Notes under the pieces: generated by a model | Databases searched by the model: none | Seen by the model: the letters and a program-made list of their open reading frames with translations, nothing else | Told to the model about the DNA's origin: nothing | NCBI GenBank assembly: GCA_012845835.1 | Contig: JABAKD010000002.1 | Location: 13,310,847-13,374,846, forward strand | DNA length: 64,000 nucleotides | Reading direction: 5' to 3' | From: Undaria pinnatifida | Lineage: Eukaryota; Sar; Phaeophyceae; Laminariales; Alariaceae | Shown here: one piece after another, positions 1 to 64,000 of the stretch | Layout: each line of letters starts with the position of its first letter | How positions within the stretch are numbered: the stretch's first letter is position 1 | Position numbers and translations under genes: made by a program

Positions 1-1040
1 ACGTTTTTGTGGCATACAAAGCTCACCCTGAGCTAGGTCGTCGATCGATGTTTTACCCCTTTCGCTTAGTATATGCAACAACTTCACGTTTGGCGTCGTC
101 GGCATAACACGGGTTCGATTCTCGCTTCGAACGTGTTTTTGGTGCAACCGTTCGCGCCTATGATGTCATATGCTACGTCCTCAATTTATTTCTTGAGAAC
201 CAGGCAGATCTTGGCTTCTCCTGTAAACTGCCTATTTATCAGCTAGGGGATAGGGGACGTTTGTAACATGCCTTTTTCTTTTTTAGCTTTGTAATGTATG
301 AATATTTTCTAGCCAATTTCTTATTCCCAGATAGTGTGGGATAAAACAGTGGCAACACCTCCCGCGGGTCGGTGTATCCTCCCTTTTCAAAACTTCAATA
401 TAATTATCATTATCCCATACTATTCATGGTACAAACTGTGCCTATACCGCGCGCGTCCTTAGATTTCCAGCGAAACGGAACGAAAGGCAGGGTTGGCCCA
501 TACCACCGCATACTGAAGACCCGCCAACCGGCACGTTCCACAGATAGATAACCGCCGCTCCGAGGGGCGGGAGAATGTTGCAAGGCGTACCCTGGGCTTG
601 GAAATCGATCGATCATTTACCCCGGCAGCTCAATAGGTATCATAGCACCTTCGCACACGCGCTACGTTAACCATGGGCCTAGTACGAACAGCTTTCAGTA
701 CGAAAATACGAAGCTCTCTTGTTGTTTCACCTATGATCTTTTTCCATGCCCTTGACACGCCGTCAGAAATCCCTGCGTTTGTCAACAAGGGGCAGATAGA
801 TACCCCCAGCGTTTTTGGCGGGTGCGGGCACGGTCTTGTCAAGTAAAGCGATGCGACGTAAGCGCCTAGGCCCTTCACTGTTATGGTGGATGAACTTGCA
901 TCGGTACCTCAAAGCGTTGACGGATCCACTGCTGCTACGTATAACTATAAGTTGCGGTGAGGTTTCATGGAGGCGTTGTCATCCACACGATCAACTACAA
1001 CCAGGGATGCGTGTGGCCGCAGTTTTGAGTGCGCACCTAC

Positions 1041-1230
1041 AATAGAGGTATTTAGGTACGATAGAGGAATTAAGGTAAACCGTTTTTTGGCTAAACTGTA
1101 CGATAGAGAAATGAAGGTATACCGTTTTTTTGGCTAAACCGTACGATAGAGGAATTAAGGTATACCGTTTTTTGGCGATTTTTTTTCTGGATGACGGTGC
1201 TTCTTAATCCAATATCGTCAGCACGCCGGT
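1041..1230 (-). mobile_element. MITE-A, partial with triplicated terminus
   Basis: Three copies of a terminus-like unit (GTACGATAGAGGAATTAAGG ... TTTTTTGGCTAAAC) precede a reversed MITE-A body (CTTAATCCAA-ATCGTC). Confidence 0.7.
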
Positions 1231-1270
1231 CGTTCACACTTCCAGGTATTCCTTTATAAAGCTGCTCTCC

Positions 1271-1335
1271 GTATTGTAAATACGTCAGCTGTGAGTTTGA
1301 CAACATGTAGGGTGTCGATACTCACCTTTTCAAGG
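1271..1335 (-). repeat. Repeat-H fragment
   Basis: CGTCAGCTGTGAGTTTGACA and GTCGATACTCACC are the reverse of the copy at 5701. Confidence 0.7.
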
Positions 1336-1539
1336 GGCTGCGGGATGCACCGGCCGATCGTTTTTTATGGATGCATTGTCCTTTGAATGTAAATGACTTC
1401 TTCTATCTATATACCAGGTACATAGCTGCCAGGGTGAGCGTCAACAACCAAAACTTATCAATAGCGGTAACTACTACTGTATACGCACTTCATCCCAGGG
1501 TACTAATTGTTCGTTGTCATGATTCGTCAGTTTTGATGC

Positions 1540-1815
1540 ATTGCCGACTAATCCCAGGGCAGAGGTGCAGCATAATTTTCTAAGAATTTTCTGAGCTCCT
1601 GACTCGAGGAGGAGCTAGCTCAATGTCTCACCCTAAACATGACTTCGTAAACAAGTCGTTCGCGCAATCCGACCAACCCTGCTATGCGCTAGTCCGAAAA
1701 CAACCATTGTACTAACCGATAGTCCCACATTTGAGGTGGAGCTCAACCGGCCAGGTATACCTTTTTTTGGCGCAAAGCAACGCAAACCATACCGTACCGT
1801 GGGATGACTCTGCAC
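1540..1815 (-). mobile_element. MITE-B copy
   Basis: Contains CTGAGCTCCTGACTCGAGGA, CATGACTTCG, CAATCCGACCAACC and ends ACCGTGGGATGACTC. Family terminus is CATCCCACGGTAGGGGTGCA. Confidence 0.85.
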
Positions 1816-1894
1816 ACCTAACCCATGGGATTGTTGCCTCTACCGGCAATGTCGCAAAACAGCGAATGGCGCGATGCCATAACCACGCCCACCG

Positions 1895-2290
1895 GTAGAG
1901 GGGAGAGTGTTTACAGGGATTAGTATGGGTAAGCTATTGGTTAACCTTTTGCAAGTCGTCAAACGGACTAATACCCCACCTAATACCTTAACAAATGGCG
2001 TCGTCGACAGACCATGGTTTTTTTGGATCGTGGGTTCGAATTCCACATCCACCATAATAAACCTTTTCAGACTTTCCCCATGTTGAACTTGAAAAATACT
2101 TTCCCCGGTATACCCACGAAATGAAACCGCTTGGATATTGACAGGTCCGGCCGTATATCCGGCCGACCTGCTATCCCGCCGTTTCAGGGGGGGAGAGTGT
2201 TACAAGGCATAGTTTGGGTAAGCTATTGGTTAACCTTTTGCATGTGGTCAAACGGACTAATACCCCACTAATTCCTTAGCAAATCCCTAC
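1895..2290 (+). repeat. Repeat-I, 292-bp unit with tRNA-type B box
   Basis: GGTAAGCTATTGGTTAACCT and CAAACGGACTAATACCCCAC occur twice, 292 bp apart, giving direct terminal repeats of about 95 bp. GTGGGTTCGAATTCCACATC between them resembles a Pol III B box or tRNA T-arm. Confidence 0.85.
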
Positions 2291-2499
2291 CATCCCCTCG
2301 TGAGAATACCTTACCAAAAGGATGGTTGCCAAAATGTACATGGAGGCGTTGCTATTTAGGGGCTGATGCCAGACCTCGAAGAACCGTCTTTTTTTTTGTT
2401 CGAGAACCTCGAACGGATTTTTGGGAACCTTTCGCGAACCGGGACGGGTAAACGCGCCATTGAAAAATAACCACTCAAGTGAACAATTGCCCCATACCG

Positions 2500-2895
2500 G
2501 TAGGGTGTTTGCGATTTCCAAACTCTGTTCGGTTGGAAAAAACATGAAAGTAGCATTGAAACCGGCGAATGCCATACTAGCCCCAAGGCCAACCGACCGA
2601 CCCACGAAAAGATAGGGCTAGAAAGAAAAAAAAAATGTAGGAAAAAAACGTATTTCTTTGACCATTTTTTTCGCTGTTTTTTCGCTATAATAACCCTAAG
2701 GCCAACCAACCTACGAAAAGATAGGCTGGAAAATAAAATAAAAAATGGTGGGAAACAAACGTATTCTCTTCAACCATTTTTTTTGCTGTTTTTTCGTGGG
2801 CTGGGTTGGCCTTGGATTGTGACTCTCGACGGTTTCAATACTATTCTTAACACATTTTCCTACCCAACCCCCACACAACCAAAGTTGGCACATCG
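2500..2895 (-). mobile_element. Fold-back element D1
   Basis: GTAGCATTGAAACCGGCGAA and CAAGGCCAACCGACCGACCC on the left pair with GTTGGCCTTGGATTGTGACT and ACGGTTTCAATACTATTCTT on the right. The core has a second inverted pair. Confidence 0.85.
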
Positions 2896-2949
2896 CAAAC
2901 ATCGTATTGGTGATACAGCAATGTCCCTGCATTAGTACCGCCGTCCACG

Positions 2950-3260
2950 GTTGTGTCGTGGTGAACCTCGTAACTGCTAAGGTCGAGTGAGCGAATTCGA
3001 GTCCCCAAAGGGTCTTTTTCCAGCGCGTGGCATGCAGATAGGGCCTAGCGCTCCTGTATGAACACTTCGACGTGGGGGGACGATGGAACTATAAAGGCCG
3101 AACTCTTTTCGCGATAAACGTGAAGGTATGCACAGTAGTGGGGAAAGGGGGAGGAATGCCTGCTATGTGGCCCCGAGCTTCGAGTTGCGAAGAACGGGGA
3201 GAGGCGCTGAGGGAGAAAATGCGCATAGATAGTACATGGGATGCAAAAGAACAACACGTA
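2950..3260 (+). mobile_element. SINE-like K with decayed tRNA head
   Basis: Head: GTGGTGAACCTCGTAACTGC and CGAATTCGAGTCCCC; body from 3090: CGCGATAAACGTGAAGG, GGAATGCCTGCTATGTG and GAGCTTCGAGTTG, shared with copies at 13855 and 48330. Confidence 0.6.
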
Positions 3261-3304
3261 CAAAACCTGCGATCCGTACCCGTCTTCCCTGCTCGCGTTT
3301 CCAG

Positions 3305-3438
3305 AAAGCGACACTGCACCCTCACGAGGTGTACGTGGGAGGGGACACCGGTGACGCCTCTCGTCGCGAAAGGTTTGCCACGAGGGTACAAGAGGCGTTA
3401 TCACGCCGGAGAGCTTGCGAGGCGCTGCTTGCCTACAG
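3305..3438 (+). CDS. Dynein heavy chain exon 1 (first recognised)
   Basis: Codes residues 1-44 of the assembled protein, from [13 protein letters not shown] to EALLAYR. The acceptor follows a pyrimidine-rich run ending gtttccag; the donor is gtaaca and leaves phase 2, which exon 2 completes. The region is poorly conserved in the family, so the call rests on splice sites, phase and codon bias. Intron 1 (3439-5873) holds a reversed MITE-A, a GGTGC/GGTTC mixed array, an AT-poor unique stretch (4640-5480) in which I see nothing, and a repeat-H copy. Confidence 0.6.
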
Positions 3439-6400
3439 GTAACACTGCCGGTCACTGTTTCGTTTCCCGTTCGGCGATGTAAACTCGTTGGTCAGGAAGG
3501 GAACAAATGCGGTGCTCAACTCCTTTCCATGCCTCCTGCGTTTTTTCCTATTTTTTTTTTTTGTTTGTGTCCGTACGCCAACCCCCATTCTACGCTTCGA
3601 GCGCAGTGTGATGGAGCGAAAGCGCATGTTCGCCTTGCAGAGTGCGATATTAAGGGCTTGTTCTTGATGGGGAAAAGCATTTAATCAATGGTCGTGAATC
3701 AGGAGACGGTTGTACTCATGCCCTGGCAGAGTAAATTCAAGAGGTTTTCCGTCATTACGATAAGGACGCGTGCTGTGGTAGACGTACATGGCACTTTGTT
3801 CTTGGCTAAAATATGATCTAAACGATAGGATTCCTTTATCCCAAAGATTCGTCGGAATTTCGTCATTCGTTTCTTGCGAAGAAATAAAAAAAAATGTTTG
3901 TATGCCTAGGCCATTGGTCTGTCTCATCGGTATTTGCATTTTCAGATTTACTCGAAGTTTGTTTTTGGGTGAGGCATACTATCATTAGTATAGAGCTCCT
4001 CAAGAGGTTAGGAGCCACAGAAACGCCAAAAAAAGATGTACCTCCACCAAAGCATGTGTCTAAATCGAAGGAGGTGGTGGTCGAGCTGTTGAGATGACAC
4101 ACTGGAGAGGTAGTTCTTCGCAGCTGGTCGAGCTGCTGCTGGCGATGGAGGTAAAGCAAAGGCAGTCAGCTGGCGGCAAATTATGTAGTACCTGGTTGTT
4201 GTTTTCTCTGTTTCGAGCGAGACGACCTGTCGCTTCCTTTGTTCCCCCGCTTGGGTTTTCTTCTCCATGAAGTTGAGTATAGTTATACCTGGTAAGTAGC
4301 TCATACAGGCTGGTGAACACGTTAAGACCCCCAAATTTACAAATTCAAATTCACAGTGTCCTTTTCGGTGCGGTTTTTTCAAATCGAGAATCCTACGGTG
4401 CGGATCGGTGCTGTTTCAACAAAGCGGAAATCTTACGGTGCGGTTCGGTGCGGTTTTAAGATATTGTACATCCTACGGTACGGTTCGGCTTTATCATGCA
4501 TTATACGGTGCGGTTCGATGCGGTTTTCAAAAACTATAAATGATACGGTGCGGTTCGTTTGTTTCATGTATCCTACGGTGCGGATCGGTGCGATTAACCG
4601 CACCGAACCGCACCGAACCGATAGGAAAAAACCGCACCGTAAAGAACCCTGCAAATTTATTCCCCGGCGAATGTCCACGTCGTTTTTTTTTTTATTCAGA
4701 CCGTGAATTCTTGCACACGTCGTCTCTGTGCCCTTGCGAATACCTCACCGTTGTTGTTGCTGTTGTTGTTGATGTTTTGCCGGCTTTTCCGTTAGTCAAG
4801 ATTTTTCGGAAATTGTGGACCACCGTAGCCCGAATATTTACGGTGAAAAAAAGAAAAATGAAAACCCCCCGGATGTCACACTTCAGAATGGGTGTGTAAA
4901 ACACGTGTACAAAGTTTCAGGGCCTATTTCTCGAAAACGGCGTGGAGATTTGGGCTTTTGTGCGTAAAACTGAGTAAGATACGTTATTTCCTTCACATGA
5001 CTTGGTCTTAGTGAACGATCCAGTTTTTTGGCCAGATTTTTTGCTTAATGTTGAACACAGGCAGGTCAAACGTTCGATTTTTTCGCGAAAATTTCCACAG
5101 ACATGCCTCGGAGTACGTACGTCCAACCGGATCGTGTAAAATGCGGTGCAATGTTGTTTTTCGCCCCCGCTTGGAAAACGCCTGAATATCATTGAAAAAA
5201 ATGAAGACCTGCCATTGATCGATGCGAGTTTCGCTCCTATTAATAGAGACAGCCTGAGGCCGGTATGAAAAGGAATGGCCATGTGACCCTCTTACCCTGT
5301 TACCCTCTTCCACTGGCACTGGCACTAGTCATGGGGGTCACGATGATACCAACTATTCACTCTTTGACTAGATATTGCGAGCGGTATTCGTGGGGAAGAT
5401 AATTTTGGGTCTTTTTACTTGAACCAGCCTGTAGGATACGTTTGTACGCAAAACACAGACAGGCATGTACAGCAGCATAATGGGTTGTATCGGTGTCATG
5501 CCGGACGTGCAGCAGGCACAGAAAGGAGGTGGGTAGAGTTCGTGCATACGTAGGTTTCCACTTTTTGCGAGCTTCCCTGGGTTTGCTTCTACTTTCTGAA
5601 CATACTTACGAGTGGTCGACGTGGAAAGTCATGCTGCTGCCTGCACATTCTTTCTTGGATGAACACACATATATTTTGATAATATATATTCAAAGAATAC
5701 TCATATGTAAAAACGAGAGGCCGGCGTATCACGCAGCTTGCAAAGATGAGTATCGACCCTTAAATTTGTCGAACTCACAGCTGATGCATTTGAAACAGTT
5801 TACCAAAATACAAATATGTCACAACTGCTGCCTATTGTTCACGTGTGTTTTGCGCTGCCCCTCCGACCGGCAGGCACTACGTGAGCTGCATGCCGGTGGA
5901 TTCAACCGTCACCGGAACGCTGCAAGAAGGTCCCGCGAACAGGGCCATGGCCCTGGCCCTCCGCGCCTTCAAGCGTGAGTGCCACAATTTTCGCGCGTCT
6001 ATGTAGCTGGGGATATATTTTGGGACACGTTCTTGTACGATAGCGCATACCAGTACCTGGTATGCCTTCTTTTATGGGCTTTATGGGCTTCCCGGGTCGG
6101 ACCATTTTTCGCGGCTCAGGTTGGGTCAGGGTGACCCGGCCCGACGTCTCATACTTGAAAACCTTCTGACGCGACCCGACCCGACCCGACCCGACCCGCG
6201 GGCCGGTTCATGACCCGTGGAAAGCCCTGATTTTATTCTGCTTGCTGGGAACGTTTTAGCCCCTTTTATTAGCACCGCGGTTCCGACATGAGGACAAAAC
6301 ACTTGGAGTTAAAGCGGGAAAATATTTTAGGAGTTAGAAAGGGGTCAAGAGTGATCAACGTTGAAGCTCATGCTAGAGTCATCTCACGGGATGTAGGGGC

Positions 6401-6915
6401 TGCCCTTTTTTGGGCCAAAATGTAATGACCGGTTGAGCTCCACCTCGACTGTGGGACTATCGCTTAGTGCGATACTTTTACCAGTGTACTTGTGTTAGAA
6501 TGTTAGGACTTTTGGTCGGGTTTGCGCGAACGGACATCTTCGACGTTTCAGGTTTTGAGTGAGATTTTGAGCTAGCTCCTCACGTTGGGAGCTCAGAAAA
6601 TTCTTAGAATCTGCTGCACCCCCTAGCGTGCGATGACTCGCTGCCGCATGTTGTCGGGATGGTAAACATACCAATGAGGTACGTAGCACCTAGGCCGCCG
6701 TTTCAATGTTCAACGACGGCCCAGATCAGAGGGCGCCTTACCGCTTGGTGCCCGGCACTATGCTTGAGGGTCACGACTTGTGTACGGGACGAACAGAGGT
6801 TTCCTGTTTTGAGGGTTTCCCTTTCTTTATTTCTCCTTCTTTATGGGCGTGTTTTATGGGTAATCGACGGTGTAAAAAATGGTGCTTTTCACGTTCATAG
6901 GGTGTAAAAAAAATC

Positions 6916-6970
<55 letters not shown>

Positions 6971-9900
6971 AGTATTAACATTGAAACCCAAAAGGCACAA
7001 GCCGTATGACGAGCATGCAAGGTTCCTCTTCGGACGAAGGGTGACGCAGGGCTGATGTTTGCTCTTCGGACGAAGGGTGACGCAGGGCTGATGTTTGTTT
7101 TTGCACTCTTCACCCCTGTGCGTTTGCCCACATCCTTACGGTACGAGAGCGAACCGCCCGCGTCTCTGCTGGTCTGCCGGTACCGTAGCCTACAGTCACG
7201 TCCAGCCGGAGGACGCGCGGTGCGGTAGAGGCAGCACTTTTTGGACCGAACGTTTGTCTGAATGACCAGGCTTTTTAACCCAAATGGTCTTTTTTATTCG
7301 AAAAAATGTTTTTTTGCTTCTTTTTTATATACCTGGTATTATATTAATGAAAATACACTCCAGCTGTGAGATCGAACATTTTGTCAAAACTCATCTTTGC
7401 AAGCTGTGTGTGATACTCCGATCGCGCGTATTACGGGTTGTGTGTCCTCATTAAGGATATAGGTCGGCGACTCCCCTTGCAACTACAGTGTAGCTATCAG
7501 GGTCAACAGGGTGATGTTAGGCAGCCTGTGCGCGGAAACTATAAAACCCGTTTCTGATGGGGACAAAATCTGACAGCTGTGCAAGGAAATGAATCAGTTT
7601 ATCAAGTGAATCTTGTAAGTCGAATAACCGGTGAGGGGAGGGCGGAGGTTTTAAGGACGTGGGGGCCTGATTTTGATCAACAGGGGGGCGGGAGGGGGGA
7701 GGGATAGGTGGGGCAGCTCAATTTGTGCGTATATACCTGTGCCACGGGTTTGTTGTTCGATTTTTTTCGCTTTTCGGTTTCGCTCAAAAAGAGCCAGTGC
7801 GCCTACGTGTGGCATGTGTCGGAGGCACGTTTTGGTTGCCTTCTTCCGATGGGCGCGGGCGTGACACTGCGGTCGTGCATGCACATCGGAAAGAGACTGG
7901 GGAACCACAACGCCGAGAACATACATACACGCACTAAATACCATTCGTTACCCGACAAAACTCCGCGTGGATGTTTTATAGGAGTCCTTCTGTTAACTAG
8001 GGCCATTGGTAGTGTTGACGATAGCTCTTTTCGGAGAGCAGGGATGTGTTCGCTCTCTTATATGCGCCGGATATATACTACCTGCCTTCGACAACTCCCC
8101 GTCTTTGAGGCTTTTCGGTGGAGTCCTCGTGATCTGACATCCCCAACGCCGCAAAAACTTCGCAGAGCAGAAATCATTCGTCGGGTCCGCACGTGTGCCG
8201 AAAACAGCAGACGCTTTGATATCGTCAGCCACGAAACGCTCCAGCGGGGAGATAACCTTCGTGTTCCGGCCGTCGAGGGAGCCGTGTTCGCAGGTCGTAT
8301 TGTGAGGACACCCGCAAACTTTAACTTCCCCCCTCCCCCTCCCCAACCCCCATGAAATGAGTACACCCCTACCTCCCCCCGCGCTTCCCTCCCACCCCCC
8401 CACACCACATTCAATGTTGCTCTAGGATCTGGATCCGGGTACAAGGGGCGTGCCATGGCAACAGCGAGCGACCTCATGGCGGAGGTCACGCGCGAGTACG
8501 AGCTGTGCATGTCATCCCTGGTGTTTGACAGCAACATGATGAACGATGCCAACATTCAGGTGCGATGCAGTGCGGTACGGTGCGGTACGGTGCGGTACGG
8601 TGCGGTGCGGTGCGGTGCGGTGCGGTGCGGTGCGGTGCGGTGCGGTGCGGTGCGGTGCGGTGCGGTGCGGTGCGGTGCGGTGCGGTGCGGTGCGGTGCGG
8701 TGCGGTGCGGTGCGGTGCGGTGCGGTGCGGTGCGGTGCGGTGCGGTGCGGTGCGGTGCGGTGCGGTGCGGTGCGGTGCGGTGCGGTGCGGTGCGGTGCGG
8801 TGCGGTGCGGTGCGGTGCGGTGCGGTGCGGTGCGGTGCGGTGCGGTGCGGTGCGGTGCGGTGCGGTGCGGTGCGGTGCGGTGCGGTGCGGTGCAGTGCGG
8901 TGCGGTGCGGCAGACGGGAAATAGTGGGGCCTTATCGCCGCGTCACGCTCGAGTAACCAAGACAGCCAGCCCTTTGCCTTTTGTCCATTGCGTTAGGGCC
9001 CCCGCTTGCGGATTTCTCACCTGGTTCCTTTGCTGTGAACCTTTTTTCTTCTCCGCGTGATGGTCCTTGCCTAGCCCCTTTACAACTCCATCCGCGTTTT
9101 CGACGAAAACCTACTTGGGATTAGCGTGGATTCCTGTTCGCGCTGACCCATGCGACGATAGATACATATCAAGGTCTACCATTTTTCGGCTGATTTTTTT
9201 TCTGAACGACGCGGGCCTGCCCCTTAACCCACAGTCGCCACAAAAAAGAAAACATTTTCGATCCCACGCTGGGTAGGGGTGTGCAGTAGATGCTAAGATT
9301 TTTTGTGAGCTATTCCGTAACAAGATGGGGCAGCTCAATACCAACACCAGCATCACCCAAAACATGACTTCGAAGGCGTTCGTTCACGAAAACCCGACCA
9401 ACGTTTCTACGCGCGCTAGTCCTGAAAACAACCATTGTATTCGTCAAGTTGTCGTCACAACCCATAGTTTCACGCTCGGTAAGAAACGTTTTGGACCAAC
9501 GCTACGGTAGGGGGAGGGTCCCCCTTTTAGGGACCTTTGTTTTTGCTGTGGCTCGGAGTCACTCGCGCGAGTGGCCCCCCTGTTCAATTTTTCGACATGA
9601 ATCCACAATGGGATGGTTAGCTACATACTAATATATTAATAGATTAAAAGATTAATAGTGATAGATTAATAGAGTGATAGATTAATAGATTAGTCTAATA
9701 GATTAACAGATTAGTCTAATAGATTAAGAGATTGATATATTAATAGATTAATAGATTGATAGATTTTTAATAGATTAATAGATTAATAGATTAATAGATT
9801 AATATATTAATAGATTAATAGATTAATAGATTAATAGATTAATAGATTAATAGATTAATAGATTAATAGATTAATAGATTAATAGAGTGATAAATTAATA

Positions 9901-12900
9901 GATTGATACATTAATAGATTAATGGATTAATAGATTAATAGATTGATAGATTGATAGTTTAATAGATTAATAGATTAATAGAGGCTGCGCCAAACAAATC
10001 CCCCCAGCGTCATTTTGTCAGTGAGGTACCGAGTCACTCGTGCGAGTATGATAGTATGATGGTATGATGGTATGACGGTATGATGATATGATGGTATGAG
10101 AGTATGATGATACGAAGTATGATGGTATGATGGTATGATGGTATGATGGTATGATGGTATGACGGTATGATGATATGATGGTATGAGAGTATGATGATAA
10201 GGATGGTATGATGGTATGATGGTATGATAGTATGATATTATGATGGTATGATGGTATGATGGTATGATGGTATGATGGTATGATGGTATGATGGTATGAT
10301 GGTATGATGGTATGATGGTATGATGGTATGATGGTATGATAGTATGATGGTATGATAGTATGATAGTATGATGGTATGATGGTATGATGGTATGATGGTA
10401 TGATGGTATGATGGTATGATGGTATGATGGTATGATGGTATGACGGTATGAAGGTATGATGGTATGATGGTATGATGGTATGATGGTATGATGGTATGAT
10501 GGTATGATAGTATGATATTACGATGGTATGATGGTATGATGGTATGATGGTATGATGGTATGATGGTATGATGGTATGATAGTATGATGGTATGATAGTA
10601 TGATGGTATGATGGTATGATGGTATGATGGTATGGTATGGTATGGTATGGTATGGTATGGTATGGTATGGTATGGTATGGTATGGTATGGTATGGTACGG
10701 TATGGTATGGTATGGTATGGTATGGTATGGTATGGTATGGTATGGTATGGTATGGTATGGTATGGTATGGTATGGTATGGTATGGTATGGTATGGTATGG
10801 TATGGTATGGTATGGTATGGTATGGTATGGTATGGTACGGTACGGTACGGTACGGTATGGTATGGTATGGTATGGTATGGTATGGTATGGTATGGTATGG
10901 TATGGTATGTATGGTATGCTATGGTATGGTATGGTATGGTATGGTATGGTATGGTATGGTATGGTATGTTACGGTATGGTATGGTATGGTATGGTATGGT
11001 ATGGTATGGTATGGTATGGTATGGTATGGTATGGTATGGTATGATACCTCAGACCCGGTAGTGAACAATTGGGGGTATTAACATCCCCCTACGCTACCAT
11101 AGCCGCAAAAAAAAAAAGCATTTGGACCAAAACGTACGATCCCTATCGTGGGATGTACCCATACAAATAGTTAATACCTGGTAGCTATTAGACCGAGGGG
11201 TTTGCTCGTCGGGTATCATAGAACGGGGTTCCTTTCTGGCTGACGGGGTTCCTTAACCCACCCAAAAGTCGTCGGAAATAGAAACAAACATTTTTTTTTA
11301 CGCATGATTCTCGTTGTGTACAGTGTAGTCCATCGGATTATTCATCCGGTACGACGTAGCAATTTTATTTTTCTTCTTAAAAAAAAAAAACGGTTTTTGG
11401 GAGAGGTACCAGATGTGTCTTAACCTCCCAAATCGAGGAACCCCTCCGAAAAAACAACAATGGTTGTGCGCACCTCTATCGTAGCGTTGGGTCTTTTCGA
11501 CGGAGGCAATACGTCCCTCTTCAAGCGAGGAGGTCCCCAGGAACCAAATCGGTGCACCTACGAGTACAGTGTATGCGTACCGTGCGTCTACTTCTGCAAA
11601 GGACTTCGAGGCGCGCGCGCGTCTTTCACCCACGACTGCCGACCCGCAACTTCGGGTCTTCTTGGCCTCTTTTAGAACCGCCCCCACGCGGTTGGGGGTA
11701 ACACATTCGAAAATCAGTGTGGAACGCTTTTTACATTGGATTTTGGCTGTCGAGTAATTACCGCGCTTCCAGGGTATTTGAACAAATAACGTCGGTCTGA
11801 TCTGTGCTCCGCGATTGTGCAGACGTACGTGAAGCTGAAGCTGCCTCCGCCGACCCCTCCCAAGCCCGTGCCGGAGAAGGCCGTCGTCTCGACACCCTCA
11901 CACAACTTTAAAGGTAAGCTTATTCTACCACCGACGCGAGGCGACTTCTGACACGTAGCTACGGCAGAGGTGTGCGCACCATTGTGTTGTAAGGCTTAGT
12001 TTGGGTAAGCTATTGGATAACCCTTTGCAAGTGGTCAAACAGACTAGTACCCTACTAATGCCTTAACAAAGGGCGTCGTCGGCAGGACCATGTTTTTTTT
12101 TGGGTCGTTGGTTCGAATCCCACATTCACCATAATGATTTTTTTCAGACTTTCCCCATGTCGAACTTGAAAAATGCTCTGCCCGGTATACCCAGAAAATG
12201 AAACCGCTTGGATATTGACGGGGCCGGCCGTAAATCTGGCCGACCTGCTATCCCACCGTTTCAGCGGAAGAGAGTGTTACAAGGCTTAGTTTGGGTAAGC
12301 TACCGGCGAACCTTTTGCAAGTGGTCAAACGGACAAATACCACACTAATTCCTTAACAACTGTGTTTCCTGAGGCTCCTAATGTGGCGTCTATACCTTCT
12401 TCTTTGTCTCCCTTCGCATCCTTGCGCTCAGTGGCCGCGCCCTTCGTGTTATCGTGGGCCGATTGCTACTGGTATACCGTAGGTACATACCCTTTCTCGA
12501 GCTCTCACGGTTGTGAGCTCCATCATAGGGTTTTATATCTTGCAATGAGGCGTTTAAGCCTCATTATTACGAGGTGTGGGGGAATCTATAGCCTCATTTG
12601 CGTTTGTTTCGAATAGCCGCATCTTCGATCCCTTTCCGATTTTGGATGTTTTGTGACATCCTTTGATGGGCAGGTGATCTGCATCTACGACTATTCAGGG
12701 TGGGCTAATGTAATAGATTGTCAGTATATCTGGCAATAGATTCGGTAAGATAGTCCGCAGAGTCATGGTCTATTGGCCACAAGAAGGTTCTCTTAAACGG
12801 AATATTCTGAGTGAAGCGGATAACCCGTAGAATCTAGCTAGTTTGTACCACAAGATCGTTCTCGGAAATGGAACGCTCTTCCTCTGGACAAAATAGATAG

Positions 12901-15900
12901 AAGTAAGCGCGCTAGGCGCTCATGGGAATATAGAACATCTAGGAGAACGTTCCTTGTACGTTCCATAGGAAAAGGTCCGGAAGAGAGCACAGCAGCAATA
13001 CTTGGGTGACGCGAACTCCGTGAGCTTCACCCCACCCCCGTGCTCTCACTACCTGCTCTACCAGCTCTGCCTGCTATACTTGCTCTGCCCTGCACTACCG
13101 TGTGCCAAGGGCCTGTGTTGTCTGTCTTTTAGAGTCCAATGAAGAGGAAATAATGTATAAGCTTTTGAGTCTATCCAGCGAGCCATGAGGAGAGACCAAA
13201 CAAGGGCACCGGAACCCATGAGGAGCACGCTTCCCAACACCTACCAACCACGCATCCCCCACTCGGAGTACCACTACACTTACCTATTGAGGGAACTCTA
13301 TACTATTAATAGTATACCTTCACCCCAAAACCGATTTTGACAAAGAAAGAAGGAAAGTGCAATCTGATGAACAAGCCCATGATCTGGATATTAAAAAAAC
13401 AATAGTCACATCGCAAACAAGAAAAATGAAAAAATCCGGCGATTATGGGTTAAGAAGCCCCGTCATTCAGAAAAAAGAGTTTCCCAAAAAGTGCTATCTT
13501 TATCGTGGCACGTTTCTGTGTCAACACAGCATAGGCTTGTCAGTGCCAAGAGTCCACCGCAATGCCGAAACCAACATGTAGCATATCGCCAGTAGACTAC
13601 GTATGGAGGTCGCAAGCGTACCATGATCAGTTCTTTAGTCAAGAATCTGTCTATTTCAACGAAAGCCGGTGGTCGTTATCCCGTCACCAGCACTTTTAGT
13701 CAAGTTTTCTATCGGTTCCACCGAGTACTGCTTATCGTTTGCGGCCATGATCAATCCCTGGTACAATACCTGGTACTTTAGTTATGTTGCACTTCCGTCG
13801 AGGGGGCGCGTACAGAAGAGCCTTTGGGGTGGCCGATATATAGTCGGCGTTCATGACGCAACAATTGGAAATCGACGCGAGTTGACGAGGGAAGAAAGGG
13901 CTAAAGTCTTCTCTCGATAAAAATGAAGGCACGTACAGAAGTCGGGAGGGAGGAAAATAGCCTGCTCAGTGACCCTGGACTTGAGTTACGTCTAGAAAAC
14001 GAGAAAGAGAAAGAAAAAGTGCGAAGATAATAGATGGGACGAGAAAAAAAAAGCGCTCTTTTGGTAGGGTCTCTGCTGCCGCACCTCCTAAAGCCGTTCT
14101 CGTCCCTGCTCCATGTAAAATTGATACGTTATTCCGGCCGTTTCTGCAGGGGTATCGGAAGCGTTTCGACGATTCACGTTCGCCACGTCTCCCGCGGCGC
14201 TCAAAGCGGCTGCGGGGGTGACCGCTGAATGCCTCTGGCTGGTCAAAGTCCGCGCCTTGTCCACGTATCACCAGGTCAGCTTCGTTAAACTAGATTAGTA
14301 CTACCAAATGGCAATGGCACATGTTGTACCTTGGAGAGTATTTCTTTCAGTGGGACGGTGACGAAACAATTCAAGCCGAAAGCACGTTGTTCGCAAGCTT
14401 TTCCCACGTTTCTGTCGTGCTTTTAGGGCTGTAAACTACAGCAGTGTTAGGTGGCGCGATTATGTTTCGTCTGATCATCTGCCACTCTCGCGCATGGATA
14501 TCCTACGACGTGCGTGTGCTACGGACGATTGTTTCGGGAGCCCTTTCGGCTGGCGGCCTTCTCCCGATGCCAGGTCGAGTGAAATCAAAGTCGCGTCTGC
14601 GTGAAAACCAATTTAATGACGTTGAACGATACAGAATGTTTTTGTACCTGGTATGCAATGAGTGACATAACACATTGCGTGTGTTTGTGCCCGTCCTCTC
14701 TTGTGTGTGCTGTCTTCACATGTATCTATGCACGGACATGTACATGTACGGCGTCCCCGTTGTTGTGTTTCGAGCGGTTGTTGCCTCAGGATCCCATTTC
14801 GGCAACTCGTAGCGCGATGCTCTCGGTGGCAGGACGGTTGACATCCGAAATGGCTCTCCATGAAAACTAGCATTTCGACGGTCAAAAACGCAGTTCTTAA
14901 GGTAGTATTAAAACCTTCCTGGCATGATACTTTCTTGGGCCTGATCGTCCCCACCCTCTGTGTGATATTTTTCACATTTCCGTCTGCACGGGTATCTTCA
15001 TGTTTACGGCGTCAGTGTTGTTGTGTTTACCGAGACTATGTCCTCGGGGGCGGCGGGGGGGGGGGGGTACCTCTTTTTTCACTGCTAGCCCAAGTGATTC
15101 GAAAATTAAGTATTGTCTTGAGTTGGAAACAATGACGAAATGTCGACGTTCCCCCTCCCAACTGCGAAAAACGTGCAGTTTGTACTACTGTACGTCGCTC
15201 TCACACTGTATGTGAAAATCATTGAAAACTACTTGACGTACACCCCTCTATTCGCCCACGGTAGTGCCTGCGGAATCGTTCGGCAACAGATGGGAACAAC
15301 CAGCAGGTGCGACACACACAGTAGTGCCGGTTGCCTCTATGGTGTCGGTGTTTTCGGCCGGAACATACCGGCACTATTGAGAGGTCGCTACTTTATTCTC
15401 ACCCTTCCCCCTCTTTTCTATCCACGTTCAATGCACTGTTTTTTTTCAGGAGCCCTTTCGGCTAGCGTCTTTCTCCCGGTGCCAGGCCGAGGCTCTCAGC
15501 GCAGCCAAGCGCATCATACGGGAGGAGTGGCCGCAGAGGGTCGGATCGTGCATACACCAGGCCCTGAAGCGCCAGGTTCCGGTGGGGGTTACTTCTCCAA
15601 CAGGAGGCGGGAACTCGTCCCCTGATCAGGCAAGCCTCTCGTACTGCAGTAGACGTCCCTCTATAGTGCCGGTTGAGTAGTGCCTGTGGCATGGGTGGCA
15701 ACGACGGCGGCGGCGATGACGGTGACGGTCGTGGCTGATGCCGCCGCTGCTGCTGCTCCTTATCGTGTTTCTCCAACACCGCCAGCTTTTGCCCCCGTCC
15801 GTCTGGCTCCCTCTATTTCTCGTCTTCTTCATTCGGTGTTTTTTTCGTCGAAAATTCTTCCCAATCTCATCAACAATGCTGTGCCCAATCTCGTCGAGCA

Positions 15901-18900
15901 ATATTTGATGCCCAGTACGTTCGCGGCACAAGCCGTTACTACCGGTGCAACACGGTAAGCTCCTCAAGCGCTGTTGTGCATTCCAAGGGGCCCAGTGTCT
16001 GGGTTGCGCATCTCCTAGGTTTACCCTCGGCTGGTGCCTGTCCGGTGTCGCCGTCTGAAAGGGCTCCGATAACATTGACGACGTCTTTTGGCAAAAATTC
16101 CTACGTCGGAGATTTCACCCTTGACATCCACGACTGCCTGGATTCTTGATACGTAAGCGAGCTGCTCCTCGTCATTGACGCTGAGAGGAAGGGCTGCGGA
16201 TACCTGCGGTTGTGCCTTGCTATTGGCCTGCGGGAGTCGCTCTGGAGAGTGCACGGCGCTGCTCCTAGGCTTGTTTTCCCGGGCGGGCGCTCGTTGCTCG
16301 TCTCTCCTGGCTTGTTCCTCGGGGCTGGCTGCTTGCGCTTCTACCCCGGCCTCCGGAGCTGCAGTCCAACTCTCCTCGAACGTTTTGTGATTTTTTGCCG
16401 GCTGGCTAGCAAGCCATTGCAAGAAAGCTGGCCCCTCCACCATCTTGCCTAGCCCCTAGCCCTAGCTATCTTGCCGTACAATTACGCTAGGATAACTGAT
16501 GGAACGTTTCGTGTTGTTTTGCCGGCTGGCTTGCAAGCCATTGCCAGAAAGCTGGCCCCTCCACCATCTTGCCTAGCCCCAAGCACCAGCTATCTTGCCG
16601 TGCAATTACGCGAGCGTAATCGATGGAACAGGTGCAAGGGGTTGGCTGGTTCACGGGGGCGGCAGTCTCGATACCAGAGGTGCCTTGACGCGGGACAAGA
16701 GTACAGACATAGCTATATATTTATCAAGTTAGAGCCCCATGGAGATGTAGCTAGATTCATTTGGTAGTGCGACGTAGGGGCGTGCCCCTTTGCCACATTG
16801 TGGCCCAAATTTTTGTGCCCGTTCGGGGAATCATAAGTTCCGCCGCATCTTCGTGGGTGTGTGACGGTTACAAAAAACACCCAGGATATATATCATTCAG
16901 ACATTGAAACAAGCAACAACCAACAAGGGGACCTGGGGCGGCTTTGCTTGAAAACAGTAGAGTACATACTTTTGTTCGTCGTCGGTTGGTTAGGACCAGG
17001 GGTTGGCCTCAATTTCCCCACTTGACCTATTTACTACTGCGAAACAGATCCTATACTATTTTCAAGTACATTGTTCAAAACAATGTGTGTGCAGTTCTTA
17101 AGGGTTGCAACACCGCTTCAATCGTTGGGAAAACGATTTTCTTGCTGAGGGTCTTTGAAACGAGCGATGGCGTGAGAGCAGGGGGGCGGGGGCATGTCAA
17201 GGGGAGCGTACCCATTTGCTACTTGCCTTAGTCATTTGACCAATGAGCATGCGCCCCTTTCGAGACGGAGCACCGTTCCTACTCCTGTTCCTAATAGAGA
17301 CACCTCTAACGTTCGGCCGCTCAGTACGTTTCTTCCATATACCAAGTATTACATTAAAAAAAAATACTGATCTTATCTCCGGCGGGGGGGGGGGACGGGG
17401 TAGTGAGGGAACCGAGGGAGGCTTTTCCTAAACACAACACGCGGGTCTTGATTTGTTCGTTGTCGATTGATTCAGAATCAGGGTGGCCTTCCTTATCCCC
17501 TCCCCCCCCCCCCTGTTAGTCTTTGTAGCACTACACTACCGTTACATAGAGACAAGCTACTTGAAATTGGAGTTGGAAAAAGGGTTGCCCCTAAATCGGA
17601 CGCACGCTACCAAGGTTTTTATTTTTTTCTGAGGCTCATAACCTGATGAACATTCCCATGGGCTTAGCATACAACGAAAATTGTTCCGAAACAAAAAAAT
17701 GAAAATTTCTGACGATTTTGGGTTAAGGGGCTGAAATAAACTATGCTCTCGGGGGTCAAAACCGGGGGGGGGGGGACTTGCTACGTGTGCTCTTGTGTGT
17801 CTCGGATGTGTCTCTGGTGCGTGGGGCTTGGCGCGTGTTGCCCGCGTGGGGCTTGTCCAGCAGAGGAATAACAGGATCAATGATATTAAAAAACAAAATA
17901 ATGGTTTAGGAAAGTTGGCCACACAATGCATCAAATAAATAGTACACGTGTAGATAATGCCTAAAATTAATATAAACGCCACGAACAAAATACTGACCCG
18001 TCACTATGAATAGCTTTGAGCCGAAAAATGCTACGTCTATCGTGCCATGTGCTATGGAACCGGGTTTGTTTTTGCAGAGGGTTTCCAATAGCAGCGAGGG
18101 AAAAGGAGGGGGGGGGGCGGGGGGGGGGGGGGGGGAGGGGGGGGCAGTGAGGGGGCCGAGGGTGGCGAGGGTACCGGCGGCAGCGGTGGCGCCGCAGTGG
18201 TTCGGTCACGGTTTGACATGTCCATTTCGGAGATGGAGCGCTACGAGGTTTCGGACATCAGAAGATTTTTGCGATGGGCAAACTACAACATGACGGACGC
18301 CCTTCAGGTAAACAAAACTAGTAAATACCGCCGATTCTATAGAACACAATGGAGCTACGAACGTAGCCCATGCGAGTATATTTCCTGCTGCTTTCTTTCT
18401 ATGTTTCGGCTTACCCTGCTGCGTGCGCGAGTTTCTAGCGGCAGATTCACTATCTTTGACTACGTAGGAGCGCTGAAGTGTTTTCGATTCCGCGAGTTTT
18501 TAGCGGCAGATTCACTATCTTTGACTACGTATGAGCGCTGAAGTGTTTTCGATTCCGCTCACCCCGCCACGCAAACAAGCTCTCGAGACGGTGGCACAGA
18601 TGGCGAATATATCTCCGCTTTAATACGCCGAGCAACGCTAACATGTTTTTTTCATCCGCTCACCCCGCCACGCGAAAATGTTTTCGCCAGACTGTGACAA
18701 GGCGCACGCTGCAGGAGTTCTCGGACTACCTATTAAGGTGCTGCAGCTGCCAGGTACACCGAAACAAAGCGTTCGCCTTGCATAGGCAGTTCGATGTAAC
18801 ACGTGCTGCTTGGCTACACATGGGGATGATAACGTTGTGTGTCGTACAAATGCCACTGATAGAGGCAAGAAAACGTAGAAAGCGATGGTGAGGGGAGTAT

Positions 18901-21900
18901 TTCTACCCGGTGATCCCGGTTAAATTAACTCTAACACAGCACAAGATACTCTCGGAGAATACCGGGATATGTAAGTGACAATGTGGGGGTTAAACAACGA
19001 ACTCGTGCTAGGGACAGCCGGGTGGATTAGAGTGGTGCCAAGCCGGAAATGGGTGCAGAAGGGAGGCAGAGTTTGTGCATGGGTTTTAGTTTTATATTAG
19101 GTTTTCTTTTCCCACTTTCTGAGGATGTTCGTAAAATGCTCTCGAACATTGGCAAACAAAATAATGACAATGGTTGATAATCCCACCTTCTAGGGGTACA
19201 CTAATTTGAAGACATTACTTCAATTTCCGTGTTCGAGGGAGAGTATCATATACATATGTGTGGGTGGTGGTGAAAAAAAACAACAAATTCATACCTGGTG
19301 CCTAATTTAAGGCATCCATTAATTTTCACGATCGAGGGAGGCGACATCAAGTGTTTCTATCGCCCTCTTGTTTCGTGTGGTAGACACCACCAAGAGAGGT
19401 GATGTGGTGGCATTGTCTTTATGATACGGAATGTTATGACTGATCGAAACCCATACCGCAGGTTGTCGGTGGCAACCACAATTTCAATAATACGCGACTT
19501 TTGTTCCAAACCAGGTTGAAGTCAAACACACGAACAGCATCGTCGTCACCGACCGAGAGGAAGGAGGGATGCGTCGGGGAAACACGCCTCCGCTGTTCAA
19601 GGCCGACGTCGTCCGGTCTTCTTCTCTGTGAGTGGTTGGGGTGGTCCCGCGTATCGTCTCTCCCTCGAGCATGGAAAATGACGAATGCTTACGGAATTTT
19701 ACTTCGTTTCTCTAATGATATATGAAACTTTCCTCGCCATTGCTGCACTATACATTTATTTTCCAAAAAAGTAGTACACAATCCGTACACAACGGCAGCT
19801 TGCGCTACTGGAGCAGAAACGGTGACACCGCCGGTAGGGACAGCTCGCGCTGTCGCTACCACGGAAACTCAAGGACACGCCAGCTATTGTAGCGCTGGAT
19901 TGCGAATACAGTTGAGTTAAATCGACACACGGCATGTATGAATGAAGATGCGTGGAAGCGTGGTGAGCTTAAGCTTTACTTTCCCCCATTCCGCCGGAGG
20001 ATGAAAAAAAAAAAACATGGATTTTGGACCAAGTCAGCGATGGTGCGGGTGCCACTTTTTGGGGCCTCTTTTTTTTTTCGGGGGCTCGGGGTCATTTTTC
20101 GCTGTGGGTCGGGGTCACTCGCGTGACCGACCCCGCTGTTTCTTTGCGGTCTTTAGTTTTCTTGCTGCTTCAATTTTGCGACATGAATCCTCAACTGGAA
20201 TGGTAGGCAGCCCGTTGCGCCAAACAAAACAAAATGCCTGGAGTGTTTCATCAGAGAGGTACAGAGTCGCTCTTTCGGGTGGCCCAGACGCCGTAGGGAA
20301 AAATGGGGGTATATCACAACATCATCATAGCACCGTCGTAACATCCCCCCTACCGTAGCCTATGACGCGTGCTACAATAGAGGTGCACCGCTTCTTTTTG
20401 GGGGGTTCTCCTCAGTTTGGGAGCTTAAGACACGTCTTTCTTAACCCAAAAACTGATTTGGAGAAAAATCAAGACTGCTGCCGAGTGCACAGATCCCATG
20501 GCCTAGGTACACAGAAAAAACAGTGCAAAAAAGTGGCCTTTTTTCCGACGATTTTGGCGGGGTAAGGAGCCTCGTCATTCAGAAACCAATTCACACGAAA
20601 AGTGCTATCTTTATCGTAGCATGCGTCTCTAGCGTTCCAGAACGGTTGACTGATGCCTGCATGATTCTCGTTCTGTACCTTGGCCATGGGGATTTTCATC
20701 CGGTTTGTAGCAGTTTTATTTTTCTCCAAAAATCAGTTGTTGGGTTAATGAAGAACGACATGTGTTAAGCTCCAAATAATTTTTATTTTCTTCAAGCTCC
20801 TAAAGTGAGGAACCTCAGAACAAAAAAAGAAAAGAAAAGGTGCACCTCTATCGTAGCACGTGTTTCGAATCGCATGCCTTACCACGGACTGACTACGGCG
20901 TCGACGCTTATCGTCCCTTCTCCTTCGACCCCCGCCTCACTAAAGAAACGCCCTATGTGCACATGTTAAACAAAAAAAAACAGATCCGTGCTGAACAACG
21001 TTGAGGTGGACGAAGCGTTGGGCAGAATAGCAGAGTGGAAGGCGACCCCGGAGGCGCGCGCGGAGGGAGCCGTCTGCCCCGTCGCGGAGGTGAGCCGTGT
21101 TTGTCGAAAAAGGTGAAAAGTGTGTACCGTGAGCTTGACACAAGCTACCGTAAAAGTTTACACCAATTTTTTGTTTGAGGGTCCTCACTCGTGGCGAGAT
21201 ATCGTGCTCCTAATGTTGAACGCGTGCTACGGTAGAGGTGCACTCCACTTTTTTTTTATTAATACTACCCCTCAATTTTGGGAGCTTAAGGAGACCCTCT
21301 CCCCAAAACCGATTTGAAGATGAAAATAAAACTGCTACTGGAATTAAAAAAAAAATCCCGTCGCCTAGGTACACAACGAGAATCTACAGGCAACATAAAA
21401 ATGACCTATTTCTGACGATTTTGGGTTAGGGAGCCCCCGTCATATCAGAAACAAAACTAGCTAAATTGTGCTACCTCTATCGTCGCATGAGTCGTTAGCT
21501 AGCGGCTCAGAAAATTTCAGCTGTACCCCTGACCGTGGGGTGACTCTACGATCGGTTTGGTTTGACATTAGTTCCAAATACGTACCCACCAGCGCGAGTT
21601 TCTAGCTAAGCTACAGCATCTTAATGCACTAGCATTCATGATCTTAGTAGGTAGGTGTTTGTATGTAGGCACCGACCCGTCAGCGTAGCGCGAGCAATCG
21701 TCGCGTGCACGTCATATATAGTCTATACCGGTCTACTCAAAAAAACACGCACACAGGTTTAACGTGGCACCGGGGTAATGCGAAGCGCAATGAAGCGTTT
21801 TGGGACGCAGGCATAATGCTCCATCGGAAAATGATGAGATTCGGTTTTCATCAAGTCTAGGCAGGCCGCGTCAAGCAGGACACGCGCCGTACAGCATCAG

Positions 21901-24900
21901 CATGTTGGCGCGCGTGTCGTGTCGTGCAATTCCTTATGTTGCAGTCCGTACGCATCCATTGCCTCAACAGCCCGGGCTGTTTTGCGTCGCCGGTTCCGCA
22001 GTCAAGTCGGTTTTGGTCCGCATTGTTTCCCAAAGCCTGAAGCCTCGAATAAGGGGTTAAGCGGGAGATTGGTTGTAACCAGTTGCAGCATATGCTACTA
22101 ACTACAGGAGATACCACAGTTTCCCCCCCTCGCCCATAATTTTCAATGTAGATTCGTGAGGGGCATACGTCAGTCTTGAACATAAAAAACAACAACAACG
22201 ATGAATCTAAACGTGGGGGGTGCTTGTCTATCTGCCCAGCTAGCGCGATGTTGCAGCAAAAGCACAGCACGGCGCATCTTGTTGAAAAGCCACGGGAGAT
22301 TATTGGTCAACCACATACATGCATCGTCTTCATCGAACATGTGGAAACTAACGAATGTCGGGAGTGCTACGGTAGACGCGTGCTTCGATAGAGGTGCACC
22401 ACTTTTTTTCTGAGGCTCCTCAATTTTGGGAGCTTAAGACATGTCCTCCTTAACCCAAAAACTGATTTGGAGAAAAGTAAAACTGCTTTGACCGGACGAC
22501 AAATCCCATGGCCTAGGTAAACAACGAGAACCATGCAAAAAAAAGGTCTTTTCCCGACGATTTTCGATTAAGGAAGTCCCGTCCTTCAGAAGCCATTTCA
22601 GCCAAAAAAAGGTATACCTCCATCGTAGCATGCGTCAACCATTGCACTTCTTACTTTGAATCCGCCCCCCGTATGCTATATACCTCAGAACAGTCGAGTC
22701 GTCCCTCTATGGTGAAGCAGGGGTTGCGCTTTGTGGGGCAAACGTTTTTTTTCTGGCCTCTATAGCGAGGTTGAGCTCCTCAACCGCGGAACTATCGATT
22801 AGCACGATAATGTTACGAGTACATCTGTGTGGCATAGCAATGTTGATCGGGTTTGCGCGAACAGATGCCTTCGAAACCATATTTCGGGTGAGATGTTGAG
22901 CTAGCTTCTCATGTTTGGAGCTCGGAAACTTCTGCGCTGCACCCTTTCGTAGCGTGAGAGGACGCAGTCCCACTGTGCGTGTAATTTATTCTGCCTCTAT
23001 CCGTCCCGATGGCCACAGACGGCGAAACAGTAAGGAGACAAAAGGAACATTTTTTTTTTCAAGTAAGAAATTCAATGCAAATCGACGAGCTAAAAAACTG
23101 AAGTGGGAATGCTGTGAACCCGGCGCGCGATAAAAATTAAAGAAAGTATCGTGGGGGAGAAGGAAAGACACCTGTGACCGTGGCCTGTCCACAAGTTCGC
23201 CGAGGGTAAATGTCACATTGCGAGTTGGGCTGGGAAGTAATAAATGTGATGATATCCTGGTAGCTCGAGAGGGTAGGTAGGGCCAGTGAGACATGGACGC
23301 CCATCATCTCGTATTGGTAGCTGTTGGTTGTTGGATTCGTTGTTTTGCGCTTTAACTTTTCGTCGTGTGGATTTTCGGTTACTTCATATGTTTTAGTGTT
23401 GACACCAAAGCTGCACATCGTCGGATAGCAAACGAACTACAATAATAATATACAACGGAAAAAAAAACGTTATAAGTACCCAAATGTTGGAAGCGCCTCT
23501 GTTAGGAGCAGGAATGGAGCTCCGTCTTAAAAAAGGGATGCGTGTTCGACGGCCAAACGAATATCGCAACAACAACACGCAAGCACGCCGCCCTCCCCCA
23601 AGTCGTTCCCATACTAAACCGCATGTACCAAGCACACTGTGTTCCCTACCGGTCTTTAGTTCCAGCTGCAGGTGCCCAGAAAATTCAGGTCAAGCCGCAG
23701 ATACTATGTCATGGCAATGTCCGGTTTGCGCGAGTAAGGTTTTTCCGCTACGAATCTACCCGTAAGCCGCGTGCCCCAAACACCCTCATTTTCCTTGCCG
23801 GTATTCTGTGTCTGCCGGCTCTACTACACAGGTGCCCAAGGTTCTTGGTCACGTCCCCGAAGTAGAAACGCCCCTCGAGGATTTCCACTCCGAGGCGATG
23901 AGCTGCTACAACTCCACGCTGGAGAGGGTCGCCGGCATTCACCAGGTAGTGTACTGTTTGCGGGTACACAAAGTCAAGGGGGAGTATTGATGTATGCTGC
24001 TTATGGCGACGATGCACCTCATTTCTCTGAGACTCCTCATTGACGCCTGCTGCGGTAGCGGACGCGACGCGTACTACGATATGGGTTTCCACTATCTTTA
24101 GATAAAGTGCTCTCTGAACGACGGAGCTCTTAGACCCCATGTTTGCGGTGAACCCACATTAGGTTGGGCAGGAGTTGGGTGGGAAAATGTATTAAGAATA
24201 GTATTTAAACCGTCGAGCGTCACAATCCAAGGCCAAGCCTAAACCACGAAAAATTAGCGGGAAAACAATGGTTAAGAAAATGCGTGTCCCCTACCATTTG
24301 TTATTTTCGAACCTAATTTTTTTTTCGTGGATTGGTTGGCCTTGTTAGACTTTCTCGCAAATCAGCGGTAAAAACAGGTTAAGAAATGCGTTTTCTTACC
24401 ATTTTGTTTTATTTTTAAAACCCAAGTTTTTCGTGGGTTGGTTGGTTGGCCTTAGGCTAGTATGTCATTCATCGGTTTCAATACTATCTTTTACATTTTT
24501 TTTTTCTCGACAGAGGTTGGAGATCACAAACACTCTATATAAGGTAACTTCTTATTATAAATCATCGCCTACGTGGGTTTCGTGGTCATTGCAGATTCCA
24601 CAAGAAAAACAAACCAAAGTACGTTTTTTGTTTGCACGCCCCTCTCCCCTGATTCGATCTCTCCTTCCTGTTTTTCTTTATCCCGGAGCAGGTTCAACGC
24701 TTCGTGATGGACCGTCTTTTCTTGCCGGAGCCTGAATACATGGCGGTCGCTGGCCCGAGCGAGCCTTGGGTGTTGGACCTGAGGGATCGAGTGGAGAAAG
24801 CATTGAACGCCGCCATCGTTCCCCTCAGGGTGAGAAAAACAAGAGGCATGTACCAAGGCCACAATGAGGAGGGGAAAGGGGGCGAGGGTGTGCTTATTTT

Positions 24901-25653
24901 TAAGCATGGCCGTAGTCGTAAGCGGTAGCTGAGCCGAGAGGGCCTTGGGTATTGGACTTGACGGGGGGCGAGGAGAAAGCAATGGACGCCGTTGTCGTTC
25001 CCCTGAGGGTGTACTATGCAATTCACGCGGTGTTGTTATGTGAATTGCGCTGGCCTCTGTACTTCTTGCTTCCGTCTTTTTTTCGTATGGTGGGAGTTGT
25101 TCTGACCAAAACACAATCGAGAGCCAAATGAACTAGAGCCAGCAGTGGTGGCGGCGAATGGAGAACAAAACATTGGGTGCCACTATCGTGCCCCTTCGGA
25201 TGAGCCACAATCCAGAGAGCAGGCGTTAGGTGGAGGCAGGCATACATCGTCTCCCTCGACTGCAATTTTTTTGCGTCTATCATCCTTTATACCGTCCTTC
25301 ATATGCATGCAGTACTCCGTATATACCTGGTAGATGCAGTAGTAGCGCGGAGGCGAGACCATAATTATTCTTCATCTTCAAGGGAGACGCTATCAGCATA
25401 ATTGTCAAGTGGATTGCGATTGTCCGTCATCGCGTTCCTCTTTTTTGTTGCCCTGAGCGGGCCTGCTGCACTACCCGCTGTGGAAACATCACTCCTCCTT
25501 CAAATACGCTAATGTGATAACATTATCGGCATCATCATCATCATCTCATCATCATCACCGTAATCATCATCATCATCACCATCATCACCATCATCATCAT
25601 CGCCATCATCGTCATCATCAGCATCATCATCATGATCGTCATTATCATCATCG

Positions 25654-25697
<44 letters not shown>

Positions 25698-28600
25698 GTC
25701 ATCGTCGTCATCACCATCATCTATCCTCTTATCGTTTTCCATAACGATCTATGCAACAACGTTGAGAGCTAGCGTGTCATCATCACCGCCATCGTCATCA
25801 TAACCATCCTCATCGTCATCACCACCTTCATCACCACTCCCCCTTCCCCTCCTTCCCCCTCCAAACATAAGCAACCTTTTTTTAATCAGGGTTAGGAGAA
25901 ACTGTCCACATACACTAAATTACCTTTCTTAACCCGACCGAGGAGCAATACATGGCCTCTATGACGCACGAAAGAGGGCGCTAGCAGAGTGAGCCCACTG
26001 CTCAACCCCCTGAGCAAACATCACTCCCCCGTTACCCCCCCCCCCCCCCCTCCTCTCCCCTTAACTGCCGGCGCATGTTGAGTCATCCCACGGTAGGGGT
26101 TGCAGTCATTAGATTAACTAATAATGTACCAGTTCCGATTGAGCTCCTCAAGTGAGGAACTAGCGTTTAGTCATTGATCGAGTAATTATACGAGTACACA
26201 TTGTTTTTTTAGGACTACGGCATAGAAGGTTGGTCGGGCTGTGCGAACGAATGTCTTCCAAATCGTTTTTTCAGGTGAGATAATGAGCTCCTCATGTGAG
26301 GACCTCAGAGACTTTCTGCTGCACCCGTACCGTGGGATGGCGCATGCTGCGGTAGAGGTACCCCTTATTTTGGCTGAGGCTCCTAACCTATTGAGGAGCT
26401 CCATACTGTTGATAGTATACCTCACCCAAAACTGGTGTTTGAGGGAATACTGAAATAGCAAACTTGATGAAGCAAACCCATGGCGTAGGCATACCTAAAC
26501 GTGGCAATATTGCAATATAATAATGGCATTCCGACGATACTTCGATGTATTAGGTTAAGGAGCCCCGTCATCTAGAGATTATCTAGGCACAAAAGAGCTA
26601 GCCCCATCGTAGGTCGCGTTCCCCGTTGTCTCAAAGCGTCATCATCGTCATCATCATCATCATCATTATCACTATCACTATCATCATCACTATCATCATC
26701 ACCATCGCCATCATCATCATCATCACCATCATCATCGTCGTCATCATCATCATCATCCTCATTATCATCATCACCATTTTAACATCATCATCGTCGTCAT
26801 ATTTCCCATTCTCTATCCCCCTAATAAACTACGCGACAACAATATACAGGATGATGCAAGGCTGTCCGAGCCGTATATGAGCTTCCTGAGCCATCACTCC
26901 CCTGATATTTCGTCCTCTATTTCATCCTCCGAACCTAGGCAACATCTGTACGCCAATATGAGTACATACATCACAACCAACTTAACAGTCGTCATCAACA
27001 CCATCATCAGCATTGCTATCATCAACATTACAATAATCGCTATCATCGTCAATATCATCATAATCATCATCATCATCACCATTTCTCCTGATCTCTTTGC
27101 CCCTCCAACTCCAAACCTGCTCAACAATACAAGGACTATGTGAAGCTGTTCGAGCCGTACATTAGCTTTCTCAACCTGGACGTCGAACAGTACATGGCCT
27201 CGATGACCCACGCGGGGGCCAACGGCGGCGGCGGCGGCGGAGATGACGACGACGACGAGGAGGAGGGACTTGGGGTGGCCGAAGTGAACCTCGAGGCTCT
27301 TCGAGCGGTTCTCTCAAAGCATCAGGTAAATAAAACTGCAGTGGGGGGGGGGTTCCCCAACAGTGCCGGTTGAATAGTGCCTGTTACCGATGCAGCGCGG
27401 GTGAAATCGCTTGGCACGACTGGAACCATAGTGCCTGTTGCCGATACAGTGCGGGTGAAATCGCTCACCACGACCAGAACCCGCTGCTATACCGACACGT
27501 GTTGCGATAGAGGTGTCACTTTGCGGCCGAAACCATGTTGCCAATACAGTGCGGGTGAAATCGCTTGGCACGACTGGAACCATAGTGCCTGTTGCCGATA
27601 CAGTGCGGGTGAAATCGCTTACCACGACTAGAACCCGCTGCTCTACCGACACGTGCTACGATAGAGATGTTACTTTGCGGCCGAAACGTTTCTGATCGAA
27701 GGGGGAGCTCCTCGGCTTAACGCTTCTACAACTGAAACCCGGTTTTTGGTAAAAATTACTTGGAGTTAGTATAGGGGGATTTTTGGGGGCCCTACAGAGA
27801 AAAAACCACCTAATATGGTTGATAAAAGTATGTTTACGATGTTTTTGGGGTTTCCGCCGAGGCTAAGGGCGTGATGGATAGTTCATCGGGTTGCGCTATG
27901 GGGATTTTCGAAGAAGGACCCTTGGAAGAACATAGGACGAAGCTACGGTGGGGGGGAGGGGGGCATGCTAAGGGGGGCATGTTAAGGGGGGGCGCACTCA
28001 TTTGTTGCTTGGGCCTTAGTCATTTGACCATTGACCACGCATCCCTTTCGAGACGGAGCACTGTTCCTACTCCTGATAGAGACACCTCCAACATTTGGGC
28101 GCTCGTTACGCTTCTTCCATGTGTTGCACATAAACTGTTTGCTTATCCCATCCCTACCGTACGGGGGTCAATTTTGGAGGCGTTTTTTGGCAGTGTCTCG
28201 GGGTCACCCGCGCGAGTGATCCCCTGCGTTCCTTCGCAGTCTCGAGCTTTTCCGGGCTGTTTTGTTTTTCTCGATAGGAATCCGCGATGGACATGGTTAG
28301 CTTGCTACGGTGCGCCAAGCAAATCGCCCAAAGTCTTTTTGTCAGCAAGGCACGAAGCCATTCGTGCGAGTGAGTGGCTCCAATCCAGCGACGATAAAAG
28401 GGGATATGATACTACAAAACCGTCACCATGTTAGGCCGACTCATCCCACGATAGGAGTTGCATTTGTTGGATTAGCTAATAATGTACCTGTCCGATCGAG
28501 CTCACACTCAAGTGAGGAACTGGCGGTTAGTCGTTGATCACGTAATTTCACGGGTACGCATTTGTTTTAGGACTAAGGCATAGAAGCTTGGTCGGGTTGT

Positions 28601-31600
28601 GCGAACGAACGCCTTCGAAGTCATTTTCTCCGGGTGATATATTGAGTTGTTCGTGTGAGGACCTCAGGGACTTCATAGAATCTCATGCTGCACCCATACC
28701 CTCCCGTGGGGCAGCTCCTTGGTCATTAGGTTCGCCTCTACCGTTTGTCTACCAGTACCAGCACCGGTACCATGCCCAATAGTGCCGGTCAGTGCCCGGT
28801 ACACTGCCGTCGGTGTTGTTGCTTGGTGCGTATCAGCGCTACAGGAAGATCACCATTACCACTACTTCTGCGTCTTATATATCGTAAAAAACTACAATAC
28901 ACTCCAGCTGCGAGATTCGAAGATTTCGTCGAAACTCTCAATCTTTGCAAGCTATGTGTGGGTACTCCGATCGCGCGTATTACTGGGATTGTGTGTCGTC
29001 ATTGAGGATGTAAGTCGGCGACTCCTCTTAGAATTCGCTTGTACCAGGGCCAACAGGGTGATGTAGTGCACCGCACGAACAGCGTGAAGATGTTTCGACT
29101 TATCGTATACCGCTCTGGGCCGAAATACTATAAGGACAGTTTTATCGCTATATTGGTAACCAACCATCTTTCAATTTCCGTCCAGAATGATACCGCTTTG
29201 GACGGAAATATAGGGTCCGTTGGGGGTAGTGACGTGATTTTCTTTCTTCTTTTTCTTTCTGCGAATGTTCCAAACCTTACACAGATCACGATGCAGATAA
29301 TATAGGTCATATAGATCATATAGATCATCTAGGTCACATAGATCATATACCTGGTATATCATATAGACCATATACATCATGTAGGTCATATAGACCATAT
29401 AGACCACATAGATAATCTAGGTCACATGGATAATATAGATCATATAGACCAAATACATCATGTAGATAATATAGTCCATATAGATCATATAGGTGATATA
29501 GATCACATAGATGATATAGATCAAATAGATCACATTGTCATATAGACCAAATACATTATGTAGATAATAAAGACCATATAGATCATATAGACCATATAGA
29601 TCAAATATATCATATAGACCATACACATCATGTAGATCACATAGATCACCTGCGGTACATCCTACAGCTGCCGTTATCATCTGTTGTGCAGGATTGTGTA
29701 TGCCGTGTACAAAACCAACACCAGAAGCATGTATGTGCGAAATCATGGAGGTCGTACGGTTCCCACTGGATAAAATGAGCTGCACCGTTACAGATCTTCC
29801 CTGAAACATCTAGATCGTCATGTGGGGATCGATGATCTGTCTGTCTGTCTGAGATGTAGAATGTTTATGATGAGTAATCGACATTGCAAGCTCACGCTGG
29901 GTGTCGTCTGTTTCGACGGCGGAAAATATTGAATGTATTGCGTAAGTGTGGGTTAATTGAATGCGGGGAGTTGTATAGGGTTACGGATGTGTCAATGGGG
30001 AGGCGGGTACTCGTAGTAACACACAACGACGCCAAAACAAACAATAACGTTGACAGTTTGTTGTCACCTCCAAAGATCAGGAGACCTGTCAAGTAGGCCT
30101 TGGTTTCTTGCGTCGGCATAGTTGTAAAAAACCGGGCATTAAACAGGTGGCATAATCTTCGAAAACATGAGTACAAGAAACCAAGGCATGGTGCCAAGCA
30201 GTGGGAAACGCATCGACGGATGGCAAATATATTAACAAATAATATGCTACCATTATTACTGTTGATACTAATTTGCTGTTGTTGTTCACTCCGGCAACAT
30301 CCATTGAAGTCAGATATCTTCAAAGAGCAATACATCTGTACAAACGCGCGGCCGGTGTATCACGCAGCTTGCAATTGACGAGCACCGACCCTTAAATTGA
30401 TCGAACTCACAGCTGACGTATTCACAACGATGTTATAACACGATACCTATATGAAAACCGACTTGGGTTGGCCGAGGTGAACCTCGAGGCTCTTCGAGCG
30501 GTTCTTTTTGGAAGAATCAGGTGAGCTACCTTGAAAATCATCAAGTAAAGCTATTAGTCTCTGCAGGCGGTTCTCTCGTACCACCAGTTGAAAAAGCTAC
30601 GAGTATACCAGGTAGTCTGCAGCAGTGCGCCGCACGTGACCGCGAGATACGATTTTTAAGTCATTGCATGCCAGGTACCACTCTAGACCGTAATATAAGG
30701 ACCCTTTTATTGCCAGAAAGGGATGACGTGTTCATTGCGGGCAACCCGAAAATAAAGCAAACCCTCAATTGGCTGTTGTTACACAATTCTCACAATAATA
30801 TTAACGTTGACCTGGGGTGGCCGACGTCAACCTCGAGTCCGTGACGAGCTTACATCATACTGGTGTTTGGAACATGGAACAAGCAGTACCGAGGTACCAT
30901 GTATGTTTTACGGTGACCGCTGCTGCTCTTGCGGGGAGCACTTATCAAACCAGTGACGGTGCTTTTAAGCGACCGCCAAATTAGGCTGATATTAATTGAT
31001 TCACCACACCCGCCGGTCCTTCGGATCGTGCACGCCACTGTATGGAAACTATTTATAAGAAGTTTGGGTGAGACGACGACCCCAGTCCGGTAGCCGATGC
31101 AGAGTATAAGAAGCAATGGAAGTATGAGTAGGCCCACCGGCTGGGGGAGGAGGCCTCATCTAATCCAATACTTACTTTAAATGCTCGGTGAAGCCGCAGA
31201 AGAATACTACAGTAAAATCGGGTTTCCAGAATGAGTCATCGATGGTACGGAGGTGGCTCCATGATTTGGAACCGGTGAATTGCTTGGAGAATCTAGGCCA
31301 CATCGATCATTGTGCCTGTTTCCCACGAACCCAAAGCCAGAGAACATACGTTGAATTAGAAATACTGACCATCCCACCCACCCAGCTTATGCATGCAGTA
31401 GTTTCTTGTTTTACAACCTTTGCGGACAAGAGAAGTCTGCGAGCCCCTTGCCACACTCAGCCCCGTGCGGAAGCAACCAGAGATGTCTTCAAATGGATCC
31501 GAGATTGGAGCAAAGCTGTTGGTTCCGGCCTATTTGAGCCTATCTGAGGCACAGTACCGGAGCCACAACCATTGCCTTCAACCCCCGCCCAACGGGCAAG

Positions 31601-34600
31601 ACCAAGAGGAAGCAGAAACCATTTCGGACCACCCTAGACATCCTGCGTGCTGAGTAGCTTCTGCGCCGTGTGTTATTTCATTTTATTTCATTTCATTTTG
31701 TTTTCCAGGATTACTGCCGCGCTGAGCGCTCAGCGCGGAGGTACATCCCGGGCGAGACCCTCCTGCTTCGGGGCAGGAGGCCTCATCTAATCCAATACTT
31801 ACTTTAAATGATCGGTGAAGCCGCAGAAGAATACTGCAGTTACAAAGTCGAGTGCAATGAAGCTAGTACTCGACGTAAGCACACAAAACGACTTATTTGC
31901 CGAATATGTTCTAGTCTCTGCATAGCCGTATTTGCCGAATATGTTCTAGTTTCCCGGTATTTCTTCAGAGCAGTTATTAATATTGACTTGGGGTGGCCGA
32001 CGTGGACCTCGAGTTACAAGGCAGTCGGGTGCACCGAAGTTAGCAAAGTATCGGGACTGATGACACGTGAATGCACGAGACGCCCCCCTCGCCAAAATAT
32101 GTTCTTGTCCCGACATAGCCGTTCATCGTTTCCCCATATTCGCCCCCCCCCCCCCCCACCCCCCGCCCCCCCCCTTGCTTTGGTCTTTCGCAGACCGCGG
32201 AGGCTGAGATTCGTGCGGACATTCCGGACCGTCCGGTGGATTGCGGTCTCTTTTCGGTCAACCCTTCGGGTATACGGTACGGATCATCCCTCGGTAGGGG
32301 GTTTGTATTTTTGGGCGAGGCGTTTCTGACCGGTTGAGCTCTTCAAGTGTGGAGCCATCGGTTAGTACGGTAATTTTACGAGCATATTTGATTCAGGACT
32401 ATTAATACCGCCTAAAAATGTTGGTCGGGTGGCGTGAACGAATGCCTTCCAAGTCTCCAAGTAATATTTCGAGTTAGATGCTTTTCTTACAATAAACTGA
32501 TTGTGAAAACCGAAAATGGAGGGTCCAGCGCCTTCGCAGGCGTGTTTGACCCGGGGAACGAGAGAATCGGGCTCGCTCCTCTCGAAGTCCGACTAGCTTT
32601 TCTTTTGCGAGACGCATCCAATGACGTGTTTGCCGTTTCTTCAGGAGAGGAGTTTTATTTTTCGTCGACACACCGTAGTGTCCTCAAAATTCGTTTCGGA
32701 TGCTATTTATCCGAAAAGCAGGCATTTTTTTCCGATGAAACTGCGATATATATCCGAAACAGGTTATGCATTTTTTTCAAAATTTTTCAAACTGATACCC
32801 GGAAGAAACGGCAAACGTCGTTGGATGCGTTTCGAAAACAGGCTAGTATTAATAGGACTTTGAGAAGAACGAGCCCGATTCTCCCGTTCCCCGGGTCAAA
32901 CACACCTGCAAAGGTGCTGAAACCTCCATTTTCGGTTTTCATAATCAGTTTATTGCAAGAGATGGCGTAAGAGCTCAGAAAGTTATCTTGCACTCGAGTG
33001 ATTCTATGATATGATAGCCCCCCCCCAAAACCGCGACTTTCTTTTACGAGCGTTTCATGGCTTCTCGGCACGAGTGAGGACGCTATGAAAAAATCTTCCT
33101 ATTTTTTCTTGTTTGCAAAGGCCTATCGGACGATGACGTCGGGGTGGCAAGGGAGCATCGTATCTTCAGGAGATACGAGCCGGTCTAAAAAAACCGGCGA
33201 TTTGGTCAAAGAAAAGTTGGCGGGGCTACCGTAGACCAACTCACTCCTAGCATGGGATGACTCGTACGTCGTACAGAAAGGCCACCGCCGTGAACGCGAT
33301 GTTTACCTAACAAAATCGACGCCACATGTGAAGCAACTCGCGGGAAATAACGTACGTTATCCCTGAAGCACCCCAGAACAGAGGGCCAATCGAGCGGTGA
33401 CTGTCTGTTGCTTTCATGTCTTTCTGCGCGCGCGCGGCGGGCGCGTGCGGCATCTCTGGCTGGTATTATGCTGGACAACCGACGTGTGCAGCGTGGATTT
33501 GATCGTCGATTACTCGCACACATCCCCGGAAAGAAAAAAAAAAAGTACTCTATCAGTAGTAAGCAAAACCGAAGGAGGCAACCCACGCACGTAATATCGG
33601 CTGAGCTGCGACGTCGACCATTCACAAAATTTCCCAGAAAGAAGGAAATCATTGGAAATCTGTTGAGAAATAAGTTCAAGCGGAAACCTTTCTTTGCACA
33701 TAGGCCACTTCCTATCCAATTCCTCGCATATCGATTTCAGGTCGCCCCATTCCCCCACCCTCACATGCCCGCGGCAGCCATTACCTCTTGAAGGAGCTCT
33801 ACGGGATAGCGCAGCGACTGCTGGTTCTCCCCCCCCTCTTCCTCTCCTCCCCCTCCCCCGCTGCGTCCGCGATATCTCTTATCCAATGCCGAAAACATGC
33901 TTTTTGAACAGTCCCCTGCCTCCCCACATGCCCGCGGCAGCAACTACCTCTTGAAGAAGCACCACGGGATAGCGCAACGGCTGCTGGTGGAGCATCAGGC
34001 TCATTGTGCAACGCTGGCGGCGGCATGCCGGGTCAAATTCCAGGCGGTTCTGTCTTGGCTGCAGAAAAAACCGAAGGACATCGAAGAGGTTAGTCTGTCG
34101 GTTCTACAGCACGATACTTGAGTTTTTTTTGCTTTTTCACAGAGGATATATTGGCACCAAAGCGCAGGGACACAGTTACTCGCCGAACACCTCACGGCGC
34201 TTCGCGCTTGGTGCAAGCAATGTCTGCCTGGTTGGTGAAAACCCGCCGTGCTCCGTCGCGGCATAGTAGGGATGCGAGGGTCTATGGTCATACGACTACG
34301 GCCATGCACGAACTGAGTACACCCCCCCCCATTTCACCCACCCCCCTAAAAACCCCGCCGCTCGCCCCCCACGGTCATACGACTACAGGATGGAACACAA
34401 TAAACTGATGAGTCCCAAACGACCCGTAAAGATGCCGTTCCGGGTGGCTATCTCCACCGCACCTGACCCTCATGGGTCAGGCCGGGTCGACATACTCACG
34501 CACCAGTCTAGTAGTATACAACTACACTGTATAGCTTGCGCTGTCGGAGTAGAAACGGGGACCGCAGAGAGGGGCAGCTCACGCTATAGCTACAGTGGGA

Positions 34601-37600
34601 ACTGAAGGACACGCCAGCTAGCTCTGGATTGCGAAGGCAATTGGGTTAAATCGACACACGATGTGTATGCAAATACGTGGAAGTGTGCTGAGCTTGAGCT
34701 TCATTTTTTACCCCCATCCGCTGGAGGATAACAAAATAAAAAAATAAAAAATTGAACTGATGCATTCCACAGCAGTCGGGTTTTGTCCCCCTCGAAAACG
34801 TTTTTTATACTTTCCGTGCACATATTGATCTCCATCACCCTGTTGACCCTGGTACAAGCTACACTGTAGTTCCAAGGGGAGTCGCCGACCTATATCCTTA
34901 ATGAGGACACACACCCAGTAATACGCACGATCGGAGTATCATACACAGCTTGCGAAGATGAGTTTCGACGAAATAAATCTTCGATGTCACAGGTGTTGTA
35001 GTGTATTATATTTTTTTGTGTATTATGTCTGGAAATAAAAACGCAGAAACTCAGCATAATCATCAGCAGCGCACTTCTACTGTTTTATCGGCGTACAGCG
35101 GTACAAATTGTAGCATGGTGTTTCCCCGTGGCATCTTGTACACCAGAACTTCTGTAGCTCTCGTGCGCCCCAGCTGCTGTCTTGGCACAAAATACTTTGC
35201 CACACCATAAATTCTGTACCTGGTAGCTCAAAACACGCCCCATTTTGTTTTGTTGTTCTAAATCGTTTTCGGCATGAGGTCTTGTCGTCGCACACTTCTT
35301 CTGTACATAGCTCGCGCGAAACCCCTTTTTGGGCATGGGTTACTTCTTCCTTATCCATTTTGATCAAAGAGCTTGCGGTGTTTTGTCTGGTAAGTAATCG
35401 GACGGGTGAGACATCAGACGGAAAAAAATGACGAACGACATCCCCATACAAGTCATACAGTAGTGTCAGTGCGCAAAATGATTATGGACCGATATCGCCC
35501 TTGGCAAAATTCAGGGGTGTCGCATAGCGCGAGACCGGGGTATCACGCAGTTTGCGAAGATAGGTGAGCATCGACCCTTAAATTGATCGAACCCATCACA
35601 GCTGAAGTATTCGAAAACGTTTTTAGTTGTAGATTTGACGAAAGCGGCATTGACTTCCACACAGGTTGATGGGCTAAAAATAACGGTCAATCTCCGAGCT
35701 GCAACCCCATTTGTTTTTTCGACACGCGCGCAGCACGATGTTACCCGTACATGCAGCACGGCCCTCCACTGGTTGATAAGAGTGCACCTCTCACTAACAA
35801 ATGAGTAAAAGGAGACGGCTCTTTCAGCCCTTGACCGACGGCAATTTTCCGATAATTTCTGATTGACCCCAAACTACGAGATTTTCGTGTGTACAAGCAA
35901 ATATATCAGGAGACGGCACTTTCAGCCCTTGACCGACGGCAATTTTGGAGATAATTTACTTTAACTGACGCCAAACTACTAGGTTTTAGTAAGTACAAAG
36001 ATATCTGGAGACGACACTTTTCACCACTTGACCGACGACAACTTTCCAATAAGTGATCTTGACTGACGCCAAACCACTAGGGTTTAGTATGGACATGCAA
36101 GCACGCAAGGAGACGGCACTTTCACCCCTGACCGACGGCAATTTCCCAATCATTTAACTTGGCTGACGCCAAACTACGAGATTTTCGTGTGTACAAGCAA
36201 ATATATCAGGAGACGGCACTTTCAGCCCTTGACCGACGGCAATTTTTCCAACTACTAGGTTTTGAAGTGAAAATATCGTTTTTTCACCCTTGACCGCTGG
36301 ACCTTCCTTCTCCCTTGATTGACTGTTTCCTAACAGCACTGTTCTGGTCGGTTTTGTGGACCCGGGTATGCAGTGTATGTTCCAGTATTTTTGATCGGAG
36401 GAACAATTTTTTGTCTGTGGGTCTCTCGGTACATGAAAACACCCGACACGCACATCATCACGCCGCGTCAACATCCGACACCTCTAGAACAACATTTTTT
36501 TCTTTGGTTGCAAGTGTAAATTAGGAAACTTGCATCCGCTCGCAACCAGAAACAATAAATACTGGAAACCCAACAGCTCGCGCGTCCTTTCTTTGTGTTC
36601 CTTCTGGCATGCATTATATCGGCATGCCACCACGCTTCCTCTTCTTCCGCTTGTAGGTGGCCCAACTGGAGGAGTACATGAAGACGCTGGACACGCACAC
36701 CACGCCACTTTCCGACGCTCTCGACACCATGATGGACTGCAACGCGGTAAATAGTATTGTCGCGGGCAGCAGCTGTATGTGCGCTGTATATACGAGATAA
36801 AGCAACATGCCGGCCGATGAGCCAGCGCTCCCGTCAAGTTTGTGTGACAAGCTCTTGAGTCGTAGGTGGCTGATGCACGTAAGGACTTGGACGCATAGGC
36901 TACGGCAGGTGATGATGTACCTGTCTGTCCCGAGACTTTCGTCACTTTTGAGCGAACATGTCGGTTGACGGTCTCAGTTTTACCCGTCAAGGCGTCTTGG
37001 GACTTATCATGCTAGTTTTAGTGTGTGGAGATTTTCTTGACTTGACGGCTGTCCGTCCGTCAAGGGGCAATAGTGCCGTCAACCAACTTCTTCGATTTTG
37101 AGCAGCTCCGTAAATGCCCCACCCAAAACCGACTTTCAGAGCAAAAATGAAATCGCCAAAACCGATTGAACGACCCCAAGGCCCAGGCATTCTTGACAGT
37201 AATCTGGAGGAAGCAAATCGGCATTCCAACTCCAACGGTACTCGGAAACGATGTTCGGTATTTCCCTTCCTTCAGTCGAGAAAAGCAAACGGCCTAAAAA
37301 GCGGCATTGCTATCGACCAAGGCTACACGCTGGGGGATCACTCTTGGGGCTTTTCTTTGCCCCCGAGGCTCTGGGCCACTCGGCGCGAGTGACACCCCTG
37401 TTCGTTGGCGATCTCAAGTTTTCGTGCTGTGTTTTCTTTTTTTGGAAATTCATCGGCAATGGAACAGCAAAAGCTACGTTGCGCCAAAAAAATCGACCGA
37501 AGTTTTTTTGTCAGCGAGGTACATCAGAGTCACTGGTGCGAGTGTCTCAAACACCCGTAGTGAGAGATGGGGTCCCTTTCCCCCCCCCCCCCCCTCCCCC

Positions 37601-40600
37601 CACCGAAGCCTCGGTTGTCCTGGAGACCTTTTTGTGCAGCGGCTCGAGGTCACTCTCACGCGAGTGACCCCCCCCTCTTCCTTTTCGATCTTAAGATTTC
37701 GCGCTGTTTAAGTTGGAGGTATCAATCCACAACGGGATGGTAAGGTAACTCTGCGCCGGTAGACCGCGTGTAGACTTTTACCCTTGAGGTACAGACTCGG
37801 CTCGTGCGACTGCTGAAAACAAACCCAGCCAGAGAAAAGGGGGGCGCCCTTCCCTGCGGTAGCGTTGACCTATCGCAGCACGCGACGCTGCTGGATCGGG
37901 GAGGTTCGCGAGAAGGTCAGCTGCTGCTTGTTCGTACATCGTCGTCTGCCTCGAAGATCCCCCCCAAAAAATGTTAATCATTTCCACCTCCACAATCGTC
38001 ACGCCATCCGTTTTTCTTACTGTTTTTTTTGTCACCTCGCTTGCTGTTGGGCTGGTACGGTTGTCTTCTAAGCTTCTGGAAGAGTTTCACTATCCGGTGC
38101 CGATGGAGCACTCCAACGATAAGTGGGTGGCCTTCGCGTGGCCGCAGCGAATAGCCCAGCAGTGCATGGACACGGAGGGTCTCCTCAAGCAGAGCAGAGG
38201 GTCGTTCCAAGAAGAGGTTAGTGGCGACAGTTCGGGGAGTTTCTCGAAAAAACAATTCTCGGAATTAATATGTGTTGAAGAGTTTGTACAAACTATCAAA
38301 CATATTGTGATCTGAAAAAATGTGCGATTCAAGTAGTAGAAGAGACTGCTTCGGCGGCCGCAGCGAATGGCACAGCAGTGCAGGAACACGGAGGACCCCT
38401 CGAACAGGAGCGAGGGCTTGATCCAAGAAGTGGTTGGTGGCCGAAACGACCTGAAAACTTTCTCAGAAAAGTACTGGAATGACTCTTCGTTGAAGAGCTG
38501 GTGTTGGCGATCAACCTTTCTGTAAATGATGGACCAAGTCAGGTATTCGTAGCAACCATGGCTTTGTCGACCGCAACGAATAGCCCAATAGGGACACGGA
38601 GGGTATCCTCAAGCAGAGCAGAGGCTTGTTCCAAGAAGCGGTTAGTGGCGACAGCCTGGAAATTTCTTGGATTTTTTTTAGTTTCTCGGAAATTCTCGGG
38701 ATGCATATCTATTGGAGAGGTGGTGCGGAATATCAACCTTGTTACCAACTGATAAGGTGCAAGCCAAGTACAAAGGCCGTAGCGAATAGCCCAGCAGTGC
38801 AGAGACTTCTTCCAACAATAGGTGGGCGGCGACAGCTTGGGGAAATGTCTGCGATATCTCGGAAATGTCTGAGAACTTTCTGGGATTTAATTCGCATTGA
38901 AGAGCTACCAAACATTGTATGGACGCTGGGCCAAGTCGTTAATAACACAATAGAGGTTTCCCGTACTAACGTACGCGACGATATTCGCTTTCTACCGTAC
39001 TGAAATATGGAGGTGATGTGATCGATCAATTTTCTACCTTCAAGGGAGACGCGAGAGGCATAGTGTTGGCAAGCGTTGTGCTTTAACTCCAGGAAGATGA
39101 GCAGCAGGCCGCCCGCTCCGGTATCGGTGCACAAGCCAAGTATTAATGGCAGGCATGGCGTTGTGGTCTCGTTCCCAAAACGTTGGGAATGTTCTTCAGC
39201 GATGAATTCGACACACGCTTAAGGCTGTAGATGCGAACCATCTTTTTTTTCCCCTGCAAGGCTCTTTTTGACTTGAGGAGCGCGCGATTTTTTTTCTTGA
39301 GGAAGACTGAAAAAGTGCTTTGGTGATGAACAAACCCATATGGCCTAAATATACAAACAAAAAATCATAATGCGAAGCAAGAATGTCATTCCCACGATTT
39401 AGGGTCAAGGAGCCCCCTGTCAATTCAAAAAGTAGCTTAGCCAAAAAACGGTTTACTCTATTCGTAGCACGCGCCCTTTACGCACGGACAAACCAAGCTT
39501 GCATGAAGTTTTTTTTTTTAATTCCGAAATTTGTTGGGAATTTTTGCTGTCAACGACAAATTTTCATGCGAGAATATTCGTTAAACGATCTCTTGTTCGG
39601 TCGTTCGGTGCAAATCGCAGATGGAATCCGACCAGGAAAGATTTACACACACATTGGATCTCTTGGAGCTGGAAGTGGCCGGCCTAGAGCAGCACGAGGA
39701 CGTGACCATGGTCAATCGGGTCTCCAAGCTGGTCGGCGAGATGTCGGGACGACTAGCAGACGCCGAGACCAAATGTAAGTTGGTTGTTTTCGATTTTCGT
39801 GTTGTTTGCCTGTTAGGGATATGTTGCTCAGTTGGCTGATTATAAGTCGCCAATTGTGTATTAGTTGGCTGCGTTCGCCACCCGACTAAAACCTAGTCGT
39901 CAAGTCCAGCTGACTCACGCCATGGGGCTCCAAGCTGGTCGGCGATATATCTGGTCTTGGAGACTAAATGATGGCGAGAGAAAGTGTGAGTTTTGTTTTT
40001 TCTGTGCCTACTATTAGGAATAGGTGACTTGGTTGGCTGCCAATAAGCGCCGACTAGTTATTTGGTTATCTTGGTAGTTCCGTCAGAGTCGTCAACTCAC
40101 ATCCTTGGCCCCGAAGCGGGTTGAGAAGATGTTGGGGGGGCTCACAGACTCCAAGACCAAGCGTGATGCTTCTTGTATGCACCCGTGGTTTGTAGGTGCG
40201 CTCGCCTTCGCCCAGACCAGTTCTAGCAAAAACCCTTCCTCGCAGAAAAAATAAAATAACACAAGAGCCGGCCCTTCGCTTGGTTGCTGGCAGACTACCT
40301 CCACGTTCTGCTCTGATCGAACAAGCCTACTCGGATACCGCCCTTTTCTCTCCGGCGTGGGCCTATCTAGCTGCATGGTTCACGATCATTAGCCGATGCG
40401 TCTCTCTGTACCACCCCCTTAATCATCCGCGGTGCGTTTATTTCAGCCCAGGACAAAAAAAAAGGCATTGACAGTAACTGCCTGATATACTCGAAAATAT
40501 TTGCACCCACCCACCCGTCGTTTTTTTGGTATCCACCGTACGTCCAACCGAACTGCGTACGTTAAAAAAAGAGAAACGGAAAGTTAGCTGCACAAGAGAC

Positions 40601-43600
40601 CGAGGTTTTCGTCGTAACTCATATTTTCAAGCCGAGTGCTTACACCTTCAATCGCGCGTGCACACACGTTTGTCGCTTTTCGAAACCGATCTTTTCTTCT
40701 ACCTCTCCACCTTTCTCGCAGCGCGTCTGTTTCAGTCCAGGGAAGGAATTTTTGGGCGGCCGCCAACGGAGTACGACCAGATTCTCCGAGTGCGAAAAGC
40801 CTTCGAGCCGTATGTAAACCTTTGGAGCACGGCGGAGGAGTGGACGGAAAGCTACGAGGCGTGGACGAAGGGATCTTTCCTCGCCATCGACGCGGAGACT
40901 CTAGAGGCCGATGTTGAAAGGTGTGGTGGCGACGTTTGCGGTGGCGGCGGTCACTCGTTTTTTTTTTTCCCCTCTTTTTTCTTTTCGGGGATGTTCATGA
41001 TCAGTGCTTCAAGTGCTTGATGTTGAACCTCATGCTGCATATTGTCGGGCGGAAACACAAAAAACTGAATAACAATAAAGCCCTAACAGTAATTCTACTT
41101 CCTCTCACCATAAGCAAAGCAGGTCATGTTTACACTTCGTACATACTTGGCTTTTGGTTAACTCTCAAGTAAACTGAGTCATAGCTACGAGGCGTGGGCG
41201 AAGGGATCGCTCTTTGCCTTCGACGCGGAAACCCTAGAGGCCGATGTTGAAAGGTGTGGAGATGTGTTTACGCTTGTGGGGAGCGTGGACGAGAAGAGAG
41301 TGGCGATACGAACGGGTTTCACGAAAACATCAACGATGGTTTGTTTTCTCTTGATCTTATATTTGAACAACGTCGAAGTCCCCTAAACATAGACCCCTCA
41401 AGTGCTGTATTTTATTTCTCCAAGGCTTGGGACAGTCATGCCGAACGCCTCGAGGGTGTTAGACAAAAGCGAGAAGGATGCGCAGAGAAATATTTGCAAT
41501 GTCACCAAGAAATGAAAAATCATGTTGGGTTAGGATTTAAAGGGGTGAATTGCGTTTGTTAAGTTTTGTTTCCAGTACTACTTAAGTCAACCGTGAAACC
41601 TATCCTTCTGTCTTCAATCAACACAAAACTAAGAACACGAGAATCGCCGCTTGAAACTAATCCGCAGTATACGTGCGTGGGAATCCCTAGCAAAGAAAAC
41701 GGGAAACAAACGTCACACGTTCAAATTAAATTACCCCCGCCCCCCCTCCACCCCCCATTGTATTTCCTTTTTCGAAAATTGGGACAGCCGTACCTAAGCC
41801 GTACCTAAGCACAGCTTTTAAACACAAGCCCGCAACGTATCTGCGCGAAAGTTTTGAAATAAAACTAAACGGAAGACACGTTGCGAGCCCCCCCATGAAA
41901 AAACATAGACCCCTCCCCCCCCCCCCTCCCCTCCCGTCCCCTCCCTCCCCGCTGCAAACCGTATCTCCTTTCTTCCCATTGATGAACTTTATTTTCAAGG
42001 CTTGGGACAGCCATATCAAAGGCCTCAAGGGTGTTCGACAAGAGCGGGAAGGTCGCGCAAAGCAATATTTGCAACACCATCAAGGACAAGGTTGCCGCTT
42101 TCAAACCCAAGGTTCCCGCCATCGTCGCTCTACGAAACCCCGGCATGAAATCGAGGCACTGGGAACAGCTCAGCGAGAAGGTGGGAAGCATGTTATCATG
42201 GAATTTTATTGGTTTTCCTAGATATTTTGTTTCCCAGACATTTGCTACGCGCCTAGATATTTCCTACGTGCCTAGCTATTTCCTATGACCCGTGATTGTC
42301 TGTCGAACTACAGAAGGATCAACGTAGATGGCCGTAGATCTTCCAACGTGGGAATAATATACACACATGTGACACGATACTATTCTGTAAACGAGTCTTT
42401 CTACGGTAGCCCCCGCCAAGTTTTCTTTAACGAAATGGCAGGTTTTGAAACCAGCCCACGGCCGTAACTCCTGAAATACGGTGGTGCCCTTTGCCACCCC
42501 GACGTCATCGGTCGATAGTCCTTCCTTCGCGAACAAGAACATATGTTAAGATACACTTTGCCAATAGCATCCTTCCTCGTATCGAGCAGCCACGAAACGT
42601 TCGCTAAACAAAATCGCTTGTTTGGGGGGGGGGCTATCGTATTAAGAATCAGCCAAACGTGACAACATGTTCCGGTGGGAGCGGGCAAACGGTTTTCCTG
42701 GGGCTCATCCCTTACTCGAGGGGTTCTACTTAGTAGGCTTCACCCCAATTAGCAATGCCTTTTTTTCAGAAAAATTGTGCGCTTAACACGATGAACGACA
42801 AGCTAGGGTAGTGCGGTAGAGACGCAGAGCCATCCATCCCACGCTAGTCTAGGGGTGCAGCAGAAGTTTCTAACAAATTTCTGAGCTCCTAAGACGAGGA
42901 GCTACATAGCTCAAAACCTCACCCGAAACATGGCTTCGAAGGCGTGCATGCGATTGCGCAATCCGGTCAACACTTGTATGCGCTACGAGGCCTAAAACAA
43001 TTTTTTCTCGTGGAAGTGTCCTAAGAACCGGTGGTTCGTCACTTGGAGAGCTGGCTTAACCAGCCAGAAAAACACCTTTCAACTAAAAAAAGTGAAAGGC
43101 TCGTGCCACGACAGAAGGTGCACCACTTTTTTTTTTGTGAAACTGCCATCATACCTGATGAAAAATTCCCCTTGGCGTAGCTAGGTACATAACGAGAATC
43201 ATGCACAAAAATGGCCTATTATTTATTTTTTTCCGAGGATTTTGGGTGAAGGAACCCCGTCGTTAGGAAACCATTTTCGCCAAAAAACGGTATACCTCTA
43301 TCGTGTAGCACTCGTCTACACTAATAGTAAGTCGTGCCGCGGGATGCCTCTGCGCATCCTTGTTCGTGAGTCTCTTCAGTAAAGAAGTTAGCTCTCGATA
43401 CGTCCTCCTCATTCACGGGCCGAAAAAAACCCAACGTATGCTGCTTTACTAACGTGATCAGCAAGATAACCCCGACATCCGTGCTGAAAAAGGCCACCTA
43501 CGGGTAGAGGTGCCCTTTTTTTTTCCGACAAGACTGAAAGTTGCAATGCGATAAAAATCTCATGCCCTACGTAAAAGAAAAGCACGAAAATCAAAACCAA

Positions 43601-46600
43601 AGCGAAGATGACTTTTGTTGGTCATCAGGGGTCATCCGGGGCGAGACAGATCCGATCCAGAACTGACGGTGACCTACGACCCGCGTCCGTAGGGGGACCT
43701 ACGACCAAATAGACTGCTTATCGCGATGATTTTCAGAGCCGGCAGCAGTACCCGTTTTACCACCAAGATGCGAATCCATATGCTAGGAAACCCGGTGATG
43801 TACGTATCCCGGATGTCCCCCCAACGACCACACGTTCCACATTCCACCGATATTGGGTTAAGGAGTCCCGAAAATCAGAACTCTGTTTTGCCAAAAAACG
43901 GTATACCTTAATACCTCTATCGTAGCCGGCGTCAACCATGTTACTGCTAGATAGGGGCGCACCTCATGTTCTGAGACTCACAGGAGGAGCTCTTTATCGC
44001 ATCCGATGCACGATGCCGTGGCCTCTGCAGAACAAGACGCCTAACGAGATATGGCAATTGTGGCTCGGGCTGGATTCCTTATTTGACAAAAGATTGCGTT
44101 CTACACTAACTTCAGCACGACGGCTCCCGACTTTCAATTTTTTCCGGTAAATCTCAGCCTGCCCCTTTTTTTGCTCCAGTAGTACCCCGTTTCTTAGTTT
44201 TGGTATCCTGTACTGTAGTACAACGAAAAAATGGTTTTGTAAAAGCACGAAAAATTGGAACGCCGTCTCCCCCGGATTTGCAAATTGATCAATGTCCTGA
44301 AATAGCACCAGGTGCTACCAACTAACTGGATTTATGATGTGCTCAAACTCAATGTCTTCAGTACCCCGTTTCTTCTGGGTATTTTTTAGTATATACGAAG
44401 TATAGTACACCAAAATACTGGTATTGTAAAAGCACAAAACGAAACACAAGTCTCCCCCAGATGTGCGAATTGAGCAGTTTCCTGAAATAGCACCAGGTAC
44501 CACGAACTGTTAAAAACTGAGTTGAGTATCTTCCCCATTCCTTTCCGTCCTTTTTTCACGAACAGTCGCCTAACCCCCCTTCTGTCTCCAAACCCCTACA
44601 CGTTACGACACGACGCCGCCTGGCCACACTTTGAACCCGGACGAAAATTGCACCCTCGAAGAAGGGACCTCAGCGGGAAACATCGGCGCCACGTTTGCGA
44701 TAAAAATACTTCGCCGTCGCCTTCCATCCGTCTGTAGGAGAATTGAAGTAATGTCTTCGACTTGCATGAATCCACTGTTTTTTATTTTTATTTTCATCTG
44801 TTTTTGACGGTTTCGACTCCCTTATCCCCTGTTTCAAAATTCATTTACTTCCAACGTAACGATGCGTACGGCTCAGCTTGGCTACACACTGAACCCGGAC
44901 GAAAAGTACACCCTCGAAGACCTGCTCGAGCTCGACCTGGAGCCATTCCAGAGCCAAATCGACAAGGTGAGGTTTTGGCCATTTTGTTTTACAAGGTTAT
45001 CCAATTGTATACGTACCCCTGCTTGAATAGTATGTTTCATTCGATCGGGGGGGGGGGGGGGGATGTCCTCGATATTCCTACAATGTCGGGACGGAGGATG
45101 TTGGGTAGACATTGGGTTTTGACTTGAATAGTATGTTTCATTCGATCGGGGGGGGGGGGGTGTACTCGATATTCCTACAATGTCGGGGCGGAGGATGTTG
45201 GGTAGACATTGGGTTTTGGCTTGAATAGTATGTTTCATTCGATCGGGGGGGGGGGGGTGTACTCGATATTCCTACAATGTCGGGACGGAGGATGTTGGGT
45301 ACACGTCGGGTTTTGACCGACCAGGTAGACATTGCTTGCGCCAAGGTGGAAGCGCCGTGAGGCATTCGGCGAGTCGCATGGAGAGTGAGCTGCATCATTG
45401 CAAGAACCGCTGATGAGGCGGGCTTGCATATGGCTGAAAGCTTCAATGAGTTCATTTAACTTCCGGATTGGCCACCTCCAGATACAGAAATTCCATTCGA
45501 TGGGGAGGGTTTGATGAATTCACGCTGTTTAACGACGTGGATTACTTTTCATGTTCGAAGAATTAAACAGTTTTGATATTCGAAGGCGACGATATTTGAC
45601 AAGGTACGGTTTAATCCCTTTGGACTAGAGCCCTAAACCCCCTCCTTATACTAGTTCCAAGTAATATTGTCCCAAAAACGGCTTTCCAGCTGTAAAGAAA
45701 GGTCGTTAATCCAATTGACGAGGCTGGTTTGGCGGAATCGGACGAAAAGTGATCGTACATGTCTCCGTGCTCGTTGCGCGTTCGTCTTGTGCCGGTTTCG
45801 ACTCATTTACCCTTCGTACTTGTCGGATACGATCTTTCGCAGAGTAGGGTGTTTCGTTTCGTGCCATTTCCTTCGGCGAGTAATAGTAGTAGGTGAATGG
45901 ACATCGGAAGACGTCGGCGCACCCTGTGCACGTTGCCACAAATGTACTCCCGACGACGACTGGCAAAATTCGCAAACATCCAGGACCTAATCGGACGGCA
46001 AAATATTTTGAGTCTCCCGACATCGTGGATATCACGGGAAAATGTTTCACGGTACAAGAATACCAGCCGTTGCAAACGTCGATACAACGCGTCGTCTCTC
46101 ACCTGTGTGTGCTCGTGTTTCACACTACTTGGTTTTCTCTCTGACGCAGGTGTCGGAGTCGGTGGCAAAGGAGTTCCAGAAAAAAGGGGCCTTGACCAAG
46201 ATAAAAACCAGCCATTTTGGATATAGACTATACGAACTACTGAAAGTTGATGTTACGCGAGGATAGAGCGCAGAAAATTGTTACACTTTGTCCGCCCGTC
46301 ATACTCGTCGCTCGTAGACCTGCTGACACCACAGATCAACTTCTAGCTAGCCCTGAATAGGTTGTGATCACGACCTTCTCCCGCGTCGGTTCCTTTCCCG
46401 CGGCAGGTGTCGGAGTCGGCGGCGAAGGAGTACCAGATTGAGGAGGCCTTGACCAAGATGGAGGCGGAGTGGGAGGACAGTCGCCTGGAGATAGTGGGGT
46501 ACCGCGAGACGGGGACGGGGATCCTCAAAGGTGTCGACGAAATCAACGCCGTCCTCGACGAGCAGGTAAGCTTGTACCCGGCCAGGGTGACTGGTGAACA

Positions 46601-49600
46601 GGTCTAAGGCAGCGGGGGTACCCCCATTTCCACTATCCGGTTTTGAACCGCCCGCACGAGTGACTCTATACCTCACGGACAAGAAATCTTTGGACCATTC
46701 TTTTCTGGGCGAAGTGTACCTTACCGTTCCATTGCGGTTTCATTTTTCGTTGTTGTTGTTGTTGTTGTTGTTGCTGTTGTTGTTGTTGCTGTTGCTGTTG
46801 TTGTTGTTGTTGTTGTTGCTGTTGTTGTTTTTGCTGTTGCTGTTGTTGTTGTTGTTGTTGCTGTTGCTGTTGTTGTTGTTGTTGTTGCTGTTGCTGTTGT
46901 TGTTGTTGTTGTTGCTGTTGTTGTTGTTGTTGTTGTTGTGGCGCCGCGTACCTTACCGTTCCGTTGCGGATTCGTATCGCAAAAAGTTGACGCCACAGCA
47001 CGAAGGCTCAAGACCGGAAAGGAACTGAGGGGGGGGGTCACTCGCACGAGTAACCCCGAGCAACCGCGAAAAAAAAAAGAAAAAGTGACTTCCCTACTGT
47101 ATATATATGGAAGAAGCGTAATGAGCGCCCAAAATGCTGGAGGTGTCTCTATTAGGAGTAGGAACGGTGCTCCGTCTCGAAAGGGATGCGTGGTCAATGG
47201 TCAAATGACTAAGGCAAGCAACAAACGAGTACCCTCCCCGCCCCCCCACCCCCGTCCCCCCACCGTCCCAAAAAGTGACCCCCCCTACTGTATCCTCGGT
47301 TTGGTATGGCTTATCGTTCGCGGCTATCATTGCGCGTACGGTAAGCTATACCAAACACCGTAGACGGCAGTGGGTGAGGCGTGCGACGGTAGGTGTAATA
47401 GTAATAGCACTTTTAGCTTCTTGCTGGTTTTTTTTTCTTTCTCCCCCAAATCGTCGGCATTTCGTTTTTTTATTTTCTCCGATAATTTTCTTTGAACAAC
47501 CTACGCCACGAAATCGTTAATCGCGTACCTGGTAGCATTTCCCCCCCGTTTTCCCCCCAAAAATATTTTTTGGCGAGGTGTGGAGCTCCTTAACTTTTTG
47601 GTGTTTGAGAAAAAAACTGGAACACCTCTATCGCCTCTATCTCTGTCGAATAGGGCATTGCTAAGTCAAAACTCTTCACGGGGGGTTGGCGAAATCAACA
47701 ACACCGTCCTCGACAAACAGATGAAACAGCAAGCCGTGTTCTCATGCTAGATCTCACGGAAAAGTTACAGCATGTAGGTTTTTCTACATCGTTCGTATCA
47801 ATGTGGGTTACCGCGAGACGGGGACGGCGATCCTCAACGGCGTCAACCGACGGAATCAACAGCTGTTCTCCACGAAGAGGTGAAACGCATATCTCGGGGG
47901 GTAGGACCTGGTAGTTCATGGCTAGTCTATGCAGGTAGCCTACGCGGTACAGGTAGTCCAATGACGACGGAGTATGATTTTTACATCAATGCGTTTGCCA
48001 CATTGGAGGAAGACGGATGGTATAGCATACGCATGCACGCATACATTATCGTGTGCCGACATCTGTTGTACGTTTCTCCGGATTCGAGGAAAGCGGATTA
48101 TATATCGTACGCATGCACGCACACGTATCGTGCGATATCCATCGTCTGCTTCGACGTCGGAAATAACGGATGTCTTGGGTTAACTATGTAGCAGGTCGCC
48201 CAGGTGGTCCAGCGGTTACCCTCGAATGCTAATAGAGTGGGTTCTGGGGTTCGAATCCCACGTGGCTCGGGCTTTTTCAACTTATTTTGCGAAGATAAAA
48301 GATCACAGGAATCAACTGCTGAGAGCGCCTAGCAGCGTGGGCAGGCACAATTCGACGCGGGTGGACGAGGGAAGACATAGCTGGAATCTTCCCGCAAAAA
48401 AATCCCGTAGTGCGGAGGGGGGCAGAAGAACCTGCTTGAATGTCCCGGAGCTGAGTTAGGGAGAAGGAGCAAGCAAAATTTCGAGGATGGTACAATAGCA
48501 GGGATGAGCAACAATGAATAAATAAAAGGAATACGAGGGTGTTTGCGAAATACCAACTTTGGTTGGGAAGAATTGGGTAGGAAAATGTATTAAGAATAGT
48601 ATTGAAACCGTCGAACATCACAATCTTACGCCAGCCCACACCCAACCTAAGAAAAAATCGTCGGGAAAAAAGTGGCTATTAAGGAACATGTTTTCTTTCC
48701 ATTAAAAAAACATATTCTAGCCATTTCTTTTTTCTATGGGTCGGTTTGGTCTTGGGTCAATATGTCGTTCGTCGGTGTCAATGCTATTGCCATATTTTTT
48801 TCCAACTCAAAAACGTACTTGAACGCAGCAAGCACCCTGAAAAATATCTTTGCAATATTATGAATCCATAACTCCCCGCCCCCCCCCCCCCCCGTTTATA
48901 AAACATCGTCTCCCTGGAACATGGAAGTTAATGAACGTCTTGAAGTAGTACGCATTGCTGGTAGTTAATTCATTGAGGGCAGGTAGCACTTTTTTCTTCG
49001 ACGCGTGCTATGACAGAGGTAGCAATTTCTGCCCTCCTACGACAGAGGTAGGTAGTTTCTGAACGACGGGGCTCCTTAACCCTTTAAAAGCCCCCAACCC
49101 CCCCCCCAAACAGGCCTGCGGAAAGCCCGGAAAATAGCCAGGAGTCGCGGCAACTTATTCGTTCGATTTCTGAAGCGCTTGTTCTGTTTCATGTGTTTTT
49201 ACCTTCGTCCCATGTAGCGATGTCGAAGTACGACAAAAGCGAGATGCAGTTCTCGGCATTAAAAAGACCCTTCGCGGGCAGGATTGATGAAGCAAATCTG
49301 CCGCCACAACCTTGAAAGCAACGGCATACAGCACATAACGTGGAAGGAGCCGCGGCAATATATTCCAATTCGGCTTACTAAGGCGAACGATCGTTTTTTT
49401 GTTTCTGCCACAGGTAACCATGACACAAGCGATGCAATTCTCGGCGTTTAAGGGACCCTTCGCGGAAAGGATCGATGTTTGGAACGCCAAACTCTACATG
49501 GTAAGAGAGCATCCAAGAGTATCCTACCTAGCCTACGGCAGGTATCAAGCTACTGCCGCCCACCCGTTCCGTTTTTTTTTTAACAACGTGAATCGCGCAT

Positions 49601-50734
49601 ATGTACCTTTCACGGCTCGAAGGCAAGCATTTTTCCAACCACACGTTGGAGGTTTTCACATAATAACTTCTTGGAGCTTGTTCCTTAACGAGTGTCCTGT
49701 CATAGATACCAGGCTTTATACCGCCCGCTCAGTTTTTTTTTCTGATTTTTTTTCCCCCTTGGTTTTCTTTTGCTCTCTGGGAATGTGTTTTAGGAGCCAA
49801 CGGCGTTGATTCTCATTCTAAACAATGCCAACTTGGCAAACATAATAATTCGTCGAACTCACGGCTGACGTCGTGGGGATGGGGCGTGGAGGCGGCATAG
49901 TAACATTTACGGAAAATGCCGCCCAACCGGGGATTTTCCGTGGCGTATCTCCCACTACAATAAGGCCAAGCCGCCATAGGAGTTTCATAACGTAATCGAA
50001 TCGTTTTCACTGGGGTATCGTACTCGAGCACAATCAAGTATGGTACGGAGGCACGCACTGAAAAGGAAAGGTGGGGCACGGGCAGTAGGTTCGATCAGAT
50101 CGACGCCAACCCGGAAGCAGATACTGAAGGGAGTTAGACTCGGTGCATTGGGGTCCTCTTTCGGTTACTATACGCATGCTAGCGGTAAAATGGGCACCCT
50201 TTGTTTTTTCTGAGGTTTACTGATCCTTTTGAAGAGCTGTTGTATACGAGTACCTCCCCCAAAAACACTTGTTGTGGGTAAAACAGAAAGAGCAGCACAT
50301 ATCCATGGCTTAGCAATAAAATACTACCAGGTATCTCTATTTTCAAAACAAGAATGGCATTCCGACGATTTTGGGATTATAACGCCTTCACTACTGGAAA
50401 GCTTACTTGGAGTTAGTATAGGGAGGCATTTTGGGGCTCTAAAGAGGATTAAGGAGCCCCCGTCGTTCAGAAAATGCTTTCGCCAAAAAAAGGTACACCC
50501 TATCAAGTCGTTCTACGGTAGCCCCCCCGACTTCAACTTTTCTTTAACGAAATCGCCGGTTTCGAAACCAGCTCCAGCTCCCGGCCGTACCTTCTGAAGT
50601 GCGGTGCCCCTTGCCACCCCGACGTCATCGTTCGACCGCCCCTTGAAAAATCAGAAAAATACGTTTGAGATTTTTTTTTCGTAGCATCCTTCCTCCTGTC
50701 GAGCAGCCGTGAAACATTCGTCGAAGAAAATCGC

Positions 50735-50765
<31 letters not shown>

Positions 50766-53580
50766 AGCGGTTATCATAGAATCAGTCGGTCGCAGCACGC
50801 GCCGTTTCCCTTGGTTATATTTTTCTTACTTGGACTGTTGTATTGAGTGGTTGACTGGTGAAGCTCATGCGTTGCACTTTTTTCGAAAGGCAAAAGAGCG
50901 AACGAATAAAAAAGCTCCAACTTTTGGTTCCTCGCTTACGTACGTTTCAAAAAGATTTCTGAGGTCTTGGAGGCGTGGTTATCGGTACAGCGGAACTGGC
51001 TCTATCTTCAGCCCATCTTCGAGAGCCCCGACATCAACAAGCAGGTATAGCCTCTAGCCCCGTGCGCAAATCATCCAACACTACCAAGTCTCCAGCAAAA
51101 TGTCAACCTCACCTTGCAAGTTAACACAATGCCCGAGTGTGAATTGCGGAGCCGCGCAACGAGAAATAGATCCAAGCTGACAGCGTTCTTCTCTCGAAGT
51201 ACTGTGCTGGTGTCGCAAGAAACCCACGAGTGTTTGTCATGTTTCAAAAATGGTTTTGCTCGTTGTTCGGCAATCGCAGGATTTTTTCGGTTCGGTTCGG
51301 TTCGGTTCGGTTCGGTTCGGTTCGGTTCGGTTCGGTTCGGTTCGGTTCGGTTCGGTTCGGTTCGGTTCGGTTCGGTTCGGTTCGGTTCGGTTCGGTTCGG
51401 TTCGGTTCGGTTCGGTTCGGTTCGGTTCGGTTCGGTTCGGTTCGGTTCGGTTCGGTTCGGTTCGGTTCGGTTCGGTTCGGTTCGGTTCGGTTCGGTTCGG
51501 TTCGGTTCGGTTCGGTTCGGTTCGGTTCGGTTCGGTTCGGTTCGGTTCGGTTCGGTTCGGTTCGGTTCGGTTCGGTTCGGTTCGGTTCGGTTCGGTTCGG
51601 TTCGGTTCGGTTCGGTTCGGTTCGGTTCGGTTCGGTTCGGTTCGGTTCGGTTCGGTTCGGTTCGGTTCGGTTCGGTTCGGTTCGGTTCGGTTCGGTTCGG
51701 TTCGGTTCGGTTCGGTTCGGTCCGGTTCGGTTCAGCAGGTAGTAGGAGGGAAGCCATGAACGCGTCTCTAGAGTGAGTCAATTCAAACTCGAAGTCTACG
51801 AGTAGAAAGAAAGCTTCCTCGCGGTTCGTGTCACGTCGATGGTTTCGGTCATATCGTCTCGTCGCCAAGGTAGAAATTAGTTCATACCAGGCGTCTCGTA
51901 GCAAGCCAAAGAAGGTGTACTCATTTCACCCCCCCCCCGTGTTGTTTGTTTCAACCGCAATGTCGGGGTTGAAAGCTGCCGGCAGAAGGAAAGAAGTTTG
52001 CCATGGTGGACAAGAACTGGAGACAAACGATTTCGAGCGCTAAGAGCAACAGCAAGGTCGTCGATTTCTGCAATAGCTCTAAGCTATTGGAACGATTCAA
52101 GTGAGAGAACGGGTAGTGGCGGGGAAAGCCGTCATTACCACAGCCATTATATTGTTTAGTTTAACCCCCGAGCAAAATAATCAATGGTTTCCTCCACGAC
52201 CAAAACAAGCAGATTAGACAAACATTTAATGACCCCTCCCCCTGTCTAGAGTACATTGGGGTATTCTCTCAACAAGACGCCCCTTCGCCCGTGGCGACCG
52301 CCTACACGTACGCATGCCACACTCTGCCCGATTGTCCACGCATCAGGCAAATCACGATCTAGACCATCTAGATCCTATACATGTTGACGTAGTAACATGT
52401 TATGCAGGATCTGTGCAGCACAGATAGATCCAACAGGATCTGTGCATCACAGATAGATCCAACCCAGGAAATGTGTGCTATAAATAGATGGTGCAGTAGA
52501 TCATACGGCTCCCACCCCGAAACTCAATATGTTGTGCGAGATCTGTGCAGTACAGATAGATCCAACCCAGAAAATGCGTGCTAGATGGTGCAGCAGATCA
52601 GACGGCTCCCATCCATCAAAAATAATATGTTATGCGGGATCTGTGCATCACAGATAGATCAGACCCAAAAAATGTGTGCTAGACGGTGCAGTAGATCACA
52701 CGGTTCCCACTCAACAACGCAGTATGGTTTGCGGGATTTTTCATCACATGTAGATCCAACCTAAGAAAATGCGTGCTAGATCGTGCGATAGATCATACAG
52801 CTCCCACCCAGCAACACAATACGTTCTTCAGGATCTGTGTAGTGCAGATAGATCCAACCCAAGAAAAACGTGTGCTAGATGGTGCGGTAGATCATACAAC
52901 TCCCACCCATCGACATAGTACGTTCCGAATGACCAGTGCAGCACAGATATATCCCACCTAAGAAAAGGTATGCTAGATCGTGCAGTAAATCATACGACTC
53001 CCACCTGGCAACATGATCTAAAATAGGCCATGCAGATTTGTTAAGATCACGGATCTATCTGCCATGAATGAAACAGATCTATCGTGAATGGGGAATCTCA
53101 TCTGTCCAATGCGTGCACGGTTCCCACGCTTTTGGCACGTTGGGTCTTCGTTTGCAGAGAAGGGGCGCAGCTACTGGACGAGGTGCAGAAGGGGTTGAGC
53201 GATTACCTCGAGACGAAGCGGTCGGTGTTCGCGCGGCTGTACTTCTTGTCCAACGACGAACTGCTGTCGATCTTGTCCGAGTCGAAGGACGTTCACAGGG
53301 TGCAGCCTCACCTCAAGAAGTGCTTCGAAGGCATCGATAAGGTGAGAAAAAACTCTTCTCTTCTTCCTGCTTTTTACCATTAAAAATTATCGTGTGTGTT
53401 GCTTAAGGACCAAGTCTACCACACAGCAAGGGAAATCACTCATGCCACGCGGTAGACGTGCACCTTTTTTTCCGAGGCTCGTAGCCTGACGAGGTGTATA
53501 TCCCGGCCCAAAAACTGATTTTGAGAAAAACTGAAATTGCAACCCGGTGAACCAATCCACGTTGTTGTTGTTGTTGTTGC

Positions 53581-53616
<36 letters not shown>

Positions 53617-56600
53617 CTCTCGTTGTTGTTGTTGTCTCTTGTTGTTGTTGTTCTCACATTAACTCGCATAATCAAGTCCGTGGTCACAGGACAGGCTCCA
53701 GTCACTCTGGAGCTGAGGAGTACCCCAGGGAAAAACACAAACAAACCAAAGGTGGTGCACGCATATATCACAGCTGACGCAATTCATGCCTCCGCCAGAA
53801 ACATATGAAAAGCAACTGAGTTGAATCGACACACGACCCGTATGAAAATACGTAAATGTGTGGTGAGCGTAAGCTTTATTTATCCCACCCCATCCGCCGG
53901 AGGATAAAAAAAGAAAAAAAGAAATAAAATAAAAACCATACGAGTGATCGCCCAAGTATACAAATAAAAGCATACCGAAAAGACCCGTGCTACGATGGAG
54001 GTATACCTTTTTTTGGCGAAAATGTTTTGTGATGAAACCATGGGGCTCCTTCACCCAAAATCGTCGGGAAAAAAAAAAATAATAGGCCATTTTTTTCGCA
54101 TGACTCTCGTTGTATACCTAGGCCGGGGGGGGTTGTTGTCCGGTACAGCATCCTTTATTTTTGCTCCAAAAAAAAAAGTTTGCACCTCAGAAAAAAACGT
54201 GGTGCGCCTCTGTCACCTCTATCGTAGCACGCGTCCAACAAAAAAAAGAACGACGTTTACACGATTTTGGGTTAATATAAGGAGCCCCGTCATCAAGAAA
54301 ACAAAAAAACCAAAAAGAGGTATACCTTAGTACCTTGATACCTTTATCATAGTTTTTGTTGCATACTCGTACGTACCGAGGGTACCAGTACTGTGCGGTA
54401 CACGCGGGGAATTATTTGCAATCCTGATCTTCAGCACTAGCGGTGCTGGTCTTGGTTGCAAGATGTACACCGTCGCCATTGCAATTGTTTTGGTACACTT
54501 CGCCAACCAAACGTTTCAAGAGTCCGTTCTTGATCGAGGCACAGAGCCAATTGCACGAGTGGCTTCTAGTCGGTGGCGAAAATGTAGGAATGACACTATT
54601 AATATATGAAATGCTATGTAGACTCAGCCATAAACTCGCCACGTAGTGCTGGTCGGTGTTACTTTTCCGGGTCACTTGCGAGGTGGCTAGTTGTTTTTGC
54701 TTGAGTTTTTGCAAGCGTTTTGTCCCTCCTGTTCAACTTACGACACCCCCGGCGGGATTTCAAGCCAGCCACGACCCTAAGGGAAAGGTTTCATGATACT
54801 ATCGTACCGCACCGTACGGCTAAGATACTCAAAATAAAGGAATAACGACGAAGAACACACCCTCAAATATTAAGCTGCCTCAGAGTCTCTGGCACGGAGC
54901 TGTGCGACGCAGACCACGGTGCTGCCATTTTTCGGCGAGTCAGTCGATCTACAGGGTAGGGTCGAGTGTGTACCTGCGCCACTACGTATGTCCATACCGC
55001 TGCTTCCGACCTTTCTCGGCAATGAAACAATAGCAGCAGGTGGGTTAGATCAATGTTAGGCCGGTCGAGGCTTAATTGTAGTATAGCGACCAAAACCGAC
55101 CCGTGAGATCCGATGACCCGACCCGGCTCGACCCGCGAGAGTTTTAGAAACCTCCTGACCTGGCCCGCGGGTCGGGGTATGACCCATGAAAAGCCCTGGC
55201 TATTATTCTGCGGGCTCATACCGCTTGTATTTCGCTTTTTGCAGGTGGTTTTCGATCGCGACCTTCTCATCACCCACATGGTGTCTCCCGAAGGGGAGCA
55301 GCTGAAGCTGGTGGAAGCGATCGACCCGAAGGGGCAGAACGTGGAAGGCTGGATGCTAGAGCTGGAGGGACAGATGCGGCTTACGGCAAGAAAGCAGAAA
55401 CACTATTATTGTATACGTTTTGCGACAACCTGTTTTTTTTGGGGGGGGACATTATTAGAGTTCGGGAACCGAACCAAAAATATGGTGTTTTTTTGTTTGT
55501 TTGCGAGAAATGATTGCGTAGGCGTTTTGGCTCACATTCTGTGGTTTGAAGAATTGACATGGATTGCAGCCGCATATGGCAGTGTTTTGGTTGATTGCGC
55601 AAGTGGCAATCCCAAGCGGGTACAACACGGGACGGTGCTGGCAGACTGGTAGACTACGCGAACAGACGACAATATGCTGTCGCTAGTAGCTGGCCTGCAG
55701 CTGCTGGGCCAGGTATTCGTACCCTCGTCATGTTGCTGTTCTTGATTGAAAACAGGAGACTTGACCTACGGTAGCCCAACCCGAGTTCAACAGCAGCAGT
55801 GAACTTGCCTATATCGTCTGTCTCGACGAAGGAAAATGATGAGCACCTTGAATTATACTAAATTACAGCTTCGATAAGAAAGATGCAACATCTTTTTTTC
55901 CGGGGCTTTCTTCTTTATTATTACATTATTAGAGAATGCTATGAGTGATCAACGTTGAAGCTCATACCGCAGACTGTCGGATGGCAAGCTACAATATTTA
56001 TAACGATGAGTGAGAACGTCGACTATGGCTGGGTGCTTGAGTTGGAGGGACAGATGCGGCCTACGGGTAACGCCCGCCTACGGTGTAGCAGAAACATTGC
56101 TTACATTGTTTCAACAGCGTTTTCGTGGTGCACGATGCCCTGGCCATGCTATGCCTACACATATCGAGTCAATGGTGAAACTTTACTATTGTGTATTCTT
56201 GTTCAATTTCACCGACCAATTATACCTAATTACCTGGTTAGACGAGACCTCCTGCCCCAATCGATGATCCTCGCCCGGAATGTACTTCCGCATTAATCTT
56301 ACTATATAGACGTACATGGTGTGTATCAAGCTCAAACTTATCGTAGTGCGGTAAACTACTGGAATGTTTCGTGTGACTAAAAACCAACGTTGGGGGCGCT
56401 GACTGGTTCAGCACTATCGTACTTTGGCCACATTCTCCAAGTTTTGCCTCGCGCCGAGCACGTGGTTCCTAGAGTCAACTCTGGCATTACATGCCGCCGG
56501 GCGTGCATCCTCAAATTGATCGAGCTCACAGCTGATGTATTTGCAATAAATAATTTTGTATTGGTCTCTTTGAATGCAAACCCAGGGTGGAGGCGGTTTA

Positions 56601-59600
56601 CAACAAGGAATAATCAAGTCAGGTACCTAGCTTCGAGGGAATATGCGCAGGCTGACAAACACGACCCTCTTCCCTCAACCTCTCCCGTTCAGGTTCGAGA
56701 TCATATGTACCGGGCAATACAAGACTACCTATGCTCGGAGCGGTGCGAATGGATGCAGAAGTGGCCGGGGATGTGCGTCTTGAACGCCTCTCAGCTGCAC
56801 TGGACTCTGGAAACAGAGGAATTGCTCCTCGAAAAGGCCGGGGAGGCACCTGCCGCCATGCTCACGCGCCAGGTATTTTGTCGAAACATTTCGCCCGATA
56901 ACTAGAGTTCTGTGTCGGCACGATGTAAATCAATGATCATCAACGAGCGAAAAAAGTCGAAAAGTGGAAATGATGATGATTACATGACGATGATGATTGA
57001 ATCCATGAACACCGTTGAGCATAAAAAGCTGCAAAGTGGGCATGATGAACCCTATGCACGATCAAAAATGAATTGAAGGCGAGTACCGCGTGGGTGGGGG
57101 GAAGGAAAGACGCCCGTGACCACGGCTTGTCCAGAGGAAGGTCGCTGAGGGTAAGCAAAGCTTCTTGCGAGTTGAGCTGGAGAGAAAAATGATGCTTGAG
57201 AAAATAAAAAAAAGCGTGCTTACGATAGAGGCAGCAAAATTTTGACATTTTTCTTTCTGAAATGACGAGGTTTCTCAACACAAAATCGTTCGTTTTTCCG
57301 TTTTTTGTTTTGCAGTGTGAATTGTTCGTACACCCCGACCATTGTTTTTGTTCATCGGATTGCACTCTTGGTTTACGCAAAGTTAGGTTCCGTGGTAAGG
57401 CGTAGAACTCCAGAAGAAAAAAATAATAATAGAGTACATTTTACATTAGCATGCGCATCTTTAGCTTGCATTTGTTGTTGTAGTTCGGACACCATGTTAC
57501 ATCATCGCCAACCAGCTGTGGCCGATGATGTAATGGTACTTTATTTCGTCGCCAATTTTTTCCCTCTGAAGGCTCCATCGGGTTGATCACCCCGTTAAAA
57601 CTGTACCGTTCTGGGAGCATATTACTTGGGATTAGTGTAGGAAAAAGTTGAAACAATGTTGAACTTCCAAAAGGGTCAATTAAGCCACCACCTAATAGTG
57701 TAGCCGTTACTCGGAGAAACTAAAGGTAGCCGTTTCCCGGAGGTGCCTACCATCCGACCTACTGAATTGGAGTAGGCTTTCCACACTTAACGTGAAGGAA
57801 GACTTGTTTAACGTGGGATACATTTGCTCTTGGGACGGGGCTTTAGTGATCGCGCGCGACAAGCTGTTGTCGCGGCGAAAACCGGACGTGCTCTGTGTCG
57901 TATGCTGGGCTCTATGGTCCTGAGGGCTAATACCATGAATGTCATAAGTATCCCCCCCCGTCCCGTCCTCCCCCCCCCCCCCCCCCCGTGAGAACGTTGA
58001 AATGGCAATATAAAGCAAAGAATACGCCAGAAAAGAGGTTGCCAGCCATGGTTGATAGGGCTGTATGAGAGAAAATAACAAAAGGGCGAGCTAGAATACG
58101 ATGGGATAACGTAGTCGAGAGAATATGGAAGGATTCAGGCGGGGACCAAACAGGGGTACTGTCTATAGAGAAATTCGGCGGGTACAAGACAGAAGTAAGA
58201 GAAAGAATAGAAGAAAGAGAAAGGCAAGCGCTAAGAAATAAGGTGAAAGAGGACAAACACTTTAGAGATATACGGGGAGTTGAGGGAAGATATTGGGGTG
58301 AAAACGTATTTGCACGGCCCAATGGACTACGCGAAGAAGCTGAAACTGCGATTTCGTGTAGAGGACCTAGACCTACCAGAAAGAAAAACGAGATATACCA
58401 GTAGCCCGGAGGAGGAGGACGTGGCTACAAATATGTGCCCGTGCGGCACAACAATAGGGAGTAGGACTCACATAGTTAGATAATGTGAAATATACAAGGA
58501 GGAACGGGATGCATTAGAGGAGGAGATAAAGAACGTAAACGTATATTACATGGCAGAGTTTGGTTGACTAGAGAGTAGCGAGAAAACGTTCGCTATCCTA
58601 GGAGATAGATGGTGGCGGCAGACGGTGAAGCAGGACGGGGATAGGATAAGCAAACCGTTTCTATGTAGTATATGGAAGAAGAGTAATGAGCGCCCAAACG
58701 CTGGAGGTGTCTCTGTTAGGAATAGGAACGGCGCTCCGTCTCGAAAGGGATGCGTGGTCAATGGCCGAATGGCCAAGGCAAGCAACAAATGAGTACGCCC
58801 CCCCCCCGTCCCCAAACCCAACGTGTGTTTTTATATCCCGTTTGTTTTTACAGTAGCACACCTGGAAATGTGGTGAGCTTCAGCTTTATTTTTCCCAATC
58901 CGCCGGAGGATAAAAAAAAAGTAGAAAAAAAAAGTAGCACATACTTTTCTCACTTCCGTTTCATTTGTTTCCATTGTTTTAAATTCATCTCCATGTTTTG
59001 CCCCGTTCGGTTCCATCGGCGTTCTTTCATGGGCAGTTGGCTCAGCTAGAAGACATGGTAGTTCTCGTGCGGGGTAAGCTATCGGATAGTGCGAGGACCA
59101 CGGTCGGGGCTCTGACGGTCATCGATGTGCACGCCCGCGACGTGATGATCAAGCTAGCCTACGAGAAGGTCGCGGAAAAGTGAGCAATTTTGTTGTTTCA
59201 GTTTTCCCCCAACACACGTTTGAACGCCCGAAAATGTGTCAACCTTTTTGCTGTGTAGCGCTCGCCGCCGGGCACGATTCCTTAAATCGTTTGCTTCTAG
59301 CGTGCCCTAAGAAGTAAACCTGGCGATTTATTGGGCGATATCTTATTCGCAGACCTGTGTTGTATATACTGTACAAGGTTCTCCCTCGGGGCGGGGTTGA
59401 TTTGATATTCCCGGGGGGTGTCGCAAGTCGAAAAAGGGGAGCTCCAATGATATTGTATGAACTACTTGCTTTGCTGCCGCTGTATGCTTCGTATTTCTGA
59501 CAGGAGGTCCGACTAGTTGTGTTTGATGGTAGCTTTTGGGCGTGAAAATGGTGTCGTGGTTCGATCTCTTGCTGCAGTGCACCAACTACACATACATCAT

Positions 59601-62600
59601 ACACCGTGACTATCGGCACAAATGCAAGGGCTTGAAGCACGGATTCCGTTGTACCGCTGCTGCTGTTCTGATGTCTTCTGATTTTGTGGCTGCCAGGCTG
59701 AGCGGCTGCTTTTGAAAAAGACACCCACTTCTCTTTGGATCGTTTTGTGTGCCTATGACGGCAAACGCTCCAGTCACACACACAGAAGCGCAAGCACAAC
59801 ACGTACACATGCACATAAAAGCGCCGCCATCCGTGGCTGTCACAAAGAAGAGAGATCACAGCGCGGCTGCCGTTGTACTGTGTCTACCATAAGTAGAAAG
59901 CCTGGAGGGCCATATATGATGCAGCAGCAAAGCATCAGCGCCAGGAAAAACTGAAACATAAGGGTTTCTATGGACACTGCGCAGCTCGGCGAAGAGGAAA
60001 GCAACCCCTCAAAAATGTACTTTTTCGAGCGACTTTGAACGCGCAGAGTTCTTGGCATGGACCCCGGCCTGGAGCATACTTGCATAGTCATGCACAGACA
60101 GCCTTCCTGCGTGCCCCGCCGCCGAACGCGCGAAAAACTACAGTCGGACGACGGAACAGACAATGCAAACGTGCAAAAGAATACGCATTTTGTACATAGT
60201 AAGACCAACTATTATGGGAAATATTTTGAGATATTATTTCTCTTTTCAACAGGAATCTCCGACGCCAAAAACGAAAACCATCCACTATGGGACCATAAAT
60301 CATCCTTATTTCTGGGTTCAGAAATAATCGAGGCCAGAAATCAGCGGATTCGGTGATTTCTGAGCCCAGAAATAACAGCTCTTCCAACCTCTCAGAACTG
60401 GGATTATTTGACTTTTGGATACTACCTCGTACCAAGTATCATATGTCACCACTGCCTATACTTTACCTGGTATGATACCTGTCTGCTGTACACGTCACCC
60501 GTCACCCCCAACAAATAATCACAAACACACCCACGACAGCATACCGCGCTTGTTGTGTGCGAGACAGAGCTTCGTCCTCACACGAAGGCGACAACAGCAG
60601 CAAACCACTTTCCGAAAATCAGACGCCATAATGGACGCCCCTTATTTCTGATGCAGTTATTTCTGGAGCCTCAAAACCACAAAAATAATCGCCAAAAAAA
60701 ATCGCTCAATTTTTATTTCCATAATAGTAGGTCTAGTATCTAAGCGATGCATATTGTGTTGCGCGCGGTGCGCGTTTTTGCTCAAACACCTCGGAGATTA
60801 AAAAGCGCGTTAAATACTAAAATACCGTACTTTGGTCAACTACAAGGTCGGCGTGCCGCGACCTTAATCTTTGGTCAACTACAAGGTCGGCGTGCCGCGA
60901 CCTTAATCGGTATCTTTTCGAGAAACAAATGGGCTCCAACTTGTGACGCAATCCATGTATCCAACCCAACGCTAATGAGCACAACTAATGAGCACAAGCA
61001 ATCACAACACTATGCACCGGTAATTGTTAGCAATGCCCCTCCCCCCGAAATTGTTAGCAAAATAAGCAACCCCTTGAAATTTTTACCACGCAGCTCTGTT
61101 TTACCTTGAACCACGCTGTACTCAGCGCAGTTCCGCCAGGCCATATGCGTCACCCTCCGCTCCCTAAGATTCCTCCCCGACGAACCCCCAACGTTCGTCA
61201 TCGACCAACGATCTCGGTTTACTTAGGTCTGACTTTTCGTGGACGAGCCAGTTACGCTAGTTACTTGCTACTTTTCGGTGCACCCCTACCCCCAACCTTC
61301 TTCATCAGCCACCCTGATGTTGGACCTTGCTACCAGCAAAGCCTCCAAACCTGAGCCAACTCGGTTTGGTTAGTTCTGACTTTCCAAAATGTCTCTCGGG
61401 TATATCTGGATCTGACTTTCCAACGCACTTCGGTTTATCTTAGGTCTGACTTTCCAACTTATCTCGGGGTTTATCTTAGGTCTGACTTTCCAACGTATTT
61501 CGGTTTATCTTAGGTCTGACTTTTCGTGGACGAGTCAGTTGCGATACTACTGGAACGACGGGGACCTCTGGGCGGAAATGGTGGCGGCGAGGCGCCCGTA
61601 CGGATACGAGTACCTTGGAAATTCGTTCCGTCTCGTGATCACGCCGCTGACGGATAAGTGTTACTTAACGCTCATGGGAGCGCTGCAGATGATCCTTGGC
61701 GGTGCCCCGGCAGGTAAGGAAAATCGAGCACTACACAATATGTTGATTGTGCTTGATCATGATACAGCAACGGCGATGGTTGATTATGGAAGGGAGTTGT
61801 AATAGAGGATTGGATGTACGTGTTGAAGTGGGAAATTCATCTCCGTCGGGCGGCATTTTCCATTGTGCTTAGGCATCCTTGCTCACTTGATTTTTCCTTC
61901 GGTGATAAGACTTGATGAATGCATGGATGCCCGGCAAAGGAGCAAATGATACTTTTGGCCATCTGCTGGTAACCCTGCCACCTCTGCTGTTGGTACAAAG
62001 GATGAGCCCGACGTGCTTCAAGGATAAAGAAAAACAAAACATTCTGCGCTGTTGTATTGCTCAGCGCTCACACCGAATGACGCGTGCAACGGCAAGGGTA
62101 GCAAGTTTTTTTAACAAGCTTTGTCTGACCGATCGGGCCGCCTAACCGAAAAACAACCCCGTATCGTTGGAGTGCCTTTTTTGTTATTACAACATTGATT
62201 GTTGGTTGTATGCCTGCCTTGGCCGCGTCATCGCGCATCAGGCTAAATCAAGCGCTCTATTTTTCTCAACGCCCATGGCTTAGGTGAGAAGTAGATATTC
62301 ACAAAGCAGGACCTCGTAAGTGTTTTGGAACACCCCTACCGTTGCGTGTGCTTGACCACCCTAACCCAAGCAGGTTACATGAGGCCTCTGCTGCCCCAAC
62401 GACCGCGTTTGCTGGGGATGACGCGGACGACACTCTCATCTCGTACAGATCCTATCCAGTTCTGCCACAACCTCTGTTCTCCGGGTTTTGATTAGTCTTA
62501 GAAGAACATTTTGACGGGATTGCTACTCATTCTACAAGCCATTTTCGCCCCCACCCACAGAGCCACCCATCAACGTGCCTCCGATGGCTGCATTTTCGTG

Positions 62601-63242: not shown

Positions 63243-63474
63243 GTGCAGAAGGATGATTGTTTCACGCTTCTCCATTGAAAGGGCGTCGCTCACGACGACA
63301 GCTAAATCTCGTCAGCCGTAGTGGTTTTCGTGGAACATGAGTGAGAGTTAAGTCACGGGATAATCAGGGTATCCGAAAAACAAGATGGCCGAAACCACCC
63401 TAACAAGTCACTTGCCTAGACAGGGGATGCAAACGAAAAAAAAATCTGTAACATTGCGTCGTAGCTTAATTCTT

Positions 63475-63680
63475 GCATAGTTTGGGATCAATGAGGTCTC
63501 TCAGCTTCGACCAGCAAGAGGCTCTCACCCGGTGTCACTTCTCCCGCGTTAATTCTCTGGAAATCAGCGACGGTTCTCACATAGTTTGGAATCAATGAGG
63601 TATCTCAGCTGCGACCAGTCAGAGGCTCTCACCCAGGTATACTTTTCCCGCGTTGATTATCTGGCAATCAACGCGACCCT
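63475..63680 (+). repeat. Tandem duplication, two units of about 106 bp
   Basis: Units run from CATAGTTTGG-ATCAATGAGG to CGCGTT-ATT-TCTGG-AATCA, about 85% identical. Confidence 0.9.
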
Positions 63681-64000
63681 TCGTCGCAGACAGTAGGTCT
63701 TGTGTCGATGGCGACAACGGAGTGGACTCACACCCTGCTCATTCTCCAAGTGACATCAGGAGGCTTTCCCGAAACGGGACGCCCTGCTGGCATCCCCTCT
63801 TCTCTGTTTTCAGGTTACAATGTACAAATTCGTACATAAATTCCTCTACCATGGTGTATTTTTCGTTATGACCCTATTGGGAGTGCGCTGTCATTTTCTC
63901 GTCTAGCCGCGTACCCCCGAGACAAATATGCGTCTTGCTACCTACCAGGTGTCCGTTTTTTTCTTGCGTCTGCTGCTAAACGTACCCCCGTGCCTAACAC

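Follow-up and report, generated by a model that had tools for sequence, protein, structure and literature searches.

The window (the whole 64,000-nucleotide stretch analysed, from the brown alga Undaria pinnatifida) holds roughly the N-terminal third of a DNAH1-type axonemal dynein heavy chain gene, and 14 of its 31 exons have partial copies of themselves on the same strand nearby, mostly in the adjoining introns. These copies, here called echoes, are probably fossils of local direct duplications, tandem or near-tandem, that were pruned by selection and belong to the kind known as exon stuttering.

The gene model was built by tblastn with an Ectocarpus protein and splice-site fitting. It has 31 exons between 3302 and 63245 on the plus strand and an open coding sequence of 4188 bp, with a GC content of 48% in introns and 58% in exons. 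Aligned with the Ectocarpus protein, the 31 exons connect without a break in the reading frame, and no echo splice site is needed for this. Exon 1 may start further 5′, and the gene runs on beyond the window. One 2.4-kb stretch of the gene had no match in phage records, and IMG/VR yielded no confirmed relative of the protein.

Exon tiles were compared with the window by blastn at a score of at least 100, within 1.5 kb and on the same strand. Echoes were recovered for exons 6, 12, 13, 15, 16, 17, 18, 19, 20, 21, 22, 23, 27 and 30, the very list given by an earlier sequence-only reading; the exon 16 echo is weak (29 bp, score 100). On the minus strand the same search found copies for 0 of 31 exons, in line with the earlier statement that copies always lie on the coding strand. 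At a looser setting (score at least 80, within 4 kb) there are 25 rows, where the earlier estimate was about 25 copies; the row for exon 9 (E = 0.1, non-adjacent intron) is probably due to chance. A distance of usually less than 1 kb applies to most echoes, but not to those of exon 13 (1.2 kb upstream; 3.1–4.7 kb downstream) and exon 22 (1.1–1.2 kb). None of the 25 rows is a whole-exon copy. Under the settings of the chicken screen for exon stuttering, the gene gave 14 adjacent-intron matches of at least 42.1 bits, all on the same strand and covering 10 exons and 10 of 30 introns; no match of at least 42.1 bits occurred in distal introns, and the best match in letter-shuffled introns (20 shuffles) reached 26.3 bits. 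In the following catalogue, exon boundaries are from the gene model and echoes from sequence matches.

3302..63245, +: DNAH1-type axonemal dynein heavy chain, N-terminal part, 31 exons (tblastn/splice fitting)
15450..15616, +: exon 6, source
14529..14579, +: exon 6 acceptor-side echo, upstream, 88% over exon part
24692..24829, +: exon 12, source
24922..25011, +: exon 12 donor-side echo, downstream, 78%
27134..27325, +: exon 13, source
25893..25970, +: exon 13 acceptor-side echo, upstream, 71%
26850..26892, +: exon 13 acceptor-side echo, upstream, 74%; matching intron part CAT/ATT-rich
30460..30520, +: exon 13 donor-side echo, downstream, 87%
30543..30587, +: exon 13 donor-side echo, further, weak, 71%
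30809..30849, +: exon 13 donor-side echo, 80%, inner breakpoint as in the 30460 echo
31975..32014, +: exon 13 echo, re-copied piece
33941..34088, +: exon 15, source
33748..33825, +: exon 15 acceptor-side echo with intron, upstream, 85% over exon part
36657-36746, +: exon 16, source
36429..36457, +: exon 16 echo, weak, upstream, 29 bp at 83%
38073..38216, +: exon 17, source; donor side is unit 1 of a four-unit tandem array
38349..38906, +: exon 17 donor side with intron, three more tandem units, spacing 210–217 bp
39621..39774, +: exon 18, source
39924..40066, +: exon 18 donor-side echo with intron, downstream, 71% over exon part
40107..40178, +: exon 18 second donor-side echo, more diverged
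40722..40920, +: exon 19, source
41181..41281, +: exon 19 donor-side echo with at most 29 bp of intron, downstream, 88% over exon part
42000..42180, +: exon 20, source
41399..41511, +: exon 20 acceptor-side echo with at most 26 bp of intron, upstream, 79% over exon part
44877..44966, +: exon 21, source
44610..44662, +: exon 21 acceptor-side echo, upstream, 86% over exon part
46407..46565, +: exon 22, source; echoes upstream and downstream
46106..46202, +: exon 22 acceptor-side echo, upstream, 85% over exon part
47682..47720, +: exon 22 donor-end echo, downstream, 77%
47803..47879, +: exon 22 donor-side echo, downstream, 81%; past the donor no clear match
49414..49500, +: exon 23, source
49226..49289, +: exon 23 acceptor-side echo, upstream, 78%; weak match extends to 49140
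55245..55385, +: exon 27, source, GC donor
56004..56065, +: exon 27 donor-side echo, downstream, 79%
61514..61713, +: exon 30, source
61205..61261, +: exon 30 acceptor-side echo with 22 bp of intron, upstream, 89% over exon part
61370..61523, +: exon 30 acceptor and first bases repeated, array of 34–36 bp units; the modelled acceptor falls within the last unit

The position of the echoes follows a rule. In 24 of 25 rows (exon half judged by inspection) the 5′ part of the exon is copied upstream and the 3′ part downstream, and over independent exon edges the rule holds in 15 of 15 cases (p = 6e-5). The rule and the lack of whole-exon copies would be explained by tandem duplication with a single breakpoint within the exon, together with selective loss of duplications that change the mRNA, and simulated tandem duplication gave the side rule as well (194 kept, 6 broken, summed over eight settings). 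Intron gain by duplication of AGGT exon segments also predicts this rule; it was set aside because the echoes are internal to introns, not terminal, and because the match continues into intron sequence for 14 of 21.

The matches of 21 echoes were extended in both directions. The exon-internal end is sharp, with an inner extension score of at most 16 in all of them. On the intron side 14 of 21 scored at least 40, and every one of these exceeded the highest of 15 random extensions drawn for it; two of these (exon 13, acceptor side) lie in CAT/ATT-rich intron that may match on account of its composition, and another, the third copy of exon 17, has an extension beginning within the exon. The intron-side extension, with a median of 51 over the 21 echoes, is shorter than in most simulation settings (medians 56–264). 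The exonic parts have a median of 59 bp and a maximum of 89 bp (15 edges, floor 35), shorter than uniform breakpoints predict (p = 0.0002). In a sensitive search with exon 9 omitted, the source sequence reached within 3 bp of the exon border in 21 of 24 rows; with the chicken-screen settings 6 of 14 matches came within 1 bp, possibly because decay fragments the matches.

Tandem arrays are present at exon 17 (four units of 210–217 bp) and exon 30 (34–36 bp), and exon 18 has three units. Clusters of copies are clear at exons 17 and 30 and partial at 18 and 13, while elsewhere there is mostly one copy per side. Under simple tandem duplication, the intron lying between exon and echo is expected again past the echo. 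As a whole it matched there in 9 of 18 cases, of which two lie in CAT/ATT-rich sequence, but its distal half did so in only 2 of 18, which counts against a simple tandem origin. No significant match was obtained for exons 6 and 19 and the donor side of exon 22, although at one-sided divergences of 7, 8 and 8%, respectively, one is still expected.

Comparison of echoes with their exons revealed an asymmetry between codon positions. Divergence at positions 1, 2 and 3 was 12.3, 13.6 and 26.1% (22 echoes), and 4-fold sites differed at 29.8% versus 14.2% for second positions (20 echoes). Positions 1 and 2 record mainly changes in the copy and position 3 those in both members, so that a single genome suffices to judge both age and neutrality. 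Furthermore, 379 echo codons contain five stops and 17 gap runs (20 echoes). The echoes decay neutrally while the source exons stay under selection. At residues that distinguish the exon from Ectocarpus, the echo shared the state of the exon 30 times, that of Ectocarpus nine times and neither 19 times (20 echoes; a residue present in two echoes counts twice).

The sequence-only reading had envisaged a standing process of duplication. This view was not supported: one common age fits the echoes (p = 0.59 for 22 echoes, p = 0.68 for 15 independent exon edges), a uniform spread of ages is rejected (p = 0.0002 and p = 0.0015, respectively) and a single echo, that of exon 30, shows less than 7% divergence. 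As a group they resemble one old cohort with a divergence of about 13%. Nor is there a sign that the decoy splice sites noted in that reading are maintained: both splice bases are kept at 14 of 19 echo edges against a neutral expectation of 0.757, and conserved decoys were rejected on these grounds.

To compare exons with intron DNA, 237 intron tiles were searched in parallel; tiles with at least 20% repeat masking and matches with more than 40% masked sequence were excluded, and tiles with an exon partner (24 at score 100) were counted separately. Local repeats were found for 14 of 31 exons and 43 of 237 tiles, a ratio of 2.5 at score 100. Uniform tandem duplication was simulated under neutral intron evolution, codon positions 1 and 2 being held fixed (252 runs, 37 settings, earlier batches summarised as means only). 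The mean exon/intron ratio was 0.29–0.85 in 35 of 37 settings at score 100, and 0.22–0.91 for the same 35 settings over all score cut-offs printed. The other two, burst settings in which intron turnover was extreme, reached means of 1.1 and 1.8; in one of these at least one run of eight gave 3.5, with mean match rates of 0.12 for exons and 0.07 for tiles, far under those observed. The proposal that exons are hit more often than intron DNA is thereby supported, and the comparison by which it was to stand or fall, namely whether exon-free intron pieces are duplicated equally often, did not overturn it.

These simulations bear most directly on an alternative that we regard as rather unlikely, in which tandem duplication is uniform throughout the introns and more visible in exons since the exon side stays undecayed. 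The 43 tiles with intron-only repeats speak for it, and the youngest local pairs are intron-only (a 65 bp unit at 98%, one of 154 bp at 94% and one of about 100 bp at 93%). From 86% identity upwards, equivalent to about 7% one-sided divergence, there are six intron-only loci, scored by inspection, against the one young exon echo, which is compatible with a uniform process. The simulated ratios in those 35 settings, however, stay well below 2.5.

A second alternative, local insertion of exon-edge pieces by an RNA-templated or other non-tandem route, with copies that frequently stop at the splice site, appears improbable. It would account for the size of the exonic parts, all below 90 bp, and for the 6 of 10 donor-side echoes without a clear intron match past the donor (exons 12, 13, 18 second copy, 22 twice and 27). 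The far end predicted for a tandem unit was also unrecognisable in 16 of 18 comparisons. On its own, however, such insertion does not predict the side rule, and 14 of 21 echoes continue into the intron, two of them in simple-repeat-like sequence. An RNA template is further opposed by the flanks, which do not run into the neighbouring exon as in spliced RNA (1 of 19 edges at p < 0.05, chance level). A processed retrocopy was rejected on the same two results.

It is highly improbable that the echoes are tandemly duplicated, mutually exclusive alternative exons of which some are in use. Retained splice bases at 14 of 19 edges might suggest this, and some echoes have an in-frame length sufficient for detection by tblastn. 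Retention nevertheless equals the neutral expectation, no row holds a whole exon, codon positions 1 and 2 have drifted neutrally with stops and frame gaps, and upstream echoes lack a donor just as downstream echoes lack an acceptor. Assembly overlaps can cause local sequence duplication, but an assembly artefact or merged haplotypes can practically be dismissed, since overlaps would be near-identical and a functional allele would not carry 7–28% divergence at codon positions 1 and 2 (exon 30: 0 in 23 sites), stops and gaps.

The preferred reading is pruned local duplication, as already proposed from the sequence, where local same-strand events were thought to persist unless they break the mRNA; the side rule, the lack of whole-exon copies and the neutral decay all fit. 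Weighing against a simple tandem origin are the rarely recognisable far ends, the six donor-side echoes with no clear match past the donor, the short intron-side extensions and exonic parts, the absence of tandem-repeat enrichment in echo introns and the mostly intron-only young pairs. Each echo presumably began as a tandem duplication whose unit ran from within the exon into the adjacent intron. The product would be an intact exon beside a truncated copy carrying the acceptor (upstream) or the donor (downstream). Duplications of whole exons or exon-internal segments would alter the mRNA and be purged, so that purifying selection would have produced the side rule, while the orphan half would drift neutrally and the real exon be held by selection. 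Breakpoints close to exon edges seem to have been favoured. Most duplications seem to fall into one period, later than the divergence from the Ectocarpus lineage. Any of slippage, template switching and end joining may have been responsible, and they would look alike in the sequence. A more tentative and on balance doubtful idea is that the episode was a burst aimed at exon edges and not at DNA in general, in which a mechanism linked to the borders of transcribed exons would have copied splice-site pieces of about 50–150 bp into the neighbouring intron, within one period and several times more often than intron pieces. The evidence comes from one gene.

The sequence-only reading knew of no precedent, yet one exists. 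Hron et al. (2026; PMC12954441), in the parts available, describe exon stuttering, or sequence stuttering, in genes of chicken dot chromosomes, with 1–44 copies, a source within one base of the exon border in more than 90% of cases, intron repeat medians of 7–93% and intron length varying within species. Both systems show partial direct copies of exon edges with acceptor or donor in the adjacent intron beside an intact coding exon, tandem clusters (in the alga at some exons), accompanying intron-only repeats and exonic parts some tens of bp long (median 36 in chicken; 59 in the alga over 15 edges, floor 35). They differ in that the chicken cases, as far as described there, are avian, very GC-rich and polymorphic, with a median of four copies and 190 of 5,572 dot-chromosome introns affected, whereas the algal echoes are old and decayed, mostly number one to three and occupy 10 of 30 introns of one gene at ordinary GC; the measurement of codon-position decay belongs to the algal analysis. 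That report covers birds, names gerbils (data not shown) and tentatively links stuttering to very GC-rich sequence.

Intron gain by tandem duplication, in the descriptions available, also involves duplication across an intron–exon boundary with a small exon segment in the upstream copy; there, a new intron is spliced from the duplication, whereas the algal reading frame and the Ectocarpus alignment need the original sites only. In brown-algal ROCO and NB-TPR genes, LRR and TPR exons are shuffled (PMC11378527, seen in part, citing Zambounis et al. 2012); this shares the lineage and within-gene exon duplication, but concerns whole in-phase exons that are expressed and diversifying, as opposed to partial, decaying edges. 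The accessible part of PMC6792250 reports intronic tandem repeats in GC-rich avian genes and has nothing on exon copies. In the literature searched, in which subscription journals are mostly uncovered and earlier reports may exist, the term exon or sequence stuttering appeared in a single source, and no text joined partial copies of adjacent exons with intron, tandem and splice site.

The dynein echoes look like an old case of exon stuttering that is not GC-rich. That such a pattern occurs at ordinary GC suggests a broader mutational process that lengthens introns and seeds spare splice sites, and an exon–echo pair is also useful as a clock. If the burst aimed at exon edges were true, exon stuttering would be neither avian nor due to extreme GC, and the unequal divergence of codon positions in exon–echo pairs could serve to date old episodes in any genome.

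Within the gene, 11 of the 14 echo-bearing exons cluster in exons 12–23 (Fisher p = 9e-5, the stretch being picked post hoc). GC content is alike in exons with and without echoes (58.1 versus 58.7%). Their mean lengths are 149 and 123 bp, respectively, which raises the chance of being hit from length alone. Tandem Repeats Finder covered 11.3% of intron bases (median intron 2.8%). Counting 12 echo introns, with that of exon 16 omitted, these are not longer than the others, and their tandem-repeat share is 6% compared with 14%.

The + strand of the window encodes an axonemal dynein heavy chain over roughly its N-terminal third. DNAH1 was the best match of the exon peptides among solved structures, and the Ectocarpus dynein heavy chains were the closest among the proteins listed, with an amino-acid identity to Ectocarpus of 84% over 1394 aligned residues. 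The exon model, built from tblastn and splice-site fitting, comprises 31 exons from 3302 to 63245 with a joined open frame of 4188 bases. The GC content is 58.5% in exons and 47.7% in introns, whose median length is 1559 bp.

The window was searched with every exon and with 237 tiles of 135 bp taken from introns. Interspersed repeats and simple arrays were masked before exons and tiles were compared, the TE-like families accounting for ~14 kb of the window. The following repeats were noted:

6366-6644, 22769-22966, 26071-26350, 28438-28713 and 32284-32482: TE-like interspersed family, one of several common to introns
near 1545-1811 and 9267-9401: inverted copies of the same TE-like family
10046-11043, 51286-51733, 46749-46939 and 25530-25721: long low-complexity intron arrays with 8/5-bp, TTCGG, GTT and CAT units
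35793-36285, 45021-45317, 52391-53017, 27335-27687 and 16372-16629: intron-only tandem arrays with units of ~54-154 bp

At a blastn score of 100, matches lying on the same strand and no more than 1.5 kb away were obtained for 14 of the 31 exons; opposite-strand matches at this score and distance were obtained for none of the 31. By the listed match rows these are the same 14 exons (6, 12, 13, 15-23, 27 and 30) named in the sequence-only reading, whose observation of decayed exon copies ('echoes') in adjoining introns proved real and well described. Many of the echoes were also visible in a protein-level search. With the settings of a published chicken screen for exon stuttering (Hron et al., 2026; PMC12954441), 14 hits on 10 exons exceeded the cut-off of 42.1 bits, all in adjacent introns and all on the same strand; no hit in distant introns exceeded it, and 20 letter-shuffles gave nothing above 26.3 bits. 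Echoes are clustered between 24692 and 49500, a stretch picked post hoc, where 11 of the 12 exons 12-23 carry them compared with 3 of the 19 others (Fisher p = 9e-5); no cause of this clustering was found.

The fraction with a match at score 100 was 0.45 among exons and 0.18 among intron tiles, a 2.5-fold difference (Fisher p = 0.0016); at score 200 it was 0.16 versus 0.08 (p = 0.17). Since exons are exempt from decay, simulation was needed to obtain a fair null. We modelled uniform tandem duplication in 252 runs under 37 settings, discarding mRNA-altering events, freezing codon positions 1 and 2 and letting introns evolve neutrally. The mean exon/tile ratio at score 100 was 0.29 to 0.85 in 35 of the 37 settings; the means were 1.1 and 1.8 in two settings that combined bursts with extreme turnover of introns, where a ratio of 3.5 was attained in at least one of eight runs. 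Both observed fractions together were reproduced by none of the 37 settings. Thus, this gene has an excess of copied exon edges, unless its introns turned over far faster than in most settings simulated. Equal duplication of intron DNA, which the sequence-only reading had itself named as the outcome that would speak against it, is not what these ratios indicate.

All listed echoes are partial. In 24 of 25 rows (within 4 kb, score 80) copies of the 5′ part of an exon lie upstream and copies of the 3′ part downstream, the lone exception being the exon 9 row (E = 0.1, non-adjacent intron); with one event counted per exon edge, this side rule is kept in 15 of 15. The exon border is reached to within 3 bp in 21 of the 24 rule-keeping rows. 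Matches end sharply within the exon (extension score ≤16; 21 echoes), and on the other side 14 of 21 echoes had extension scores above all 15 random draws made for each; in two of the 14 (both exon 13) the extension crosses CAT/ATT-rich intron, and in the third copy of exon 17 it starts inside the exon. At exon 17, the exon and part of its intron make up a tandem array of four units spaced 210-217 bp apart; three units are seen at exon 18, and the exon 30 acceptor is the end of a tandem array with 34-36 bp units.

The best supported explanation is local direct duplication that had one end within the exon and the other within the intron, with selection on the mRNA as the filter. Selection would remove events that alter the mRNA. 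In this model the truncated copy would come to lie upstream after an event on the acceptor side and downstream after one on the donor side. These predicted sides agree with those observed, and simulated duplications kept the side rule in 194 cases and broke it in 6. Slippage, template switching or unequal exchange may have been the route. An exon 13 piece recurs at 30460, 30809 and 31975 (region 30450-32014) in copies that also agree at some positions beyond the exon match, as though an echo had in turn been duplicated.

Under simple tandem duplication, intron sequence separating an exon from its echo should reappear beyond the echo. Of 18 comparisons, whole intron parts matched in 9, including two with CAT/ATT-rich sequence, and their far halves in just 2. 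For exon 6, exon 19 and the donor side of exon 22 the exon parts look young (7-8%), yet no significant intron recurrence is seen, and 6 of 10 donor-side echoes have no clear match past the donor. The median intron-side extension was 51 compared with simulated medians of 56-264, shorter than in most settings, and exonic parts are all <90 bp, below the prediction for uniform breakpoints (p = 0.0002). Either larger indels have rewritten the introns, or what was copied was a short piece with the splice site at its centre.

Divergence at codon positions 1, 2 and 3 was 12.3, 13.6 and 26.1% (22 echoes; 13% pooled for positions 1 and 2). Among 20 echoes the values were 29.8% (4-fold sites) and 14.2% (second positions), and 379 codons contained 5 stops and 17 gap runs. 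A twofold difference would result from an echo that drifts freely beside an exon free only at silent sites; it would be larger if both copies were constrained, and the ratio would be one if both were free. Both splice bases were intact at 14 of 19 echo edges, as predicted by neutral decay (0.757). Echo flanks continued into the neighbouring exon in 1 of 19 cases at p < 0.05, which is not beyond chance. At residues that distinguish the exon from Ectocarpus, the echo agreed with the exon 30 times, with Ectocarpus 9 times and with neither 19 times; hence the duplications postdate the Ectocarpus split and predate some later exon changes.

A single common age fits the 22 echoes (p = 0.59) and the 15 independent edges (p = 0.68); ages spread uniformly are rejected in both sets (p = 0.0002 and 0.0015). 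Only the exon 30 echo lies below 7% divergence (uniform ages would yield so few with a probability of 0.002 and 0.02). Young echoes would be the easiest to detect, and their scarcity argues against a steady process. Old echoes are partly beyond detection. The interpretation in the sequence-only reading was half right: local same-strand duplication filtered by mRNA selection is supported by the side rule, whereas its standing process is not supported by the age fit. By our reading of the pair list, six intron-only loci have young pairs (≥86% identity) compared with the one exon echo below 7%, which would fit a uniform process. The exon excess lies in the old cohort.

As described by Hron and colleagues, exon stuttering consists of direct but partial copies of an exon's edge that sit in the adjacent intron, and the Undaria gene conforms to this central definition. 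Their text gives stuttering in 190 of 5,572 introns of chicken dot chromosomes, >90% of sources ≤1 base from the exon border and a median exonic part of 36 bp; it reports birds, mentions gerbils with data not shown there, and suggests a link to high GC (PMC12954441). In the Undaria gene 10 of 30 introns exceed the chicken-screen cut-off; compared with the chicken cases described there, its GC is ordinary, its copies are fewer and their decay is strong. The gene represents a new case of this recently named phenomenon, both distant and old, and its intron-only tandem arrays are the counterpart of intron stuttering. A related geometry, plus a new intron, is described for a single potato gene (PMC4974935). 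In the account of brown-algal ROCO genes whole LRR exons are duplicated (PMC11378527), a different outcome from the partial echoes here.

Exon 27 (55245-55385) has an apparent GC donor (GCAAGA). A ~350 bp (GTGCG)n-type array at 8560-8910 starts right at the modelled exon 3 donor, and the 5′ splice site of exon 3 is the first unit of this array.
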